Positions 1 through 64,000 of a stretch of DNA of 64,000 nt are shown here, piece after piece (position 1 is the stretch's first letter; each line of letters begins with the position of its first letter). Made by a program: the position numbers and the translations under genes. The DNA lies in contig NZ_RQZG01000011.1 in the NCBI RefSeq assembly GCF_003859805.1, positions 1 to 64,000 on the forward strand, read 5' to 3'. The notes under the pieces were generated by a model. It was not told where the DNA came from. It saw nothing but the letters and a program-made list of their open reading frames with translations, and did not search any database. The stretch comes from Arachnia propionica (GTDB lineage Bacteria; Actinomycetota; Actinomycetes; Propionibacteriales; Propionibacteriaceae).

Positions 1-2400
1 CCCGGCTCCACCCACGGCTACGACGTCGTGGACCACACCCGGATCTCCGAGGAACTCGGCGGCGAGGAGGGATTCCGGCACCTGGCCGAGGTCGCCCACG
101 AGCAGGGCATCGGCATCATCGTCGACGTGGTGCCGAACCACATGTCGGTGCCCAGTCCGCTGTGGCACAACCGGCCCCTGTGGGATGTGCTGCGGCGCGG
201 CCCGGAGTCGGAGTACTCGGACTGGTTCGACCTCGACATGACCGCCTCCCAGGCCATCCTCATGCCCGTGCTGGGGGATCGGATCGGCAAGGAGCTGGAG
301 CACATCACCCTCACCACCACCGAGATCGACGGCGAGGTCCAGCCGGTGGTCAGGTACCACGATCACGTCTTCCCCATCAAACCCGGCACCGAGGAACTGG
401 AGCTGGAGGAGCTGCTGGAGAACCAGTGGTACCGGCTGGCGTACTGGCGGATCGGCAGCGAGGAGCTCAACTACCGTCGTTTCTTCGACGTGGACACGCT
501 GGCCGCGATCCGCGTCGAGGACCGCGTGATCTTCGACGCCACCCACGCCAAGCTGCTGGAGCTGTTCCGTGACGGCCTGATCGAGGGCTTCCGTATCGAC
601 CACATCGACGGCCTGGCCAACCCACGCCAGTACCTGGCCGACCTGCAGGAGGCCACCGGTGGCTGCTGGGTGGTCGCGGAGAAGATCCTGGAGCCGGACG
701 AGGCCCTCCCGGACGACTTCAAGTGCGCCGGCACCACCGGCTACGACGCGCTGCTGAGGGTCGGCGGGCTGTTCCACGTCGCCGGTGCCACCCCACGCCT
801 GACCGACCTGTGGGAGCAGATCTCCGGCTCCGGTGACGGGTTCGCCACCGTCACGCTGGAGGCGAAGAAGACGGTGGTGAAGGACTCCCTGTTCACGGAG
901 ATCAACCGGCTGGTCAACATCGCGGTGGCGATCTGCGACTCCGACATCCGACTGCGCGACCACACCCGTCGCCAGCTCACCCACGCCATCCGTGGCCTGC
1001 TCATCAACTTCAGCCGGTACCGCGCCTACGTGGAGCCGGGCAGGGAGAACCCGCACGCGGAGCGTGAGGTGATCCTGGAGGCCGCGGACCGGGCCCGCTA
1101 CGCACTGCAGCCCGACGAGCTGGACGCCCTGGATCTCGTCGTGGCCCTGGCGCTGGGCGAGACCGGGGATGCGGCACTGGGCAGTGCCGTCACCCTCCCA
1201 CCACCGTCGAAGATCCTCAACCAGCTGCCGGGCCGGGTCCACAACCTGGCGGATCTCAGGGCCGAGTTCATGGTCCGGTTCGCGCAGACGTGTGGCCCGG
1301 TGATGGCCAAGTCGAAGGAGGACACCGCCTTCTACCGGTGGAACCGGTTCGTCGGGGTCAACGAGGTGGGTTGCGACCCCACGATCGTCGGCATCAGCAA
1401 CGACGACTTCCACACCTTCGGTCGTTTCCTGGAGACCTCGTGGCCGACGACGATGACCACCTTGTCCACCCACGACACGAAACGCTCGGAGGACGTGCGG
1501 GCGCGGCTGGCGGCCCTGACCGAGTATCCCCGCGAATGGGCGCAGTGCGTCGCCGAGCTGCACGCCGTCACGGGGGACATCCGTCCCGCCCAGCTGGACG
1601 GTGCGACGGAGATCCTGCTGTGGCAGACCCTGTTCGCCACCTGGACCCTGCCGGGCACGGCCGCCGGGTCCTCCCCCATCGACGCCGACCGGCTGACCCG
1701 CTACCTGGAGAAGGCCATCCGGGAGGCGAAGCTGCACACCACCTGGACCGCCCCGGTCCCGGCCTACGAGAACGCGGTGCTGGACTTCGCCCGCACCTGC
1801 CTGACCCATCCCCGGGTGGCGGAGCTGCTCGACGCCTTCGTCGCGCTCACCTACGAGTCGGTGCGGGCGAACATCCTGGGGCAGAAGCTGATCCAGCTGA
1901 CCATGCCGGGGGTGCCGGACCTGTACCAGGGGTGTGAGGTGGTGGACCTGTCGCTGGTGGACCCGGACAACCGCCGCCCTGTCGACTTCTTCCGCCGCTC
2001 CGGGATGCTGACGGCGCTGCAGACCTCCCCGCCGCCGGATCTCGACGCGGAGAAACTGCTGGTCACCTCCCGGGCGCTGCTGCTGCGCCGCGACCACCCG
2101 GAGGCGTTCCGTGGCCCGGATGCCGACTACCGATCGGTGTCGCTGAACACCGGGCACGCCGTGGTGTTCGAACGCGGATACAAGGATTCCGAGACCCCCG
2201 TCGCCATCACGGTGGCGACCCGGGTCCACTCGGGGCTCGGGGAGCGGGGTTGGGGTGAGGACGAGCTGGTGCTGCCGAACCTGAGGTTCCGTGACGTCCT
2301 GACCGGCAGGGAGTACCCGGGTGGGGCGACCCCGTTGGCCGAGATCCTGGCCGACCTCCCCGTCGCGCTGCTGGTGCACCAGGTGGACCATGATGCGTGA
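1..2400 (+). CDS. treY: Maltooligosyl trehalose synthase, 5'-truncated by window edge
   Basis: This enzyme (GH13) isomerises the reducing-end alpha-1,4 bond of a maltodextrin to alpha-1,1, giving maltooligosyltrehalose, the first step of the cytosolic TreY-TreZ trehalose pathway. The frame is open from base 1, so the N-terminus lies outside the window. The visible part has the barrel strand DVVPNHMS (bases about 124-147), the FRIDHIDGLANP strand carrying the nucleophile Asp (about 589-624) and the VVAEKIL strand carrying the acid/base Glu (about 673-693). A late STHDTKRSEDVRAR segment (about 1465-1506) is typical of TreY. Its stop overlaps the start of treZ by 11 bases, so the two are one operon. 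Family assignment is firm. Confidence 0.95.
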   Translation, partial: PGSTHGYDVVDHTRISEELGGEEGFRHLAEVAHEQGIGIIVDVVPNHMSVPSPLWHNRPLWDVLRRGPESEYSDWFDLDMTASQAILMPVLGDRIGKELEHITLTTTEIDGEVQPVVRYHDHVFPIKPGTEELELEELLENQWYRLAYWRIGSEELNYRRFFDVDTLAAIRVEDRVIFDATHAKLLELFRDGLIEGFRIDHIDGLANPRQYLADLQEATGGCWVVAEKILEPDEALPDDFKCAGTTGYDALLRVGGLFHVAGATPRLTDLWEQISGSGDGFATVTLEAKKTVVKDSLFTEINRLVNIAVAICDSDIRLRDHTRRQLTHAIRGLLINFSRYRAYVEPGRENPHAEREVILEAADRARYALQPDELDALDLVVALALGETGDAALGSAVTLPPPSKILNQLPGRVHNLADLRAEFMVRFAQTCGPVMAKSKEDTAFYRWNRFVGVNEVGCDPTIVGISNDDFHTFGRFLETSWPTTMTTLSTHDTKRSEDVRARLAALTEYPREWAQCVAELHAVTGDIRPAQLDGATEILLWQTLFATWTLPGTAAGSSPIDADRLTRYLEKAIREAKLHTTWTAPVPAYENAVLDFARTCLTHPRVAELLDAFVALTYESVRANILGQKLIQLTMPGVPDLYQGCEVVDLSLVDPDNRRPVDFFRRSGMLTALQTSPPPDLDAEKLLVTSRALLLRRDHPEAFRGPDADYRSVSLNTGHAVVFERGYKDSETPVAITVATRVHSGLGERGWGEDELVLPNLRFRDVLTGREYPGGATPLAEILADLPVALLVHQVDHDA

Positions 2401-4132
2401 CCTCACCATCCCCACGGTGTGGGCCCCGGCGGCGTCCCGGGTGGACCTGGTGCTGGAGGACGGCCGGGAGGCGATGACACCGGTGGGTGAGGGCTGGTGG
2501 CGGGCCGGACGGCTGGCCCCGGGCACCCGGTACCGGTTCAGCCTCGACGGCGGGATGCCGTTGCCGGATCCGCGCAGCCTGGCGCAGTTCGACGGCCCGC
2601 ACCAGGCGAGCGTGGTCGTCGACCCGGCGATCTTCGAGGATCGGGTGGAGTTCTCCCGCGACCTGCGCGGGGCGGTGCTCTACGAGCTGCACATCGGCAC
2701 CTTCACCCCCGAGGGCACCCTCGACGCGGCGGCGGCGCACCTGGAGCACCTGGTGCGGTTGGGGGTGGCTGCGGTGGAGTTGATGCCGGTGGCGGATTTC
2801 CCCGGGGTGCAGGGCTGGGGCTACGACGGGGTGGGGCAGTACGCCGTGCACCACGCCTACGGTGGTCCGGCAGCGCTGGCCCGGTTCGTCGACGAGTGTC
2901 ACCGGTTGGGACTGGGTGTGGTGCTGGACGTGGTGCACAACCACCTCGGGCCGGAGGGCAACTACCTGGCACAGTTCGGCCCGTACTTCACCGATGTGCA
3001 CCACACGCCGTGGGGTGAGGCGGTGAACCTGGACCAGGCGGGTTCTCGCCAGGTACGGGACTTCCTGCTGGGGGCGTGTCGGCAGTGGCTGGTGGATTTC
3101 CGGATCGACGGGCTGCGGTTGGACGCGGTCCATGAGCTGCGCGACGACTCCTCACCGCACTACCTGGCGGAGCTGAGTCAGGCCGTGCGTGGCTGGGAGC
3201 AGGAGACCGGACGCAGGTTCACCCTGTTCGCGGAGTCGGATGAGAACCAGCCGTCGATGGTCTCCCCGGTCGGTTCGGTCCCCGGGGCCAAGGGCATGGA
3301 CGGGCAGTGGGCCGATGACGTGCACCATGCGCTGCATGCGTTCTTCACCCGGGAAAGCAGCGGCTACTACGTGGACTTCGGGTCCGCGACGGTGCTGGAG
3401 CACGCCCTGACCCGGGTGTTCGTCCATGAGGGAGGGTGGTCGACGTTCCGGGAACGTGACTGGGGTGCCCCCGTCGATCCCGATTCCCCGTTGTACGACG
3501 GCCACAGTTTCGTGGCGTGTCTGCAGAACCACGACCAGGTGGGCAACCGGGCGGTGGGGGACCGGACCTCGCACCTGGTGGGGGTGCGGGACGGGATGGG
3601 GCTCGACCTGCAGGCGGCGGCTGCGTCGCTGTACCTGTTGTCGGCGTTCACGCCGTTGATCTTCATGGGTGAGGAGTGGGCGGCCTCCACGCCGTTCCCG
3701 TTCTTCTCCGACCTGGGGCCGGAGCTGGGTCCGCTGGTGACCGACGGGCGTCGTCGTGAGTTCGAGAGGATGGGCTGGGAGGTCGCGGTCCCGGATCCGC
3801 AGGCCAGCGCCACGCGGGAGTCGGCGGTGCTGCGGTGGGACGAGGTGGATCGTGAGCCGCACGCCCGGATGCTGGCCTGGTACCGGGCGTTGTTGATGCT
3901 TCGTCACGAGCACCCGGAGCTGCACGACGGGTCGTTGCGTTCGGTGACGGTGGAGGTCGTGGACGAGGACGCGGTGCTGATGCGGCGGGGCCGGTTCACC
4001 GTCGCGGCCTCCCGCTGCGAGGGTGAGGTGCAGTTCCCGTTGGGCGCCGAGCCGCTGCTGGTGTGGGGAAGGTTCACGCGTCAGGGGGAGAACTCCATCC
4101 TGAGCGGTCCCGGGGCCGTCGTCTGGGGCTGA
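2390..4132 (+). CDS. treZ: Malto-oligosyltrehalose trehalohydrolase
   Basis: TreZ hydrolyses maltooligosyltrehalose to release free trehalose and completes the pathway begun by TreY. The 580-aa product has an N-terminal beta-sandwich (WAPAASRVDLVLE), then a GH13 barrel. Visible are the GWGYDGVGQYAVHHAYGG segment, VVHNHLGPEGN, the nucleophile strand GLRLDAVHEL (about 3109-3138), the acid/base strand LFAESDEN (about 3223-3246) and CLQNHDQVGNRA. The ATG at 2390 lies inside the 3' end of treY; an in-frame ATG follows at 2393. No separate promoter is evident. The stop codon lies in the first unit of a three-copy 41-42-bp repeat. The length is normal for the family. Confidence 0.95.
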   Translation: MMRDLTIPTVWAPAASRVDLVLEDGREAMTPVGEGWWRAGRLAPGTRYRFSLDGGMPLPDPRSLAQFDGPHQASVVVDPAIFEDRVEFSRDLRGAVLYELHIGTFTPEGTLDAAAAHLEHLVRLGVAAVELMPVADFPGVQGWGYDGVGQYAVHHAYGGPAALARFVDECHRLGLGVVLDVVHNHLGPEGNYLAQFGPYFTDVHHTPWGEAVNLDQAGSRQVRDFLLGACRQWLVDFRIDGLRLDAVHELRDDSSPHYLAELSQAVRGWEQETGRRFTLFAESDENQPSMVSPVGSVPGAKGMDGQWADDVHHALHAFFTRESSGYYVDFGSATVLEHALTRVFVHEGGWSTFRERDWGAPVDPDSPLYDGHSFVACLQNHDQVGNRAVGDRTSHLVGVRDGMGLDLQAAAASLYLLSAFTPLIFMGEEWAASTPFPFFSDLGPELGPLVTDGRRREFERMGWEVAVPDPQASATRESAVLRWDEVDREPHARMLAWYRALLMLRHEHPELHDGSLRSVTVEVVDEDAVLMRRGRFTVAASRCEGEVQFPLGAEPLLVWGRFTRQGENSILSGPGAVVWG

Positions 4133-4240
4133 CCTGTCCACTGACCGGGCCGGGAGCAGCCCTCTGGGGCTGACCTGTCCACTGGCCGGGCCGGGAGCAA
4201 GCCCTCTGGGATTGACCTGTCCACTGACCAGGCCGGGCGG
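4121..4240. repeat. Three tandem 41-42-bp repeats at the treZ 3' end
   Basis: A unit starting CTGGGGCTGACCTGTCCACT and continuing into a GGGCCGGGAGCA segment begins at about 4121, 4162 and 4204. The copies differ at a few positions (CTGGGGCTGA versus CTGGGATTGA; ACTGACC versus ACTGGCC). The first unit contains the TGA of treZ, so the repeat may have spread from the gene end. Confidence 0.8.
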
Positions 4241-4368
4241 GTGGGTCTGTGGGCACGCCCGGGTCGAGGCCCGACGGCCTCCCCCTCGACCGGGTCCCGA
4301 CGCACGCTGCCGAGGTCTCGATCTCCTGGGCGCGGGGTGCCTCGCCGTGAACCAACCGCAAGGACATC

Positions 4369-4618
4369 CGGTTCGCCTGCCTTAGCGCCGGTTCGCCTGC
4401 CTTACCGCCGGTTCGCCTGCCTTGTGACCGGTTCGCCCACCCTGCGACCGCTTTGCCTGCCTTGTGACCGGTTCGCCTGCCTTACCGCCGCTTTGCCCGC
4501 CTTACGACCGGTTCGCCTGCCTTGGCCCTGAAATGCCTGCCTTGTTCGGAATTGCCTGCCTTATTGGGCAGGCAATTCGATTTTGGGCAGGCAAACCCGA
4601 CCCAGGACAGGCGAAACC
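4369..4618. repeat. 20-bp tandem array plus palindromic repeat element, copy 1
   Basis: Eight units of exactly 20 bp with core GGTTCGCCTGCCTTnnnncc run from 4370 to 4529. They are followed by more widely spaced GCCTGCC motifs and then inverted GGCAGGC motifs. The centre is a hairpin, AATTGCCTGCC and GGCAGGCAATT, at about 4550-4576. The right part matches the reverse complement of the element at 59550-59658 almost base for base, and a third copy lies at 23934-24012. It sits between treZ (+) and lgt (-), which converge. A bidirectional terminator or a mobile intergenic repeat are both possible. Confidence 0.85.
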
Positions 4619-4716
4619 ACATCCCTCACTTCCGGCCAGGCCGACGTCGGGGCCGATGACCTTCGTTGATGGCCGTTCGAGTCGTCCGATCTGTTGATCC
4701 AGATCAACTTCTCAGC

Positions 4717-4852
4717 GCTGTCCACATTGTTCACAACCCTGTGGAAAACTTTGTGTGCAGCCTGTGGTCAGTCCCCGGAACCGCGCTCCGGGGGCGTCAC
4801 AGCATCTTTCCCCGGGTTGTCCACATCTTCCACAGGTTCTTCCACAGGTTCT
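4717..4852. other. Cluster of DnaA-box-like 9-mers
   Basis: The stretch contains CTGTCCACA (4718-4726), TTGTTCACA (4727-4735), TGTGGAAAA, the complement of TTTTCCACA (about 4742-4750), a TTGTCCACA matching the high-GC actinobacterial DnaA box consensus (4817-4825), and two TTCCACAGG motifs (about 4828-4850). Part of it lies inside the coding region for the acidic tail of lgt. No AT-rich unwinding region or dnaA/dnaN is nearby, so this is not called an origin; a DnaA-titrating site or chance are alternatives. Confidence 0.35.
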
Positions 4853-5904
4853 TCACCATCGGCCACTGTCGTCGCCTTTTCGTCCGTGGCTTCCTCGCCG
4901 TTCTCCTCGGCCGCGTCCTCGTCCTCATCCGGGGTCTCGCCCTCTTCCGAAGCCTTCTCGTCGTCGACCGGACCCTTCTCGTCCTCGGCCGGACCCTTCT
5001 CGTCCTCGGCCGGATCCTTCTCATCGTCGGTCGGGCTCTCCTCGTCGTCGGCCGGCACCACCACATCGGTGACGCCTCGGGAACGCGACCACAGCCACAG
5101 CGCCACCCCGGCGACGATCATCGGCAGCGACAGCCACTGCCCCATGCTCAACCCGAGAGAGAGCAGCCCCAGCTGGGAGTCGGGCTGCCGCCAGAACTCA
5201 GCGATGAAACGGAAGGTGCCGTAGCCGACGAGGAACGCAGCGGCCACCTGGCCACGCAGCCGGGGCCTGCGGGCGTACCACCACAGCAGGATGAACAGCA
5301 GCACCCCTTCCAGCAAGGCCTGGTAGAGCTGCGACGGGTGACGCAGGACCACCCCACCGGTGGGGAACCTCATCGCCCACGGCAGCGCCTCGGAGGCCTC
5401 CCTGCCCCACAGTTCACCGTTGATGAAATTGCCGATCCGCCCCGCCGCCAGACCGAGCGGTGCGGTGGGCACCAGGAAGTCCGCCACCTGGAGGAAGGGC
5501 CGTCCCCGCCGCCACGAGAAGAACCAGATCCCGAGCACCACACCGATGGCCCCGCCGTGGAAGCTCATCCCACCGTCCCAGACCCGGATGATGGCGCCCG
5601 GGTTCGCCAGGAAGTTCGCAGGTTCGTAGAACAGGACATAACCCAGGCGCCCACCGATGATGACCCCCGCGATGGCGTACATGAGGAGGTCCTCGATGTC
5701 GCTCTTCTCCCACGGTCTGGGGGCGGTGATGGAACGGTAGGGCTCGTGGCGCAGCCGCCGTCGCATCAGCAGGTAGGCGATGACGAAGGCCAGCAGGTAC
5801 ATCAGGCCGTACCAGTGGACCTTCAGCGGTCCGATGGCGAAAGCGACGGGGTCGATCTTCGGGAAGGGGATCTCCAGCAGGTGCACGCCCCCAGCTTTCC
5901 ACAT
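4768..5904 (-). CDS. lgt: Prolipoprotein diacylglyceryl transferase with acidic C-terminal tail
   Basis: Lgt is an integral membrane enzyme that transfers diacylglycerol from phosphatidylglycerol to the lipobox cysteine of prolipoproteins. Visible are the family signature [14 protein letters not shown] (about 5398-5439), [13 protein letters not shown] upstream of it and about seven hydrophobic segments. I chose the ATG at 5904 ([15 protein letters not shown]) because GAGGAAA lies just upstream; a GTG at 5886 is an alternative. After the last membrane segment comes a tail of roughly 105 residues rich in Asp, Glu and Lys with near-repeats of DEKGPAE. Such tails occur in some actinobacterial Lgt proteins and are probably cytoplasmic and disordered. 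The gene converges with treZ. Confidence 0.93.
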
Positions 5905-6021
5905 GTGAGGGTTTCCTCGACAGGTTCCACGGTGGACACCGCCCCCTCCGCCCGGTGCACCGACCCTCACGCTCCGCCGCAGCGAGCGACGGTGTCCGGG
6001 TCGGAGAGCGGGGCGGGCCTG

Positions 6022-6086
6022 GGAGGGTGCGCGGGTAGGCGCATCTACTGCGGTCGCCCCGTTGACCCCCTATCCGCGCACCCTCT
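6022..6086. repeat. Covarying hairpin repeat element, copy 1
   Basis: An 18-bp stem (6022-6039 with 6069-6086, including G-T pairs) encloses a 29-base loop holding GCATCTACTGCGGTCGCCCC. The same loop sequence recurs at 27416-27573, again flanked by a matching stem, with one stem pair changed compensatorily (GCGCGG/CCGCGC here, GCACGG/CCGTGC there). The 3' arm contains the stop codon of the minus-strand gene at 6070. There is no T-tract, so it is not a textbook terminator. Confidence 0.7.
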
Positions 6087-6768
6087 GGGTCAATGCGGCG
6101 CTGGTGGCTGGATCGTGGTACCAGGCATCGAGGTCCGCCAGCAGCCCGGCCGGGGTGTTGTCCGCACGCAGCCAGAGGGCGGCGCGCCAGTCCGCCGGGG
6201 TCGGGTTGGGTGGCAGGTCCGCGGTCATGGCCGCGAAGTGGGCGCGCGCCAGGGGTGCGGCGCCGTGTTCGCGCCACAACGTCAGCAGTTCGGCAGTGAT
6301 GCCGAGCCCTCCGCAGGCCAGCCCGGCGATGATCTCGCCCAAGTGCGTCTCGTCCGGCGGGCTCGGTTCAGCGTGGTGGCACAGGTGGATGACGAGCGCG
6401 CGTGCGAAGTCCCGCACCAGCGCCAGCTCGGCCGCGGTGTAGATTCCCGGCTCGGCGAACCCCACCTTGCCCGGCACCATGTCCTCCCACAGGGCGGGGG
6501 ATTCCCCGGCCGCGGAGGCGGCCAACACCCGGGGCAGGAAGTAGCGAATCTCCGCCGCTGTCACCTGCGCATCCTGCCCCACGGCGGCCCAACAGTAGGT
6601 CCAATACAACTGGGGTGGGATCGCCAGCCGGGGGCCAGCCACCAGGGCAACCTGCTCGTCGGGCAGGCAGCAGCACGGCTCGTCACACGTGTCCAGCGGC
6701 AGTGGTGGAGCGGTGGCCGGGAAAAGCTGGTCGGCGGCGAGGGCGAAGGCAGCAAGGTCGGTGGGCAT
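6070..6768 (-). CDS. Hypothetical Cys-motif protein, paralogue of next gene
   Basis: I do not recognise the family. The product is about 232 aa from the ATG at 6768 (an ATG at 6801 in the same frame is an alternative; neither has a clear ribosome site). It carries a Cys cluster CDEPCCCLPDEQ near the N-terminus, then IRYFLPRVLAA and a PGIYTAAELALVRDFARAL block. All three have counterparts in the neighbouring protein (CSCNVCFAPDEQ, AHFLPRVLTG, CPGVYSPAQLAFLRRFA), so the two are tandem paralogues. The Cys cluster suggests metal binding, but this is inference. No signal peptide or membrane segment is seen. Its stop codon lies in the stem of a repeat element. Confidence 0.7.
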   Translation of the reverse strand: MPTDLAAFALAADQLFPATAPPLPLDTCDEPCCCLPDEQVALVAGPRLAIPPQLYWTYCWAAVGQDAQVTAAEIRYFLPRVLAASAAGESPALWEDMVPGKVGFAEPGIYTAAELALVRDFARALVIHLCHHAEPSPPDETHLGEIIAGLACGGLGITAELLTLWREHGAAPLARAHFAAMTADLPPNPTPADWRAALWLRADNTPAGLLADLDAWYHDPATSAALTQRVRG

Positions 6769-6831
6769 GGCGGTTGGTGAGGGTCGACGACGTCGCCCCA
6801 CCCTAGCAGCGCCGGGTGACGGCCGCGCGTC

Positions 6832-7602
6832 CTACAGGCCGGTCAGGTAGGTGTACCAGGCCTCCCACTCCGGGGTCTCGTCCTCCTCCTCGTCGCCCGC
6901 CAGCAGCGCCGCCTCCAACCCGGCGGTGAACGCGGCACGTACCGCGGGCCGGTACGCCCACTGCCCCAGGTATCGCCACTGCGGCTCTGGTGCGGGAGCG
7001 GTCGGGTCCGTCGATTCCAGGACCGCCAGATAGCTGCGGATGGCGGGTACCGCGTCGGCGTGGCCCGCCCACACCTCGCACACCGCGGCCGTCACGTCCA
7101 GCCCGGCACGCTGCCACATCTCCAGCAGCACCAGCAGGGCCAGGTGGAACCGGTGCGGATGGGTGCACAGCTCCGCCGCCCAGCTGGTCGCGAACCGCCG
7201 CAGGAACGCCAACTGGGCGGGGGAGTAGACGCCCGGGCAGGCGAGGTCGAACTTCTCCAACGTCATCTCGTCCAGGTGGCTCAGCACCTCGCCGCGCACC
7301 AGCCCCGTCAGCACCCGGGGCAGGAAGTGGGCCCGCTGGACGACGCCGCGGCGGGTGGCGTCGTCGTCCCCCGGCACCTCCAGCGGGACGCTCTCCAAGT
7401 AAGCCAGCAGGTACCCTGTCGGAATCTCCGGCAACGCGAACCGCACGAATGCCGCCTGCTCGTCCGGGGCGAAGCACACGTTGCAGCTGCACACCAGCAG
7501 CGGCAAGGGTGGGGTGGGGGAGGCGAAGACCCGGTAGGCCTCGGCCAGCAGCGGCGCGAGGCGGGCCTCGGCTGCCCGGCCCGCAGCCTTCACGGTCGTC
7601 AC
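6832..7602 (-). CDS. Hypothetical Cys-motif protein, paralogue of previous gene
   Basis: This is the upstream member of the tandem pair, about 256 aa from the GTG at 7602 (an ATG at 7713 extends it by 37 residues of low-complexity sequence; the start is uncertain). Visible are PLLVCSCNVCFAPDEQ with three Cys, AHFLPRVLTGLVRGEVL, KFDLACPGVYSPAQLAFLRRFA, an HPHRFHLALL segment and an acidic DEEEDETPEWEAW C-terminus. It is soluble and probably helical. The gap to the downstream paralogue is about 63 bp, so co-transcription is likely. It is divergent from the Fic gene, and the 9-bp-arm palindrome at 7717-7737 lies between them and could serve both. Function is unknown. Confidence 0.7.
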   Translation of the reverse strand: MTTVKAAGRAAEARLAPLLAEAYRVFASPTPPLPLLVCSCNVCFAPDEQAAFVRFALPEIPTGYLLAYLESVPLEVPGDDDATRRGVVQRAHFLPRVLTGLVRGEVLSHLDEMTLEKFDLACPGVYSPAQLAFLRRFATSWAAELCTHPHRFHLALLVLLEMWQRAGLDVTAAVCEVWAGHADAVPAIRSYLAVLESTDPTAPAPEPQWRYLGQWAYRPAVRAAFTAGLEAALLAGDEEEDETPEWEAWYTYLTGL

Positions 7603-7716
7603 GGGAAGATTCTCGCACCGCCGGGCCGATGGCGGAAGAAAGACGGCCAGCTTTCCCTGCGCGACGGAAGGCGGGGAAGGGTAACCGTGTCCTTTCCGAA
7701 TCACCGGCCGCAATCA

Positions 7717-7737
7717 GAAGGATAAATGTTATCCTTC
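7717..7737. promoter_or_regulatory. Perfect palindrome upstream of the Fic gene, candidate operator
   Basis: GAAGGATAA-ATG-TTATCCTTC is a perfect inverted repeat with 9-bp arms, ending 18 bp before the GTG start of the Fic gene. It is AT-rich compared with its surroundings, as expected of an operator over a promoter. The winged-helix C-terminus of the Fic protein makes autoregulation plausible. Confidence 0.55.
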
Positions 7738-7755
7738 CGGCGGGAAGGAGGGACT

Positions 7756-9048
7756 GTGGCGCGTTGGGCATCACAACAGTGGCAGTCGATGGTCGAGGGC
7801 ATGCCCCGCCGGGACCGGATGAGCGGGCCGTACCGCGCCTACGTGCCCGACCTGCTGCGTGCCCGGCCCCTGGTTCTCTCTGCCGAGCTGGATGCCCGGA
7901 TCGCGCGGACGGAGCGCGAGGTCCATGCCCTACAGCTCGGGCAGCATGCCGCTGATGTCACGGGGCTGTCCCACTTCCTGCTGCGGAGCGAGGCCATTGC
8001 CTCGTCGTACATCGAGGGAGTGACGCCCGCGGCCCGCCGCGTCGCCGAGGCTGAACTCGAGTTGGCGGAAGGACGCCCGGCCACCGACCAGTCGGCGGGG
8101 GCGGTGGCCCGCAACGCCACCATCATCAAACAGGCGATCTCCCGCCTGGCGATGGCGGAGGCCATCACCCGGGCCGACATCGTGGAGCTGCAGAGCGCGC
8201 TGCTCGCCGAGCAGCCGGACCTGCAGGGGGTGCGGCACACCCAGAACTGGGTGGGCGGCTCGAAGTACCACCCCCTGACCGCTGCCTTCGTGCCCCCACC
8301 ACCGGCGGAGGTGCCCGCCCTGCTCGACGATCTGGCGGCCTACCTCTCGGGCGCCGCCCACGGCATGCTCGTGCAGGCCGCGCTCGCGCACGCCCAGTTC
8401 GAGACGATCCACCCGTTCCCCGACGGCAATGGCCGTGTCGGGCGCGCACTCATCCACACGGTGTTCGCCCGGCGCACCCCCGGCGGCGCCTCAGTCCTGC
8501 CCGTCAGCCTGATCCTGGCCACGTTCTCGCAGCGGTACGAGGCCGCGCTGACCGCCTACCGGTACGACGGCGCGCCCACCTCGAAGGCGGCCACCGCGGG
8601 CGTGCAGGCCTGGCTGGAGTTCTTCTGCGACACGGTGATGGCCGCCTGCAGCGAGGTCAAACGTCTCGGCGAGGAAATGGCGCAGGTGCGGGCAGAGTGG
8701 GACGACAGGCTGGCGGCGCATCGGGCGGCCGCGGACCGCAAGCGGGCACTGCGGGCGGATTCCGCCGAGGCCCGTGTCCTGGCGGGCCTGCCGGGCACGC
8801 CGGTGCTCACCATCGCCACCGCCCAACAGCTGTACGACATCAGCGACAAGTCTGCCGCCAGCGCCCTGCGGGAACTCACCGCCGCAGGCATCCTCACTGA
8901 AACCGGCAGACAGCGGGGCCGCAGTTGGTTCGCCGCCACGGATGTGCTCGACCTCGTGACCATCACGGAGCATCGCCTCGCCTCCACTCGTTTCAACACC
9001 GCGGCCAGCGCGCCGCACCGCCCCGTGCCCGCACCGCCGTCGCCGTGA
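7756..9048 (+). CDS. Fic-domain AMP-transferase with C-terminal winged helix
   Basis: Fic proteins transfer AMP (or related groups) from NTPs to hydroxyl side chains of target proteins. The 430-aa product has the full active-site motif HPFPDGNGRVGR (His near residue 219) and an N-terminal inhibitory motif SSYIEG (about 83-88) of the [S/T]xxxE[G/N] type, so it is class II and self-inhibited. A Fic N-domain precedes the core, and the C-terminal part (LTIATAQQLYDIS...ALRELTAAGIL) looks like a winged helix-turn-helix. I chose GTG at 7756 because GGAAGGAGGG precedes it; an upstream in-frame ATG lies inside the palindrome. A large hairpin follows the stop. The protein could be a stand-alone regulator; no FicA-like antitoxin is adjacent. 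Confidence 0.9.
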   Translation: MARWASQQWQSMVEGMPRRDRMSGPYRAYVPDLLRARPLVLSAELDARIARTEREVHALQLGQHAADVTGLSHFLLRSEAIASSYIEGVTPAARRVAEAELELAEGRPATDQSAGAVARNATIIKQAISRLAMAEAITRADIVELQSALLAEQPDLQGVRHTQNWVGGSKYHPLTAAFVPPPPAEVPALLDDLAAYLSGAAHGMLVQAALAHAQFETIHPFPDGNGRVGRALIHTVFARRTPGGASVLPVSLILATFSQRYEAALTAYRYDGAPTSKAATAGVQAWLEFFCDTVMAACSEVKRLGEEMAQVRAEWDDRLAAHRAAADRKRALRADSAEARVLAGLPGTPVLTIATAQQLYDISDKSAASALRELTAAGILTETGRQRGRSWFAATDVLDLVTITEHRLASTRFNTAASAPHRPVPAPPSP

Positions 9049-9076
9049 AGCCGGAGAGCTGGATGGTTGAGGCGTG

Positions 9077-9147
9077 CACGAACCGCCGCTTTGCTTGAGT
9101 GAGGCGTCGATGTCAACGCTGCCAGAAAAGCAGAACGGCGGTTCGTG
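9077..9147. repeat. Long hairpin, dispersed repeat copy 1
   Basis: CACGAACCGCCG (9077-9088) pairs perfectly with CGGCGGTTCGTG (9136-9147), and the pairing continues inward for about 7 more bp (TTTGCTT against AAAAGCAGA, with a wobble). The reverse complement matches the start of 49151-49230. It lies 29 bp past the Fic gene and may end its transcript, although there is no T-run. Confidence 0.75.
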
Positions 9148-9237
9148 ACCGGGGGAAGGGCAGGGGTGGGCGCGGCCGAGTCAAGAGTCGGCCGATGGGC
9201 GGACAGGCTCGCCGAGGGTTTTGTCGGTGCCGTCCCG

Positions 9238-9250
9238 TAGATTCGGGGCA
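9238..9250 (+). promoter_or_regulatory. Candidate leaderless promoter of the SWIM gene
   Basis: A TAGATT -10-like hexamer (9238-9243) ends 6 bases before the ATG at 9250, and no Shine-Dalgarno sequence is present. The same spacing is seen at six other genes in the window. No good -35 is visible. Confidence 0.45.
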
Positions 9251-10611
9251 TGAGGACTTTCGCTTCCGCGTCGCTGCTCGACGACGCCGGCCTCAGCCTG
9301 GAGCTGGCCCCGGCGTTGACCCCCTCCGGGCTCGTGGACCGCCCGGAGTTCTTCTCCGGCTTCGCCGCCCAGCCGACGGTGTTGGCCCGGGGACTGCTGG
9401 TCCTGGCGGACGTGGCCCAGACCCGCTACTTCCAGCCGATCCCCGCCGGGGCACGGGACCCGATCTGCACCGCGAACGGGGACCGGATGCGGTTCGAGTC
9501 GTTCTCGGCGTGCAACACCGTCGGTGTCAGGCTGGACCTGCTGGCCTCGGCCTTCGACGGGGGCGACATCCAGCACGGCACCACGAATGTGGACATCAAC
9601 GCGCCGCTGCGGGAAGCGTTGACGCAGATCACCTCGTCGGAGCTCATGCACCTGGCGGTCGGCCGGGACGAGATGCGGGTCTCGACGCTGGAGGGCACCC
9701 ACGTGGAACGGAAGGTGGACCTGCCGGACCGCTGGCTCAAGGCGCTCGGCTCGTCGCAGGAACTGAGCCGGGACCTGGAACTCGTCGGGGAGGCCCCGGC
9801 GGTGCAGACCCGCCAGTTCCTGGCCGCCATCCCCTCCGGCTCCGGCAGGAAGGGCCACTGGGCCATCAGCCGGTTGGGGGTCAAGCCCGCCCTGCGTCCC
9901 GGCAAGGGCACCGTCTACGCGGAGGGCCTCAACCGGCTGCGGGCCGCCAGGCGCCTCAGCCCGCAGATCATGGGGCTGCGGGTCTACGCCAAGCCGGGCG
10001 AGCCCCTGTCGCCGTCGGTGTGGGAGTTCACCCTGCCGCACGGGCGGCTCAGCTTCACGCTGACCCCGGAGTTCTACCGTGGCTTCTCGGGCGAGGGGGC
10101 GCTGCTGATGAAGCTCGCCGCATCCACGGCCCTCGACGACGCGAACCTCATCGCGGCCTGCCTCGCCTTCGAGCCCCGCATCGACGTGGACTCCCTGGTC
10201 AAGGACACGGCCCTCAGCAAGGAACGGGTCGGCGAGGGGTTGGCGGTGCTCGCCAACGACGGCCGCGTCGGCTACGACCTCTTCGAGCAGGCCTACTTCC
10301 ACCGGGAGCTGCCCTCGGACAGCAACCGCGTCGAGAAGGCCAACCCACGGCTCAAGCAGGCCCGACGCCTCATCGCGGAGGGGGCCGTCGCCCCGTACGA
10401 GGGTCACGACGGGGTGTTCCGGGTCCGCGGCGACCACGGCGAGTACATCGTCCGCACCGAACCCACCAGCTGCACCTGCCTGTGGTGGCGGGACCACCAG
10501 GGCTCGCGGGGGGTGTGCAAGCACGTGCTCGCAGTGGAACTGCAGCGACGCGAGTCGATGCCCGACGACGCCGCCGCGGCTCCCGACCCGGCCCGGGAAC
10601 TGCAGCACTGA
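9250..10611 (+). CDS. SWIM zinc-finger domain protein heading the giant-paralogue array
   Basis: The 453-aa product carries a SWIM zinc finger near its C-terminus: Cys408, Cys410, Cys423 and His425 in CTC-x12-CKH (CxCxnCxH). SWIM fingers bind DNA or proteins; the first 400 residues are a conserved-looking domain I cannot name (LTPSGLVDRPEFFSGF, then FSACNTVGVRLDLLASAF). In other actinobacteria, SWIM proteins of this kind are, from memory, found beside large DUF6493/DUF7824/DUF7825-type proteins, and the genes that follow here look like such proteins. It is the first gene of the array and probably leaderless. A 14-bp hairpin separates it from the next gene. A role as DNA- or protein-binding partner of the array products is inference. 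Confidence 0.85.
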   Translation: MRTFASASLLDDAGLSLELAPALTPSGLVDRPEFFSGFAAQPTVLARGLLVLADVAQTRYFQPIPAGARDPICTANGDRMRFESFSACNTVGVRLDLLASAFDGGDIQHGTTNVDINAPLREALTQITSSELMHLAVGRDEMRVSTLEGTHVERKVDLPDRWLKALGSSQELSRDLELVGEAPAVQTRQFLAAIPSGSGRKGHWAISRLGVKPALRPGKGTVYAEGLNRLRAARRLSPQIMGLRVYAKPGEPLSPSVWEFTLPHGRLSFTLTPEFYRGFSGEGALLMKLAASTALDDANLIAACLAFEPRIDVDSLVKDTALSKERVGEGLAVLANDGRVGYDLFEQAYFHRELPSDSNRVEKANPRLKQARRLIAEGAVAPYEGHDGVFRVRGDHGEYIVRTEPTSCTCLWWRDHQGSRGVCKHVLAVELQRRESMPDDAAAAPDPARELQH

Positions 10612-10617
10612 CCCCCT

Positions 10618-10655
10618 GGCCACCGGCAGGATCGGGGGGGGTCCTGCCGGTGGCC
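10618..10655 (+). terminator. Strong GC hairpin between SWIM gene and array
   Basis: Perfect 14-bp arms (10618-10631 and 10642-10655, GGCCACCGGCAGGA) enclose a 10-base G-rich loop 7 bp past the SWIM stop and 23 bp before the next start. There is no T-tract; it may reduce read-through into the array or stabilise the SWIM mRNA 3' end. Confidence 0.5.
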
Positions 10656-10678
10656 CATCACGTCCCATGGAAGGAACC

Positions 10679-11146
10679 ATGACCAGCACCCCCGGCAACC
10701 ATCATGGCGGACCACACGGCCCCGCCATGACGGTGGAGGACTTCTTCGCCCGGGTCAGCGTCGACGAGGCGAAGCAGGTCGTCGGGCTGCTCCTCACCGC
10801 CTGGGAGCAGGGTCGGCTGAGCGGTGACGAGCTCGCGGCCGGGTGGCGCCCGGACTGGCAGGAGGTCGCCCCGCTCCAGCCCGCCAGGATCGTCGCCCTC
10901 CTCGACACGCTCACCGCGGCCGGGGCGGCTCCCCTGGCCTGGCCGCTGCTCGGCCTGGTCACGGAGCATCTCGCCGCAACCCACCCCACGCCCGCCGCCA
11001 CCACCAGGGCCCTCACCCTCCTCGGCACGGTCCTGCCTGCCGCCCGCGCCGCAGGGCACCCCGTTTCCCTCCCCCACACCCAGGCGCTCGCCGCCCACAC
11101 GGGCAGCGGCCAGGCCGTCCGGGCCGCCCGCGCCCTCAGCCTCTGA
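10679..11146 (+). CDS. Stand-alone C-terminal module of the array family (155 aa)
   Basis: This small protein corresponds to only the last ~120 residues of the giant paralogues. AWEQGRLSGDELAAGWR matches AWDEGRLxxDDLxAGWR in the big proteins, and APLAWPLLGLVTEHLAATHP matches LALVWPLLVVIAEELAAAEK. It ends in a diverged form of the terminal ELPNIxALAxRKGSSKA block (SLPHTQALAAHTGSGQA). The ATG at 10679 has GGAAGGAACC directly upstream; ATG 10667 is an alternative. An N-terminal His-rich stretch (NHHGGPHG) is not shared with the paralogues. Its survival as a free protein between the SWIM gene and the array suggests the module folds on its own and may be an interaction domain. This last point is inference. 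Confidence 0.8.
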   Translation: MTSTPGNHHGGPHGPAMTVEDFFARVSVDEAKQVVGLLLTAWEQGRLSGDELAAGWRPDWQEVAPLQPARIVALLDTLTAAGAAPLAWPLLGLVTEHLAATHPTPAATTRALTLLGTVLPAARAAGHPVSLPHTQALAAHTGSGQAVRAARALSL

Positions 11147-11156
11147 AAGGACCCCC

Positions 11157-13541
11157 ATGGCCAGAACCCCCGAGCATCCCGACGCGAAGGCCGTGCGCCG
11201 CCTCGTCATGGACGCAGGCGGCCCCGTCGCGCTGCTGCGGCAGCTCCGCTCCCTGTCGGGTGAGGATCGGGCGCGCTTGGAAGCCACCTTCGCCGAGCAC
11301 CGGGACGACATCGTCCGTCGCCTGCGCAGCAGCGAGTTCAAGGGGGAGCTGGCGGTCCTGATGGTCGAGCTGGGGGTCACCCCGGAGCAGTTCGCCGAGA
11401 CCGTCGACGCGTGGTTCCGTGGCTTCATCGACGACGGGGACACCCTCGACGCGCTGGGTGAGGCCCTGATCGACCGGGGCCCCGCGTGGGGTCAGCGGCT
11501 GGTGGACGCGTACCTGAGCAGCAGGTCGCCGCGGGCCTGGGTCTCGCTCATCCTCGACCCGATCATCATCACCCACGAGCTGCCGCTGCCCTCGGATGCG
11601 GACTACCTCACCGACTGGCTGCGGCGCTGGGGGGGACCGGCCCCCGGCCGTCGCTGGCAGGAGCTGTTCCTCGCCGCCTGCTCGCATCCCGACGCGCTGG
11701 GCACCCCGATGGGTCCGAGGGCCAGGTTGCTGCACTGGCTCCGGCACGGGACCTCCATCCTGCGCCGGGCGGAGCCGCTTGACGACGTCGCCCTCGCCGA
11801 TGCCCTGCTCGGGATCATCGAGCGCGGCGACCGGCCCGCCGCCCAGTCCAATGCGACGGTGTGGCTGGAGGGCCTCGGCCTGGTCGAGGAGGTCTGGCGG
11901 CAGCGGGAACGGCTGCTGGCCATGCTGCCGAACGCCCACTCGACGGTCGTCGCCTTCGCCTGCGCCCAGCTGCTTCGCCCCGACCTCAGCGACGAACACC
12001 TCGAGGCCCTCGCCGTCGAGGTCCTCTCCCGCAAGGAGAAGGCGCCGAAGAAGCGCATCCTGAAGCACCTCGGCCGCCTCGCCGCGCCGGGGCCGGATCT
12101 GGCGGCCGCGTTGCAGGGCCTCGCCAAGGAGGCCGACACCACTGTGGCCACGGCGGCGATGAAACAGCTGGGTGCGTGGGGCATCCAGCTGGATGCAGTC
12201 GACGAGCTGAGCGGCCTGTGGCAGGAGCCACTCGGCGAGATCGAGCCCCTCGCCTCGCGGCCGAGGGTCCTCGACGACCCGGGGCTGGCGGAGCTCATCA
12301 CCGTCATCACCGGCGACCCCCGGAGCAGTGGTGAGTTCGAGGAGCAGCTGGCGGATCTGGTGGCCACCGCCCATTCACGGGGGCTCACCGACGTGCTGGC
12401 GGTGCTGGAGCAGTTCGACCTTCGCCCGCTGGAGTACGAGTACCTCGACCGGCCGGTCCTCGCCGAGGCCCTGGTCCATCTCGTGCACGACGAGGAGCTG
12501 CCGGTACCGAGGACCCGGCAGCTGACCCGGCTGGTCCTCGGCCACGCGTTGGCCGTCACCCGTCGGCTGGGGGAGCTGCCCTGCCTGCTGTCCACGCCGA
12601 CCCGTCACAGCAACCATCTCACCTGGCGGGCGCTGCTGCAGCGGGCCTCCCGGTATCGCGACCTCGGCGTCGCGCTGGAGGCCACCGACGTGCTGGCGGC
12701 GCTCAGCCGCGTCGATCCCGACGGGGCACCGTCGGATCTCGCGGCCCTGGAACAGCCGATCCGGGGGCTGGATCGCACCCTGGCCGAGGTGGTCCGGATC
12801 TGGCTGCGTCGCCCCTACCGGCCACGGCTGGAGGTGTTGCCGCCGAACGGCGCCGGGCATCGCGACGGCGGCCCCCACATGCGCTGCAAGCTGGACGACG
12901 ACAAACCCGCCCTCGTGGTGGCGCTCGGGCTGATGGAGCTGTGGAATGCGCCCGACGAGGGGTACTACGCCGAGCGGACGGAGGCGCTGCGCCTGCTCCC
13001 CGGGCTCCCCCATCGCGCGGCGCTGAGGATCCTCAAACTGACCTACCGGATGGGGTCCGGTGCCGGGCTGGAGGATCTGCCGGAAGTCGGGCACGTGGCC
13101 CACCCGTTCGGCCCGGTGCTGACGTTGGCCTGCCTCGCCGTCGCCTCCGAGGGCACCCCGGCCCACCGCGAGGAGGTCGCCGCCGTCCTGTACGGGGCGT
13201 GGCAGGACGGCAGGCTGCGGGCGGAGGATCTGGTGGATGCGTGGGTCAGCCCGCAGTCCCGCGAGTTCCAGCTGTCGCCCGCGAAGGTCACCTCGATGCT
13301 CCGGCTGCTGGCCGAGACGGGCGCACTGGCCCTGGTCTGGCCGCTGCTGGTGGTGATCGCGGAGGAACTCGCCGCAGCCGAGAAGGTCCCCGCCACGGCC
13401 TCGACGGTGTTCGAGACGGTGCTCGCCCTCCTGCCCGAGGTCCCGCACGCGACCGAGCTGCCCAACATCACCGCCTTGGCCGCCCGCAAGGGTAGCTCCA
13501 AGGCCATCACCCTCGCCCGAGCCATCGAGGAGAAACTGTGA
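11157..13541 (+). CDS. Giant array paralogue A (794 aa)
   Basis: First full-size member of the array. The start at ATG 11157 is preceded by GAAAGG; the open frame runs further upstream but overlaps the previous gene. It has the family landmarks in order: a GRRWQELFLAAC block (near residue 165), RRAEPLDDVALADALLGIIERGDRP, SRKEKAPKKRILKHLGRL, SGLWQEP, LADLVATAHSRG, RLGELPCLLSTP, LEATDVLAALSRV and the C-terminal LALVWPLLVVIAEELAAAEK and ELPNITALAARKGSSKA. Predicted all-helical with amphipathic periodicity, so I infer an alpha-solenoid. No signal peptide, membrane segment or catalytic motif is seen. Unlike B-E it lacks the MTIxIP start. The stop overlaps the next start (GTGA). I recall similar proteins as DUF6493/DUF7824/DUF7825; function is unknown. 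Confidence 0.85.
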   Translation: MARTPEHPDAKAVRRLVMDAGGPVALLRQLRSLSGEDRARLEATFAEHRDDIVRRLRSSEFKGELAVLMVELGVTPEQFAETVDAWFRGFIDDGDTLDALGEALIDRGPAWGQRLVDAYLSSRSPRAWVSLILDPIIITHELPLPSDADYLTDWLRRWGGPAPGRRWQELFLAACSHPDALGTPMGPRARLLHWLRHGTSILRRAEPLDDVALADALLGIIERGDRPAAQSNATVWLEGLGLVEEVWRQRERLLAMLPNAHSTVVAFACAQLLRPDLSDEHLEALAVEVLSRKEKAPKKRILKHLGRLAAPGPDLAAALQGLAKEADTTVATAAMKQLGAWGIQLDAVDELSGLWQEPLGEIEPLASRPRVLDDPGLAELITVITGDPRSSGEFEEQLADLVATAHSRGLTDVLAVLEQFDLRPLEYEYLDRPVLAEALVHLVHDEELPVPRTRQLTRLVLGHALAVTRRLGELPCLLSTPTRHSNHLTWRALLQRASRYRDLGVALEATDVLAALSRVDPDGAPSDLAALEQPIRGLDRTLAEVVRIWLRRPYRPRLEVLPPNGAGHRDGGPHMRCKLDDDKPALVVALGLMELWNAPDEGYYAERTEALRLLPGLPHRAALRILKLTYRMGSGAGLEDLPEVGHVAHPFGPVLTLACLAVASEGTPAHREEVAAVLYGAWQDGRLRAEDLVDAWVSPQSREFQLSPAKVTSMLRLLAETGALALVWPLLVVIAEELAAAEKVPATASTVFETVLALLPEVPHATELPNITALAARKGSSKAITLARAIEEKL

Positions 13542-16078
13542 CCATCAACATCCCGCAGATCGTCGCCCACGCCGACGACGTCGCTGCTCTCGTCGCCCGG
13601 CTGGAGACCCTCAGCGACGAGGAACGCGCCCGCTGGGCGGAGGCGATGGTGGCGTCGCTGCCGGTGTGGCGGCGGCTGCTGCGCGGGGATCACGACGTCA
13701 GTTACTGGGTGCTCGACCCGGCCTCGCCGACCGCCGAGTTCGAGGCCCAGGTCAAGAAGGCTTTCACGCGCCGCTACACCTCGATGTACCGCCTCGTCCT
13801 GGTCACCGTCGCGCTCGGGGCCAGCCCCGCCCAGACCCTCGACCTGTTCGACTCCGACACCGTCCCCCTGCTCGGTCAGTACAAAGTGCTCCCCGCCCTG
13901 GCCGACGCCGTCATCGCGCGCGGCCCCGACTGGACCGCCGAGTTCGTCGCGGGGTTGACCGGCGGCCCGAGGAATCGACGGCTCGCCCGCAGCGTGGCGC
14001 CCCTGGTGCCGAGGCTCGTCGCGGCCTTCGACCTGCCACTCCCGACGAGCCCGGACTATCTGACCGGCTGGGCCGGGACCCTGCCGAGGCCCGGGCGGGC
14101 CTGGCAGGAGCACTTCCTCGCCGCCTGCGAGGTGCCGGGGGCCTTCAGCAACGCCATCGCGAGCCCGAGGAAGCACGTCGAGGACATCCGCAGGGCGGCA
14201 CGGAAGCACCGGATCGAGGAGCCCACCGACGACGCGCCCCTCCTCGACGCGCTCCTCGGCGTCATCGAACGTGACTCCAGACCCGGCACGCAGCGGGAGG
14301 CCCTGGCCTGGATCGAGGGCCTGGACCTCGACCTCACCACCCGCGCCGATCGGCTGCTGCGGATCCTTCCGGTGGCGGATGCCCGCGTCGTCGCGGCCTT
14401 CACCGCCGTCCTGCTGGGCGGCGATCTCGACGACGACGCCCTCGCCGGGCTCGCCCTGGCGATCCTGCCCCGCAAGGAGAAGGGGCTTCGACGCGACGTG
14501 CTGAAGCGCCTCGGGCACCTCGCCACCCCGTCGCCGGAGCTGATCGAACTGGTCGCCGGCCTCAGCAGCGACACCGACTCGACCATCGCGACGCTCGCCA
14601 GCACACTGTGCGAGTCGTGGGGCGGCGCACCGGCCCAGGACACCGGGACCCGGGGCCTGTGGCAGGAACCGTCGCTGCCGAACCCCGGCCCTTTCCCCGG
14701 CCTGGAGGCACTGGTCCTCGACGACCCGGGGCTGGCCGCCCTGGTCTCAGCCGTCGTCGAGGCGTGGGAGGAGGACCCCACCGTCACGGAGCGGGCGCTG
14801 GCCCAGCTCGTCGCCACGGCCCACGAACGCGGCACCGAGGTGGTGGTAGCGGCCTGCACCGACCTCGAGGCGGAGGACGAGTCGTCCTACCTGCAGCGGC
14901 TGCTCGCCGAGATCGGTGACGGCACCCTCACCCCCGGCACCGAGCCGCCGGAGGTCGAACCCGACGGCGGCCCACTGCTGTACCTCGCGGCCGAGCGCGC
15001 CCGCGCCGTCTGCCACGGGCTGGGGCGGCTGCCCTGCCTGCTGTCGACCCCGAGCGATGCCCGGTTCCGGGTCAGCGTCGACGATCTGCGTTCCCGTGCC
15101 ACCCGGTACGTCGAGGCCGGGGTGCCCCTGGAGGCGACGGATGTCGCCGTCGCGCTGGGACGTCTCAGTCGTGCCGAGGTCACGGATCTCGACGGACTCG
15201 AGGTCCCCATCCGTGACTGTGACCTGCGGCTGGCGGATGTCATCGACACGTGGCGCCAGGCGGGGCCCGGATCAGCCTGGCTCGAGTCGGAGGCGGTGAA
15301 CCCGCAGTGGGGCCGCAATCTCGTCGTCGACGGCGAGGACCCGTTCTGGCACGAACTGCTGGGCCTGGACACCGCGTGGAACCGCCCGTATCGACCCGGC
15401 TGGTTCCCGCCGGACGACGAGTGGCGCCCCTCCGCCCAGTGGGGGGCGGCCGTGCTCGGCGGGGCGTTCGGCTCCCGCACCGAGTTCCCGTCGGTGTTCA
15501 CGCTGCTGCCGGGTCTGCCGTCCCGACCCGCGGCGACGGCGCTGCAGCTGCTCACCGACAGCGAGCCCTCCGCCGCGCTGGACCACGTCGTCCTGCTGGC
15601 CTCGTCCGCGTCGCGGTTCCCGGAGCTGTTGGCGGTCGCGGCGCTGGCCACGGCGACGACCGTGGCGGCGAAGGATCGGGGCCGGGTCGCCGAGCTGCTG
15701 CTGGCGGCCTGGGATGAGGGACGTCTCATCGGCGACGACCTCGTGGCCGGGTGGCGCTCCCCGGCCTGGGATGTCCTCGCTGACAAGGCCGTGGGCAAAC
15801 CCGTCGAGAACTCCCCGGCCAAGCTCGCCCCGCTGCTGAAGGACCTCGCCGAGGCCGGGGCCCTGGCCCTGGTCTGGCCGCTGCTGGTGGTGATCGCGGA
15901 GGAACTCGCCGCGCACGAGAAGACCCCGGCGGCCGCCTCAACCGTGTTCGAGACGGTGCTCGCCCTCCTGCCCGAGGTCCCGCACAAGGTCGAGCTGCCC
16001 AACATCTGTGCCCTGGCCGCCCGCAAGGGCTCGTCGAAGGCCATCACCCTGGCCCGAGCCATCGAGGAGAAACTGTGA
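13538..16078 (+). CDS. Giant array paralogue B (846 aa)
   Basis: Starts at GTG 13538, overlapping the stop of A by 4 bases, so translation is probably coupled. The N-terminus MTINIPQIVAHADDVAALVARLE is shared in form with C, D and E. Landmarks: YLTGWAGTLPRPGRAWQEHFLAAC (near residue 185), LLDALLGVIERDSRPGTQREALAWIEGLDLDL, LPRKEKGLRRDVLKRLGHL, STLCESWGGAP, GLWQEPSLP, RLPCLLSTPSDARF and LEATDVAVALGRL. The last ~65 codons and the first codons of the next gene are nearly identical in DNA to the A/B boundary, a sign of recent tandem duplication or gene conversion. Soluble and helical, without a recognisable active site. It is an unknown family member like A. Confidence 0.85.
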   Translation: MTINIPQIVAHADDVAALVARLETLSDEERARWAEAMVASLPVWRRLLRGDHDVSYWVLDPASPTAEFEAQVKKAFTRRYTSMYRLVLVTVALGASPAQTLDLFDSDTVPLLGQYKVLPALADAVIARGPDWTAEFVAGLTGGPRNRRLARSVAPLVPRLVAAFDLPLPTSPDYLTGWAGTLPRPGRAWQEHFLAACEVPGAFSNAIASPRKHVEDIRRAARKHRIEEPTDDAPLLDALLGVIERDSRPGTQREALAWIEGLDLDLTTRADRLLRILPVADARVVAAFTAVLLGGDLDDDALAGLALAILPRKEKGLRRDVLKRLGHLATPSPELIELVAGLSSDTDSTIATLASTLCESWGGAPAQDTGTRGLWQEPSLPNPGPFPGLEALVLDDPGLAALVSAVVEAWEEDPTVTERALAQLVATAHERGTEVVVAACTDLEAEDESSYLQRLLAEIGDGTLTPGTEPPEVEPDGGPLLYLAAERARAVCHGLGRLPCLLSTPSDARFRVSVDDLRSRATRYVEAGVPLEATDVAVALGRLSRAEVTDLDGLEVPIRDCDLRLADVIDTWRQAGPGSAWLESEAVNPQWGRNLVVDGEDPFWHELLGLDTAWNRPYRPGWFPPDDEWRPSAQWGAAVLGGAFGSRTEFPSVFTLLPGLPSRPAATALQLLTDSEPSAALDHVVLLASSASRFPELLAVAALATATTVAAKDRGRVAELLLAAWDEGRLIGDDLVAGWRSPAWDVLADKAVGKPVENSPAKLAPLLKDLAEAGALALVWPLLVVIAEELAAHEKTPAAASTVFETVLALLPEVPHKVELPNICALAARKGSSKAITLARAIEEKL

Positions 16079-18612
16079 CCATCGACATCCCGCAGATCGT
16101 CGTCAAGGCCGGCAACGCCAAGGCCCTCGTCGCCCAACTTCGTTCCCTCACCGACGAGGAACGCGCCGAGTGGGCGTCCGTGATGCGGACGTCCCTCCCG
16201 GTGTGGCGCAAGGCCGTGCAGTGGTGGACGCTCGACCGCGACGAGATCCCGAAGATCAGCGACCCGACCCGCAGGAAGCTCCTCAACCAGGCGGTGGATG
16301 CGTTCGACCGCCACCATCGCACATCCGGCCGCCTGCTGCTCGTCGCCGTTGCCCTGGGTGCCACCCCCGCCCAGCTGGTCAAGCTCGCCCTCCCCGAGGG
16401 CCTCACCATGCTGGAGCGCGAGCAGGCCACCGGGCACCTCGCCGACCTCATGATCGAGCGGGGCACCGAGTGGGTGGAGGAGACCATGGCCGGGCTCCTG
16501 GCCCAGTCGTCCGTCGCGATGGCGGCCTCATCGCTCATCTCGCGCCTGGTCATCCGCCTGGACCTGCCCGTCCCGCACGTCGCCGCCCATCTGGGCGTGT
16601 GGTTCGGGACGATGCCCACCCCGGGGACCCGCTGGCAGGACCACTTCCTCGCCGCCTGCGCCACCCCCGACACCTTCTGGAATCGCCCCGAGCGCGACGA
16701 GCACATCGCGAGGATCCGCGAGGCAGCCACGGAACTCCGCCGCACCGAACCCACCAACGATGACGCCCTCCTCGACGCCCTGCTGAGCGTGATCGAACGC
16801 GGCGAACGCCCCGGCCCCCAACGCGAGGCCCTGGCCTGGATCGAGGGCCTCGACCTCGACCCCACCACCCAGCCCGAGCGCATGCTCGGGGCCCTCGACG
16901 TCGCCAACAACCAGGTCGCCGCCGCCTTCACCCGGATCCTGCTCGGGATGGACCCAGACGGCGACACCCTCACCCGGATCGCCCTGGCCATCCTTCCCCG
17001 CAAGGAGAAGGGCCTCAAGCGGGATGTCCTCAAACGCCTCGCCAGCCTCGAATCCCCCTCGGCGGAGCTGATGGAACACATCGCTGACCTCTCCCGATCC
17101 ACCGACACCACCACCGCGAAGCTCGCCAGCACACTGTGCGAGTCCTGGGGCAGCGCACCGGCCCAGGATTCCGGGACCCGGGGCCTGTGGCAGGAACCCT
17201 CCCTGCCAGACCCTGAACCCTTCCCCGGGCTGGAGACCTTGGTCCTCGACGACCCCGCCCTCGCCGCGCTGGTCACGGAGATCGAGGACGACTGGGCGGA
17301 GCGCGCCGAGGTCACCGAGCACGCCCTGGCCCAGCTCGTCGCCACCGCCCACGCCCGCGGCCCCGAGGTCGTCGTCACGGCCTGCCAGGCGGCCGAGTTC
17401 GACCCGAGTCCAATCCTCGGGCATCTCCCCCGGCTCCTGGCCCGGCTCGGCGACGGCACCATCGTCCCCGGCACCGAACCGGCCCCCGCCCGCTCCCCCG
17501 AAGGGCCGCTGGTCTTCCTCGCCGCACAGCGCGCCCGCGACGTGCTGCACCGCCTCGGCGAGATCCCGTCGCTGCTGTCCACCCCCAGCACCGCCCGGCA
17601 CGAGGTCACCGCCGACGACTTCCGCGCCCGCCTCACCCAGTACCTCGACGCGGACACCCCGCTGGAACCGACCGACGTCGCCATCGCCCTGACCCGCATC
17701 CGGCCCGGGGCGGATCTCACCGGCTGCGACGCCCCCATCCGCGGCTGCGAGATGCGGTTGGCTGAGGTCATCGACCTGTGGGCCAGCACCACACCCGAAC
17801 CCGCCGAGCCAGTCCTCAGACCCACCGGGACGCGCGGCGAGGAGGGACTCCACGTCGTCGGCGACGCCCCCGGCTGGCACGAGGCGCTCGGCCTGGACAC
17901 CGTCTGGCAGCACCCCTACCCGTGCGACACCGGCTACCGCAACCACCACGTGGCGGATCTGGCGGAGGTGTGGCCGGGCCCGGCCGACGACTACCTCCAC
18001 GCACCGGCACACGACGTCGTGTTGCGGCTCATGCCCCAGCACCTCGGCCGACCCGCATGGCGAGCGATGCTCAGGCTGCGCTGGGCCGAGATCGCGGACT
18101 CCCTGACCGGCATCGTCTCGTGCATCGAGGTCGCACCCCGCGTCACGGAACCCGTCACGACGGCAGCGCTCGCCGTCGCCGCCACCGTCGCCGCGAAGGA
18201 CCGCGACCGCATCGCCGCCCCGCTCCTGGCCGCCTGGGATGAGGGCCGCCTGACCGCCGACGACCTCCTCGCCGGCTGGCACTCCCCGGCCTGGGAGCTG
18301 GTCAACCGCGCCCGGGGCCGCAACCCCGTGGACCGCAGCCCCGCCAAGATCACCGCCCTGCTCGCCGTCCTCGCCGAGGCCGGTGGACTCGCCCTGGTCT
18401 GGCCCCTGCTGGTGGAGATCGCGGAGGAACTCGCCGCAGCCGAGAAGATCCCCGCCGCCACCTCGACGGTGCTCGAGACGGTGCTCGCCCTCCTGCCGGA
18501 GGTCCCGCACGCGATCGACCTGCCGAACATCGCAGCACTGGCGGCACGAAAGGGGTCGAGCAAGGCCATCACCCTGGCCAGGGCCGTCACGGAGGCATCG
18601 GCCGCCCGCTGA
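16075..18612 (+). CDS. Giant array paralogue C (845 aa)
   Basis: GTG start at 16075 overlaps the B stop. The C protein shares with B the STLCESWGSAPAQDSGTRGLWQEP stretch almost residue for residue, but its N-terminal 150 residues differ strongly (VQWWTLDRDEIPKISDPTRRK). Landmarks: MPTPGTRWQDHFLAAC, LRRTEPTNDDALLDALLSVIERGERPG, LPRKEKGLKRDVLKRLASL, GPLVFLAAQRARDVLHRLGEIPSLLSTP, LEPTDVAIALTRI, IRGCEMRLAEVIDLW and LLAAWDEGRLTADDLLAGWHSPAWE. It is the closest full-length relative of the truncated copy at 27592. It ends the first coupled block; 126 bp containing an inverted repeat follow before D. Confidence 0.85.
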   Translation: MTIDIPQIVVKAGNAKALVAQLRSLTDEERAEWASVMRTSLPVWRKAVQWWTLDRDEIPKISDPTRRKLLNQAVDAFDRHHRTSGRLLLVAVALGATPAQLVKLALPEGLTMLEREQATGHLADLMIERGTEWVEETMAGLLAQSSVAMAASSLISRLVIRLDLPVPHVAAHLGVWFGTMPTPGTRWQDHFLAACATPDTFWNRPERDEHIARIREAATELRRTEPTNDDALLDALLSVIERGERPGPQREALAWIEGLDLDPTTQPERMLGALDVANNQVAAAFTRILLGMDPDGDTLTRIALAILPRKEKGLKRDVLKRLASLESPSAELMEHIADLSRSTDTTTAKLASTLCESWGSAPAQDSGTRGLWQEPSLPDPEPFPGLETLVLDDPALAALVTEIEDDWAERAEVTEHALAQLVATAHARGPEVVVTACQAAEFDPSPILGHLPRLLARLGDGTIVPGTEPAPARSPEGPLVFLAAQRARDVLHRLGEIPSLLSTPSTARHEVTADDFRARLTQYLDADTPLEPTDVAIALTRIRPGADLTGCDAPIRGCEMRLAEVIDLWASTTPEPAEPVLRPTGTRGEEGLHVVGDAPGWHEALGLDTVWQHPYPCDTGYRNHHVADLAEVWPGPADDYLHAPAHDVVLRLMPQHLGRPAWRAMLRLRWAEIADSLTGIVSCIEVAPRVTEPVTTAALAVAATVAAKDRDRIAAPLLAAWDEGRLTADDLLAGWHSPAWELVNRARGRNPVDRSPAKITALLAVLAEAGGLALVWPLLVEIAEELAAAEKIPAATSTVLETVLALLPEVPHAIDLPNIAALAARKGSSKAITLARAVTEASAAR

Positions 18613-18655
18613 CTGCCCTTCCCGTGTGCGGTGGGGTCGTCCCCGACACGAACCT

Positions 18656-18684
18656 TTGGCCACATCTCGGCCGTCCGTGGCCAA
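18656..18684. promoter_or_regulatory. Inverted repeat before paralogue D, candidate operator
   Basis: TTGGCCAC (18656-18663) and GTGGCCAA (18677-18684) form a perfect 8-bp inverted repeat spaced by 13 bp, in the only sizeable gap between paralogues A and E. It may mark a second promoter within the array. Confidence 0.4.
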
Positions 18685-18738
18685 CCACGAGTCCTGCGCG
18701 TCGACCTCGGGTAGCTTCGGCTCCATCGAGGAGGAGAC

Positions 18739-21168
18739 ATGACCATCACCATCCCCGCACTCATCACCCGCGCCAGCAGCGTCGCGGATCTCGCAGCCCA
18801 GCTCGAGGCCCTGCCCCCCGACGTCCGCACCGGATGGACCGAGGACCTCCAGCACTCGCTTGCGTCGTGGCAGGAGCAGCTGGACCCGGGGCAGCTGAGG
18901 ACCCGCATCGTGCAGCAGGGCTTCGACCGCGTCGAGTCCTTCAGCTCCCGCGACATCACCTCCCACGAGCGACGACAGCGGCTCGCCACCCGGTTGGTGC
19001 TGGTCGCCGTCACCCTGGACGCCACCTCGGAGCAGGTGCTCTCCCTGTTCCGACGCAGCACCACCCACTACCTGGCCCTGGACGGCGGGCTGCCGCACGT
19101 CACCCGGGCCATGGCCGCCCGGGGCACCGCTTGGGTGGAGGAGTTCATCTCCGGACTGCGGGACATGCCCGGCATGGTCGAGACCGCCTCCCCGCTGATC
19201 TCCCGCCTCCTCACCGCGTTGGACCTGCCCATCCCCGACGACCCCGCCTACCTCGCCGGTTTCACCCGGCTGCCCCCGGGTCCGGGGCAACGCTGGCAGG
19301 AGCACTTCCTCCTCGCCTGCACGGTGCCGGACTCCTTCAACCATCCCGAGCAGGACCAGCAGGAGCACGTCGCCACCATCCGCAAGGCCGTCGCCACGCT
19401 CCGCCGCACCGAACCCACCGACGACGACGCACTGCTCGACGGGCTGCTGAGGGTCATCGAGCGCGGCGAACGGCCCGGCATCCAGCTCGAGGCCCTGGCC
19501 TGGATCGACGGTCTGGGGCTCGACCTCACCACGGAGAGTGCCCGTGTCCTGGCGGTGCTACCCGATGTCGGGGCCCGGATCGTCGTGGCCTTCACCCGCG
19601 CCCTGCTCGCGACCGAGCTCACCGATGAGCAGCTCTGGCAGCTGACGGCGGTGGTGCTGCCGCGTCGGGAGAAGCACCTCAAGCACGAGGTCCTGAAACG
19701 CCTGGCGACCATCGAGGAGCCTCCCCGGGAACTGGTGGAGCTCGTCGCCCCGCTGGCGCAGACCAGCGACACCACCACCGCCGCGATCGCCCGGAAGCTG
19801 CTCAGCAGCTGGTGTGTCTCACTGCCGCCACCGCCCATCCCGCGGGGACTGTGGCGGGACCCGTCGCTGCCCGCGTCGGCCCCCTTCCCGGGGGTGGAGC
19901 ACCTCGTCCTCGACCCGGTGCAGCTGCACACCCTGGTGCAGGAGACCCGCCGCAGCTGGCAGAACGACGTGCTGGGGAACTGGCTGCTCGAGGAGCGGCT
20001 GCTGGCCTCACTCATCGCCACCGCCCACGCCCACGGCCCGGACATCGTCGTCGCGGCCTGCGCCACGCTGGACCCGGAGACCGCGCTGTCACCCCTGGCG
20101 ACGCTGCTGGCCCAGCTGGGAGAGGGCACGCTGGGCCTGGCAGACCTGGACGACGACGAGCCGGTGGCGCTCGGCACCGCCCGGCAGCACAGTGTGCTAC
20201 TGCGGCTGGGGGAGCTGCCCACACTGCTGTCGACCCCCAGCACCGATCGGTGGCTCATCACCCGCGACGACCTGCGCGCCCGCATCACCCGGTACCACGA
20301 CGCCGGGGTGGCCCTCGACCCGGCCGATCTCGCCGTCACGCTGGCCCGCCTCGAACCCGACGGCGAGGACGACCTGGCCGGACTGGATGCCCCGATCCAC
20401 GGGGCCGGGACCCGCCTGGCCGAGGTGCTGGCGTCATGGCGTGGGGCCGGGATCGCACCGGCCCGGTTGGACGTCGACCAGTGGTGGACGTGGAACCCGG
20501 ACCCGATCAGGGTGACCGGCGAGGTGCCGCCGTGGCACGCGCTGCTCGGTTTCTCCGACGCGCCGGGCCAACTGACCGGGCATCTGCAGCCCCACCTGAT
20601 GGCCCGACCCAGCGTCGAGGTGCTGACCAACCTCACCCGTTCGGGCCCGGCAGCCGCCCTCGAGCGGCTGGTGCCCTGCCTGGCGGTGGCGCAGCGCTGC
20701 GATGAACCCCTGATGGTGGCCACCCTCGCGACGGTCGCCATCATCCAGCCCAAGGCGCGGACCATCATCGCGGCCGCCCTGCTGGAGGCCTGGGACCAGG
20801 GCAGGCTGAAGGCCGACGACCTCGTCGAGGGATGGCAGTCTCCCTTGTGGGACGTGCTTCGCCCCGAGAACTCCAACCTGCGCATCGAGCGGGTGGAGGG
20901 TCGGGTGCTGACGCTGCTGACCGCTCTCACCGAACTCGGCGGGGTGGCGTTGGCGTGGCCACTGCTCGTGGCGATCGCGGAGGAGCTGGCGGCGGCCGAT
21001 CGGATCTCCTCGGTGGCCCCGAGCGTGCTCGAGACGGTGCACACCCTGCTGCCGGAGGCGCATGCGGCAAGGGTCTTCGTAGAATTGCCGAACGTCGTGG
21101 CGTTGGCGGATCGGGACGAGAAGCTGAAGAGCATCATCACGGCACGTGCAATCAAGGAGCGCCTGTGA
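18739..21168 (+). CDS. Giant array paralogue D (809 aa)
   Basis: Starts at ATG 18739 after a strong GAGGAGGAGAC ribosome site, unlike the coupled GTG starts of B, C and E, so it probably opens a separate transcript. The N-terminus MTITIPALITRASSVADLAAQLE is of the B/C type. Landmarks: PPGPGQRWQEHFLLAC, LRRTEPTDDDALLDGLLRVIERGERPG, LPRREKHLKHEVLKRLATI, RGLWRDPSLP, RLGELPTLLSTPSTDRW, LDPADLAVTLARL, LLEAWDQGRLKADDLVEGW and VALAWPLLVAIAEELAAADR. The segment equivalent to STLCESWG is replaced by LLSSWCVSLPPPP, and the final RKGSSKA is changed to RDEKLKS. It is a helical, soluble protein of unknown role. Confidence 0.85.
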   Translation: MTITIPALITRASSVADLAAQLEALPPDVRTGWTEDLQHSLASWQEQLDPGQLRTRIVQQGFDRVESFSSRDITSHERRQRLATRLVLVAVTLDATSEQVLSLFRRSTTHYLALDGGLPHVTRAMAARGTAWVEEFISGLRDMPGMVETASPLISRLLTALDLPIPDDPAYLAGFTRLPPGPGQRWQEHFLLACTVPDSFNHPEQDQQEHVATIRKAVATLRRTEPTDDDALLDGLLRVIERGERPGIQLEALAWIDGLGLDLTTESARVLAVLPDVGARIVVAFTRALLATELTDEQLWQLTAVVLPRREKHLKHEVLKRLATIEEPPRELVELVAPLAQTSDTTTAAIARKLLSSWCVSLPPPPIPRGLWRDPSLPASAPFPGVEHLVLDPVQLHTLVQETRRSWQNDVLGNWLLEERLLASLIATAHAHGPDIVVAACATLDPETALSPLATLLAQLGEGTLGLADLDDDEPVALGTARQHSVLLRLGELPTLLSTPSTDRWLITRDDLRARITRYHDAGVALDPADLAVTLARLEPDGEDDLAGLDAPIHGAGTRLAEVLASWRGAGIAPARLDVDQWWTWNPDPIRVTGEVPPWHALLGFSDAPGQLTGHLQPHLMARPSVEVLTNLTRSGPAAALERLVPCLAVAQRCDEPLMVATLATVAIIQPKARTIIAAALLEAWDQGRLKADDLVEGWQSPLWDVLRPENSNLRIERVEGRVLTLLTALTELGGVALAWPLLVAIAEELAAADRISSVAPSVLETVHTLLPEAHAARVFVELPNVVALADRDEKLKSIITARAIKERL

Positions 21169-23603
21169 CCATCGACATCCCGGACCTCATCAGGACCAGC
21201 CAGAACGCCGAGGACCTCGTCTCCCGGCTGGAGGCGCTGAGCGACGCCGAACGCACCGCCTTGTCGGGGCTGGCCCCGACGTCGCTCACCGCATGGCGGA
21301 AGGACCTGGACCCCGGCAAGGTCACCCCCAGCGCGGTGTGGCTCGACGAGGGCGGCGAGGTGGCGGGCGAGACCTTCACCCAGGAGGACGTCGAGGCGTA
21401 CAACATGCGACTCCGCGTCGCCGCCCGGCTGGTGCTCGCCGCCGTCGCCCTCGGGGTGCCCGCGGCGAAGGTCGCCGCGCTGTTCACCCTGGAGACCGTG
21501 TACCACCTCCACGGCGACGGCGGGATCGACCCCTTCGTCCGCCTCGCCACCGCACGGGGTCCGGAGTGGACCGCCACCTTCATCACCCGCGTCCTGCGCA
21601 ACCGTCGGCTGGCCCGGACCACCCACCCCCTGGTCTCACGTCTCGTCGCCACGGTGGACATCCCCATCCCGGACTCCCTGCCCTACCTCAACCGCGCCAC
21701 GAGCACCATGCCCACGCCCGGTACCCGCTGGCAGGAGCACTTCCTCGCCGCCTGCGCCACCCCCGGCACCTTCAACAACGCCACCTACGACCGGGAGGAG
21801 TATGTCGCCAGGATCCGTGAGGCCGCAGCGAGGCTCCGTCGCAGCGAACCCACCGACGACCCCGCTCTGCTCGACGGGCTGCTGGGGGTCATCGAGCGCG
21901 GGGAACGCCCCACCATCCAGCGCCAGGCCCTGGCCTGGATCGAGGGCCTCGACCTCGACCCCACCACCCGGCCCGAACGCATGCTCGGCGCCCTCGACGT
22001 CGCCGACGCCCACGTCGTCGCCGCCTTCACCCGCGCCCTCCTCGGCACCAACCTCGACGACGAGGCGCTGGTCCGGCTGGCCCTGGCGATCCTCCCCCGC
22101 AAGGAGAAGGGCCTGGGACGCGACGTCCTGAAGCGCCTCGGCCAACTCACCACCCCGACGGCGGAGCTGGTCGACCTGGTGACCGAGCTGGCACGCGGCA
22201 CCGACACCACCGCGGCGAAGCTCGCCAGCACACTGTGCGAGTCCTGGGGCGGTGCACCCACCCCGGAGACCGGGACCAGGGGGCTGTGGCGGGACCCGGC
22301 CCTGCCGGACCCCGAGCCCTTCCCCGGCCTCGATCCGCTGGTCCTGGCGGAGCCGGACCTGCTGGCCCTGATCCAGGACATCCGGTACGACTCGCGCACC
22401 CCGGAGCTGGAGGAGCGGCTGCTCGCGGCGCTGGTGGCCACCGCGTCGAAGCAGGGTGCCCGGGGCATCGTCGCCCTCTGCCGCAGCATCGACCCCGACG
22501 ACGCCGGGAGCGCCCTCACCCGGCTGCTGGGAATGCTGGGGGACGGCACCATCGTCGTCGGCACGGAGCCGCCCCCTCCCACCCAGGACGGCGACTCCCT
22601 GTCCTTCCTCGGGTCGCAGCGGATCCGGGGCGTCCTCCATCGGCTGGGCGAGCTGCCCGTCCTGCTGTCGACCCCTGGCACGAACCGCTGGCAGGTCACC
22701 GCCGCCGACCTCCGAAGGCGCATCGAACGGTATCGGCAGGGCGGCGTCGCCCTGGAACCCGCCGACCTCGCCGTCGCGCTGGCCCGGTGCGACCGCGACC
22801 GGTGCGACGAGCTGGTCGGGATCGACGCCCCCGTCCGCGGCCTCGACGACGGCTTCGCGTCGATCCTCGTCCTGTGGCGGGAGGCGACGGTGGAGCCACC
22901 GACCTTCGTCGTCGACGATCCGGTCGGCTGGCGGCGACCGATCAACGTGCACGGCGACGAGCCGTGGTGGCACGAGGTGCTGGGGGTGGCCAGCCGGGAG
23001 CACTGCATTCCTGCGCACCTGCTGCCTGCGCACCTGGCCCGCCCCGTCGGGGAGGTCCTCAACGACATCGCCCGCTCCGGCCCGGCGGCGGCCCTGGAGA
23101 GACTGCTCGGCTGCCTGGCCGTGGCGCGCCGCGTCGACGAGCCCCTCGCGGTCGCCACACTCGCCACGGCCGGGGTGATCCCGGTCAAGGACCGCGCAGC
23201 CCTCGCCGCGGAGCTGCTGCAGGCCTGGGACGAGGGACGCCTGATCCCCGACGACCTCGCCGCGGCCTGGCATTCCCCCCTGTGGGAGCAGTTCTGGCCG
23301 TCGAACGCGGAGCTCTGCATCGAACGCGCCGACGGGAAGGTCACGGCGCTGCTGGCGCTGGTCGCCGAGGCAGGTGGCCTGGCGCTGGTCTGGCCGCTGC
23401 TGGCCGGGATCGCGGAGAGAGCAGCAGGCGCCGAGCAGATCCCCGCCACCGCCTCGGCAGTCCTCGAGACCGTGCTCGCCCTCCTGCCCGAGGTCCCCCA
23501 CGAGGTCGAACTGCCCACCATCTGCGCCCTGGCCGGCCGCAAGGGATCGTCGAAGGCCATCAAGACCGCCCGGCTCATCGTGGCGAACATGGCGAAGCCG
23601 TGA
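21165..23603 (+). CDS. Giant array paralogue E (812 aa)
   Basis: GTG at 21165 overlaps the D stop by 4 bases; the frame is open further upstream but that part lies inside D. N-terminus MTIDIPDLIRTSQNAEDLVSRLE. Landmarks: MPTPGTRWQEHFLAAC, LRRSEPTDDPALLDGLLGVIERGERPT, LPRKEKGLGRDVLKRLGQL, STLCESWGGAPTPETGTRGLWRDP, RLGELPVLLSTPGTNRW, LEPADLAVALARC and a C-terminus with RKGSSKAIKTARLIVANMAKP. The terminal KTARLIVA form is shared with paralogue H (KTARLIVAKL) rather than with A-C. Last member of the first array segment; a convergent hydrolase operon and a repeat element follow. Confidence 0.85.
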   Translation: MTIDIPDLIRTSQNAEDLVSRLEALSDAERTALSGLAPTSLTAWRKDLDPGKVTPSAVWLDEGGEVAGETFTQEDVEAYNMRLRVAARLVLAAVALGVPAAKVAALFTLETVYHLHGDGGIDPFVRLATARGPEWTATFITRVLRNRRLARTTHPLVSRLVATVDIPIPDSLPYLNRATSTMPTPGTRWQEHFLAACATPGTFNNATYDREEYVARIREAAARLRRSEPTDDPALLDGLLGVIERGERPTIQRQALAWIEGLDLDPTTRPERMLGALDVADAHVVAAFTRALLGTNLDDEALVRLALAILPRKEKGLGRDVLKRLGQLTTPTAELVDLVTELARGTDTTAAKLASTLCESWGGAPTPETGTRGLWRDPALPDPEPFPGLDPLVLAEPDLLALIQDIRYDSRTPELEERLLAALVATASKQGARGIVALCRSIDPDDAGSALTRLLGMLGDGTIVVGTEPPPPTQDGDSLSFLGSQRIRGVLHRLGELPVLLSTPGTNRWQVTAADLRRRIERYRQGGVALEPADLAVALARCDRDRCDELVGIDAPVRGLDDGFASILVLWREATVEPPTFVVDDPVGWRRPINVHGDEPWWHEVLGVASREHCIPAHLLPAHLARPVGEVLNDIARSGPAAALERLLGCLAVARRVDEPLAVATLATAGVIPVKDRAALAAELLQAWDEGRLIPDDLAAAWHSPLWEQFWPSNAELCIERADGKVTALLALVAEAGGLALVWPLLAGIAERAAGAEQIPATASAVLETVLALLPEVPHEVELPTICALAGRKGSSKAIKTARLIVANMAKP

Positions 23604-23933
23604 TCCCCTCCCGGGCACGAATCCCCGTTCTCGCTCGCCCCCGCTCATGATTCCGGCGGCGGCGAGGGCTGGATCAGTCTCGGCAAAAGTCTGGGCCGTG
23701 GTGGGCGATACCAGCCACCAACAGGGTCAGCCCTGTTGTAACGTCTCGCTGCCGTGTGTGAGTGCTGACCTGCTTCGCGTGATGGTTTTGTGCCGGGAAT
23801 CCCTCCACCCGGACGAGCGCACCGGCTGCCAGCGTGAGCCTGTCGGCCATGGTCAAGGCGTTGTTCACGACGGCTTGGGCGTCTCCCCTCCCGTCCCCGT
23901 CCCACCAGCCTCCCCAAGACGCCGATTCGCCTG

Positions 23934-24012
23934 CCTTGGGCCGGAAACGCCTGCCTCGTTTCACTTCGCCTGCCCAACAAGACAGGCGAAACCGAGACAA
24001 GACAGGCGAACC
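23934..24012. repeat. Palindromic intergenic repeat element, copy 2
   Basis: Three TCGCCTGCC-type motifs (one of them ACGCCTGCC) are followed by two inverted GACAGGCGAA motifs, giving a central hairpin TTCGCCTGCCC..GACAGGCGAA. The layout matches copies 1 and 3. It sits between paralogue E (+) and the hydrolase (-). The rest of the 23604-24108 gap holds no gene I can support. Confidence 0.8.
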
Positions 24013-24108
24013 GCCAAGGTCGCCGTCACGGATCGTCGCCCTGGAGGGTGGTAGGGGGAGGGGGAACCCTGAATCAGGACAACTCCGATGCTTCCACTGA
24101 ACCCTGCC

Positions 24109-24888
24109 TCAGCTCGCATCCCGGAGTTGGAGTGTGAGCCATTCCTCGGATTTGTCAATGATTCGCTCGCCGTCGTGATCCAGTGTTGCGACGTGATACG
24201 AGTTTGGCAGGTCCACGACTGTGATTTCAGGAGCGGGGGAGCGTTCAACGATCAGGCGCAGCGAGGTGGCGTCGATCACATGGTCCGCTCGTGACCTGAA
24301 CATGAGCAACGGGTGACGCACCCGGGGGAGGCCCCTGTTCGTCTCATCCCAGAGGTCGAGCATGGAGGCCGCGGCTCGAAGCGGTGTGCGCCGATATGCA
24401 TGGTCGGTGACGTTCGGCTTGCAGATGTCGCCGCCGAGCGCGGGTGACGAGGATTTGAACTTCGCGAGGAGTGGAAGCAATCGCATGTGCCATCCCGAGA
24501 GCGCAAGGGCTGGGTTGACGAGCATCACGCCGGCAACGGCACTTTGACGTTGTTGCGCCAGCCGCAAGGCGAGCGCCCCGCCCATGGACAGCCCCGCCGC
24601 GAACACCACGTTGCACTCACGAGCCAAATCGTCGAATGCTCGCTCCAGCTCGTTGTACCAGTCCACCCAAGTTGTCTTGTTGAGGTTGCGCCAGTTCGTG
24701 CCGTGACCGGGCAGGAGGGGAACAGAGACGCGGTAGCCCTTGCTCGCAAGGCCGGCTGCCCACGGTTTCATGGGCCACGGAGACCCAGTGAATCCGTGGC
24801 TGAACACTATGCCGACGGGGCCAGATCCTGCCGTCAAAGGAGTGGCGTAGCCAGGAATCGTCGGCTCGGTTTCTTCATACTCTGTCAT
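24109..24888 (-). CDS. Alpha/beta-hydrolase, carboxylesterase Est30-like
   Basis: A 259-aa serine hydrolase with HGFTGSPWPM (oxyanion loop), nucleophile elbow GLSMGG, acid Asp in SRADHVIDATSL and catalytic His in NSYHVATLDHD. This arrangement matches bacterial monoacylglycerol lipase/carboxylesterases such as Est30. No signal peptide, so it is cytosolic. The ATG at 24888 overlaps the stop of the EamA gene (ATGA) and has GGAGATTCA upstream. Its substrate is unknown. Confidence 0.88.
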   Translation of the reverse strand: MTEYEETEPTIPGYATPLTAGSGPVGIVFSHGFTGSPWPMKPWAAGLASKGYRVSVPLLPGHGTNWRNLNKTTWVDWYNELERAFDDLARECNVVFAAGLSMGGALALRLAQQRQSAVAGVMLVNPALALSGWHMRLLPLLAKFKSSSPALGGDICKPNVTDHAYRRTPLRAAASMLDLWDETNRGLPRVRHPLLMFRSRADHVIDATSLRLIVERSPAPEITVVDLPNSYHVATLDHDGERIIDKSEEWLTLQLRDAS

Positions 24889-25796
24889 TGAATCTCCTTT
24901 GGGCGGAAGGGCTGGGCTCGAGAAGGGGGCGGGAGTTGTCCGGTGACCAGTGCGGTGAGGGCGATGGTGAATCCGGTGACCTGTAGGAGGGTGAGGGATT
25001 CTCCTGCGATGAGTGCGCCGAGCAGTGCGGCCGTCAGTGGGGAGAGGAGTCCGAGGAGTGCTGTGGGTGTGACGGACAGGTGTCGGATGCCGGCGAACCA
25101 GATGGTGTAGGTGAGCAGGGCGCCGATCAGGCCGAGCCAGGCGTAGCCGGCCCATGCGCCTGCGTCGATGGGTTCAGGGATGCCATCGAGGACGAGGGCG
25201 GGGATCGCGAGCAGGAGGCCTGCTGCGGTGAGTTGCCAGCCGGCCAGGCCGACGGCGTTCACGTGTTCGGGGCGTCCCCACTTCTTGGTGAGGACGACAC
25301 CGGCTCCCATCGAGGTGGCGCCTGCAAGTCCGGCAAGGACGCCGAGTGGGTCGAGGGCTGCGTCTGGGCCGAGCACGACCATGCCCACGCCAGCCATGCC
25401 GGTGATGCCCCACCACAGGCGCCAGCCCGAGAGTCGCTCGTGCAGGATGAGGACGGCGAGGAAGGCAATCACGATGGGCTGGACCGCACCCAGCGTCGCA
25501 GCGACTCCGCCGGGCAGGCGTTGGGCGGTGACGAACAACAGGGGGAAGAACGCCGCCATGTTCAAGCCGCCGAGTACGAGACTCTTCCACCACCAGCGCC
25601 CGCGCGGGAGCTGGCGCGACAGCGCCAGCGCGATGAGTCCCGGCGGCAGGGTGCGCATGAATGCAGCGAAGACCGGGTGCCCCTCCGGCAGGAGATGCGT
25701 GGTGACGATGTAGGTCGTTCCCCACACCATCGGCACCATCGCGGTCAGGAGAATCCACCCCGCCTGCTGCCCGATGGGCTGGTTGCTTGCTGTCAT
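24885..25796 (-). CDS. EamA/DMT-family transporter
   Basis: A 303-aa membrane protein with about ten hydrophobic segments arranged as two EamA repeats, the second containing WAGYAWLGLIGALLTYTIWFAG and LLSPLTAALLGALIAGE, which is typical of drug/metabolite exporters of the RhtA/YedA kind. The start MTASNQPIGQQAGW and the length are normal. It is transcribed with the hydrolase and divergent from a LysR gene, a common regulator-exporter pair. The substrate cannot be told from sequence. Confidence 0.9.
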   Translation of the reverse strand: MTASNQPIGQQAGWILLTAMVPMVWGTTYIVTTHLLPEGHPVFAAFMRTLPPGLIALALSRQLPRGRWWWKSLVLGGLNMAAFFPLLFVTAQRLPGGVAATLGAVQPIVIAFLAVLILHERLSGWRLWWGITGMAGVGMVVLGPDAALDPLGVLAGLAGATSMGAGVVLTKKWGRPEHVNAVGLAGWQLTAAGLLLAIPALVLDGIPEPIDAGAWAGYAWLGLIGALLTYTIWFAGIRHLSVTPTALLGLLSPLTAALLGALIAGESLTLLQVTGFTIALTALVTGQLPPPSRAQPFRPKEIQ

Positions 25797-25835
25797 GTCA
25801 TCAAACCTGTCAGCTGGTCAGGTATGAGTCCAACG

Positions 25836-25857
25836 CATGCTTGTCATGGTAGGCATG
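25836..25857. promoter_or_regulatory. Inverted repeat in the EamA-LysR intergenic region
   Basis: CATGC (25836-25840) and GCATG (25853-25857) form an inverted repeat spaced by 12 bp between the divergent EamA and LysR genes. The position and spacing suit a LysR-type binding site; the arms are short. Confidence 0.35.
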
Positions 25858-25875
25858 TATGGGCATCATGGATGT

Positions 25876-26754
25876 GTGGAGTTGCAGCAGATGCGGTACG
25901 CGATCGCGGTAGCGGAGGAGCGCAGCTTCACCAAGGCCGCTGAACGCTGCTTCGTGGTGCAGTCAGCGCTGAGCCACCAGATCAAAGCACTCGAACGAGA
26001 GCTCGGCGTGCAGCTCTTCGCACGCACATCGCGTCGCGTCGAACTCACCCCCGCGGGAGAGGCCTTCGTCGCTGCTGCCCGGGAAGCACTGCAGGCCACC
26101 GAACGGGCCATGGTGGATGCCGCCGCTGCCGAGGGTGAGGTGCGAGGCACCCTGACCCTCGGTGTCATCCCCACGGTCACCGCGGTTGATGTCCCCCATG
26201 TACTGGCAGCATTCCATGCCGCTCATCCTGCGGTGCGGGTACGTCTTCGTGGCGGTGGCAGCGAGCAGTTCATCAGCGACATTCGTGCGGGACAACTCGA
26301 TGTCGCCTTCCTGGGGCTCGCCGAGAGCACGCCACCCCAAGGGGTGGCCTTCCATGAACTCTCCCACGAGGCACTCGTGGCAGCGTTGCCCGCGAACCAC
26401 CACCTGGCACGCAGGAAACGCGTCAAGCTCGAAGAACTCGCCGACGAGACCTTCGTCGACTTCCCGAGTGGCTCTGCCGGTCGTGCCCAGGGCGATCTCG
26501 CCTTCGAAGCGGCAGAGCTGCAGCGTGAAGTCGCCTTCGAGGCCATGACCACTGACCTGATCCTCGGCCTCATCCGCAACGAACTCGCAGTCGGAATACT
26601 CTCCGCCCAGGTCATCCCGCACGACCCCGGCGTGGTCGCAGTCCCACTTGTCGATGGTCCCCGGAGGATCGAATACCTGGCCTGGAACGACTTCAATCCC
26701 AGCCCAGCCACCCGGGCCTTCCTGGAGGCCACCCCCATCCGATCACGCAGATGA
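25876..26754 (+). CDS. LysR-family transcriptional regulator
   Basis: A 292-aa regulator. The N-terminal winged helix is clear (MRYAIAVAEERSFTKAAERCFV, then LSHQIKALERELGVQLFAR, then TPAGEAFVAAA), followed by a LysR substrate-binding domain (LGVIPTVTAVDVPHVLAAF). GTG 25876 is chosen because LysR proteins of this group begin ELQQMRY; an ATG at 25837 would add 13 unusual residues. It is divergent from the EamA-hydrolase operon, which it probably controls. Its 3' end overlaps the end of an MFS remnant on the other strand by 12 bp. Confidence 0.9.
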   Translation: MELQQMRYAIAVAEERSFTKAAERCFVVQSALSHQIKALERELGVQLFARTSRRVELTPAGEAFVAAAREALQATERAMVDAAAAEGEVRGTLTLGVIPTVTAVDVPHVLAAFHAAHPAVRVRLRGGGSEQFISDIRAGQLDVAFLGLAESTPPQGVAFHELSHEALVAALPANHHLARRKRVKLEELADETFVDFPSGSAGRAQGDLAFEAAELQREVAFEAMTTDLILGLIRNELAVGILSAQVIPHDPGVVAVPLVDGPRRIEYLAWNDFNPSPATRAFLEATPIRSRR

Positions 26755-27242
26755 CGTGACCGAACCCTCGGAGGCACCGTCCTTGTGACGAAGACCGGAC
26801 GGGAATGCACCCCGACACAGCATCACCGCCACAAGAGCGCCCAGTGTCACGATGCCAGCCGCGACGGCGATCCCTGACGTTCCCGTCCCGGCAAGCAACA
26901 CTCCGCCTGCCAACCCACCGCCCGCGACAGCCAGGTTGAACACCGTCACGAACACCGACTGAGCAGCATCGGTGTGCTCTCGGCGCGGTCAGCCAGCGCT
27001 GTCTGGAGCAGGACAGGCGCTCCGCCGAAGGCAAGACCCCAGATGAGCACCGCGGTCACGGGTAGCACCAGACCGGGAGCACCGAGCCCCCACACCCCGC
27101 AAGAGCCGATCATCGCAATCAGGCTCAGGAGGGTGGTGGTCCGCAACGAGCGATCGATCACCGTGCCGACCACGGCGATCCCTGCCATGGAAGCGACCCC
27201 GAACAGCTCGCCGAGAACACCCTGCCACCACGCTCCGCGCAC
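26743..27242 (-). pseudogene. MFS transporter remnant, 5'-truncated and frameshifted
   Basis: Two overlapping minus-strand frames together encode the C-terminal half of a major facilitator transporter. The first (from about 27242) has GIAVVGTVIDRSL, IWGLAFGGAPVLLQTALADRAEST; the second resumes with VFVTVFNLAVAGGGLAGGVLL. The frame changes near 26950. The first five or so membrane segments are missing. The DNA upstream runs into a repeat element, so the gene was probably cut during rearrangement. Same-family exporters often sit beside LysR genes. Confidence 0.75.
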
Positions 27243-27415
27243 CGCGGGTTCCCGCCAGTGACGAATGACCGACCTTGGCGTTGAGGTCCTGCCCGGGGTA
27301 GGCCCGGGCGTTCAGCGAAGTTGCGTTCATGCGTGGGCCGGCTGGGGGCTTTGCTTGTTGGGGAGTTGGTGGTGATCCTCACGTTGACTGCCACCGCAGC
27401 GCTGGCAGGATGTAA

Positions 27416-27573
27416 GAGGGCGCACGGACAGGAGCATCTACTGCGGTCGCCCCGGTGACCCCCGGGCTGTGTTGTCCTCCTCGAACGCACGCTCCAGTGC
27501 GCTCTTCGTCGTCCGCCTTGCCCGGAGCCCACCGTGTCGGTCCTCGTGACGATCCCCCTATCCGTGCACCCTC
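27416..27573. repeat. Covarying hairpin repeat element, copy 2
   Basis: Stem arms at 27416-27432 and 27557-27573 (17 positions, 2 mismatches) enclose the same GCATCTACTGCGGTCGCCCC loop found at 6022-6086, here with about 95 extra bases inserted after it. It occupies most of the gap between the MFS remnant and the truncated paralogue, and ends 3 bp before the shared leader repeat. Confidence 0.65.
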
Positions 27574-27575
27574 CA

Positions 27576-27650
27576 AGACGCTGCTGGCTGTGTGTCTGAG
27601 ATGATTTTCGGCGTGCCCGCGACCACTCCTTTCACTCCGATGGTGCTCGA
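27576..27650 (+). repeat. Shared leader sequence, copy 1 (fused to paralogue F')
   Basis: About 75 bp beginning AGACGCTGCTGGCTGTGTGT and ending GGTGCTCGA recur at 29853-29926 with roughly 85% identity and one indel. Here the sequence runs into the middle of an array paralogue (VLDDDALTELL). Confidence 0.8.
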
Positions 27651-29007
27651 CGACGATGCCTTGACCGAGCTGCTCGCCGAGGTCGCCGAGAATTGGCTGG
27701 AGCATGCTGACCTGACGGAACGCGCCCTGGCCCAGCTCGTCGCGACTGCCCACGCCCGAGGCCCCGAGCCCGTCGTGGCCGCGTGCCGGGAAGCCACCCT
27801 CAGCAGCCTCGCCTTCCTCTTCGGCTACTCAGGACGTCTGCTCCAACGGCTCGGCGACGGCACCATCAGACCGGGCACCACCCCCCGGCCTGCCCGGTCA
27901 CCGCGAGGACCGCTGGTCTTCCTCGCCGCCCAGCATTTCCACGACGTGCTGCACCGGCTGGGGGAACTGCCCTGCCTGCTCTCCACTCCCTCGAACAGTC
28001 GCTATGAGGTGACGGCACAGGACCTGCGGGATCGCGTCGAGCAGTACAACCACGACAACGTGGTGCTGGAACCCACGGATGTCGCCATTGCGCTCGCTCG
28101 GCTCCGCAGGACCGACGACCACACCGGAATCGACGCGCCCATCCGAGGCTGTGAGCTGCGGCTGGCGCAGGTCATCGAGATCTGGTCCTCGGCCCGGATC
28201 GAACCAGCTGGCCTGTCCCTGAGCCCCGGGACTGCCCGGGACGAGGCCGTGCTCCAGGTCGTCGGCGATGTGCCCGCACCCCATGCAGCACTTGGCCTGG
28301 ACACCGCCTGGAACCACCCCCACCACTACGAGGCGTCCCACCAACTGCACGACGTCGCGGACCTGCCTGCGCTCTGGTCGCCTGCCGAGGGCAGCACCGT
28401 GGACACCCGACCCCACGACATCATCATGCGGTTGCTGCCACAGCACCCTGGGCGCCCTGCAGGGGTGGTGCTGCGCCTGCTGCGCTGGTCGGACACGGAC
28501 GGTGCCCTGGACGCCCTCATCTCCTGCGCCACTGTCGCGCAGCGGTTCGGTGAGCTACTGACGGTCGTCACCCTCGCCACCTGTTCACGACTCGACCCGT
28601 CGCAGGTCAAGCGCCTGGCCCCGGTCCTCCTCGACGCCTGGCGTGAGGATCGTCTGAGCGCATCCGATCTCGCGATGGGGTGGCGTTCTCCCATGTGGGA
28701 GCAGCTGAACCTCGGGTCGGGCCGGAAGACCCTGGAGCGGAAGCCCGCGAAGGTCCTCCCGCTGCTGTCGCTCATCGCCGAGGCAGGCGGCCTCGCGCTG
28801 GCCTGGCCCCTCCTGATCGAGATCGCAGAGAACCTTGCCGCGCAGGAGAAGATCCCCGCCACCACCTCGGCCGTCCTCGAGACCCTCCTCGCCCTCCTGC
28901 CCGAGATCCCCCACCCCGTCGAACTGCCCAACATCCGTGCCCTGTCCCAACGCAAGGGAAAGTCAAAGGCCATCACCCTGGCCCGAGCCATCGGAGACCT
29001 GCTGTGA
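27592..29007 (+). pseudogene. 5'-truncated array paralogue F' (471 aa frame intact)
   Basis: An open frame equivalent to the C-terminal 55% of paralogue C. It joins a foreign leader at VLDDDALTELLAEV and then runs colinearly: LAQLVATAHARGPE, RLGDGTIRPGT, GPLVFLAAQHFHDVLHRLGELPCLLSTPS, LEPTDVAIALARL, IRGCELRLAQVIEIW, LLDAWREDRLSASDLAMGWRSPMWE, LALAWPLLIEIAENLAAQEK, ELPNIRALSQRKGKSKA. The entire N-terminal region, including the RWQEHFLAAC block, is absent. The frame has no stops and may still be expressed (GTG 27592 or ATG 27601), but it has no ribosome site I can see. Its stop overlaps a GTG that begins a degraded remnant. Confidence 0.8.
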
Positions 29008-29100
29008 GTGCCAATCCTGGTTGGGTCGAAACGCTGCCGCAGCCTGCACCCGTCCCGGCAGCCCACGGACGACGACGCCCTCCTGGACGCCACGGGCACG
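29004..29100 (+). pseudogene. Degraded remnant of a further array paralogue
   Basis: A GTG overlapping the F' stop (GTGA, as at intact array junctions) opens a short unrelated-looking frame. In another frame, 29062-29091 reads PTDDDALLDA, a landmark found intact in most paralogues. This looks like a deleted and frameshifted copy. No gene is supported in the rest of the gap up to 29280. Confidence 0.5.
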
Positions 29101-29255
29101 ACAGCCTGGAGGAGCTGCTCCACATCTTTGGCGGGCGTGCGGGCCCTGTGAGCCTGCAGTGGGTTCACCCGGTGGCGACGTCGTGGTCGGTGGCGGGTGG
29201 TTCGGCATCGGTCGTTGCTGACACGATCTCCTCCGGGAACAGCTTGCCCCCTTAC

Positions 29256-29272
29256 GTATTACGTAATACAGT
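29256..29272 (+). promoter_or_regulatory. Operator palindrome and -10 of toxin-antitoxin module 1
   Basis: GTATTACGTAATAC (29256-29269) is a perfect 14-bp palindrome. It overlaps a TACAGT -10-like hexamer (29267-29272) placed 7 bases before the antitoxin ATG, with no ribosome site between. A ribbon-helix-helix antitoxin dimer binding here would give autorepression. Confidence 0.6.
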
Positions 29273-29279
29273 TTCTGGT

Positions 29280-29540
29280 ATGGGTAAGCGGATGATTCAG
29301 GGCCGTGAGATCTCGGATGAGCAGGTACAGGCTTGGGCGGATGAGGCGGAATCGGGCTACGACGTCGACGAGCTGCAGCAACGGTGGGGGCGTCCCCCTC
29401 GTGCGGGCAAGGCGTCTCGGGTGGTGCCGACCCGATTCTCTGATGAAGAGCTGAGCGAGCTGATGGCACGTGCGGAGCGTGAAGGACTGGACCGGTCAAC
29501 GGCGATTCGCACCGCTGTGCGTGAGTGGGTCCGTGCGTGA
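29280..29540 (+). CDS. Ribbon-helix-helix antitoxin of module 1
   Basis: An 86-aa protein. The N-terminal half (ISDEQVQAWADEAESGYDVDELQQRWGRPP) is probably the toxin-neutralising part, and the C-terminal half (VVPTRFSDEELSELMARAEREGLDRSTAIRTAVREWV) is a CopG-like ribbon-helix-helix DNA-binding domain. It overlaps the next gene by 4 bases (GTGA). A clear paralogue, without its toxin, is at 50838. Antitoxin assignment rests on fold, size and gene order. Confidence 0.8.
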   Translation: MGKRMIQGREISDEQVQAWADEAESGYDVDELQQRWGRPPRAGKASRVVPTRFSDEELSELMARAEREGLDRSTAIRTAVREWVRA

Positions 29541-29776
29541 TCGTTTCGCCGTCAGCGCGCAAGCACGGTCTCAGCGATGAGGACGCCATCACCGCTGCAC
29601 GCTCGGCCTTGGCCGGTGGACCGCTCGATGATGAGAATCCGCAACGGGAGTTACGGATCGGGCTCGACACAGCAGGACGTCTCCTGGAGGTCGTTGTCCT
29701 GCTCTGGGACGACGGCGAAGTCGAGATCATCCACGCGATGAAAGCCCGGGCAGGGTATCGACGGCTCGTCGGTTGA
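29537..29776 (+). CDS. BrnT/RelE-like toxin of module 1
   Basis: A 79-aa protein starting at GTG 29537, coupled to the antitoxin stop. The pattern KHGLSDEDAITAARSAL, RELRIGLDTAGRLLEVVVLLWDDGEVEIIHAMKARAGYRRLV resembles small BrnT-like ribonuclease toxins (alpha helix, then four beta strands, then a basic C-terminus). The catalytic residues cannot be assigned with confidence. The related toxin at 41025 shares the central beta-strand pattern. The module lies between degenerate copies of the array family. Confidence 0.65.
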   Translation: MIVSPSARKHGLSDEDAITAARSALAGGPLDDENPQRELRIGLDTAGRLLEVVVLLWDDGEVEIIHAMKARAGYRRLVG

Positions 29777-29852
29777 GCCGATCAGTGTCGTCACCCCTGT
29801 CCCGAGCAGCAGCATCCGTCTCACTCTCCTCTCCCGGCAGATCCTGGGTGCC

Positions 29853-29926
29853 AGACGCTGCTGACTGTGTGTCTGAGATGATCTCGATGTGCCCATGACC
29901 ACGCCTTTCAACCCAACGGTGCTCGA
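29853..29926 (+). repeat. Shared leader sequence, copy 2 (fused to C-terminal scrap)
   Basis: The counterpart of 27576-27650. After the common end GGTGCTCGA it continues into the gene's C-terminus (ETLLALLPEVPH) instead of its middle. The same GGTGCTCGA-type sequence occurs at both places in a full-length paralogue, so a short-homology deletion can explain the difference. Confidence 0.75.
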
Positions 29927-30053
29927 GACCCTCCTCGCCCTGCTGCCCGAGGTCCCCCACCCCGTCGAACTGCCCAACATCTGCGCCCTGGCCGACCGCA
30001 GAGGAAAGTCGAAGGCCATCACCACCGCCCGAGCCATCGGAGAACTGCTATGA
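29895..30053 (+). CDS. 52-aa C-terminal scrap of the array family, coupled to H
   Basis: The frame from ATG 29895 reads MTTPFNPTVLETLLALLPEV and continues through VELPNICALADRRGKSKA to AIGELL. This is exactly the last ~45 residues of the giant proteins behind a short foreign N-terminus. Its TGA overlaps the ATG of H (ATGA), reproducing the normal array junction. It may merely be a deletion product that keeps H translationally coupled, or a short peptide. No clear ribosome site is seen. Confidence 0.55.
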   Translation: MTTPFNPTVLETLLALLPEVPHPVELPNICALADRRGKSKAITTARAIGELL

Positions 30054-32431
30054 GTCCCAAACCTGCGCTGACCGACGAGGGCATGGAGCTGTACATGTTC
30101 GTTTCCCGGGCCAGCGGCATCGACCACCTGGCCGCGCAGCTCTCCCGACTGGAGCCGGAGGAGCGGGCCCGGTTCGCCACCGTGATGAAGAAGGAGGGCA
30201 AGGCCCTCAAGGCCCTGTGGGAGAAGAAAGGGCATGAGGGACGGGCCCTGCTGCTGGCCGCCCACCTGAACCCGACGCCGTCACAACTCGTCACTGCCAT
30301 GACCGGTTGGGCGCTCGACAACCTCAGCCACGGCGGCGGTGCCGAACACCTCCGCAGGGTCGTGCGTGGCCGAGGCCAGGAGTGGGGGACGGCCTTCGTC
30401 CAAGCCGCGTTGAAGAAGTCCAGCGTCGTCCAGGCGGCACCCGCGCTGCTCAACTCCCTCATCGACGAGTTCGGCCTGCCCCTGCCCGAGACCCCGGCCT
30501 TCTGGCGGGCCTGGGTGGACCATGACCCCTCACCCCGGCCCGGGACCCGCTGGCAGGAACGCTTCATCAGGGCTTGTCAAACCCCCGGGGCCTTCACCGA
30601 CGACTGGTACGAGGAACCACACCCCGGCGCCGTCGCCGAGGCCCTGAGGGAGATCGAGGACCGCGACGAGGACGCGCTGGTGGCAGCCCTGCTGTCGGTC
30701 ATCGAGCGCGACGACTCCCCCGCCTGCCAGCGACGGGCCCTGTGGTGGCTGGATCATCTCGGCCTCGCCGATCGCCTCTGGGACCACCGTCAGGCCCTCA
30801 TCCGCTGCCTCATCTGGGCGGAACGAAGCGTGGCCAAACGCATCGTCGAGGTGTGCCTGCGCCCCGAGCTGGAGGGCGACGACTGGGACGCGTTCGCCGT
30901 CACCGTCCAGATGCGCCCGGAGAAGACACCCCGACGCCAGGTGCTGAAGGAACTGCTCCGCCGCGACTCCCCACCAAGCGCCGCCCTCACCGAGATCCTC
31001 GAACAGCTCGCTGCCGAACCCGACACCACCACCGCGGCACTGGCGAAGCAGGTGCTGGAGCGGTGGGGAGTCGCCCCCGAACCCGAGCAACCGCGGGGAC
31101 TGTGGCAGGAACCGGCGGGTCGTGAGGATGTCCCCACGGACCACGACGCCGTGCTGGACCCGTCGTCGTTGGCGGAGCTGCTGACCCGTGTTGAACAGCT
31201 GGACGAGGACGATCCGGAACTGGCCGAACGCACCCTGGCCGCCCTCATCGCCGCCGCCCACGATCGGGGGGCCGTGCGCATCCGCCACGCCATCCGCACC
31301 TCGCTCGGCACCGACCTCAACGGAGGTCCGGCGCTGCGGCGGCTGCTCGCGAGCCTGGCCCGGAAGGGCGAGGAGGGCGGCCGGGTCCGCACCCGCAAGC
31401 TCACAAGCCAGACCTTCCTCGTCGGGCAGCGGATCTCGGAGGCCCTGAACGCCCTGGGCGAGGTGCCGTGCCTGCTGTCCACCCCCAGCCACCACGACTT
31501 CCGGGTCTCCTGGGAGGCATTCCGGGATCGCGCCCGCCGCTACCGGGAGGCCGGTGCCGCGACACTGCGCATCGACGTGGCCGTGGCGCTCGCCCGGCTG
31601 GACCGCGACGCCGTGCCCGAGCTGACCGAGTTCGCCCAGCCCATCGCCGGGCTGGAGGTGAGCCTGGCCGATGTCCTCACCCACTGGGCGAGCCACCCCG
31701 CCTCCCCCGGGAAGCTGAGGTTCGCCGCGCCACGGCCCGGCCATGAGGACCCCTGGTACCTGGGCGAGCGGGTCCGCGCCTACGACGACGCCCCCACCAG
31801 CCACAAGCTCCTCCGCCTCCGCAACGCCTGGACCCTGCCCTACTCGCCGCCCTCCTGGCCCAATCTGTGGCAGGAGGAGCTCAGCGTCTTCAGCCTGCTC
31901 CCCGAGCACCCCACCCTCCCCATCGCCCTCGCGCTGACGGGCCTCACTGGAGGTAACCCAGTGAACCGACTCACACAGGTGGCCACAACCGCCCACCACC
32001 TGGGCCCCAACGGGACGTTCGGCCTGCTCGCCGCCGCCTCGAACATGCCCGCGAAGGATCGCTCCGGGATCGCCTACGCCCTGCAGGAGGCCTGGCACGC
32101 GGGTCGTATCACCTCCGACGACCTCGTCACCGGGTGGCGGCACAAGGACCGGGAGGTCGTCGGGATCTCACCCGGGAAGACCATCCCGATGCTGGTCGAG
32201 CTGGCCGAGGGCTCGTGCCTGGCGCTGGTGTGGCCGCTGCTGGTGGAGATCGCGGAGACGCTGGCCGCCGAGCGGGCGACGGCGACCACCGCGGCCGCGC
32301 TGGAGGCGATCCTCCAGTTCCTGCCCGAGGTGCCGCACCAAGTGGAACTACCCAACATCACGGCCCTGGCTCAGCGCAAGGGCTCGTCGAAGGCCATCAA
32401 GACCGCCCGGCTCATCGTGGCGAAGCTGTGA
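30050..32431 (+). CDS. Giant array paralogue H (793 aa)
   Basis: First full-length member after the disrupted zone. The N-terminus (MSPKPALTDEGMELYMFVSRASG) differs from the MTIxIP type, and H, I, J, K and L form a second sub-group with a YW/FW pattern before RW: FWRAWVDHDPSPRPGTRWQERFIRAC here. Other landmarks: ALVAALLSVIERDDSPACQRRALWWLDHLGLADRLW, RPEKTPRRQVLKELL, RGLWQEPAG, LGEVPCLLSTPSHHDFRVSWEAFRDRARRYREAG, ALQEAWHAGRITSDDLVTGWR, LALVWPLLVEIAETLAAERA and RKGSSKAIKTARLIVAKL. The start is coupled to the 52-aa scrap. All-helical and soluble, function unknown. Confidence 0.85.
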   Translation: MSPKPALTDEGMELYMFVSRASGIDHLAAQLSRLEPEERARFATVMKKEGKALKALWEKKGHEGRALLLAAHLNPTPSQLVTAMTGWALDNLSHGGGAEHLRRVVRGRGQEWGTAFVQAALKKSSVVQAAPALLNSLIDEFGLPLPETPAFWRAWVDHDPSPRPGTRWQERFIRACQTPGAFTDDWYEEPHPGAVAEALREIEDRDEDALVAALLSVIERDDSPACQRRALWWLDHLGLADRLWDHRQALIRCLIWAERSVAKRIVEVCLRPELEGDDWDAFAVTVQMRPEKTPRRQVLKELLRRDSPPSAALTEILEQLAAEPDTTTAALAKQVLERWGVAPEPEQPRGLWQEPAGREDVPTDHDAVLDPSSLAELLTRVEQLDEDDPELAERTLAALIAAAHDRGAVRIRHAIRTSLGTDLNGGPALRRLLASLARKGEEGGRVRTRKLTSQTFLVGQRISEALNALGEVPCLLSTPSHHDFRVSWEAFRDRARRYREAGAATLRIDVAVALARLDRDAVPELTEFAQPIAGLEVSLADVLTHWASHPASPGKLRFAAPRPGHEDPWYLGERVRAYDDAPTSHKLLRLRNAWTLPYSPPSWPNLWQEELSVFSLLPEHPTLPIALALTGLTGGNPVNRLTQVATTAHHLGPNGTFGLLAAASNMPAKDRSGIAYALQEAWHAGRITSDDLVTGWRHKDREVVGISPGKTIPMLVELAEGSCLALVWPLLVEIAETLAAERATATTAAALEAILQFLPEVPHQVELPNITALAQRKGSSKAIKTARLIVAKL

Positions 32432-32541
32432 TCCTCCGCTGCTCACACCGGGAATCCCGATGCGAAGCGAGGGAACCCGGCTCGAGACCCCGTGCCCTTG
32501 GGCAGGAACCCAACCGCCGACCACCCCGCTGAGAGGACGCC

Positions 32542-34728
32542 GTGATCGACGCACTGTTCACCCACACCCGGCTGCCCGAGGAGGTCGCGGCCCGGATCAC
32601 CGCCCTCGACCACGCCGGGCGCGAGGCGGCCGCGAAGGAGTTCGCCGCCACCACCTCAACACTGCGCACCCGTCTGGTCGGACGCGATCAGGCGCAGAGC
32701 TTCCTGGTGCTGCTGGCCCACCTGCCGATCACCCCCGCCCAGGCCGCGAAAGCCCTCAACCGGGAGCTGCTGGAGATCCGTCACGCCCCGATCATCATCG
32801 AGGGACTCCGCGCCAAGGGCGGCGACTGGGTGGCCGCCTTCGTTCGCTCCGCCTGCGCCGTCCCGCGCCTGCGGGCCGACCTGGCGCGACTCGTCGACGA
32901 CCTCATCGACGAGTTCCACCTGCCCCTGCCCGAGGCCCCCGACTACTGGCGCGGCTGGTACGACCGCTCCCCCCTGCCCCGCCCCGGGGTGCGGTGGCAG
33001 CAACGCTTCCTCGCGGCCTGCTCCGTTCCCGAGCTGTTCGCCCCCGACCGGAGGATCGACGAGCAACGCATCACCCGCGCCGCCGAGAAACTGCGGGCGA
33101 GTGAACCCACCGACGACGACGCCCTGCTCACCGCGCTGCTCCAGGTCTTCGAACGTGGCGACCGCCCCACCACCCAACGCACCGCATCCCGGTGGGTGGC
33201 GGGGCTCGGCGTGACCGGCCTGATCGGGAAGCATCGCCGCCGCGTCATCGACGCCCTCCCTGCCGCGGATTCCTCCTTCGTGAAGCTGACGCTGGCCGAG
33301 CTCCTCACCCCCGAGCTGCCCGCGGCGGATCTCGATGCGCTCGCCGTCGCCGTCCTGCCCCGGGCCGCGAAGGGGCTCACCGGGAAGGTGCTGAAGGCCC
33401 TGGGTCGGATCGACGCGCCGTCGGCGGACCTCCGGGACACCGTCGCCGCGCTGGCGTCGGAGACCCCGGCGGCCGCGGCACTCCTCGCCGACTGGGGCCA
33501 GACCGCACCGGAGCCCGAACGGCTCGGCCTGTGGCGGGAGCCGGTCGGCTCGCCCGAACCGGACCCCCACCACGCCCAGCTGGAGCCATCACCCCTCGTC
33601 GACCTCATGGACGAGCTCGCGTGGGAGCATCCCGAGGCCTGGGACCACCTCGAATGGCTGCTCGGCCGCCTCGTCCATGCCGCGCACACCCGGGGTCGCG
33701 AGGCGCTGTTGGCGTCGGCGGCGGAGAACCTGGGCGGGAACACCCAACTGGCCCGGGTGCTGCTGCAGCTCGCGACCGGTGAGGAGCCGTCGACGCAGGG
33801 GGTGCGGCCGCTGACCGGCCTCATCGGCCGCCGGATGCGGGAGGCGTTGCCGCTGCTCGGCCGGGTGCCAACACTGCTGTCCCTCCCAACCCTGGTGGGC
33901 AACCGGCTCGACTGGGACGCCTTCGCCGAGCGGGCCGCCGCGTTCCGGGAGGCCGACATCCCCGTCGCCCCCACCGACGTCCTGGTGGCCCTGTCGCGGA
34001 TGGATCGCGGCGCGGCCCCGCAGGATCTGGCCGAGCTGGAGCAGCCGATCGACGGCGTGACGTCGTCGCTGGCGGAGGTCGTCGCCCGGTGGCGGGACAC
34101 CGACCCGGAGCCCGGGAGGCTGTGGTTCGTCCCCGAGGAGCCGAACGCCAGCCGATGGCAGAACCTCCGATACCGGCGGATCCGCTGCGACGGCGACGTC
34201 CCCGTCGCAGCGGAGCTGCTCGGGATCGACGGGCCCTGGACGGAGCCCATGAACCCGCTGGATGGTGAGTGCTCCGAGGAGCTGGGGGTGATGTCGCTGC
34301 TGCCGGAGCACCCGACCCGCCCGGCCGCGCACCTGCTGCAGGTCCTGGGGCGTGAGGACCCCGCCTGGAACCGCCACCCGGACTGGTTGGCGGCGCGGCT
34401 GCTCACCACGGCGCGGATCACCCCGGAGGCGGCGTTCGCGATCCTCGCGACGATCGTCGAGCAACGCAAGGAGGACCGGGAGCCATTCGCGGTGCAGCTG
34501 CTGAATGCGTGGGATGAGGCTCGGCTGCACCCGGAGACCCTGCTGGCGGCCTGGCAGGGCGAGTGGCGCGCCGAGTGGCCGCTGAAACCGATCCCGCTCG
34601 TCGGGACGCTGGTGATGGTGGCGGAGGCCGGGGGTCTGGCCCTGGTCTGGCCGCTGCTGGAGGCGATGGCCCCCGAGACCAAGGCGGCCCGCGACGCGCT
34701 GACACGCTTCCGCGCCGAGGTCCCGTGA
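32542..34728 (+). CDS. Giant array paralogue I, C-terminally shortened (728 aa)
   Basis: GTG 32542 follows GAGAGGACGCC. The protein follows the H pattern: YWRGWYDRSPLPRPGVRWQQRFLAAC, LRASEPTDDDALLTALLQVFERGDRPTTQRTA, LPRAAKGLTGKVLKALGRI, LGLWREPVG, LGRVPTLLSLPTLVGNRLDWDAFAERAAAFREADI, LLNAWDEARLHPETLLAAW. It then ends at LALVWPLLEAMAPETKAARDALTRFRAEVP. The terminal ~50 residues common to the others (LETVLALLPEVPH...ELPNIxALAxRKGSSKA) are missing. The stop lies only 6 bp before a 66-bp palindrome that borders the DUF559 cassette, so cassette arrival may have replaced the gene end. It may still be functional. Confidence 0.82.
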   Translation: MIDALFTHTRLPEEVAARITALDHAGREAAAKEFAATTSTLRTRLVGRDQAQSFLVLLAHLPITPAQAAKALNRELLEIRHAPIIIEGLRAKGGDWVAAFVRSACAVPRLRADLARLVDDLIDEFHLPLPEAPDYWRGWYDRSPLPRPGVRWQQRFLAACSVPELFAPDRRIDEQRITRAAEKLRASEPTDDDALLTALLQVFERGDRPTTQRTASRWVAGLGVTGLIGKHRRRVIDALPAADSSFVKLTLAELLTPELPAADLDALAVAVLPRAAKGLTGKVLKALGRIDAPSADLRDTVAALASETPAAAALLADWGQTAPEPERLGLWREPVGSPEPDPHHAQLEPSPLVDLMDELAWEHPEAWDHLEWLLGRLVHAAHTRGREALLASAAENLGGNTQLARVLLQLATGEEPSTQGVRPLTGLIGRRMREALPLLGRVPTLLSLPTLVGNRLDWDAFAERAAAFREADIPVAPTDVLVALSRMDRGAAPQDLAELEQPIDGVTSSLAEVVARWRDTDPEPGRLWFVPEEPNASRWQNLRYRRIRCDGDVPVAAELLGIDGPWTEPMNPLDGECSEELGVMSLLPEHPTRPAAHLLQVLGREDPAWNRHPDWLAARLLTTARITPEAAFAILATIVEQRKEDREPFAVQLLNAWDEARLHPETLLAAWQGEWRAEWPLKPIPLVGTLVMVAEAGGLALVWPLLEAMAPETKAARDALTRFRAEVP

Positions 34729-34734
34729 CCGAAC

Positions 34735-34802
34735 CGCTGCAAACGTGCGGAGCGTTGCTTCTGGAAGCGCTCCCATCCGCAACGCTCCGCACGTTTGCAG
34801 CG
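34735..34802. repeat. Perfect palindrome, copy 1, at the cassette border
   Basis: Arms of 24 bp (34735-34758 and 34779-34802) with core CTGCAAACGTGCGGAGCG are perfectly complementary and enclose a 20-base loop. The 66-base core (34736-34801) is identical to 35689-35754. It lies between converging genes and could end both, but the second copy is not in such a place. Confidence 0.9.
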
Positions 34803-34807
34803 GAATG

Positions 34808-35635
34808 TCATCGAAGGAGCTTCCTCACCTCCGGGACCAACTGATGCAACGTCGCCGAGGTGTAACGCAGAACGGCCCATCCCGCCGTCGCGAGCCGGTT
34901 CTGGCGCACTCTGTCCGAGATGAAGCTGTCCCGGCTGGAATGCGTCTCCCACCCGTCGAGTTCGATGGCGAGCAGGTGGTCGGGAAAGGCTATGTCGAGG
35001 AAGTGGGTGTGCCCGGCCAGCACCACCCGGTGATTCGCGCACCATCCCTTGACACCTGCGCCTCGCAGCTGCTGGTGGGCCTCCATCTCCAAGGGGGACC
35101 ACGGATTGTCGCGGGAGATCGCCACCAGGCGTCTGCGGAGTTGATTGCCGGCCCGGTTCGGGAGCAGGCTCATGGCCTCGGTGAGATGTGCCCATGTGGT
35201 TGCTCGACGGCGGTATGCCTCACAGATGGCAGAAGCGTCCTGGTGCTCCACCATTCCCAGGACCGACAGCTCAGGGCACGCCAGCCGGAGTCCGGCACGC
35301 TCCCACACCAGGGTGGGAGGCACGCTGAGTTCAGTGCATCGCAGCCACGTCGGGACGCTCCGAGGTGGCCGGATGGCCGCATCGATGCGGGTCGGCCTGA
35401 GCCCAGGCCACCAGGTGAGAGCCGCAGCCGAGGCCCCCAGGATGACAGCTCGCGGATTCCATGCGCACACCGCCGCCGCGAGAAGCTCCAGGGTCGGTTC
35501 GACCCCACGCCATCGGAGCACCCCTCGAAGCACCGACACCAGTTCTTCGGAGCGGACCAGACGGTCGATGTGCCCCCGCAGGTCGGGGTGGTCACGGCGA
35601 ACGATGAGGGGCAGGTCGGAAAGAGGGGATTTCAT
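34808..35635 (-). CDS. DUF559/Vsr-like endonuclease-domain protein
   Basis: A 275-aa protein from ATG 35635 (MKSPLSDLPLIVRRDHPDLRGH). The N-terminal half resembles the winged-helix/AbiEi-like region found in many actinobacterial proteins of this type. The C-terminal ~95 residues have the PD-(D/E)xK-like pattern of DUF559: an SPLEMEAHQQL helix, FLDIAFPDHLLAIELDG, then SDRVRQNRLATAGWAVLRYT. Asp in LDIAF and Glu in AIELDG are the likely metal ligands. It is the only minus-strand gene in this part of the array and is bracketed by two identical palindromes, so it looks like an inserted cassette. Nuclease activity is inferred from the family. Confidence 0.78.
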   Translation of the reverse strand: MKSPLSDLPLIVRRDHPDLRGHIDRLVRSEELVSVLRGVLRWRGVEPTLELLAAAVCAWNPRAVILGASAAALTWWPGLRPTRIDAAIRPPRSVPTWLRCTELSVPPTLVWERAGLRLACPELSVLGMVEHQDASAICEAYRRRATTWAHLTEAMSLLPNRAGNQLRRRLVAISRDNPWSPLEMEAHQQLRGAGVKGWCANHRVVLAGHTHFLDIAFPDHLLAIELDGWETHSSRDSFISDRVRQNRLATAGWAVLRYTSATLHQLVPEVRKLLR

Positions 35636-35688
35636 ACCCACACCATGGGCGGGAACAGACCGGAAGAACTCTTTTCCACAGCCACCTT

Positions 35689-35754
35689 GCTGCAAACGTG
35701 CGGAGCGTTGCTTCTGGAAGCGCTCCCATCCGCAACGCTCCGCACGTTTGCAGC
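35689..35754. repeat. Perfect palindrome, copy 2, at the cassette border
   Basis: This is base-for-base the same 66-bp core as 34736-34801 (23-bp arms, 20-base loop). It lies upstream of both the DUF559 gene (-) and paralogue J (+). The remaining gap to J (35755-36017) contains a short CCGAT..ATCGG hairpin near 35915-35932 and the J ribosome site, and no gene. Confidence 0.9.
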
Positions 35755-36017
35755 GGGATGGGTGGAGAAGGGTCCCGGCACGAGAACGTGGTGCTGTGAT
35801 CCGCAGTGGGGTGGGGGGATACTCGCGTATCGGGCTTCTGCGGAGTCTCGACATTCTCGTACCGGGACTCCACCTACGGTTGCAGAGACACCACGTCGAA
35901 AGCAAACCCGCCCCCCGATCTACCATCGGGCATGAACTTCCGGCAGACTGTCCCTCGGACCTCGTCGTCGCATGACCAATGACGTTCCACCAGCCTGGCC
36001 CCTCAGGAGGAGACACC

Positions 36018-38489
36018 ATGACCGATCCCACCGCCGAGCTTCGTGCCCTGGTGCAGAGCGAGGACTGGGAACAGGTCGTCTCCGCCCTGACCGACCTCCC
36101 ACCCGAGCGGCGCTCCGCCTTGGCCAAGGCTGTCCCGAAGGTCCTCAGCCAGCTGCGGAAGACCACCATTCCCGCCACCATCATCGTCGCGGCGACGAGC
36201 CTCGACGTGACTCCCCGCGTCCTCGCCTCCACCCTCGACCCCACCACGGTGCCGCAGCTGACCGGCAATCGCGCCGCCACCGAACACGTGACCGGCCAGC
36301 TCCGGGCCCGGGACCGCGACTGGCTGACCCGGTTCATCGACGCCGCGTGCGCCCGCCGCACCACCGTGCAGCACCTGCCCAGGCTCCTCGACCCCCTCCT
36401 CGACGCCCACGGCCTGCCCCTGCCCACCGAGCCCCGCTACTGGCTCGGCTGGATGCAGTGCGGTGGTCTGCCCCGGCCCGGCATCAGGTGGCAGGACCGG
36501 TTCCTCGCCGCCTGCGCCACGTTCGGCGCGTTCCGGGTCAGCAACTTCGACCCGGAGCTGCGGGTCGGGGAGATCCGCGACGGCATCGCCGAGATCCGCT
36601 CCACGGAATCCGTCGACGCCGATGCCCTGCTCCGGGGCCTGCTGCAGGTCTTCGGACGTGGTGAGACCTCCGGCGCGCAGAACGTCGCGTTGATGTGGTT
36701 GAACGCCCTGGACCTGGCTCCCCGGCTGTGGCAGGAACGAGCCCTGGTCGTCGAGGCCCTGCCGAAGGCGAACACCGCCTTCGTGAAACTGGCCCTCGAC
36801 CACCTGATCCGCCCCGACCTCACCGACGACGAGCTGACCGCCGTCGCCGTCGCCGTGCTGCCCCGCCGCGAGAAGGGACCCCGCCGCAGCGTCCTCAAGG
36901 CCCTGTCCCGCGTCACCGAGCCCTCCGAGCAGCTGACCACCACCGTGCGCAGCGCCGCCGAGGCCGACCCGACCTGCTCGGACCTGGCCGACCGCCTGCT
37001 GAACACCTGGGAGACCCGCCACCTGCCCGCCCCACCCGTGCAGGGGCTGTGGCAGGACCCCACCGATGAGCCCGCGCATCCCCTGGACCAGCTGTCCGGA
37101 CCGTCGTTGATCCTCGACGACACCGCGCTGGCCGAGCTGTGCGCCCGCGTCGGGCACGACTACCCCGGCGATCCGGTCGTCCACGAGCAGGTGCTGGCCG
37201 CGTTGGTCGCGACGGCCCACGCCGGGAGGTTGTCGAACATCAAGGAGGCGATCTCCCGGCGGCTCGGGCTCACCGGGTTCGTCGTCAACGTGTTGGAGAA
37301 CCTGATGCTCCGCACCACCCGGGAGGTCGCCCCCGTCGAGGACCGCACGGCGGGTGGGCTGCTGGTGCAGCTGCTGGCACAGCGTGCCGCCGAGGTGATC
37401 GACGCGTTGGGGTCGATCCCCTGTCTGCTGTCGGTTCCCACCCACGACGACTTCCACATCTCCTGGGCGACCTTCGTGGAGCGGGCCGGGTCCTACTGGG
37501 ATGCGCGGGCAACGCTGTTGCCGACCGATGTGGCCGTGGCCCTGGGGCGGCTGGACCGGGGGCAGGGCATCGACCCCGACGACCTTCCACTGGTGAGGAT
37601 CCAGGGCGTCCCGGCGACGTTGGCGCAGGTGGTGGCCACCTGGCTGGCCACGCCCGGGGACCCGGCGCAACTGATCCTGCTGCCGGAGGACGAGCAGGCC
37701 ACCCGCTGGGCGAATCGGGTGGCCGCCCGGATGCGGGTGGCGGGGGAGCAGGCTGCGGCGCACCGCCCGCTCCGGCTGACGGATGCCTGGGTGGGTGAGT
37801 ACCACCCGGGCCGGGTCACCGAGGGGGACCAGGAGGCGGTGGCGGCGTTCCTGCCGGTGACCGATCCGGTGATCCGCAGTTCGCTGGGTGAGATCCCGCC
37901 GGTGCTGACGTTGATGCCGAACCGACCGGCCCGACCCGCCGCGTGGGTGCTGCACGCGCTGCTGGAGCGCGGCCCGGATGCCGCGCGGGACCCGTTCACG
38001 CTGCTGGCCCGCACTGCCCGGCCGTGGGGCAGCGTGGTGTCGCTGGTGTGGCTGCTGCTCGTGGACGCCGGCGCGGACACCGATGACGACTCCCTCGTCG
38101 CGGAGCTGCTGCGCGCCTGGCGGCGGGGGGCGGTGAGCGACGACGACCTGGTCTCGGCCTGGCACTCCCGCTACCGGGTGGTGCTGGACCCGTCGCGCAC
38201 CACCGTCGCGACGGCGTTGATCCGGGCCGCCCACCAGGGTGGCCTGGCGCTGGTGTGGCCGCTGCTCAGCCATCTCGTCGACGACCTGGCGGGTTCGCGT
38301 GGCTTCACCGGCACCACGACGCCGCTGCTGGAGGAGTTCCAGCCGCTGGTGCCGGAGGTGGTGGCCGCCGGTGTCCCGGTGGAGCTGCCGGAGATCCACA
38401 CCCTGGCCAACCACAAGGGGGCCAGCCCGACGGTGAAGGCCGCGCGCCTGATCGTCGCGGCCCTGCCGGAGCCGGAGGAGACCTGGTGA
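36018..38489 (+). CDS. Giant array paralogue J (823 aa)
   Basis: ATG 36018 follows AGGAGGAGACACC; an in-frame ATG 39 bases earlier has no such site. Landmarks: LARDRDWLTRFIDAAC-type segment, YWLGWMQCGGLPRPGIRWQDRFLAAC, DALLRGLLQVFGRGETSGAQNVALMWLNALDLAPRLW, LPRREKGPRRSVLKALSRV, GLWQDPTDE, LGSIPCLLSVPTHDDFHISWATFVERAGSYW, LLRAWRRGAVSDDDLVSAWHS, LALVWPLLSHLVDDLAG and ELPEIHTLANHKGASPTVKAARLIVAAL. It opens a two-gene coupled block (GTGA overlap with K). No catalytic motif is visible. Predicted helical. Confidence 0.85.
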   Translation: MTDPTAELRALVQSEDWEQVVSALTDLPPERRSALAKAVPKVLSQLRKTTIPATIIVAATSLDVTPRVLASTLDPTTVPQLTGNRAATEHVTGQLRARDRDWLTRFIDAACARRTTVQHLPRLLDPLLDAHGLPLPTEPRYWLGWMQCGGLPRPGIRWQDRFLAACATFGAFRVSNFDPELRVGEIRDGIAEIRSTESVDADALLRGLLQVFGRGETSGAQNVALMWLNALDLAPRLWQERALVVEALPKANTAFVKLALDHLIRPDLTDDELTAVAVAVLPRREKGPRRSVLKALSRVTEPSEQLTTTVRSAAEADPTCSDLADRLLNTWETRHLPAPPVQGLWQDPTDEPAHPLDQLSGPSLILDDTALAELCARVGHDYPGDPVVHEQVLAALVATAHAGRLSNIKEAISRRLGLTGFVVNVLENLMLRTTREVAPVEDRTAGGLLVQLLAQRAAEVIDALGSIPCLLSVPTHDDFHISWATFVERAGSYWDARATLLPTDVAVALGRLDRGQGIDPDDLPLVRIQGVPATLAQVVATWLATPGDPAQLILLPEDEQATRWANRVAARMRVAGEQAAAHRPLRLTDAWVGEYHPGRVTEGDQEAVAAFLPVTDPVIRSSLGEIPPVLTLMPNRPARPAAWVLHALLERGPDAARDPFTLLARTARPWGSVVSLVWLLLVDAGADTDDDSLVAELLRAWRRGAVSDDDLVSAWHSRYRVVLDPSRTTVATALIRAAHQGGLALVWPLLSHLVDDLAGSRGFTGTTTPLLEEFQPLVPEVVAAGVPVELPEIHTLANHKGASPTVKAARLIVAALPEPEETW

Positions 38490-40954
38490 GTCTGAAGGAC
38501 GCCCTCACCCGCGCCACAGATGCTTGCGACCTCATCACCACCATTGAGGACATCGGCGACAGCGCCCGCGCCGCGTGGGCGTCGGAGGCGAAGCGATCGA
38601 TGCCTCGGCTTCGTCGGATCGCTGACGACCTCGGCAGGCCGGAACTGGCCGTGGTCGTCGCGGCGTTCTTCGACGTCCCCGTCAAGCAGCTGGTGCTGGC
38701 GCTGGCGGATGGTTTCCTCATCGAGGAGCTCGACGAGCAGAACGCCATGACCTGGGTGGTGGAGCAACTGCGGCAGCGCGGTCCCGAGTGGGCATCGACG
38801 CTGGTGGCGGCGGCATGCGACAAGAAGCAGGCTGCAAGGTTCCGGACCCTGCTGGATGCCCTCCTCGACGCCCACGACCTACCGCTGCCGGATGATCCGC
38901 GCTACTGGACGAACTGGCTGCCCGGCCCGGGAAAGGTGCTGCCCGGGCGGCGGTTCTGGGCGCGACTGGTGAGGGCCGCCACCGTCAGGGACGCCTTCAC
39001 GGGGTGGATCCCGCCCGGATACTTCGACGAGCTGGCCGGGCCGGTCGCGACGCTCAGGGCCGCCGAACCGGTTCCCGACGACGTGCTCCCGGCCCTGGTC
39101 CAGGTGTTCACCCGGGGCGACCGCCCCGCCGCGCAGCAGTACGCGCTGGGCTGGATCGACCTGCTCGGGATGCGCTGCGAGCTGTGGCAGCACCGAGGCG
39201 TGCTGTGTGATGCGCTCCCGTTGACGCCTTCGAAGGTGGCGGGGGCGATCGTCGAGGTACTGCTCCGCCCCGAACTCGACGACGACGAGCTCACCGCCCT
39301 GGCCTGCGTCGGTCTGGTGCGCAAGGAGAAGGGCATTCGTCGCGCCCTGCTGAAGGCCCTCCCCCGCCTGGCTGAGCCGGGTGAGGAGCTGCGGGAGCTG
39401 GTCGCGGTGCTCGCCACCGACGGCGACACCACCACCTCGGAGCTTGCCACCCGGCTGCTCCAGGACTGGGGCGTGGCCACGACTCCGGAGGCCCTGGCGA
39501 CGGGGCTGTGGCGGGAGCCCGCCCTGACCGATCCCGAGCCGATGCCGGAGTTCAGCGACGAGGCCCTGCGGCTGGATACGGCACGGGTCGCAGACCTGCT
39601 GGGCGATGACGTCAACACCTGCGGCTTCTTCCCCCTGCTGATCGAGTGGACACCGGCGGTGCTCGTCGCGCATGCCCGCGACCACGGCGTCGATCACGTG
39701 CGGGAGTTGGTGCGGCGGCACCTCACCCAAGAGTTCGACGCATTCCCGCTTCGGGCGATGCTGCTGGCCTGGGCGGATGGGTCGGAACTCAAGGACGCCA
39801 CCGTCGCCCCGGGCGATGAGAACAGCGGGCTGTCCCTGCTGGCGGCACGGCGGATGGTGGAGGTGCTGGGGTGGCTGGGCGAGCTGCCGTGCCTGCTGTC
39901 CACGCCCAGCCATCAGGGGCTTCGGGTCTCGTGGGAGGCGTTCGCGGCCCGGGTCGGGCGCTTCCGGGAGGTCGGGCAGCCGCTCCTGGCCACCGATGTC
40001 GCCGTCGCCCTGGCCCGGCTGGACCGGGCTGCTGCGCCCGCCGATCTGAGCCCCTTCGCCCATCCGATCCACGGCGCCGAGGTCTTGTTGGATGAGGTGC
40101 TGGGCCACTGGCGGGACACCGACCCCGAACCGGTCCGGGTGAGCTTCGCACCCGCGATGAAGGATGACATCACGGCCCAGTGGCACTACCGCATGGTGGT
40201 CGACGGCGACGCACCGGTCACTCACCCGATGCTGGGCCTGTCCGATCCGTGGTCGCTCCCCCACCACGGTAGTACCTGGACCGCCCGGGTGGTCGGCATC
40301 CAGCCCCGCAGCGGGGAGCCCTTCACCGTCCCCATGCGCGATGAGGTTGCCGCCGTCGCCCAGTTGTTGCCGCAGCACCAGGCCCGCCAGGTGATGGCTG
40401 CGGTGCATCGGATGGAGCAATACGGGGTGGGGCAGGCCGCGTGGTGTCATCGGATGCTGGGGGATGTGGCCCATCCGTTCAGCGAGGCCCTCACCGTGCT
40501 GGGGCTGGCCTGGGCCGGTGGGGCGGCGCCGCAGGACCGCGACGGCATCGCCGAGCTGTGGTTGCGCGCCTGGGACGAGGGACGTCTCACGGCACAGGAT
40601 CTGGTGGGCGCCTGGCACAGTGTGCTGTGGGAGCTGCCGGACCAGTTCGGCCACACCGCCGGGCATTTCGTCCGGGCCCCGCTCAAGGTGGCTGAGGTGC
40701 TGGCGGTCATCGCCGACGGCGGCGGCCTGGCCCTGGTCTGGCCGCTGCTCGCGGTCCTCGCCGAGGAGGCAGCCGGAGCCGAGAAGCTCCCCGCCACCGC
40801 CGCCGCCCTCCTCGAGATCGTGCTGCGCCTGCTGCCCCACGTCCAGGCCGCCGGGGTCGCCGCCCTGCTGCCGAACGTCGTCGCCCTGGCATCCCGGAAG
40901 GGCAACAGCAAGGCGCTCCAGGTCGCCCGTCGGATCCGGGACTCGCTGCGATGA
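38486..40954 (+). CDS. Giant array paralogue K (822 aa)
   Basis: GTG 38486 overlaps the J stop, and GGAGGAGACC lies directly before it inside J. Landmarks: RQRGPEWASTLVAAAC, LPLPDDPRYWTNWLPGPGKVLPGRRFWARLVRAA (the RWQ block has become RRFWARL), DDVLPALVQVFTRGDRPAAQQYALGWIDLLGMRCELW, RKEKGIRRALLKALPRL, TGLWREPALTDPEPMPEF, LGELPCLLSTPSHQGLRVSWEAFAARVGRFREVG, LWLRAWDEGRLTAQDLVGAWHS, LALVWPLLAVLAEEAAGAEK and LLPNVVALASRKGNSKALQVARRI. The VxALLPNVVxLAxRKG ending is shared with L. A toxin-antitoxin pair separates it from L. Confidence 0.85.
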   Translation: MSLKDALTRATDACDLITTIEDIGDSARAAWASEAKRSMPRLRRIADDLGRPELAVVVAAFFDVPVKQLVLALADGFLIEELDEQNAMTWVVEQLRQRGPEWASTLVAAACDKKQAARFRTLLDALLDAHDLPLPDDPRYWTNWLPGPGKVLPGRRFWARLVRAATVRDAFTGWIPPGYFDELAGPVATLRAAEPVPDDVLPALVQVFTRGDRPAAQQYALGWIDLLGMRCELWQHRGVLCDALPLTPSKVAGAIVEVLLRPELDDDELTALACVGLVRKEKGIRRALLKALPRLAEPGEELRELVAVLATDGDTTTSELATRLLQDWGVATTPEALATGLWREPALTDPEPMPEFSDEALRLDTARVADLLGDDVNTCGFFPLLIEWTPAVLVAHARDHGVDHVRELVRRHLTQEFDAFPLRAMLLAWADGSELKDATVAPGDENSGLSLLAARRMVEVLGWLGELPCLLSTPSHQGLRVSWEAFAARVGRFREVGQPLLATDVAVALARLDRAAAPADLSPFAHPIHGAEVLLDEVLGHWRDTDPEPVRVSFAPAMKDDITAQWHYRMVVDGDAPVTHPMLGLSDPWSLPHHGSTWTARVVGIQPRSGEPFTVPMRDEVAAVAQLLPQHQARQVMAAVHRMEQYGVGQAAWCHRMLGDVAHPFSEALTVLGLAWAGGAAPQDRDGIAELWLRAWDEGRLTAQDLVGAWHSVLWELPDQFGHTAGHFVRAPLKVAEVLAVIADGGGLALVWPLLAVLAEEAAGAEKLPATAAALLEIVLRLLPHVQAAGVAALLPNVVALASRKGNSKALQVARRIRDSLR

Positions 40955-40988
40955 ACTCAGCTTCCGCACGGCAACCAGGCCACATATT

Positions 40989-41018
40989 GGTATACAAAAA
41001 CCAGGTTTTCGGTATACT
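40989..41018 (+). promoter_or_regulatory. Operator repeats and -10 of toxin-antitoxin module 2
   Basis: GGTATAC occurs at 40989-40995 and 41011-41017, 22 bp apart (two helical turns), each containing the palindrome GTATAC. The second overlaps a TATACT -10 (41013-41018) that ends 6 bases before the toxin GTG; no ribosome site is present, so the transcript is probably leaderless and autorepressed. Confidence 0.6.
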
Positions 41019-41024
41019 TCGGAT

Positions 41025-41270
41025 GTGAAACTGAAAGTGGCCAAGCAGGCGAGACGACACAAGGTCGGCAAGGCCCACATGATGCACGTCATCAGCAACT
41101 GTCCCCCTCGTGAGTCAACACGCATCACCGGTGAGACGGAACTCAGCTGGGTTGGCATCGACGACCGGGGACTCGAACTGCACATCGTCGCTGTTGTCAC
41201 CACGGATGACCGCACAGCTGAGGAGATCCTCTTGGTCATCCACTGCTTCCCCACTGTCTTGAAAGGCTGA
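41025..41270 (+). CDS. BrnT/RelE-like toxin of module 2
   Basis: An 81-aa protein starting at GTG 41025. RRHKVGKAHMMHVISNC, ELSWVGIDDRGLELHIVAVVTTDD and ILLVIHCFPTVLKG match a group of small actinobacterial toxin-like proteins with a helix followed by a four-stranded sheet, related in pattern to the toxin at 29537. The gene order is toxin first, the reverse of module 1. It lies between paralogues K and L. Confidence 0.65.
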   Translation: MKLKVAKQARRHKVGKAHMMHVISNCPPRESTRITGETELSWVGIDDRGLELHIVAVVTTDDRTAEEILLVIHCFPTVLKG

Positions 41271-41273
41271 TCC

Positions 41274-41612
41274 ATGGGCGAACGTACCTACACCGTCAAT
41301 CTCGGCTCCCGTGGTCGCGTCACGGTGACGGAGTCCGACATCGAGGAGATCGACCTTGATGAATCCACCGTCCAGGTCGACGGCGTGCGGCTCACTGAGG
41401 CCCGCGCTGCGCAGCTCGCCCGGGAGATCTCCGTCCGGCACGGACGACGCGGAGGCCGTCCCTCCCTGCCGGAACACGAACGGGCCAGTGTGCAGAAGGC
41501 CCTCCGCCTGACCCCCGAGCAGGCGCAACGCCTCGCGGCCGCAGCCAGCTCGCGGGGAGTCAGCGAATCGGAGCTGCTGCGAAACGCTCTCGACGCCTAC
41601 CTGGCCAGCTGA
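41274..41612 (+). CDS. Antitoxin of module 2, ribbon-helix-helix C-terminus
   Basis: A 112-aa protein 3 bases downstream of the toxin. The N-terminal half is beta-rich (TYTVNLGSRGRVTVTESDIEEIDLDESTVQVDG), and the C-terminal part (LRLTPEQAQRLAAAASSRGVSESELLRNALDAYLAS) is a ribbon-helix-helix-type DNA-binding segment. The linker is basic (RHGRRGGRPS). Partner and position support the antitoxin call. Confidence 0.75.
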   Translation: MGERTYTVNLGSRGRVTVTESDIEEIDLDESTVQVDGVRLTEARAAQLAREISVRHGRRGGRPSLPEHERASVQKALRLTPEQAQRLAAAASSRGVSESELLRNALDAYLAS

Positions 41613-41658
41613 GTACCATGCTCGGGGCCCGAAGAGTCCTGGAGGAAGGCACCCCGAC

Positions 41659-44427
41659 ATGAACCAGCTCGACGCTGCAGCCCGTCAGTTGCAGGAGTTC
41701 GCCCAAGAGCTGGAGCCGGTGGGCCTCGCCCGCGCCCTGGGTGCCATGTCCCCGGCCGAACTGGCCGAGGCGAGGGCCGCCTGGGTCGAGAACCCCATCG
41801 CCATCGGTGGCCCGCTCGGTGAGCTGAAACGCATGATTCTCCAGGCCTGGCTCGGCAACCGGACAGGCTGGTTCGCCATCCAGGTCAACAGCTGGTCGAT
41901 GAACGAGATCGTCGCCGATGACGAGCTGCGCGACCTGCTCGTCGCGCGTCTCGTGGAGCGGGGCCCAGAGTGGGTGCAGGAACTGCTGGCGGAGGTGACC
42001 GCCGATCCGGATCATGGAGCCCACGCGGCCCCGCTGCTGGACCCCGTGCTCGCCTCGCTCGGCCTGCCGGAACCAACCGACAAGGCCTATCGGCTGGGTC
42101 GACTGCGGCCGTGGGGATCGGATGAGAGTGCCGCGCTGGATGCCGTGCGCAGGAACCTCGCGGGGCTGCCGGAGCGGGAACGTGCCGAGGCGGAGCGGCT
42201 GCTCATCACCGCCCACACGTCGACGAGATATCCGGGGTGGCGTGACGGACCGCTGGGTCTGCTGGCGATCGTGCTGGTGGCGGAGCTGGGCGCGACGGCG
42301 AAGCAGACGGCGGCGGCCATCACCTCAGGCATGGTGCAGTGGTCGGACCCGGCCTTGATCCCGACGGTGCTGGCCGCGATCGAGGCGCGCGGGGAGCAGT
42401 TCGTCGCCGACTTCGTCGCAGCCGCCGTCGCAAAGCGCGCCCCGTCCGGTTTCGTCGTGCTGCTCGACCCGCTCATCCGGGACCACGGGCTGCCGCTGCC
42501 GCAGGCCCCCCGCTACTGGGAGGCGTGGGTGCGTTCCGACCCGCTGCCACGCGTCGGGGACCGCTGGCAGCAGCGGTTCCTGCTGGCCCTGGCCCAGCCG
42601 AATGTGCTGCGCACGCAGCTCTCGAAGGCGGAGCTGCAGGAGCGGGTGCGGGTCGGGATCGCCGAGGTGCATCAGGCCGAGCCGATCGACGACGACGCCC
42701 TGCTGCTGGGGCTGCTGGGCGTGGTGGAGCGCGGCGACAAGACCAGCTGCCAGCGGATCGCGCTGCACTGGCTGGAGGCCCTCGACCTGGGCCCGCGGAT
42801 CCCCGCGCACCGCGACCGGGCCCTGGCGGCCCTGGCGAGCGCTGACGCCCCCGTCGTGACGCTCGTGACCAACGCCCTGCTGGCGGGAGGGCAGGGCGAC
42901 GAGGGACTGAGTGAGCTCGCCGTGGTCGTGCTGCCCCGCACGCAGAAGGGGCCTCGAGAGAAGGTGCTGAAGGCCTTGTCGAAGCTCGATTCACCGACGG
43001 AGGAGCTGAGGGGACTCGTCGCCGCGACCGGCCACGACCCGGATGCCACCATCTCGGCGCTGGCGAGGGAGTTGTTGGCCCAGTGGGGTGAGCAGGCCGA
43101 CCCCCCGGAGCCGGTGACGGGGCTGTGGCGGGCACCGTCGCGGTGGGAGCCTGAGCCCGTCGCCGAGGTGGAGGTGCCGAACGAGTGGCCCGACAACCCG
43201 ACGGTGGAGCAGCGGGAGCAGCTGCTGGCGGCCGTCGTCGCACTGGCACACCGTGCTGGTGCGGGTGCGGTGCGGCAGCGGGTGCTGCCCGATGATCCGG
43301 GTGCCTCGGAGCGGGCGGTCCAGACGCGGCTGAAGCAGCTGCTCACGGGCAGGCAGAACCGGAAGCTGCCGAGCCCGGAGTTGCTGTCCCGGTTGCTGAT
43401 GCAGTGGCTCGCGGATGTCATCGCGCGGCTCGGTCAGCTGCCCTGCCTGCTGGCGACGCCGTCGCATCGCGGGTTGCTCGTGGCCTGGGAGGCGTTCCGG
43501 GAGCGTGCCGCCAGGTACCGGGAGGCGGGGGTCGCGCTGGTGGCCTCCGATGTGGCGGTGGCGCTGGGTCGGCTGGACCGGGCGACGCTGCTGGAGGACC
43601 TGACCGAGTTCACGCAGCCGATCGCCGGGACGCGCGTCGACCTGGCCGAGGTGCTGCGCCACTGGGCGGGGGCCGAGGAACAGCCGCTGGAGCTCACCTT
43701 CCTGACACCACCGAAGGAGCCGATCCGGTGGAGCAGCCTCAAGGCGCCGACCCGGCCCCGCATCCGGGCGACGGGGGCGGAGGCACCGTGCCACGACCTG
43801 CTCCGACTGGAATCGGGCTGGACCGGGCCGTTCGAGCCGTTGACGACCCGTGACGCCTGGTCGTGCCAGCTGCTGCCCCACGTCGCGAGCCGACCCGCCG
43901 TCGAGGGACTGCGGCTGCTGGAAGGGCTGGCGGCCCCGTGGCCGTCCGACGTGTTGGACGTGGTGGCGGTGGCGAGACCCTTGCCGCCGGTGCTGACCTA
44001 CGCGGTGCTGGTGCTCATCGGGGACACCGGGACGAGGGACCGTGACGAGATCGCTGAGGCGCTGCTTCGGGCATGGGAGGAGGGCCGCCTCAGCGGCGAC
44101 GACCTCGTCGAGGCGTGGGAGCTGCCGTGGCGGGACCACTACCCCGTCTCGGAGGGCAGGACCCTGGCGGTGCTGCAGATCCTGGCCGAGGCGGGCGCAC
44201 TGGCGCTGACCTGGCCGCTCATGGTCCATGTGGCGGAGCGGCACGCGGCGGCGGAGAAGATCCCGGCAGCGGCAGCAGGCTGGCTGGAGACGCTCCTGAA
44301 GCACCTGCCGGACGTGACCGCGGCGGGGATCCCCGCCCTGCTGCCGAACGTCGTCACCCTGGCGGGACGAAAGGGAGGCAGCAAGGCGATCCGGACGGCA
44401 CGGGAGATCACGGCGCTGCTGTCCTGA
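41659..44427 (+). CDS. Giant array paralogue L with duplicated N-terminal module (922 aa)
   Basis: Last and longest member; ATG 41659 follows GGAGGAAGGCACC. It carries the N-terminal solenoid module twice. First comes LVARLVERGPEWVQELLAEVTA...APLLDPVLASLGLPEPTDKAYRLG, then about 150 residues later LAAIEARGEQFVADFVAAAVA...LDPLIRDHGLPLPQAPRYWEAWVRSDPLPRVGDRWQQRFLLAL. The rest follows the H-K pattern: DDALLLGLLGVVERGDKTSCQRIALHWLEALDLGPRI, LPRTQKGPREKVLKALSKL, TGLWRAPS, LGQLPCLLATPSHRGLLVAWEAFRERAARYREAG, LLRAWEEGRLSGDDLVEAW, LALTWPLMVHVAERHAAAEK and LLPNVVTLAGRKGGSKA. The duplication accounts for the extra ~100-150 residues. Function is unknown. Confidence 0.85.
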   Translation: MNQLDAAARQLQEFAQELEPVGLARALGAMSPAELAEARAAWVENPIAIGGPLGELKRMILQAWLGNRTGWFAIQVNSWSMNEIVADDELRDLLVARLVERGPEWVQELLAEVTADPDHGAHAAPLLDPVLASLGLPEPTDKAYRLGRLRPWGSDESAALDAVRRNLAGLPERERAEAERLLITAHTSTRYPGWRDGPLGLLAIVLVAELGATAKQTAAAITSGMVQWSDPALIPTVLAAIEARGEQFVADFVAAAVAKRAPSGFVVLLDPLIRDHGLPLPQAPRYWEAWVRSDPLPRVGDRWQQRFLLALAQPNVLRTQLSKAELQERVRVGIAEVHQAEPIDDDALLLGLLGVVERGDKTSCQRIALHWLEALDLGPRIPAHRDRALAALASADAPVVTLVTNALLAGGQGDEGLSELAVVVLPRTQKGPREKVLKALSKLDSPTEELRGLVAATGHDPDATISALARELLAQWGEQADPPEPVTGLWRAPSRWEPEPVAEVEVPNEWPDNPTVEQREQLLAAVVALAHRAGAGAVRQRVLPDDPGASERAVQTRLKQLLTGRQNRKLPSPELLSRLLMQWLADVIARLGQLPCLLATPSHRGLLVAWEAFRERAARYREAGVALVASDVAVALGRLDRATLLEDLTEFTQPIAGTRVDLAEVLRHWAGAEEQPLELTFLTPPKEPIRWSSLKAPTRPRIRATGAEAPCHDLLRLESGWTGPFEPLTTRDAWSCQLLPHVASRPAVEGLRLLEGLAAPWPSDVLDVVAVARPLPPVLTYAVLVLIGDTGTRDRDEIAEALLRAWEEGRLSGDDLVEAWELPWRDHYPVSEGRTLAVLQILAEAGALALTWPLMVHVAERHAAAEKIPAAAAGWLETLLKHLPDVTAAGIPALLPNVVTLAGRKGGSKAIRTAREITALLS

Positions 44428-44497
44428 GCAGTCGCCTGGTCGAGCCCCCGGACCGAGTCGCAGGCGTCGGTCCCGGGCGGGCCCGACCGTTCCCGCC

Positions 44498-45301
44498 TCA
44501 GTTCCACCCGTCAGGGACCACAGCCTCCACCAGCACGGCGTACGACATGAGGTGCAGCACCCCGTCCCGGGCGATGGTCGCCGCAGCGTCCCGGTATGCC
44601 TGCCACATCCGTTCCCGCACCGTCGCCTCCTGGGCCAGATGGGCCCGACCGATCCCTGCGATCCCGTGCGCGGGTCCCTGCCACAGGTCCACTGGATCGA
44701 TGACGAACTCCCAGAACACGACTCCTGCGGACCCGACCTCGAGCCCGCACTCCCCGGCCAGTCCCGCCAACCCATCGGGGCTCCGTTCGAAGTCCTCCTC
44801 CGGTGGGAGATGCTGCACAGGTGGTGCCGTGAACCCCGGCACCGAGGTCGCCGCGCGCCACAGCAGATCGAGATCCCCCAGGGAACTCTCCCAGATGGTG
44901 GCGACGATCCTGCCACCCGGTGTGACCACCCGTGCGATGTCACGCAGGGCACGTCGAGGGCTCGCCACGTGATTGATGACGAACGAGGCCACCGCGTGGT
45001 CGAACGTCCGGTCCGGGAACGCCATGCCCGGTGTGGCACCTGCGGCCCATGTCACCGCGGAGTCCACCCCTCGCCGCCGCGCCACCTCGAGCATGTCCGC
45101 ATCCGGCTCCAGGGCCGTGACCCTCCACCCCCGTGCCGCAGCCCGGACGCTCAGTCTCCCGGTCCCGGCCCCCACGTCCAGCAGCCGCCTACCACCTCCC
45201 GTCGGCAGGGCGTCGAGGATCGCCGGGGTCGCGCCGGCGCACAACCGGGCGAAACTCACGTCGTAGGCCTCCGCTGCACCGCCACTCCATCCGGTCCCCA
45301 T
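44498..45301 (-). CDS. Class I SAM-dependent methyltransferase
   Basis: A 267-aa cytosolic protein with motif I LLDVGAGTGRLSVRAA, motif II-like VTALEPDADML, FDHAVASFVINHV and a post-core VVTPGGRIVATIWE, the layout of UbiE/Methyltransf_11-type enzymes. The long C-terminal half is unlike small-molecule O-methyltransferases I know. The substrate is unknown. It lies 40 bp downstream of the serpin gene on the same strand and is probably co-transcribed. It converges with paralogue L. Confidence 0.85.
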   Translation of the reverse strand: MGTGWSGGAAEAYDVSFARLCAGATPAILDALPTGGGRRLLDVGAGTGRLSVRAAARGWRVTALEPDADMLEVARRRGVDSAVTWAAGATPGMAFPDRTFDHAVASFVINHVASPRRALRDIARVVTPGGRIVATIWESSLGDLDLLWRAATSVPGFTAPPVQHLPPEEDFERSPDGLAGLAGECGLEVGSAGVVFWEFVIDPVDLWQGPAHGIAGIGRAHLAQEATVRERMWQAYRDAAATIARDGVLHLMSYAVLVEAVVPDGWN

Positions 45302-45341
45302 GTGATCTCCTTTCCGTGCCCCTCGCCTGTACCAACCGGTG

Positions 45342-46397
45342 TCACTCCGCCGGGTCCATGACCACGGCCTCGACGAGGGGGACCCCTGCCTCCAGGTCCA
45401 CCAGACGCAGCACGAAGGGCCGATCCACGACGAACGGGACGGGATCGGTCGCCGACAGCGAGGCGGACATCCAGTGCTCGGTCAGGGCCGCCGCGACCAC
45501 TCCCCGCTCCGTCACCGTGACCCGGACCTGCTGCGCGACCTGGACCGCCGGCAGGCCGGGCGCGACGTGGTCCAGCCCCGGTGGCACGCCGAGTTCCTCC
45601 AGCAGCGGGTTCAGCGGGACCGGACCGGAGGACAGGTCCAGTCTCGGCATCCTCAGCCGCACCGGCGTCGGCTCGGCGACGGTGAGCGCCTCCGTGGCCG
45701 CAGCCCAGGTCCCGGGTGGCAGCTCGACGGGCGAGATCCGCTGTCGGGGCAGGATGAGGTCGCAGGCCAGGCCGCCGCAGCGGTGGTCCAGACGCACGGC
45801 CTGCCATCCCCTGCGCCGGACGAACCGACGGTCGGTCTGGGCGCCCATGCAGGTGACGGTGCTGGTGGTGCCGTCGGCACGGTGGAAGGGTGCACCGTCA
45901 CTGAGCAGGGTGAGTTCGCGATCCCATCCGGCCGCGACGAGCAGGGCGTTCTGCAGCACGATCCGGGTCTGCTCGTCCACCACGACCGCCGTCTGCTCGA
46001 TGAGTTTCCCGGTGTGCAGGGCGGCCCAGGCGTCGAGCCGGGTCCTGGCCTCGGCCAGCGGAGCCCTGCTGATCGTCGCTCTGTCGTCGAGGGCGGCCAT
46101 GTAGCCGGGCAGGGGCTCGGTGTCATCGATGAGCATGACGTGATCGGCCAGGTGCAGCAGGGGCGTCTCCGGCGGCTGATCGGGATCGAGGTCGCGCAGC
46201 AGGTCCGGGTCCGGGTCGAACCGCCGCAGTGCCTCGCGGGTCTCGGCGTCGAGCCCCACCCCGGCCTCGGGGTGGAGCAGGGAGATGAGGGCCGCCACCC
46301 CGACCGGGCTGCAGAGCGCATTCCGGTGTGGCTCCTCGGTCACCTGCCTGGCCAGCAGCTCGGCCCCCAGGCGATTGACGAACTCACGAGATCCCAC
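45342..46397 (-). CDS. Serpin-family protein
   Basis: Serpins trap serine or cysteine proteases by a conformational change after cleavage of a reactive loop. Visible are SPVGVAALISLL (helix B), IVLQNALLVAAGW (strand 3A region), VRLRMPRLDLSSGPVPLNPLLEELGV, a loop hinge VTVTERGVVAAALTE in the place of the consensus EEGTEAAAATG, and the serpin signature PVPFVVDRPFVLRLVDLEAG...VVMDP. The 351-aa product starts at GTG 46397 after GGAGGAGGC. No clear signal peptide is seen, so the protease may be cytosolic. The hinge is alanine-rich but has two bulky valines, so inhibitory activity is uncertain. Confidence 0.85.
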   Translation of the reverse strand: MGSREFVNRLGAELLARQVTEEPHRNALCSPVGVAALISLLHPEAGVGLDAETREALRRFDPDPDLLRDLDPDQPPETPLLHLADHVMLIDDTEPLPGYMAALDDRATISRAPLAEARTRLDAWAALHTGKLIEQTAVVVDEQTRIVLQNALLVAAGWDRELTLLSDGAPFHRADGTTSTVTCMGAQTDRRFVRRRGWQAVRLDHRCGGLACDLILPRQRISPVELPPGTWAAATEALTVAEPTPVRLRMPRLDLSSGPVPLNPLLEELGVPPGLDHVAPGLPAVQVAQQVRVTVTERGVVAAALTEHWMSASLSATDPVPFVVDRPFVLRLVDLEAGVPLVEAVVMDPAE

Positions 46398-46479
46398 GAC
46401 GCCTCCTCCACCCCGATTCTCCCGCACCACGGGCGACGGGGCGATCCCCCATCCGAATCCCCGCAATCGACCGCACCTG

Positions 46480-46516
46480 TTGAATCAGATGTAGTAGTTG
46501 TGCTACATATTGAGGC
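46480..46516 (+). promoter_or_regulatory. Promoter with overlapping operator for ABC-XRE operon
   Basis: TTGAAT (46480-46485) and TACATA (46504-46509) are spaced by 18 bp. ATGTAG (46489-46494) and CTACAT (46503-46508) form an inverted repeat across the spacer and -10. The start codon follows the -10 by 7 bases, so the mRNA is probably leaderless. The XRE protein of the operon is the obvious candidate repressor. Confidence 0.6.
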
Positions 46517-47401
46517 ATGACAAATACTTCACCGCCGGTGATCTCCGCGACGGGGCTCACCATGGCCTACGGCGACAACCTCGTGCTGGACTCCATCGAC
46601 CTCACCATCGAGGCCCGCGAGACCGTCGTCCTGCTCGGCCCCAACGGTGCGGGCAAGACCACGATGGTCGAGGCGTTCGAGGGATTCCGTCGCCCCTCGG
46701 CCGGAACCCTCCGGGTGCTCGGGGAGGATCCGGCGACGGCGGGTGACGCGTGGCGGGCACGCGTGGGCGTGGTTCTCCAGTCCTGGCGCGATCACCCGAA
46801 ATGGCAGGTGCGCACCCTGCTGGACCACCTCGGCTCCTTCTACCGCCCGTACTCCACCGCGGCGATCCCCCGGCCGTGGCCCACCGACGAGCTGCTCGAC
46901 CTCGTCGGCCTCACCCGCGACGCCGACAAGAAGGTGTCCCAGCTGTCCGGCGGCCGTCGTCGTCGCCTCGACGTGGCCGTCGGGCTGGTCGGGCGCCCGG
47001 AGCTGTTGTTCCTCGACGAGCCGACCGCCGGTTTCGACCCGGAGGCCCGCCGCGACTTCCATGACCTGCTGGCCTCCCTCGAGGACATCGACACCACGAT
47101 CCTCATGACCACCCACGACCTCGACGAGGCGGAACGGGTGGCCAGCCGCATCCTCATCCTGGCCGGACACCGGATCATCGCCGACGGCTCACCCGAGGAG
47201 CTGCGTCGCCACCACGCGGGCACCTCCGAGGTGCGATGGCGCGACGACGACGGCGCCCACGTCCACACCACCGACGACCCCGTCGGCTTCCTGCGTGGTC
47301 GGCTCGCCGACCCCCTGGTCCACATGGACAACCTCGAGGTGGAGCACAACTCCCTCGAGGACACCTACCTGGAACTCGTACGTCGAGAGGAACACCGATG
47401 A
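46517..47401 (+). CDS. ABC-2 exporter ATP-binding protein
   Basis: A 294-aa ATPase with Walker A GPNGAGKTT, a Q-loop in VGVVLQSW, signature LSGGRRRRLDVAVGL (GGRRRR instead of the usual GGQRQR), Walker B LLFLDEPTAG and switch His in MTTHDLDEAERVASR. This is the layout of DrrA/CcmA-type exporters. Its stop overlaps the permease ATG (ATGA). The substrate is not evident. Confidence 0.92.
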   Translation: MTNTSPPVISATGLTMAYGDNLVLDSIDLTIEARETVVLLGPNGAGKTTMVEAFEGFRRPSAGTLRVLGEDPATAGDAWRARVGVVLQSWRDHPKWQVRTLLDHLGSFYRPYSTAAIPRPWPTDELLDLVGLTRDADKKVSQLSGGRRRRLDVAVGLVGRPELLFLDEPTAGFDPEARRDFHDLLASLEDIDTTILMTTHDLDEAERVASRILILAGHRIIADGSPEELRRHHAGTSEVRWRDDDGAHVHTTDDPVGFLRGRLADPLVHMDNLEVEHNSLEDTYLELVRREEHR

Positions 47402-48243
47402 ACCGCACCACGATCAGCGCCGGCCTGCGTCAGGCGGGCGTGAACCTGCTGGGCGACCTGCGCGGCCCAGCGATCCTCAGCTACCTCTTCTTCCCTCTGC
47501 TGGCGACCGCTTTCGCGTTGTCCGTGAACAACATCGAGCTGGATCAGGCGGCGATCAGCATCGGACGGTTCGCAGCACCGGGCTGGCTCGCCGTGGTGGT
47601 CGTGACCGGCGGGTTCATGGGGATTGCGTCGACGATCATGGCCGAGAAGGAGGACGGCACCCTGCTTCGGATGAAGAGCCTGCCCGGCGGGATGCAGGCC
47701 TACGTCCTCGGCAAGATCATGTACGTCACAGGCTCCACCATGGCCTCAGTGATCCTGACCCTCATTCCGCTGGCCCTCTTCATCCCTGAGATCGTGTCCT
47801 TCGGACCGGGAGGCTGGCTGGCCGCGTTCGGCCACACAGTGCTCGGCCTCCTCGCCACCCTGCCCATCGGTATCGTCGTCGGAGCTCTCATGCGGAGCGT
47901 GGTGGCCCTGGTCATCTCCATGGCGGTGCTCTACCTCCTGATGGGGGCCTCCGGCCTGCTCTTCCCCCTCAATGATCTGGTCCCAGCGTGGTTCCAGTGG
48001 CTGATTCAGGCCCTGCCCCCGTACTGGATCGGCCTGGGGATGCGCTCCGCGATGCTCCCCGCCGAGGCGGCGGCGCTGGAGTTCGGCGGCAGCTTCCGCG
48101 TCGTGGAGACCCTCGTCGTCCTCGGGCTCTGGGTGGTCGCGGGTCTGGTGCTCGCGCCACGGGCGCTACGTCGTATGGTGAGGGGCGTGTCCGGATCACA
48201 GGTGGCCAAGGCCCGCGAGCGCATCCTCGCCAGGGGGTACTGA
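47398..48243 (+). CDS. ABC-2 type permease
   Basis: A 281-aa membrane protein with about six hydrophobic segments. The first follows GDLRGPAILSYLFFPLLATAFAL, and the conserved cytoplasmic EKEDGTLLRMKSLPGGMQAY segment is typical of ABC-2 permeases. The C-terminal tail is basic (RALRRMVRGVSGSQVAKARERILARGY). It forms an exporter with the preceding ATPase and is followed directly by the regulator gene. Confidence 0.9.
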   Translation: MNRTTISAGLRQAGVNLLGDLRGPAILSYLFFPLLATAFALSVNNIELDQAAISIGRFAAPGWLAVVVVTGGFMGIASTIMAEKEDGTLLRMKSLPGGMQAYVLGKIMYVTGSTMASVILTLIPLALFIPEIVSFGPGGWLAAFGHTVLGLLATLPIGIVVGALMRSVVALVISMAVLYLLMGASGLLFPLNDLVPAWFQWLIQALPPYWIGLGMRSAMLPAEAAALEFGGSFRVVETLVVLGLWVVAGLVLAPRALRRMVRGVSGSQVAKARERILARGY

Positions 48244-48468
48244 ATGGCGGAGACCATCCACAACCGCATCGCCATGCTGCGCGCCGAGCGAGGGATCTCC
48301 CGGCGCCAGCTGGCCGAGGCCCTGGGCATCCACTACCAGACCGTCGGTTACCTGGAACGCGGCGAGTACTCCCCGTCGCTGACGCTGGCCCTGCAGTTGG
48401 CGGAGTACTTCGAGGTCCCGGTCGAGGTGCTGTTCTCGCTGCGCCCCTTCCCCCGCATCGGGGCGTGA
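48244..48468 (+). CDS. Small XRE-family regulator
   Basis: A 74-aa stand-alone helix-turn-helix protein (MLRAERGISRRQLAEALGIHYQTVGYLERGEYSPSL) of the kind often placed after ABC-2 exporter genes in actinobacteria. The ATG directly follows the permease stop. It probably regulates its own operon through the inverted repeat at 46489-46508. Confidence 0.9.
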   Translation: MAETIHNRIAMLRAERGISRRQLAEALGIHYQTVGYLERGEYSPSLTLALQLAEYFEVPVEVLFSLRPFPRIGA

Positions 48469-48482
48469 CGCGGGGTCGCGGG

Positions 48483-48869
48483 TCACACGACGATGAGGTG
48501 CAGGCCGGGATCGACGGCGCTGAGGTCGACGGGATCCGAGGTGACGACGGCATGGCCGTGTTCCCGCGCGTGGAGGGCCACGTGCACGTCGACGACGTCG
48601 GCATGCCCCGTTCGCCCGCACAGCACCCCGACCGCCCGGGCGGACACCCCGTCGAGCGACACCACCTTCACGACGGGATCGCCCAGCAGCGCCGCCACCC
48701 GGGCCTGGCGTGGACCGCCGCGCCAGGCCTGGGCGACGACCCCGGCAGGCACCGCCAAGGGCACTCTGCTCTCGACGGCCCGCCTGAGCAGCGCCCGGAT
48801 CTTGGCATCCCCTCGCTCCAGGGCAAGGAGGGCGCCGGTGTCGAGGACGAGGCCGGCGACGAGGCTCAC
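48483..48869 (-). CDS. PIN-domain (VapC-like) toxin
   Basis: A 128-aa protein with PIN-domain acidic residues in LVLDTGALLALE (N-terminal Asp and Glu), GHADVVDVHVA and VVTSDPVDL, consistent with a Mg-dependent RNase toxin. It overlaps its antitoxin gene by 4 bases (ATGA). Order antitoxin-toxin and size are normal for VapBC. The target RNA is unknown. Confidence 0.85.
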   Translation of the reverse strand: MSLVAGLVLDTGALLALERGDAKIRALLRRAVESRVPLAVPAGVVAQAWRGGPRQARVAALLGDPVVKVVSLDGVSARAVGVLCGRTGHADVVDVHVALHAREHGHAVVTSDPVDLSAVDPGLHLIVV

Positions 48870-49093
48870 GCCAACCCCAGTTCCCGGTCAGCCCAGGCCA
48901 GGTCCTCCGCACTCACCGCCCCGAGGTCGCGATCGAGTTCCTCCAGCAGCAGCCGCAGGCTGTCCTCGCGATCCGCGCGCGCCACGGCCTGGCTGATGAA
49001 CCCGGACACCGACGCGGCCCGCCCCTGCTGCACGGCGCGCTGGATCATCTCCACCTGCTCATCGGGCAGGCTCACCGCGATCTTTCGAGTCAT
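48866..49093 (-). CDS. Ribbon-helix-helix antitoxin paired with the PIN toxin
   Basis: A 75-aa protein from ATG 49093 (MTRKIAVSLPDEQVEMIQRAVQQGRAASVSGFISQAV), a MetJ/CopG-like DNA-binding N-terminus, followed by a helical LLLEELDRDLGAVSAEDLAWA tail that would bind the toxin. The open frame extends upstream, but the -10 at 49100-49105 fits the ATG at 49093 as a leaderless start. Confidence 0.85.
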   Translation of the reverse strand: MTRKIAVSLPDEQVEMIQRAVQQGRAASVSGFISQAVARADREDSLRLLLEELDRDLGAVSAEDLAWADRELGLA

Positions 49094-49099
49094 ACCGAA

Positions 49100-49110
49100 A
49101 TCATACCGAC
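49100..49110 (-). promoter_or_regulatory. Leaderless -10 of the vapBC-like operon
   Basis: On the minus strand TATGAT (49105-49100) ends 6 bases before the antitoxin ATG. CGGTATGA occurs twice in tandem across this region, the second copy including the start codon, and may be the antitoxin's binding site. Confidence 0.5.
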
Positions 49111-49150
49111 CGCCCCACTCCCCCGCCTCGCCCCCGCTCCCCCGCCCGAG

Positions 49151-49230
49151 CACGAATCGCCGTTTTGCTTTTATGGCAGCGCTGACATCGGCATCTCACG
49201 CACGCAACCCGCCAGTTGGTGTACGCCCCG
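49151..49230. repeat. Dispersed hairpin repeat, copy 2 (degenerate)
   Basis: CACGAATCGCCGTTTTGCTT and the following 40 bases match the reverse complement of the hairpin at 9077-9147 (CACGAACCGCCGTTCTGCTT). The second arm is degraded here (CCCGCCAGTTGGTG), so the hairpin is weak. It sits between the divergent antitoxin and MarR genes. Confidence 0.65.
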
Positions 49231-49239
49231 CCGCAGATC

Positions 49240-49253
49240 ACTAGCCGCCTAGT
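49240..49253. promoter_or_regulatory. Inverted repeat before the MarR gene, candidate operator
   Basis: ACTAG-CCGC-CTAGT (49240-49253) lies 13 bp before the MarR start and overlaps TAGTAA/TAACAT -10-like sequences. MarR proteins usually repress their own operons from such sites. Confidence 0.5.
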
Positions 49254-49266
49254 AACATGGCACCTC

Positions 49267-49746
49267 ATGAGTGACCTGGTGGGTATCAAACAGCGACTCC
49301 TGCTGGATCAGATCGGCGACGACCCCGCCGCCCGATTGGTGCTCGCCCTGCACACCACGACCCGGCGCATCGACGCAGCCTGCGCCCAGTTGCTGGCTGA
49401 ACATCAGCTGTCGGAGGGGCGACTCGCGACCCTGCTCGCCGTCGTCGACGAGCCAGGACTCAGCCCCAGAACGCTGGCGGACCGGCTGGATGTGACCACC
49501 GCGACGGTGACCGGACTGCTGGATGGACTCGAGCGTGCAGGCCTCATCGAACGCCGTGCCCACGAGACGGATCGTCGGGCCCGCGTGCTCGTTCCGACCT
49601 CGGAGGGCGAGCGGCTGGTGGCGAGCCTCACCCCGATCTACGCCGACTGGCTGGTGCGCCTGGCCGACGGGATCGGCCCGGAGGCACTCGAGGTGATCGA
49701 GCAGGTACTGGCCACCCTTCAGGCCAATGTCACGGAGCATCCATGA
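49267..49746 (+). CDS. MarR-family transcriptional regulator
   Basis: A 159-aa winged-helix regulator: LAALHTTTRRIDAACAQLL-type N-terminal helix, then SPRTLADRLDVTTATVTGLLDGLERAGLIERRAHETDRRARVLVPTSEG, the classic MarR recognition helix and wing (DRRARVLVPT). ATG 49267 is used; the open frame further upstream crosses the operator. It overlaps the next gene by 4 bases and probably controls it. Confidence 0.9.
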   Translation: MSDLVGIKQRLLLDQIGDDPAARLVLALHTTTRRIDAACAQLLAEHQLSEGRLATLLAVVDEPGLSPRTLADRLDVTTATVTGLLDGLERAGLIERRAHETDRRARVLVPTSEGERLVASLTPIYADWLVRLADGIGPEALEVIEQVLATLQANVTEHP

Positions 49747-50492
49747 GCATCGATCCGGCGCGCCTCGAGGCCCTGAACAGTGGCCGCTCCGCCTCCCGCA
49801 CCCTGGCCGAGGCCCTGGCCGTCGACCAGCCCGCCCTGCTGCGGACCGTCGTCCCCGATCCGACCCCGGAGCTCCTCGCAGCCGCCGCCGATGCCGGACG
49901 GCTGGGCATCCTGCGTCGCATGTGGGCGATGGGGGAACTCCTCACTCGGATCGACGACACCCCCCTCACGCGCCACCCGTCCGACACCGTCCGGGGCTGG
50001 GTGTGCTTCGCCATCGCCCATCGCCACGAGGACGACCCCGAGGCGATGCTCAGTCAGCTGCAGCCGTTCGCCGACGACGAGCACTTCGCGGTCCGGGAAT
50101 GGGCCTGGATGGCGGCCCGCCCGTCGCTGGTCCGGGACCTCGACGCAGGCATCGCCCTCCTCGTCCCCTGGACGGCACACGCCTCCGAGCGCATCCGACG
50201 CTTCGCGAGCGAGGCGCTGCGCCCGCGCGGGGTGTGGGCGCGGCACGTCGAGGAGCTGAAGCAGGAACCGCACCGGGGCGAGCCCCTGCTGGAGCCGCTG
50301 CGGTCCGACCCGTCGCGCTACGTCCAGGACTCGGTCGCGAACTGGATCAACGACGCCGCGAGAACCCGCCCCGACTGGGCCGTCGAGCTGTGCCGTCGCT
50401 GGCAGGAGGAGAGCCCCACCCCCGCCACCAGCCGCATCACGAAACGGGCGCTGCGTTCCGTGCAGCGGCCCCCCGAAGAAAGGAAAGGATGA
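49743..50492 (+). CDS. HEAT-repeat protein, DNA alkylation repair (AlkD-like)
   Basis: A 249-aa helical-repeat protein. Segments such as HPSDTVRGWVCFAIAHRHEDDPEAMLSQLQPFADDEHFAVREWAWMAARPSL, RIRRFASEALRPRGVWARHV and YVQDSVANWINDAARTRPDWAVELCRRW match the AlkC/AlkD-like HEAT-repeat family that binds alkylated DNA. Catalysis of base excision is known for AlkD, but I cannot verify the active residues here. It is in an operon with the MarR regulator (ATGA overlap) and the next small gene. This is unrelated to the giant array proteins beyond being helical. Confidence 0.75.
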   Translation: MSIDPARLEALNSGRSASRTLAEALAVDQPALLRTVVPDPTPELLAAAADAGRLGILRRMWAMGELLTRIDDTPLTRHPSDTVRGWVCFAIAHRHEDDPEAMLSQLQPFADDEHFAVREWAWMAARPSLVRDLDAGIALLVPWTAHASERIRRFASEALRPRGVWARHVEELKQEPHRGEPLLEPLRSDPSRYVQDSVANWINDAARTRPDWAVELCRRWQEESPTPATSRITKRALRSVQRPPEERKG

Positions 50493-50794
50493 GCATGGCC
50501 ATCATCGAGATCGTCGAGTTCCGCACCCTCCCCGAGACCACCGCCGAGGCCCTGGAGCAGGCCCTGAGCGAACTCGACCGGGAGTTGGAACTCATCGGCG
50601 GGTTCCAGAGCCGCACCCTCTACCGCGAGGCAGAAACCGAGGACCAATGGATCCTGGACTACCGCTGGGACACTCTCCTCCAGGCACAGGAGTCCATGGG
50701 CAAGGTCGCGGGAACCGCGGTGTTCGGCAAGGTCATGGCCCTGGTCGCCGAACCGGAGACGATGCGCATCCGCTGCGGTGTCCCTGCCACGTGA
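50489..50794 (+). CDS. Antibiotic biosynthesis monooxygenase (ABM)-like small protein
   Basis: A 101-aa protein with the dimeric alpha-beta barrel pattern (AIIEIVEFRTLPETTAEALEQALSELDRELELIGGFQSRTLYREAETEDQWILDYRWDT). Start ATG 50489 overlaps the HEAT gene stop and follows GGAAAGG. Such proteins include monooxygenases and heme-degrading enzymes; no specific active site can be assigned. Confidence 0.7.
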   Translation: MSMAIIEIVEFRTLPETTAEALEQALSELDRELELIGGFQSRTLYREAETEDQWILDYRWDTLLQAQESMGKVAGTAVFGKVMALVAEPETMRIRCGVPAT

Positions 50795-50825
50795 CAGCCC
50801 TCTGGCCCATTCACGGAATTTCGTT

Positions 50826-50837
50826 TACGATATTTGC
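50826..50837 (+). promoter_or_regulatory. Leaderless -10 of the orphan antitoxin
   Basis: TACGAT (50826-50831) ends 6 bases before GTG 50838, with no ribosome site. The CGTTTACG palindrome overlapping it may be an operator. Confidence 0.45.
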
Positions 50838-51083
50838 GTGAGTGAGACCGAGATCAGCGAGGAACAGATCCAGGCCTGGGTCGCCGAGGCTGAGGCTGGT
50901 TACGATGTCGCCGAGTTGAAACGCCGTGGCCGGGGCCGACCGGGCCGCGGTGCCGAACCCATGCAGGTCGTTGCCGTACGACTCAGCATGGACGAGATCG
51001 CAGCACTCGACGCCATCGCAGCACGCAACCACATGAGTCGCTCAGAGGCACTTCGACAGGCTCTGGCCGAGTTCGCGGCATGA
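50838..51083 (+). CDS. Orphan ribbon-helix-helix antitoxin
   Basis: An 81-aa paralogue of the module 1 antitoxin: ISEEQIQAWVAEAEAGYDVAELKRRGRGRP against ISDEQVQAWADEAESGYDVDELQQRWGRPP, with a CopG-like C-terminus (VVAVRLSMDEIAALDAIAARNHMSRSEALRQALAEF). An ATG at 51080 overlaps its stop, as if a toxin gene began there (MKFIRGAP). The following DNA is instead the minus-strand Abi gene, so the toxin seems to have been lost. Confidence 0.8.
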   Translation: MSETEISEEQIQAWVAEAEAGYDVAELKRRGRGRPGRGAEPMQVVAVRLSMDEIAALDAIAARNHMSRSEALRQALAEFAA

Positions 51084-51124
51084 AATTCATCAGGGGTGCC
51101 CCGATTACACATACCCCGATACCA

Positions 51125-52102
51125 CTAGCCCTGCCAGAGCCGCTCTTCCAACCACCCGTCGGCGATCCCCATCGAACGCACCTCGAGACCGTTGCCAGAG
51201 GGGAACTGACTCAGATGTTTCACGACTCGTTTTGCCCAGTCACCCTCAGAATCTACTTCCCGGAGCAAGTAGGCCATGACAGCCAATGCACTGTAGGAGC
51301 CAAATTTCTTCGGAGCTTGATCAGACCTCAGATGGGCAAGCAACGGAATCTCATCCGGAGATGGGCGCTTCGGAGCCGTGACAAGCCCTCGATTGAAGAG
51401 GCGGGCATGATGCGCCGCAATGTTCCGAACATGATTCATGCAGGCGATCCAACTGATCAGAAACTTTTTGGTTGGAGCCCCCAGTGAAACTGATATCTGA
51501 GTCGCAAGATCATTACGCAACCCCTTACAGAGACTCGAAAGATGACCTAGCTCAAGGACTTCAGTGAGAACCCAGATCGGAATCCGATTCTCATACTTGT
51601 CACGGAAGTGACCAATGAAATCCTCCTTGGATCTCTCCCGACATAGCCCCACTTTTCCAAGCCAGTCATAATGCTGACTTGTAACAACTCCCCTGCCTTC
51701 CTTGTACTCAGGCTTCAAAAAGGCTTCCGTGAAAATCGAAGGGTCCTCGTACACAAAAGGATCCCGCCCTCCGAGAAAATAGCCCACCTTGGCACGCAGG
51801 GCAACTTCAATGCGCTCCACAGCCTCAAGAACCAGGAGGCGAAGACGTCGATCAAAGTCCAAGAGCGCCACGACCTGCACCATATTCGTTCCTTCACGAT
51901 AGCGCTCGGGAGACCGCCCCTCTTCATGGCCTGTCTCCCCCAGGGGATCCTCGCGGAAGGGAAACAGGTAACCACTCAGCCTGTAGTAACCAACATTCTG
52001 GAGGACCCGTTTCGCAACCTCACGATCCGAAACCTCCACACCGCGCTGGACAAGCAAGTCCACTTGTTGGTCGTATGAGAGCCACGGCTTGGTGTACTCC
52101 AC
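51125..52102 (-). CDS. Abi_2-family abortive-infection protein (AbiD/AbiF-like)
   Basis: A 325-aa protein starting at GTG 52102 after GAGGAGGATCTT. Visible are the family marks LQNVGYYRLSGYLFPFR near residue 35, DFDRRLRLLVLEAVERIEVALRAKVGY near residue 90 and NHVRNIAAHHARLFNR, whose R-N-x4-H pattern suggests a HEPN-type RNase centre. AbiD/F proteins act against phage by abortive infection. The gene is visibly less GC-rich than its surroundings and sits where the toxin partner of the orphan antitoxin would be, suggesting horizontal arrival. Confidence 0.88.
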   Translation of the reverse strand: MEYTKPWLSYDQQVDLLVQRGVEVSDREVAKRVLQNVGYYRLSGYLFPFREDPLGETGHEEGRSPERYREGTNMVQVVALLDFDRRLRLLVLEAVERIEVALRAKVGYFLGGRDPFVYEDPSIFTEAFLKPEYKEGRGVVTSQHYDWLGKVGLCRERSKEDFIGHFRDKYENRIPIWVLTEVLELGHLSSLCKGLRNDLATQISVSLGAPTKKFLISWIACMNHVRNIAAHHARLFNRGLVTAPKRPSPDEIPLLAHLRSDQAPKKFGSYSALAVMAYLLREVDSEGDWAKRVVKHLSQFPSGNGLEVRSMGIADGWLEERLWQG

Positions 52103-52115
52103 AAGATCCTCCTCA

Positions 52116-52157
52116 GAAAAAGAAAATCGGCCCGAGCCTTGTGGCGAGCGGGCCGAT
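52116..52157 (-). terminator. Rho-independent terminator on the minus strand
   Basis: ATCGGCCCG (52126-52134) pairs with CGGGCCGAT (52149-52157), and on the minus strand the hairpin is followed by TTTTCTTTTT. It would end transcription from the ABC exporter gene before the Abi gene. Confidence 0.75.
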
Positions 52158-52302
52158 CATGATGGCACAAATCGTAGCAGAAGGCAGACGCGGGCGCAAG
52201 GGGGACAGGGACGGTCCGTTTGGCGACCAGCCACACAAGGTGATCGCGAACCGTCGGTTTTCCGACACTTCGCGACCACCCAAGCCTCGCCGAGGGCCGA
52301 AC

Positions 52303-54180
52303 TCAGCTGAACTGGCGACCGTACAGCGTCGCGTAGGCACCTCCGGCCGCGAGCAGCTCGTCGTGGGTGCCCCGCTCGACGATACGACCCTGATCCAGCA
52401 CCAGGATCTGGTCCGCCTGACGCACCGTCGACAGACGATGGGCCACCACGATGGCCGTGCGACCCGCCCGCGCCGCGTCCAGGGCCTGCTGCACCGCGTG
52501 CTCCGAGGTGGCGTCCAGGTGCGCCGTCGCCTCGTCCAGCACGATCACCGGCGGTGACTTCAGCAGCAGCCTCGCGATCGCGACCCGCTGCCGCTCACCC
52601 CCACTCAACCGGTACCCACGCTCCCCGACGACGGTGTCCAGCCCGTCCGGGAGCCGCCGCACCACGTCCGCGACCTGCGCCGCCTCGAGCGCCTCCCACA
52701 ACTGCTCCTCATCAGCCTCGGGACGGGCGAACAGCAGGTTGCCCCGCACCGTGTCGTGGAACAGGTGCGCATCCTGGGTGACGTAGCCGACGGCGTCCCG
52801 CAGGCTCGCCTGCCGCAGCCGCCGCACATCCACGCCCCCGACCCGCACCGCGCCGGAATCGACGTCGTAGAGCCGGGCGACCAGATGCGTGATCGTCGTC
52901 TTGCCCGCCCCCGACGGCCCCACCAGCGCGATGGTCCGCCCCGGCTCCGCCCGGAACCCCACCCCACGCAGCACCGGCTGACCGGCCACCTCCTCCGATC
53001 CCGCCTCCGGGGTCAGTGAGGCCAGTGAGACCTCCTCGGCCGCCGGGTAGGTGAACCACACGTCCTCCAGCTCCACCCCCACGGGATGCGGCACCGCCAC
53101 CGCGTCGGCGGCGTCGACGATGCCCGGTTCGAGGTCGAGCACCTCATAGACCCGCTCGAAACTGACCAGCGCCGTCATCAGGTCGATCCGCACATTGGTC
53201 AGTGCCATCAACGGCCCGTACAGCCGGGCCAGCAGCGCCACCAGGGCCGTCAGCGTTCCCAGGCTCAACCGACCCTCGAGCACCGCCACACCGCCGAAAC
53301 CGTAGAACAGCGCCGTCGCCACCGACCCGACCAGCGCCAGCGCGGCCAGGAACACCCTGACCACCAGCGCCATCCGCACCCCGTCCGCGGCGACGGCGGC
53401 GGCCTGCGCGTCGAACCGGTCCCGTTCCCGCCCCGGATCCCCGAACAGCTTCACCAGCAGGGCACCCGAGACGCTGAACCGCTCCGTCATGGTCTCGGTC
53501 AACGACGCGTTGTGCTCCATCCGCTGCCTGCCCAGATACGCCATCCTGATGGAGATCAGCTTCGCCGGGACCATGAAGACCGGCAGCAGCACCAACGCCG
53601 CCAGGGTCAGCTGCCACGACAGCCACAGCATCGAGGCGATCACCAGGCTCAGCGTGACGACATTGGTCAACGTCGAGGTCAACGCCGAGGTGAACGCCTG
53701 CTGGGCACCGGCGACGTCACTGGACAGCCGCGAGACGAGCCGTCCCGAGTTGGTGCGGGTGAAGAACGCCAGCGGCATCGAACTGACATGGGCGAACAGC
53801 CGGGTCCGCAGCCGGTGGATCATCCCCTCACCGATCAGCACGGAACACCAGCGCTCCGTCACCGCCAGCACCGCCGCGACCACGGCGATCCCCGCGACGA
53901 CGAGCGCCAGCCTCACGATGACCCCGACATCCCCGGCCAGCACACCGTCATCGATGATCCGCTGGAACAACAGAAGCGGCACGACGGTCGCGGCACTGCC
54001 ACCCAGCACGGCGACCACCAGCAGCGCGATCAACCGCGCGAACGGCCGCCCCTCGGCCAGCACACGACGCACCGTCCGACGATCCACCCGGTGCCGCAGC
54101 ACGGCACGGTCCCGGGCGAACGGGCCGATGCCCAACCGCTCCGGTCGCCCGAGACTGCCCGCGGGCTGATCCGGCCTCAC
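52303..54180 (-). CDS. ABC exporter, fused membrane and ATPase domains
   Basis: A 625-aa half-transporter of the MsbA/LmrA type. The membrane domain has six segments (LIALLVVAVLGGSAATVVPLLLF and onward), followed by an ATPase with Walker A GPSGAGKTT, signature LSGGERQRVAIARLL, Walker B VIVLDEATAH and switch His in IVVAHRLSTV. GTG 54180 follows GAGGCGGGGG. It is 22 bp downstream of lysC on the same strand and may be partly co-transcribed. The substrate is unknown; the duplicated half-molecule is presumably a homodimer. Confidence 0.92.
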   Translation of the reverse strand: MRPDQPAGSLGRPERLGIGPFARDRAVLRHRVDRRTVRRVLAEGRPFARLIALLVVAVLGGSAATVVPLLLFQRIIDDGVLAGDVGVIVRLALVVAGIAVVAAVLAVTERWCSVLIGEGMIHRLRTRLFAHVSSMPLAFFTRTNSGRLVSRLSSDVAGAQQAFTSALTSTLTNVVTLSLVIASMLWLSWQLTLAALVLLPVFMVPAKLISIRMAYLGRQRMEHNASLTETMTERFSVSGALLVKLFGDPGRERDRFDAQAAAVAADGVRMALVVRVFLAALALVGSVATALFYGFGGVAVLEGRLSLGTLTALVALLARLYGPLMALTNVRIDLMTALVSFERVYEVLDLEPGIVDAADAVAVPHPVGVELEDVWFTYPAAEEVSLASLTPEAGSEEVAGQPVLRGVGFRAEPGRTIALVGPSGAGKTTITHLVARLYDVDSGAVRVGGVDVRRLRQASLRDAVGYVTQDAHLFHDTVRGNLLFARPEADEEQLWEALEAAQVADVVRRLPDGLDTVVGERGYRLSGGERQRVAIARLLLKSPPVIVLDEATAHLDATSEHAVQQALDAARAGRTAIVVAHRLSTVRQADQILVLDQGRIVERGTHDELLAAGGAYATLYGRQFS

Positions 54181-54202
54181 GACGCCCCCCGCCTCACCGT
54201 CG

Positions 54203-55477
54203 TCAGCGACCGGTCCCCGCGTAGACCACGGCCTGCTCGTCGGCGTCCAGCCCGAAGGCGGCGTGCGCCCCGCGCACCGCCCGGTCCACCTCGTCGGCCC
54301 CGACGACCACGGAGATGCGGATCTCGGAGGTGGAGATCATCTGCAGGTTCACGTTCTCCGCAGCCAGGGCCTGGAAGAAAGTGGCGGTGACACCAGGATG
54401 GGACCGCATCCCCACCCCGACGATGGAGACCTTGCCGACCTGGTCGTCGTAGAGCACCTCGTCGAACCCGACGGTCTCGCGCACCGCGTCGAGGGCCTCC
54501 AACGCCTTCTTGCCGTCGCTCATCGGCAGCGTGAAGGAGATGTCGGTCTTCACATCCGACAGGCGCGAGACGTTCTGCACGATCATGTCGATGTTGATCT
54601 CCGCATCCGAGATGGCCTTGAAGATCGCGGCGGCCTCACCCACCTGGTCGGGCACCCCGATGATGGTGATCTTCGCCTCGCTGCGGTCGTGCGCAACACC
54701 GGTGATGATGGCCTCTTCCATGCCTGTTCCCTTCTCGATCTCCTCCTGGGGCACCACCCAGGTTCCCGGCCTGTCGCTGAACGACGACCGGACGTGGACC
54801 TTCACGTTCTCCCGCCGCGCGTACTCCACGCATCTGAGATGGAGGATCTTGGCCCCGGACGCGGCCAGCTCCATCATCTCCTCGTACCCGATGACCTCGA
54901 TGCGACGGGCGCTGGACACGATCCGGGGATCAGCGGTGTAGACACCGTCGACATCGGTGTAGATCTCACAGTGGTCGGCACCCAGCGCCGCGGCCAGGGC
55001 GACGGCGGTGGTGTCGGAGGCGCCCCGACCCAGCGTCGTGACGTCCTTCGTGGACTGCGCCACCCCCTGGAACCCGGCGACGATGGCGACGTTGCCCTGG
55101 TTCACGGCCTCCTCGACGCGCCCTGGGGTGATCTTGATGATCCGGGCGTTGCCGTGGGTGGGGGTGGTGAGCACGCCCGCCTGCGACCCGGTGTAGGACA
55201 CGGCATCCACCCCGAGATCGGACAGCGCCATGGCCAGCAGCGCCGCCGACTGACGCTCCCCGGTGGTGAGCAGCATGTCCAGCTCCCGCGACTTCGGGCG
55301 TGGACTGACCTTGAGCGCCAGGTCCATCAGCTCGTCGGTGGTGTCCCCCATCGCGGAGATGACGATGATGACCTCGTTGCCCTCCGCACGGGTGCGGGCG
55401 ATCCGGCGCGCGACACGCTTGATGGACTCGGCATCCGCGACGGATGAGCCACCGAACTTCTGAACGATCCGTCCCAA
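54203..55477 (-). CDS. lysC: Aspartate kinase
   Basis: The enzyme phosphorylates L-aspartate, the first step to lysine, threonine, methionine and diaminopimelate. The 424-aa product has [34 protein letters not shown] and [18 protein letters not shown] in the kinase domain, and two ACT repeats near the end ([30 protein letters not shown] and [32 protein letters not shown]). I use TTG 55477 because AGGAGGAAC precedes it and the protein then begins at GRIVQKFGG; the longer frame has no support. An internal start for a beta subunit is usual in actinobacteria. Confidence 0.95.
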
Positions 55478-55491
55478 GGCGTTCCTCCTAC

Positions 55492-55517
55492 CTCCTGGCA
55501 CCGGCTGGAACCAGGAG
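55492..55517 (-). promoter_or_regulatory. Stem-loop just upstream of lysC
   Basis: On the minus strand CTCCTGG and CCAGGAG enclose a 12-base loop directly before the AGGAGGAAC ribosome site. The 3' arm abuts the ribosome site, so it could influence translation; no leader peptide or terminator pair was found. Confidence 0.35.
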
Positions 55518-55591
55518 AAGGCTACCCGAGATGCCCCGAGGTGCTCAGCCCTCGCCACCAGATGAACGACGACGGCTGAGTGGCACCCCGG

Positions 55592-56254
55592 TCAGGACTT
55601 CGACTTGGACTCACCACTCAGGTCGAACCAGCCGTCCTCCCAGGTCTGGGTCGCGGCCGCCGTCGTGTTGCCGACGGGACGTCCCACCGCGTTGTACTTC
55701 TCGTAGGCGCGGGCCAGGTACGTCTTGACGGTGCTCAGCGAGATCGCGGGGTCGAACTGGCGGCCGATGGCCTTGATCGGCACCCCTTCGGAGGCCAGGC
55801 GCAGGCAGCGCAGCTCGTGCGCGGACAGCGCCGGCAGGTCACCGGCCTCCTCGATGAGGGCGGCCGCCATCGCCGACGACGGCGACCATCCGGTCTCGTG
55901 GATCTCGACGAGGGTCTCGAAGTGCTTGTCCGGCGACTCGTCCTTGAGGGCCAGGCCACGCGCCCCCGCCTGCATGGCGAGGCTGATGGGGACGCGACGG
56001 TGGTCCGCGGTGAACGCCAGGCAGGAGATCCCCTCGGCACTGAGCTTCGCGATGGTGCGGTGACCGGCGAGCTCACCGTGGAGCATCAGGTCCACCATCG
56101 CGACGTCGGGCCGGTTGGCCAGACACCACTCCTCGAACTCCTCGGGGTTGGTGCTGGAGAACTGCACCTCCAACTCAGGATGGTCGTTGCCGAGGGCTGT
56201 CACTGCTCGGCAGATGAACTCGTGGTCATCGAGAACAGCCACACGAATGCTCAA
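55592..56254 (-). CDS. NarL/LuxR-family response regulator
   Basis: A 220-aa regulator. The receiver domain begins IRVAVLDDHEFI and has the phospho-acceptor in VAMVDLMLHGEL. The C-terminal LuxR-type helix-turn-helix reads LSAHELRCLRLASEGVPIKAIGRQFDPAISLSTVKTYLARAYEKYNAVGR. It overlaps the kinase gene by 4 bases (ATGA), so the two are a two-component pair. Target genes are unknown. Confidence 0.92.
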   Translation of the reverse strand: MSIRVAVLDDHEFICRAVTALGNDHPELEVQFSSTNPEEFEEWCLANRPDVAMVDLMLHGELAGHRTIAKLSAEGISCLAFTADHRRVPISLAMQAGARGLALKDESPDKHFETLVEIHETGWSPSSAMAAALIEEAGDLPALSAHELRCLRLASEGVPIKAIGRQFDPAISLSTVKTYLARAYEKYNAVGRPVGNTTAAATQTWEDGWFDLSGESKSKS

Positions 56255-58086
56255 CGTCTTTCCTCCTCGCAGACAAGCTGGGTGAAATCTGGATCGGTCA
56301 CCAAGATTCTTGCACCAGTGAGCAAGCTCTGCTGGCCGATGGTGAGTCCCGGTTCGGCGATGGTGACCATCAAGGTGCCCTTTCGGCGCGTGATCGTGAG
56401 GCGTTGCCCGGTCTCGGGGTCACCCAGCCCACGCAGGATGTCGGCCAATCGGATGGCTTCGGTTTCCTCGATCTGTTCGATGTCCAGCATGCACCCCCAC
56501 CCGGCGCGACGCAGCACGTCGAGCGCGGCGGCGAGGCGCATGCCGTCCGGCCACATGCGCAGCGCATCCCGGAGTCGGGACTCGGCGTGGCGTGCCTCGA
56601 CACGGACGGCGGGGTCGGCGGGGTCCGCCTTCCCGGTGTGCAGCTCGGTGAACAGGGGGCCACAGATGCGTTCCAGCTCCCGCAGCCACAGCTGCTGTTC
56701 GGTGATGCGGGCCACGCGGAGTTCCTCGGACATCAACAGTTCGGCGCGCTGCTCGGCGGCCTGGTGGGCCCGTTGGCTGAGCACCGACATCACGAGCACC
56801 ACCCCGAGTGTGATCAGTGCCCACACCAGGGTGGGGATCAGTGCGCCCAGCCCGAGCGGGGGCCGATAGCCGCCGAGCCACCCGAGCGATCCGATGGTGG
56901 CCACCAGCACCATCCCGGACATCAGGAGCGTGACGAGTCTGCCGTTGCGGCCGGGCAGCGCCACCAGCATGAGGGCACCTGCCATGGGGGCCACCCAGAG
57001 TTGCGCACCGTCGGGGGCCAGGGAGGCCAGGCCGTGGTTGATCACCAGCACCAGCATTCCCCAGCAGACCGCGACGATGGCCTCCCGGGCGCGCAGGCCC
57101 CGTCGCTGCAGGATGAGCCGGATCAGCAGCAGCAGTCCGGCGGTGGCCAGCAGCATCGGTCCGGCGACGAACAGGGTCGAGGCGGGTGGGGTGAGCACCA
57201 GCATGATGACCGAGGCGACGATGGCGGGGAAGGGGGTGAGCGCCAGGAAGCGACGTCCCGCCGGGCCGATCCGTGTGGCGTGGGGAAGGGGTTTCCAGGT
57301 GAGCGTGACCTCGGTGCCACTGACGTCGGAGCGGATGTCGGCCTGGCCGCCGATCTCCAGCATCCGGCCGTGGATGCCGTCGCGGATCCCCATCCGGGCG
57401 CGAGGCACCTCATCCGTGTCGAACCCGGGACCCCAGTCGGAGATGGTGATGATGCAGCCGTCGGAGGAGGAGGTGGCCTGCACGTGGGCGGTGCCGTTCG
57501 GGACGTGTCGGGCGACGTTGCGGGCGGCCTCGCGGGTGGCCTCCGACATGACGCGGGTGACCCGGCCGGGGAGGGCACCGCGGTCGTTGACCTTGAGTTC
57601 GACGGGGCAGCCGACCCGGGACAGGGCCTCCTCCAGGCTCGCCACCAGTGGGGAGGAGTCGGGGTCCGGTTCGGCCCCGATGATCCCGGCGCGGGACTCC
57701 TCGGTGAGGCGTTTGACCTCGTCGCGGGTCAGTTTTCCGCGGCCGCTCGCGATCTGCTGGAACAGGTGGAGCAGGGTGTCGTGGACCCGACGGATGTTCT
57801 CACGTCGGGTCTGGGCCAGCAGCTCGGTGCGCTGTTCCTCCAGCTGACGACGCACCCCGTCGGCGGCGGCATCGGTGGTGTCGCTGATCTGGGCCCTCAT
57901 GGCCAGGTCGGCCAGGAGCACGGTGACCAGCCCGCTGAGCAGCAGCACGAGACCCATGACGACGTCCTGCCAGCCGCGTGCGACCACGAAGACCAGGGCG
58001 GCGGCCCCGGCCAGTGCGGCCACGGCGCTCGCCACCCCGAGGCTCATGAGCCGCCTGGTCGCCCTGCCCGAGATCTCGCGTTGCAT
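56251..58086 (-). CDS. Sensor histidine kinase of unusual layout
   Basis: About 611 aa from ATG 58086 (MQREISGRATRR); ATG 58104 or an earlier start cannot be excluded. Two N-terminal membrane segments lead to a dimerisation helix with the putative phospho-His in RRVHDTLLHLFQQI, then an HATPase domain (N-box EATREAARNVARHV, G-box ISDWGPGFDTDE, MGIRDGIHGRM). Unusually, the ATPase domain is followed by about six further membrane segments and a 170-residue cytosolic region (RAHQAAEQRAELLMSEELRVARITEQQLWLRELERI...), which resembles a second degenerate kinase-like part. Partner of the response regulator at 55592. Confidence 0.85.
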   Translation of the reverse strand: MQREISGRATRRLMSLGVASAVAALAGAAALVFVVARGWQDVVMGLVLLLSGLVTVLLADLAMRAQISDTTDAAADGVRRQLEEQRTELLAQTRRENIRRVHDTLLHLFQQIASGRGKLTRDEVKRLTEESRAGIIGAEPDPDSSPLVASLEEALSRVGCPVELKVNDRGALPGRVTRVMSEATREAARNVARHVPNGTAHVQATSSSDGCIITISDWGPGFDTDEVPRARMGIRDGIHGRMLEIGGQADIRSDVSGTEVTLTWKPLPHATRIGPAGRRFLALTPFPAIVASVIMLVLTPPASTLFVAGPMLLATAGLLLLIRLILQRRGLRAREAIVAVCWGMLVLVINHGLASLAPDGAQLWVAPMAGALMLVALPGRNGRLVTLLMSGMVLVATIGSLGWLGGYRPPLGLGALIPTLVWALITLGVVLVMSVLSQRAHQAAEQRAELLMSEELRVARITEQQLWLRELERICGPLFTELHTGKADPADPAVRVEARHAESRLRDALRMWPDGMRLAAALDVLRRAGWGCMLDIEQIEETEAIRLADILRGLGDPETGQRLTITRRKGTLMVTIAEPGLTIGQQSLLTGARILVTDPDFTQLVCEEERR

Positions 58087-58323
58087 CGCCCCGCATTCTT
58101 GCATGCCGGACCAACACGACGTCGATCCCCCTGCCCCTGACGTCGATCCATGGTCCCCGTACACCTCGCCATCCGGGGCACGGATCGCAGCGGGAGGGCA
58201 CCGGGCCGTCGGGAGGATGCGGGCGGACGTCCTTCACCTGCGGGTCGTGACCAGCCGTGCTGGGAACAGATCACGACTGGCCACGGCAATCACGGTTTCC
58301 AGGCCTGACCACGACCGGACCGG

Positions 58324-58335
58324 TAACCTTGGTTC
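58324..58335 (+). promoter_or_regulatory. Leaderless -10 of the oxidoreductase gene
   Basis: TAACCT (58324-58329) ends 6 bases before ATG 58336. No ribosome site is visible. Confidence 0.4.
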
Positions 58336-59325
58336 ATGGAGACCATTCGCTGGGGAATCGTTGGGGCCGGTCGAATGGCGGGGACCTTTGCCGGAGACTT
58401 CGCCTTCGTCCCGGGAGCCGAGCTGAGCGCCGTCGCGGCTCGAGACCTCGGGCGGGCCGAGGAGTTCGCACGACGCCACCGGGTGCCGCAGGCGTTCGGG
58501 GACTACCGGAGCCTGCTGGAATCGGATGTGGACGTGGTCTACATCGCCAACACCCATCCACAGCACCACGGCGTCGCCCTGGCGGCCATCGCGGCGGGCA
58601 AGGCGATCCTGGTGGAGAAGGCCTTCACGGCGTCGCTGGCCGGGACCCGGGAGGTCGTCCGGGCGGCCCAGACGGCGGGGGTGTTCGCGATGGAGGCGAT
58701 GTGGACACGTTTCCTGCCGGCCTTCGCGGCGGCCCGCGAGGTGGTGGCCTGGGGCCGGATCGGCGAGGTGTTGGGGGTCAGCGGTGACCTGTGCGCCCAT
58801 CGACCCTACGACCCCACGGATCGGCTCTGGGATCCGGACCTGGGCGGTGGCGCACTCCTCGACCTCGGGGTGTACGTGGTCTCGGCGGCGCAGGCCTTCC
58901 TCGGTGAGTCACGGCAGGTGATGTGCGTCGGCCGGTTCGCCCCGAACGGGGTGGAGTCGGCGGCGGCGATCACCATCGGTTACGCCAGTGGTGCGACGGC
59001 GTCGCTCAGCTGCGGTTTCGACGTCCATGGGGCCGGGCGGTTGACGGTGCACGGCACCAAGGGCTGGGTGGAGATCCACCCGCGGTTCCATCACCCGACC
59101 ACCATCTCGGTCCACCGCTCCGGTGTGCTGCCCCGCATCATCGAGGCGAAGGCCGTCGGTCGGGGCTACGCCCACGAGATCATGGAGGTGGGCGACTGCC
59201 TGCGGGCCGGCCACCAGCAGTCCCAGGTGATGCCGCTGGCGGACACCGTCGAGGTGATGAAGGTGCTGGACGAATGCCTGGCCCAGCTCGGTCGGCCTCG
59301 GCAGGAGGCCGCGCCGGAGAGCTGA
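58336..59325 (+). CDS. Gfo/Idh/MocA-family oxidoreductase
   Basis: A 329-aa NAD(P)-dependent dehydrogenase. N-terminal Rossmann fold with WGIVGAGRMAGTFAGDF, VDVVYIANTHPQHHGVALAAIAAGKAILVEKAFT (the conserved EK of the family is in VEKA), and the GGGALLDLGVY segment of the C-terminal sheet domain. The substrate, probably a sugar, inositol or trans-dihydrodiol, cannot be told from sequence. It stands alone between the two-component system and the iron operon. Confidence 0.9.
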   Translation: METIRWGIVGAGRMAGTFAGDFAFVPGAELSAVAARDLGRAEEFARRHRVPQAFGDYRSLLESDVDVVYIANTHPQHHGVALAAIAAGKAILVEKAFTASLAGTREVVRAAQTAGVFAMEAMWTRFLPAFAAAREVVAWGRIGEVLGVSGDLCAHRPYDPTDRLWDPDLGGGALLDLGVYVVSAAQAFLGESRQVMCVGRFAPNGVESAAAITIGYASGATASLSCGFDVHGAGRLTVHGTKGWVEIHPRFHHPTTISVHRSGVLPRIIEAKAVGRGYAHEIMEVGDCLRAGHQQSQVMPLADTVEVMKVLDECLAQLGRPRQEAAPES

Positions 59326-59549
59326 GCCCGGCAGGCCCTCAGATTCGCCCCGCGACCCCACGGCGGCAGGCGGACATGCGTCCTGTCCCGGTCGTGGGGC
59401 TGGTGCCCCGGAGCAGGAGTCGCGTGCGAGGCGCGCCAAGGACGTCGGCAGGTGACGGCAGGCCGCCGACGTCCTGGCGTTCTTCACCTGCGATTCGCGC
59501 CCGACCCGGGCGAAGGGGCCTGCCTACGAGCACCGTCCCGCCTTCCCCG

Positions 59550-59658
59550 TTTCGCCTGTCCTGGGGTGGAATTGCCTGCCCAAAATCGAATTGCCTGTCC
59601 AATAAGACAGGCAATTCGAAACAAGACAGGCACACCGTGTCCAAGGCAGGCGAACCGC
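59550..59658. repeat. Palindromic intergenic repeat element, copy 3
   Basis: TTTCGCCTGTCC, AATTGCCTGCCC, AATTGCCTGTCC and then inverted GACAGGCAATT, GACAGGC, GGCAGGCGAA motifs follow one another at about 20-base spacing. It is the reverse complement of the right part of copy 1 (4528-4618) with a handful of changes. It lies between the oxidoreductase (+) and NifU-domain (-) genes; the rest of this 370-bp gap holds no supported gene. Confidence 0.85.
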
Positions 59659-59697
59659 GTCACCCGGCTGGGCGATCGGGCCCGATCAGGGTCGAAC

Positions 59698-60264
59698 TCA
59701 GCACGACCTCCCGGGGGTGGGCAGCAGCGGCAAGCCGTGCGACTCGCCGCCGGTCCGGGAGACCGACCGCAGCCGCGGGTAACGGGCCCGGATGGTGGTC
59801 TCGATCCGCTGGTGGAGGGTCTGCCCGGAGGCGGGGCAGCCGTCGCAGGCTCCCCCGAAGTCCAGCACCACCGACTCCGCGTCGTGGTCGACGACCCGGA
59901 TCCTCCCGCCGTGACTGGCGATGTAGCCGGCCAGCTCCCCCTCGACGACGTCGCGGGCGATGAGACCCAGCAGATCGGCCGAGCCGGGCTCGATCTCCCA
60001 GCCGTCCAGGTCGAGGGCCGCGGTGATCGCATCCCGGATGCGGGGTCCGTGCTCCAGCCACGTCTGGTCCGGCGCGAGCCAGGTCCACACCCCGTCGGCC
60101 TCGAGGAGCATCCGGGAGATCACCCCGTACTCCAGCAGCGGTCCGAGCGTGCCCGGCGCCCGACGGACCTCCCCGACGGCCAGGTCCCCGGTCCTGACCA
60201 CCCATCGGGCCGCCAACGGCTCCCCGGGGACCAGCTGCGCGTGGATGGGCCGCGGCGCGGTCAT
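59698..60264 (-). CDS. NifU C-terminal-domain protein in the feo operon
   Basis: A 188-aa protein. The C-terminal half has the NifU Fe-S scaffold motif in VVLDFGGACDGCPASGQTL (CxxC), with GGRIRVVDHDAESV before it. The N-terminal half (WVVRTGDLAVGEVRRAPGTLGPLLEYGVISRMLLEADGVW) matches the N-terminal region of Nfu proteins. It starts at ATG 60264, overlapping the feoB stop (ATGA). It takes the place where FeoC lies in enterobacteria; a role in using or sensing imported iron is inference. Confidence 0.85.
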   Translation of the reverse strand: MTAPRPIHAQLVPGEPLAARWVVRTGDLAVGEVRRAPGTLGPLLEYGVISRMLLEADGVWTWLAPDQTWLEHGPRIRDAITAALDLDGWEIEPGSADLLGLIARDVVEGELAGYIASHGGRIRVVDHDAESVVLDFGGACDGCPASGQTLHQRIETTIRARYPRLRSVSRTGGESHGLPLLPTPGRSC

Positions 60265-62201
60265 GACAGGCCTCCGACGACGAGCTTCGCGATGAAGGCC
60301 ATGCCCCAGGCCAGCACCCCCATGTAGGCGAAGGCGATCACCGACCACCGCCACGTCCCCGTCTCGCGTCGCATGATCCCGAGCGTCGAGGCGCACTGCA
60401 GCGCGTAGACGAAGAAGACCAGCAGCGCAGCGATGGTACCGGGGGTGAACACCGGCTCCCCGGCGTGCGGCCCCTCGGAGTGGGTGAACTCCTCCAGCGC
60501 GGCCCCCGGGTCCTCCGGGTCCTCGGCAGCGGCCAGCTGACCCATCGTCGAGACCACGACCTCCCGGGCCGCCAGCGACGACAGCACACCGACGTTGACC
60601 CGCCAGTCGAAACCGAGCGGTTCGAAGACCGGACCGACGAACCGGCCGACGGCGGCGCCGTAGGAGTTGTCGAGGGTGTGGGCGGTGACGGCAGCCTCGT
60701 CGCCGACGTCCACCCCGGCCGCGGCCATGGACTCCTCGGAGTGCATCGGGAAGCTGAGCAGTGCCCACAGCACGATGGTGGTGACCATGATGATGCCACC
60801 GACCTTCCTCAGGAACGCCTTGCACGCATCCCACACCGCCAGCAGCACGGTGCGCAGGCTCGGCAGCCGGTAGGAGGGCATCTCCATGTAGAACGGCAGC
60901 TGCTGGCCGCCCCGGCCGACGATGCGCTTGAACACCCAGGCCGCGAGCATCGCGGAGACCGCCCCCAGCAGGTAGAGCCCGAACATGATGGCCCCCTGCG
61001 CGCCGAACGGTCCCCATTTGAGGTCCTCGGGCACGAGCATCCCGATGAGCAGCACGTAGACCGGCAGCCGCGCGGAGCAGGTCATGAGCGGGGCCCCCAT
61101 CATGGTGGCGATGCGGTCCTTCGCCGACGGCAGGGTGCGGGTGGCCATGATGCCGGGGATCGCGCAGGCCATCGACGACAGGAGTGCGACGAAGGCGCGT
61201 CCCTCGAGGCCAGCCATGCCCATCACCCGGTCCATGAGGAAGGCGGCCCGGGCGAGATAGCCGGAGCCCTCCAGCAGGGAGATCATGAGGAACAGCAGCG
61301 TGATCTGGGGCAGGAACACCACCACCCCGCCGACGCCGGCGAAGATGCCGTCGGCCACCAGGGAGGCCAACCAGTCGATGCCGATGAGCCCCCTGGCCTG
61401 TTCACCCAGCCACAGCATCGCGCTCTCGAAGGCGTCCTGGATGGGGGCGGCGATGGTGAAGATCATCTGGAAGAACACGAACATCGTCGCGAAGAAGATG
61501 AGGGTTCCCCACACGGGGTGCAGCAGGATGCCGTCGATCCGCCGGGTCCGCTCGTCGGTGCCGGGGGCGCGGTGCTTCGCGGCCTCCAGCACCGACGTGG
61601 TCCAGGCGCTGATCCCCTCGGGGTCGGTGGGGGGCGCGACGATGGGCGCCGGCCAGGCGTCCACCTCACCCAGTGCCCGGGAGAGCACCTCGACGCCTCG
61701 TCGTTCACCTCCGGAGACGGGGACCACCCTCACCCCGACGGCGCGGGACAGGGCGTCGACGTCGATGGAGCCACCGCGTCGGGCCAGTTCGTCGGTGAAG
61801 GTGAGCACCACGAGGGTGGGGCGGGCGATCTGCTGCACCTGGGCCAGCAGCCCGAGTCCTCGGCGGAGCTGGGTGGCGTCGATGAGGACGACGTGTCCGG
61901 CGATGGGCTGGTCGACCGCGGTGCCGTCGGCCAGGGTCTGTGCCACGACCTCCTCGTCGGGGCTGATCGCGTCCAACGAGTAGGTGCCGGGCAGGTCCTC
62001 GATCATGACGTCGACGTCACCCAGCCTGTGGCGACCCTCGAAGCGGGCGACGGTCACGCCCGGGTAGTTGCCGGTCTTGGCGCGCAGCCCGGTGAGGGCG
62101 TTGAACAGGGTGGTCTTGCCGCTGTTGGGGCTGCCGATGAGCACGAACCGACGCAGCGTCGCGTCGAGGACGGTGGTGGTGGAGTCGTCGTGGCAGGTCA
62201 T
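60261..62201 (-). CDS. feoB: Ferrous iron transporter B
   Basis: FeoB is a GTPase-coupled inner-membrane Fe(II) importer. The 646-aa product has G1 GSPNSGKTT, G3 DLPGTYSL and, in the usual position of G4 (NxxD), the unusual LTFTDEL. The membrane part follows with two Gate domains (GRAFVALLSSMACAIPGIMATRTL and MFGLYLLGAVSAMLAAWVFKR, later VLSSLAAREVVVSTMGQL). It is preceded by feoA (ATGA overlap) and followed by the NifU-domain gene. Confidence 0.95.
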   Translation of the reverse strand: MTCHDDSTTTVLDATLRRFVLIGSPNSGKTTLFNALTGLRAKTGNYPGVTVARFEGRHRLGDVDVMIEDLPGTYSLDAISPDEEVVAQTLADGTAVDQPIAGHVVLIDATQLRRGLGLLAQVQQIARPTLVVLTFTDELARRGGSIDVDALSRAVGVRVVPVSGGERRGVEVLSRALGEVDAWPAPIVAPPTDPEGISAWTTSVLEAAKHRAPGTDERTRRIDGILLHPVWGTLIFFATMFVFFQMIFTIAAPIQDAFESAMLWLGEQARGLIGIDWLASLVADGIFAGVGGVVVFLPQITLLFLMISLLEGSGYLARAAFLMDRVMGMAGLEGRAFVALLSSMACAIPGIMATRTLPSAKDRIATMMGAPLMTCSARLPVYVLLIGMLVPEDLKWGPFGAQGAIMFGLYLLGAVSAMLAAWVFKRIVGRGGQQLPFYMEMPSYRLPSLRTVLLAVWDACKAFLRKVGGIIMVTTIVLWALLSFPMHSEESMAAAGVDVGDEAAVTAHTLDNSYGAAVGRFVGPVFEPLGFDWRVNVGVLSSLAAREVVVSTMGQLAAAEDPEDPGAALEEFTHSEGPHAGEPVFTPGTIAALLVFFVYALQCASTLGIMRRETGTWRWSVIAFAYMGVLAWGMAFIAKLVVGGLS

Positions 62202-62443
62202 CGTGTCACCTGGATCCGTGAGGCCTCGGTGCGGCGCAGCACGATCTCCGTGCCGCCGACCTTGAACATGAGGGGGTCGCCGAGGGGGGCTCGACGTTCC
62301 AGCTCGCAGGTCAGTCCCGGTGCGAAGCCGAGGTCGAAGAGGCGACGACTGACGACATCGTCACCGATGAAGCCGACGATGGTGGCGCTGCTTCCCGTCT
62401 CCAACTCGGCCAGGGTGCCGTGAGGTTCGGTTGTCTGGCTCAT
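62198..62443 (-). CDS. feoA: Ferrous iron transport protein A
   Basis: An 81-aa SH3-like protein (TLAELETGSSATIVGFIGDDVVSRRLFDLGFAPGLTCELERRAPLGDPLMFKVGGTEIVLRRTEASRIQV) that assists FeoB at the cytoplasmic side. Its stop overlaps the feoB start. It is the first gene of the feoA-feoB-NifU operon and probably leaderless. Confidence 0.92.
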   Translation of the reverse strand: MSQTTEPHGTLAELETGSSATIVGFIGDDVVSRRLFDLGFAPGLTCELERRAPLGDPLMFKVGGTEIVLRRTEASRIQVTR

Positions 62444-62449
62444 GCCAGA

Positions 62450-62455
62450 AAGTTA
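62450..62455 (-). promoter_or_regulatory. Leaderless -10 of the feo operon
   Basis: On the minus strand TAACTT ends 6 bases before the feoA ATG. No convincing DtxR/IdeR iron box was found around it. Confidence 0.45.
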
Positions 62456-62587
62456 GCACCGGCTGGCCTTGCCTCCCGGGGTGGGGTCCCCTAAGTCCTA
62501 CGGGTCGTCGTGGTCCCCGCGTGCCGGTTGCGCAGGCACCGGCGGGGTGCGGTCCGCTGCCACGGGCCCACACCGGAACCTTCCCCA

Positions 62588-62749
62588 CTGGTCGAGCCGG
62601 GGTCCCGAGGCGTCGGCGCGAGAACCCGCCTCGAGGCCCGTGACCGTGCGCAGGGGTGTGGGGTCAGACCCCCAGGCACCCGAGTCCCGGCACCGGGTGC
62701 CAGAGGTCTCGACACGGCTCCTCCGCACACTCCGGGCCTGCTCGACCAG
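62588..62749. repeat. REP-like element with CTGGTCGAG ends
   Basis: CTGGTCGAG (62588-62596) and its complement CTCGACCAG (62741-62749) bound 162 bp containing GAGGTCTCGACACGGCTCCT, a sequence type I know as frequent between genes in high-GC actinobacteria. It fills most of the gap between feoA and the thymidine phosphorylase gene, where no gene is supported. Fragments of similar sequence (GTCGAGCC, GAGGTCTCGA) occur near 4262-4325 and 44437-44470. Confidence 0.6.
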
Positions 62750-62759
62750 CGGGTTGCGG

Positions 62760-64000
62760 TCAGGAGATGCGACCCAGCACGACCGGGCCAGGGGTGACCG
62801 GGGTGTCGGAGTACTCCACGGCGCCCTCGAGCGCCGCGATCCCGCGTTCGAGACGCTCCGGGGTGGCGGTGTGGAGGGTGAACAGGGGAGCCCCCGTGGT
62901 GACGTGGTCCCCGGGCCTGGCGTGCATCTCCACGCCGGCGACGGCCTGGACCGCGTCCTCCTTGCGGGCGCGACCGGCCCCCAGCCGCCACGCGGCCACC
63001 CCGACGGCCATCGCGTCGAGCCGGGCGACGTGACCGTCACGCTCGGCCACCACCACGTGCTGGTGCTCCGCGACCGGCAGCGGCGCATCCGGGTCGCCTC
63101 CCTGGGCGGCGATCATGCGTCGCCACACATCCATGGCGCGCCCGTCGGCCAGTGCCGGTGCCGGGTCCACGTCGGGCTTCCCTGCGGCGGCCAGCATCTC
63201 GCGGGCCAGGGTCACGGTCAGCTCCACCACATCCGCTGGTCCACCACCGGCCAGCACCTCCACGGCCTCCCGGACCTCCAGCGCGTTGCCCGCGGTCAGC
63301 CCCAGCGGGGTGTCCATGTCGGTGAGCAGGGCGACGGTGTGCACCCCGGCCCCGGTCCCGAGGTCCACCATGGTGCGGGCCAGTTCCTCGGCGCGCTCGC
63401 GGGTCTTCATGAAGGCGCCGGAGCCGACCTTCACGTCGAGCACCAGCGCCCCGGTGCCCTCGGCGATCTTCTTGCTCATGATCGACGACGCGATGAGCGG
63501 GATCGCCTCGACGGTGCCGGTGGTGTCACGCAGCGCGTACAGCTTCTTGTCGGCGGGGGCCAGCCCGGACCCGGCGGCGCAGATCACCGCGCCGACGGCG
63601 TCGAGTTGGGCCAGCATCTCCTCGTTGCTGAGTGCGGCCCGCCAGCCGGGGATCGACTCCAGCTTGTCGAGGGTGCCGCCGGTGTGCCCCAGTCCGCGCC
63701 CGGACAGCTGTGGCACCGCGACGTCGAACACCGCGACGAGCGGTGCCAGCGGCAGGGTGATCTTGTCGCCGACCCCACCGGTGGAGTGCTTGTCGGCGGT
63801 GGGGTGACGCAGCGAGGAGAAGTCCATCCGCTCACCGGAGGCGATCATCGCGGCGGTCCAGCGGGCGATCTCGTCGCGGTCCATCCCGTTGAGGAGGATC
63901 GCCATCGCCAGGGCCGACATCTGCTCGTCGGCGACGACGCCGTCGGTGTAGGCCTGGATCACCCAGTCGATCTGGTCGTTGCTGAGCCGTCCGCCGTCGC
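62760..64000 (-). CDS. deoA: Thymidine phosphorylase, 5'-truncated by window edge
   Basis: The enzyme splits thymidine (and deoxyuridine) into base and deoxyribose-1-phosphate in pyrimidine salvage. The frame is open to the last base of the window, where GGRLSNDQIDWVIQAYTDGVV corresponds to the N-terminal helices of the family, so perhaps 20-30 residues are missing. Visible are RMDFSSL, the KHSTGGVGDKITLPLAPLVA phosphate-binding signature, SGRGLGHTGGTLDKLE and VKVGSGAFMKT. Start and promoter are outside the window. Confidence 0.93.
   Translation of the reverse strand, partial: DGGRLSNDQIDWVIQAYTDGVVADEQMSALAMAILLNGMDRDEIARWTAAMIASGERMDFSSLRHPTADKHSTGGVGDKITLPLAPLVAVFDVAVPQLSGRGLGHTGGTLDKLESIPGWRAALSNEEMLAQLDAVGAVICAAGSGLAPADKKLYALRDTTGTVEAIPLIASSIMSKKIAEGTGALVLDVKVGSGAFMKTRERAEELARTMVDLGTGAGVHTVALLTDMDTPLGLTAGNALEVREAVEVLAGGGPADVVELTVTLAREMLAAAGKPDVDPAPALADGRAMDVWRRMIAAQGGDPDAPLPVAEHQHVVVAERDGHVARLDAMAVGVAAWRLGAGRARKEDAVQAVAGVEMHARPGDHVTTGAPLFTLHTATPERLERGIAALEGAVEYSDTPVTPGPVVLGRIS

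Follow-up and report, generated by a model that had tools for sequence, protein, structure and literature searches.

A two-gene module of a SWIM zinc-finger protein and a helical partner in amplified form in Arachnia propionica

A known but uncharacterised two-gene module, comprising a SWIM zinc-finger gene and a gene for a large helical protein, is present here in a new, amplified form. The window analysed is a 64,000-nucleotide stretch of an Arachnia propionica genome. Between positions 9250 and 44427 of it, the SWIM gene is followed on one strand by an array of ten full-length paralogues (728–922 aa), one truncated copy and two fragmentary copies. The second gene of the module has been amplified, the two genes occur together in other genomes, and the block has been exchanged between species. 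We consider it possible, with a probability of roughly 0.45, that the helical proteins would be interchangeable recognition or adaptor subunits with one common SWIM partner, plausibly acting against phages or in another conflict.

Organization of the array

The features of the array are as follows.

9250..10611, + strand: SWIM zinc-finger protein, 453 aa, the conserved partner of the array (Pfam SWIM, PADLOC SWIM_XIII, alignment, dN/dS)
10667..11146, + strand: module after the SWIM gene, a C-terminal remnant of a full gene "X", 139–159 aa depending on the start
11157..13541, + strand: paralogue A, 794 aa, 4-bp overlap with B
13538..16078, + strand: paralogue B, 846 aa, 4-bp overlap with C
16075..18612, + strand: paralogue C, 845 aa, missing between B and D in the MAG relative (locus L056)
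18739..21168, + strand: paralogue D, 809 aa, 4-bp overlap with E
21165..23603, + strand: paralogue E, 812 aa from the corrected start
24109..26754: non-family segment within the array, with alpha/beta-hydrolase and EamA transporter genes (− strand) and a LysR regulator gene (+ strand), by Pfam
27592..29007, + strand: copy G, N-terminally truncated, 455–471 aa
29895..30053, + strand: 52-aa tail fragment, its stop overlapping the start of H by 4 bp
30050..32431, + strand: paralogue H, 793 aa, DUF7824 over the cut-off
32542..34728, + strand: paralogue I, 728 aa, without about the last 50 aa of the tail
36018..38489, + strand: paralogue J, 823 aa, 4-bp overlap with K
38486..40954, + strand: paralogue K, 822 aa, GTG start at 38486
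41659..44427, + strand: paralogue L, 922 aa, with an extra N-terminal module

The starts of A (11157), E (21165), J (near 36018) and K (38486) were corrected. All ten long ORFs of the preliminary description exist on the plus strand after the SWIM gene, and its 155-aa module, 471-aa truncated copy and 52-aa scrap were located at 10667–11146, 27592–29007 and 29895–30053, respectively. A six-frame profile search of the window gave ten long matches and no further separate remnant, so the last fragment named in that description was not confirmed. The ten proteins, which profile searches place in one family, align with A over most of their length (A–E and H–L) at 31–41% identity, a range that also takes in the truncated copy. 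The sequence landmarks said to be common to all copies are real and not invariant: the RWQ motif is missing from K and the last ELPN segment from I, and LALVWPLL differs in D and L. Likewise, the head-to-tail arrangement holds as to strand but is broken by about 4 kb between E and the truncated copy, which carries the EamA, LysR and alpha/beta-hydrolase genes, and by two further gaps, one of 1.3 kb after I and one of 0.7 kb after K. A Fic gene lies upstream of the array.

Several of these features recur in related genomes. The source genome is close to A. propionica OH2822, in which gene X is intact (L055:7732-9993); the remnant at 10667..11146 has 87% identity to the C-terminus of X and a short N-terminal match, and 1.9 kb of the OH2822 locus has no counterpart in the window. 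The non-family segment is 99.3% identical over 2.7 kb in OH2822, whereas E and G adjoin without it in the MAG relative. The 52-aa tail fragment is identical in OH2822 and was not found before H in the MAG relative. Copy G has the same truncation in three genomes and is under purifying selection, and paralogue I is of similar length (727–732 aa) in both relatives. The N-terminal part of L matches the family profile a second time.

Family and character of the helical proteins

Pfam DUF7824 matched all 11 window copies scanned, with E-values from 0.012 to 1.7e-7, and only three of the 11 (G, H and J) passed its curated cut-off. Among 43 aligned family members, DUF7824 was matched in 39 and HEAT_2 in two (E up to 0.05). 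The Pfam DUF6493 N-terminal domain is present in the plasmid and contig C13 proteins; no match to it was found in the window copies up to E 0.1. A profile–profile comparison of the paralogues with SWIM-linked DUF6493 proteins gave a probability of 98.4 and an E-value of 6.6e-15 over 765 columns. The DUF7824 matches and this comparison together indicate kinship of the window copies to the DUF6493/DUF7824 family.

The paralogue profile is helix-rich (60% helix and 4% strand, by simple propensities), and the copies scanned gave no convincing match to a nuclease, protease or any other effector domain. Matches of the paralogues to solved structures, a short one to syntaxin-12 (E 1.1e-4) and another at E 0.29, were dismissed as helical chance. 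We infer that the paralogues are probably cytoplasmic, since they lack a hydrophobic N-terminus; an internal hydrophobic window above 1.6 in 16 of 21 proteins speaks against this placement. DUF6493, DUF7824 and DUF7825 were not mentioned in the open-licence literature searched, and combining SWIM with retron, MoxR, HEAT or DUF terms retrieved nothing on point among the papers listed. The terms searched are absent from PMC12548924, PMC8867640 and PMC8934634, and PMC13001252 and PMC3491183 each have one passage in which a SWIM family protein is merely a table entry.

The SWIM protein and its possible retron or MoxR/vWA setting

The SWIM ORF scored 20.2 bits against Pfam SWIM, just above the cut-off of 19.6 (E 4.2e-4), and its zinc ligands CxC...CxH are invariant in all nine aligned homologues. 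It is strongly conserved (dN/dS 0.12–0.13). The SWIM gene is single in the array system, and contig C13 carries another SWIM system separate from it. No match to the SWIM protein was found among solved structures, a search for a suspected winged helix in one of its stretches gave nothing convincing, and NCBIfam gave nothing meaningful for it or for six paralogue copies scanned.

The SWIM protein also matched the PADLOC model SWIM_XIII (E 4.5e-39), with the match split over two stretches. We take XIII in this name to denote retron type XIII, a type that has a SWIM protein and an armadillo-repeat protein as partners, and the match is the point in favour of regarding the SWIM and helical proteins as accessory proteins of a type XIII-like retron. 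Against such a role, the helical partners do not convincingly match PADLOC models, giving two weak matches only (E 0.037 and 0.0056), and none of those tested matches a retron model. No reverse transcriptase was found in the Pfam-scanned window ORFs or among the annotated or scanned neighbours of other SWIM pairs. Rfam at the gathering threshold gave no RNA match in the window, although a type XIII RNA may lack an Rfam model. A retron is a very improbable explanation.

A machine of the MoxR/vWA/SWIM type appears just as improbable. The E. coli cluster yehI-yehL-yehM-yehP-yehQ likewise combines a SWIM protein with large uncharacterised proteins, the SWIM gene yehQ, yehL (MoxR) and yehP (vWA) lying beside the genes for YehI and YehM. 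However, comparison of YehQ, YehM and YehI with the alignments of SWIM and of the paralogues gave no significant profile match, which is a weak test with single-sequence profiles on one side. As the preliminary description had stated, MoxR and vWA genes were absent from the window ORFs scanned with Pfam.

Occurrence of the module in other genomes

The SWIM plus DUF6493/7824 pairs named in the preliminary description do exist elsewhere, mostly as one SWIM gene with one helical gene. In the lineages sampled, the module usually consists of a SWIM gene and one or two helical genes, and in the single pairs mapped a helical protein of about 630–1080 aa is encoded directly after the SWIM gene. Pairs on Streptomyces, Diaphorobacter and Asticcacaulis plasmids and on Actinomycetota chromosomes share order, strand and SWIM family with the window, with a DUF6493/7824/7825 helical protein directly downstream of SWIM in both. 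They differ in number: one or two helical genes there, whereas the genome analysed here holds 19 full-length copies (1.4% of the genome), ten in the array and nine on four other contigs. In Streptomyces cadmiisoli and Methylobacterium bullatum, relatives of the SWIM protein are encoded without a helical neighbour. The plasmid search with the SWIM protein matched nine records (seven of the nine were examined, two of them unannotated), the same search with paralogue H gave no match, and neither protein had a relative in pattern scans of viral contigs with the two profiles.

Among the lineages sampled, arrays of at least three copies were found only in Arachnia-clade genomes and one Actinomycetaceae MAG. 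[Pseudopropionibacterium] massiliense, OH2822, the Propionibacteriaceae MAG S30M_Sa_58 and the Actinomycetaceae MAG S28M_Sa_25 all carry a SWIM gene followed by several of the same paralogues. The Arachnia-clade arrays occupy the same site as the window array, after treY-treZ-lgt. The arrays in these four genomes differ from that of the window in copy number and members, with lineage-specific expansions; those in the two bacterial families seem to be independent of each other.

Copy number is not fixed within the genus. Matches were present in 10 of 39 genomes, a lower bound since a divergent relative in G008 was missed, and a full-length SWIM protein at 76% identity or more occurs in just the six genomes that have at least three full-length copies. 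The pairing is imperfect elsewhere: G035 has one copy and no SWIM match (a draft 87% complete), and G032 has a SWIM fragment and no helical copy. In G020 the locus has decayed and remnants are left. In a sample of 396 Actinomycetota genomes, in which the module is rare and patchy, DUF7824 was matched in seven (six over the cut-off) and SWIM_XIII in eight. All seven DUF7824 genomes also match SWIM_XIII, with a probability of chance co-occurrence of about 1e-12, and in the six other than the source genome the two genes lie within 3 kb of each other. In the eighth SWIM_XIII genome (G242), a helical gene missed by DUF7824 follows the SWIM gene.

The nine dispersed copies of the source genome sit on contigs without a SWIM match, and an Actinomyces dentalis draft genome has one SWIM and two helical genes on three different contigs. 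Both observations suggest that the SWIM partner may act in trans. Family fragments with an internal stop are found on contigs C10 and C13. Ten scanned neighbours of the dispersed copies are mixed and unlike a defence island.

Divergence, exchange and conserved tails

The SWIM and array genes evolve at different rates. Against the MAG relative, dN/dS was 0.13 for SWIM, 0.28–0.47 for ten array genes and 0.05–0.30 for 14 flanking genes, the slowest array genes (G 0.28 and J 0.30) overlapping the fastest flanking genes (0.29–0.30). Against the Actinomycetaceae MAG, the SWIM protein has 71–73% identity and the array proteins 32–38% (44% in one 162-aa stretch). All array genes have dN/dS below 1. 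A single variation hotspot was rejected: dN/dS is rather even at 0.22–0.76 per 25-residue window, with no window above 0.76.

Exchange of the block between species shows in the dS values of the window against OH2822: 0.67–0.73 in the left flank and 0.68–0.73 in the right flank, but 0.004–0.28 within the block except for J (0.65). J is only 57–60% identical to its shortened OH2822 counterpart, whereas its neighbours I, K and L are 91–99% identical.

Most copies have orthologues in the same order across the three closest genomes, indicating that the expansion is not very recent. The expanding and diversifying family of the preliminary description is expanded and diversified beside one SWIM gene, though not of very recent growth. 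Synonymous sites are close to saturation in most paralogue bodies; the copies are thus old, yet intact.

The stable, co-linear orthologues are also compatible with fixed, specialised functions. In this alternative, the copies would be subfunctionalised parts of a physiological machine that uses SWIM, for example in stress response or in protein or nucleic-acid handling, each with a fixed client. Besides orthology and gene order, the purifying selection on the array genes, the shared shape of truncated G and short I in three genomes, and the lack of a defence-island context among the scanned neighbours of dispersed copies all fit it. It accords less well with the lack of any match in 29 of the 39 genus genomes (the G008 relative having been missed), the decayed remnants in G020, exchange as a block, evolution faster than that of SWIM and the patchiness in the phylum. 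We regard specialised adaptors as a possible but unlikely explanation.

The C-terminal tails are conserved and partly homogenised, and are the most similar segments between several copies. Compared with the MAG relative, they look gene-converted in three of ten genes (A, B and G), with E undecided and no sign of gene conversion in D, H, I, J, K and L; homogenisation in all copies was accordingly rejected. Compared with OH2822, none of the tails is clearly nearer to a paralogue (0–18 of 500 bootstraps; 159 for B). Similar tails are what would be expected if unequal crossing-over at them made and removed copies in a tolerated, drifting amplification, most copies having no present role. The remnant after SWIM, the 52-aa scrap, copy G, the C10 and C13 fragments and the decayed G020 locus would suit such drift. 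Ten copies, however, keep open frames of 728–922 aa, dN/dS is well below 1 in the array genes compared (0.28–0.47), and the age of the copies at near-saturated synonymous sites also speaks against it. Drift, already weakened by the purifying selection on the array genes, is improbable.

Proposed function of the paralogue set

The set looks more like recognition proteins than like housekeeping genes. The reading as a repertoire of recognition or adaptor subunits is favoured by the helix-rich profile and common family of the paralogues, the pairing of the two genes, the signs of a SWIM partner in trans, the rate contrast between SWIM and the array, the exchange, the seemingly independent expansions, the tails and the PADLOC match of SWIM. 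It is weakened by the lack of a credible effector domain in the copies scanned, the weak PADLOC matches of the partners, the mixed character of the ten neighbours scanned, dN/dS below 1, the stable co-linear orthologues and the imperfect pairing.

The second gene of the SWIM module was duplicated in the Arachnia lineage, giving the array and the dispersed copies. In the proposed mechanism, each helical protein would be intracellular, present its own variable body and work with the same SWIM protein, which, with its conserved zinc ligands, may be a common nucleic-acid- or protein-binding hub. Docking onto SWIM would probably, as a guess, involve the more conserved C-terminal segment; copy I, without the tail end, is at odds with this. 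Such a repertoire would sense many targets, most likely phages or other foreign molecules. The preliminary description's suggestion that foreign or damaged molecules are recognised may apply to it.

Arachnia is a host of Saccharibacteria, ultrasmall bacteria that are reportedly grown in co-culture with bacterial hosts. A bolder version, which we find rather doubtful, is a germline repertoire of receptors in bacteria. About 19 HEAT-like receptors inside the cell, diverged in their bodies, would share one SWIM hub; the set would have been amplified separately in two families of mouth-dwelling Actinomycetota, have passed from species to species as a block and be directed against phages or possibly Saccharibacteria.

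One constant partner with many fast-diverging, exchanged partners often means recognition. If this is true here, the uncharacterised module would be an accessible model of how one gene gives rise to a receptor repertoire, to be compared with the single-copy relatives that exist, and it would offer a functional hypothesis for DUF6493, DUF7824 and DUF7825.

Organization of the array

As the preliminary description had held, ten full-length paralogues (A–E and H–L) were present downstream of the SWIM zinc-finger gene and on its strand. The main features of the region are as follows:

9250–10611, same strand as the array, SWIM gene with the array downstream
10667–11146, same strand as SWIM, C-terminal remnant
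24109–26754, within the array, alpha/beta-hydrolase, EamA transporter and LysR regulator
27592–29007, same strand as SWIM, N-terminally truncated copy (G)

A 52-aa tail scrap on SWIM's strand is also among the array members. Identity to A across the aligned array proteins was 31–41%; the ordered landmarks reported earlier are real in these proteins but not invariant. Overlaps of 4 bp were found at A–B, B–C, D–E and J–K, which makes co-translation probable for parts of the array. The EamA/LysR/hydrolase segment splits the array between E and G, shows 99.3% identity to Arachnia propionica OH2822 over 2.7 kb, and is missing between E and G in Propionibacteriaceae MAG S30M_Sa_58 (the MAG relative).

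Immediately upstream of SWIM, a Fic-domain protein is encoded (7789–9048) that is 97% identical to the OH2822 version and for which no counterpart was found at the equivalent loci of the MAG relative or [Pseudopropionibacterium] massiliense. The SWIM gene of the Streptomyces HUAS 31 plasmid is also preceded by a Fic gene, a small and different one. Serpins are uncommon among bacteria; a serpin-family protease inhibitor (45342–46397, opposite strand, Pfam E 1.5e-27) lies immediately past the array. The right flank also encodes a 249-aa HEAT_2-repeat protein (49743–50492), with no kinship to the array implied. In the window, treZ (2390–4132) and an aspartate-kinase-like gene (54203–55477) are 50 kb apart, whereas more than 300 kb separates them in four genomes assembled as one contig or nearly closed (G012, G016, G020 and G026), so the two flanks of the array do not normally lie next to each other.

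Features of the proteins

Pfam DUF7824 matched all 11 window copies scanned, though weakly, with three above the curated cut-off. The paralogue profile matched plasmid SWIM-linked DUF6493 proteins across 765 columns. Helix propensity was high (60% helix and 4% strand by a simple method), HEAT_2 was found in 2 of 43 family members, and no credible catalytic domain was found among the copies put through domain scans. None of 21 proteins examined had a strongly hydrophobic N-terminus, and 16 of them had an internal hydrophobic window above 1.6. Conservation along the paralogues was highest at the C-terminus and lowest in the 50-residue window 51–100. The zinc ligands of the SWIM protein were invariant.

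Copies elsewhere in the genome

The genome (3.40 Mb, 77 contigs; the window begins contig C3) carries nine more full-length copies outside the window: four on C77, three on C10, and one each on C14 and C4, with family fragments on C10 and C13. The 19 full-length copies total 46.9 kb, or 1.38% of the genome. SWIM-domain matches numbered three in the whole genome (E up to 0.001). Contig C13 encodes another, separate SWIM protein with two DUF6493 genes downstream (L033:3258–9127); this SWIM protein is 40% identical to the window SWIM and scores higher on the PADLOC model SWIM_XIII. Copy L (41659–44427) and two C77 copies (L025:8297–13940) have an extra N-terminal module, a second match to the N-terminus of the profile. 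The dispersed copies appear to occupy different neighbourhoods in OH2822. On one 27-kb OH2822 contig, counterparts of copies from C10 and C14 lie together with a gene related to the C77 pair (L062, L065).

Distribution among relatives and other lineages

Named relatives compared were Arachnia propionica OH2822_COT-296, [Pseudopropionibacterium] massiliense, Actinomyces dentalis and two MAGs, which we take to be mouth bacteria. Any family match was found in 10 of 39 genus genomes, with 28 matched segments in the window genome, 29 in OH2822, 21 in the MAG relative, 4–6 in three others and 1–4 in four more; these counts are minima, as a limited number of candidates was scored per genome and one divergent relative, downstream of SWIM in G008, escaped this search but was picked up when SWIM pairs were mapped. 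In two of the last four (G002 and G038), the segments lie inside one divergent gene. At least three full-length copies occurred in six genomes, and the same six, with no others, carried a full-length SWIM at 76% identity or more. SWIM was present in 18 of 39 genomes once weaker relatives were included. The array was located downstream of treY–treZ–lgt in six Arachnia-clade genomes, with a remnant at that site in G020, where the window-type system is reduced to decayed pieces alongside a separate divergent SWIM pair. G032 has a SWIM fragment only, and G035 (87% complete) has one copy without a SWIM match. In the Actinomycetaceae MAG, a SWIM gene (73% identical) precedes five copies, one shortened. 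In the Actinomyces dentalis draft, SWIM (67% identical) and two copies are spread over three contigs, suggesting that the partners are able to function in trans.

Among 396 Actinomycetota genomes, DUF7824 was found in seven (six over the cut-off), all within the eight with SWIM_XIII, and the two matches were at most 3 kb apart in all six such genomes besides the window genome. In the single pairs that were mapped, SWIM is directly followed by one helical gene (626–1077 aa); Diaphorobacter HDW4B and C13 of the window genome each have two. In Streptomyces cadmiisoli and Methylobacterium bullatum, the SWIM relative has no helical gene beside it. Among ten scanned neighbours of single pairs were sugar-enzyme genes and genes of acetyltransferase, PhoD and CHAT type; no partner recurred in every lineage, and reverse transcriptase, MoxR and vWA genes were all missing from this set. 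Large CHAT-domain and weakly AAA-like proteins beside single SWIM–DUF6493 pairs (L115:12613–15453 and L109:16287–19499) were not common to the other pairs scanned.

Evolution and exchange of the block

In a quick tree of 83 sequences (SH-aLRT support; seven short fragments excluded beforehand), A, B, G, H, I, J, K and L each had a counterpart in both nearest genomes. D and E had one in the MAG relative. In OH2822, neither C nor D was recovered, and E was seen just as a contig-edge fragment. A single Arachnia group comprised B, C, D, E and G, and another group (support 93) took in four of the five Actinomycetaceae MAG copies, next to one gene of the massiliense group. Deep nodes are uncertain because of long branches.

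By a simple counting method, dN/dS against the MAG relative was 0.13 for SWIM, 0.28–0.47 for 10 array genes and 0.05–0.30 for 14 flanking genes; genes were called by a simple codon-position script that misses some, mostly in lower-GC loci. Array genes are thus constrained yet evolve faster than their SWIM partner, and the slowest of them overlap the fastest flanking genes. Paralogue bodies compared with one another were near saturation.

Between the window and OH2822, with C and D left out, dS was 0.67–0.73 at treY, treZ and lgt, dropped to 0.02–0.05 immediately left of SWIM, and was 0.004–0.28 over the SWIM–array block (except J, 0.65) and 0.02–0.39 past it to about 51 kb. Farther right it was 0.36, 0.50, 0.58, 0.73 and 0.68. 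The flanking genes place the MAG relative closer than OH2822 (dS 0.36 at treZ, 0.41 at lgt and 0.19–0.54 in the right flank). These dS values indicate interspecies exchange of the block that contains SWIM and the array, with a mosaic pattern from gene to gene. A doubtful small ORF (44498–44818) matched another place in OH2822 (dS 0.59).

At the DNA level, the tails of A, B and G (last ~81 residues) were nearer a same-genome paralogue than the MAG orthologue in 476, 485 and 500 of 500 bootstraps, while their bodies showed the reverse, suggesting occasional gene conversion of the tail. E was undecided (284/500), and D, H, I, J, K and L showed no sign of paralogue affinity (0–1 of 500). Against OH2822 the orthologue was closer, the paralogue being nearer in 0–18 of 500 bootstraps (159 for B, with a cut-off tail).

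Proposed role

The analysis shows one conserved SWIM partner and many diverged helical proteins, with co-occurrence, exchange and purifying selection. The helical proteins may carry varied recognition surfaces and would act via the one common SWIM protein, with the conserved C-terminal segment as the obvious candidate region for a common contact. A physiological adaptor role for the helical proteins is a plausible alternative, in keeping with the stability of the orthologues and with scanned neighbours of the dispersed copies that included no defence genes. We tentatively favour a role of the SWIM–helical system in conflict, given its patchy distribution, the residence of some pairs on plasmids, the interspecies exchange of the block and a SWIM protein that resembles a defence model in PADLOC.
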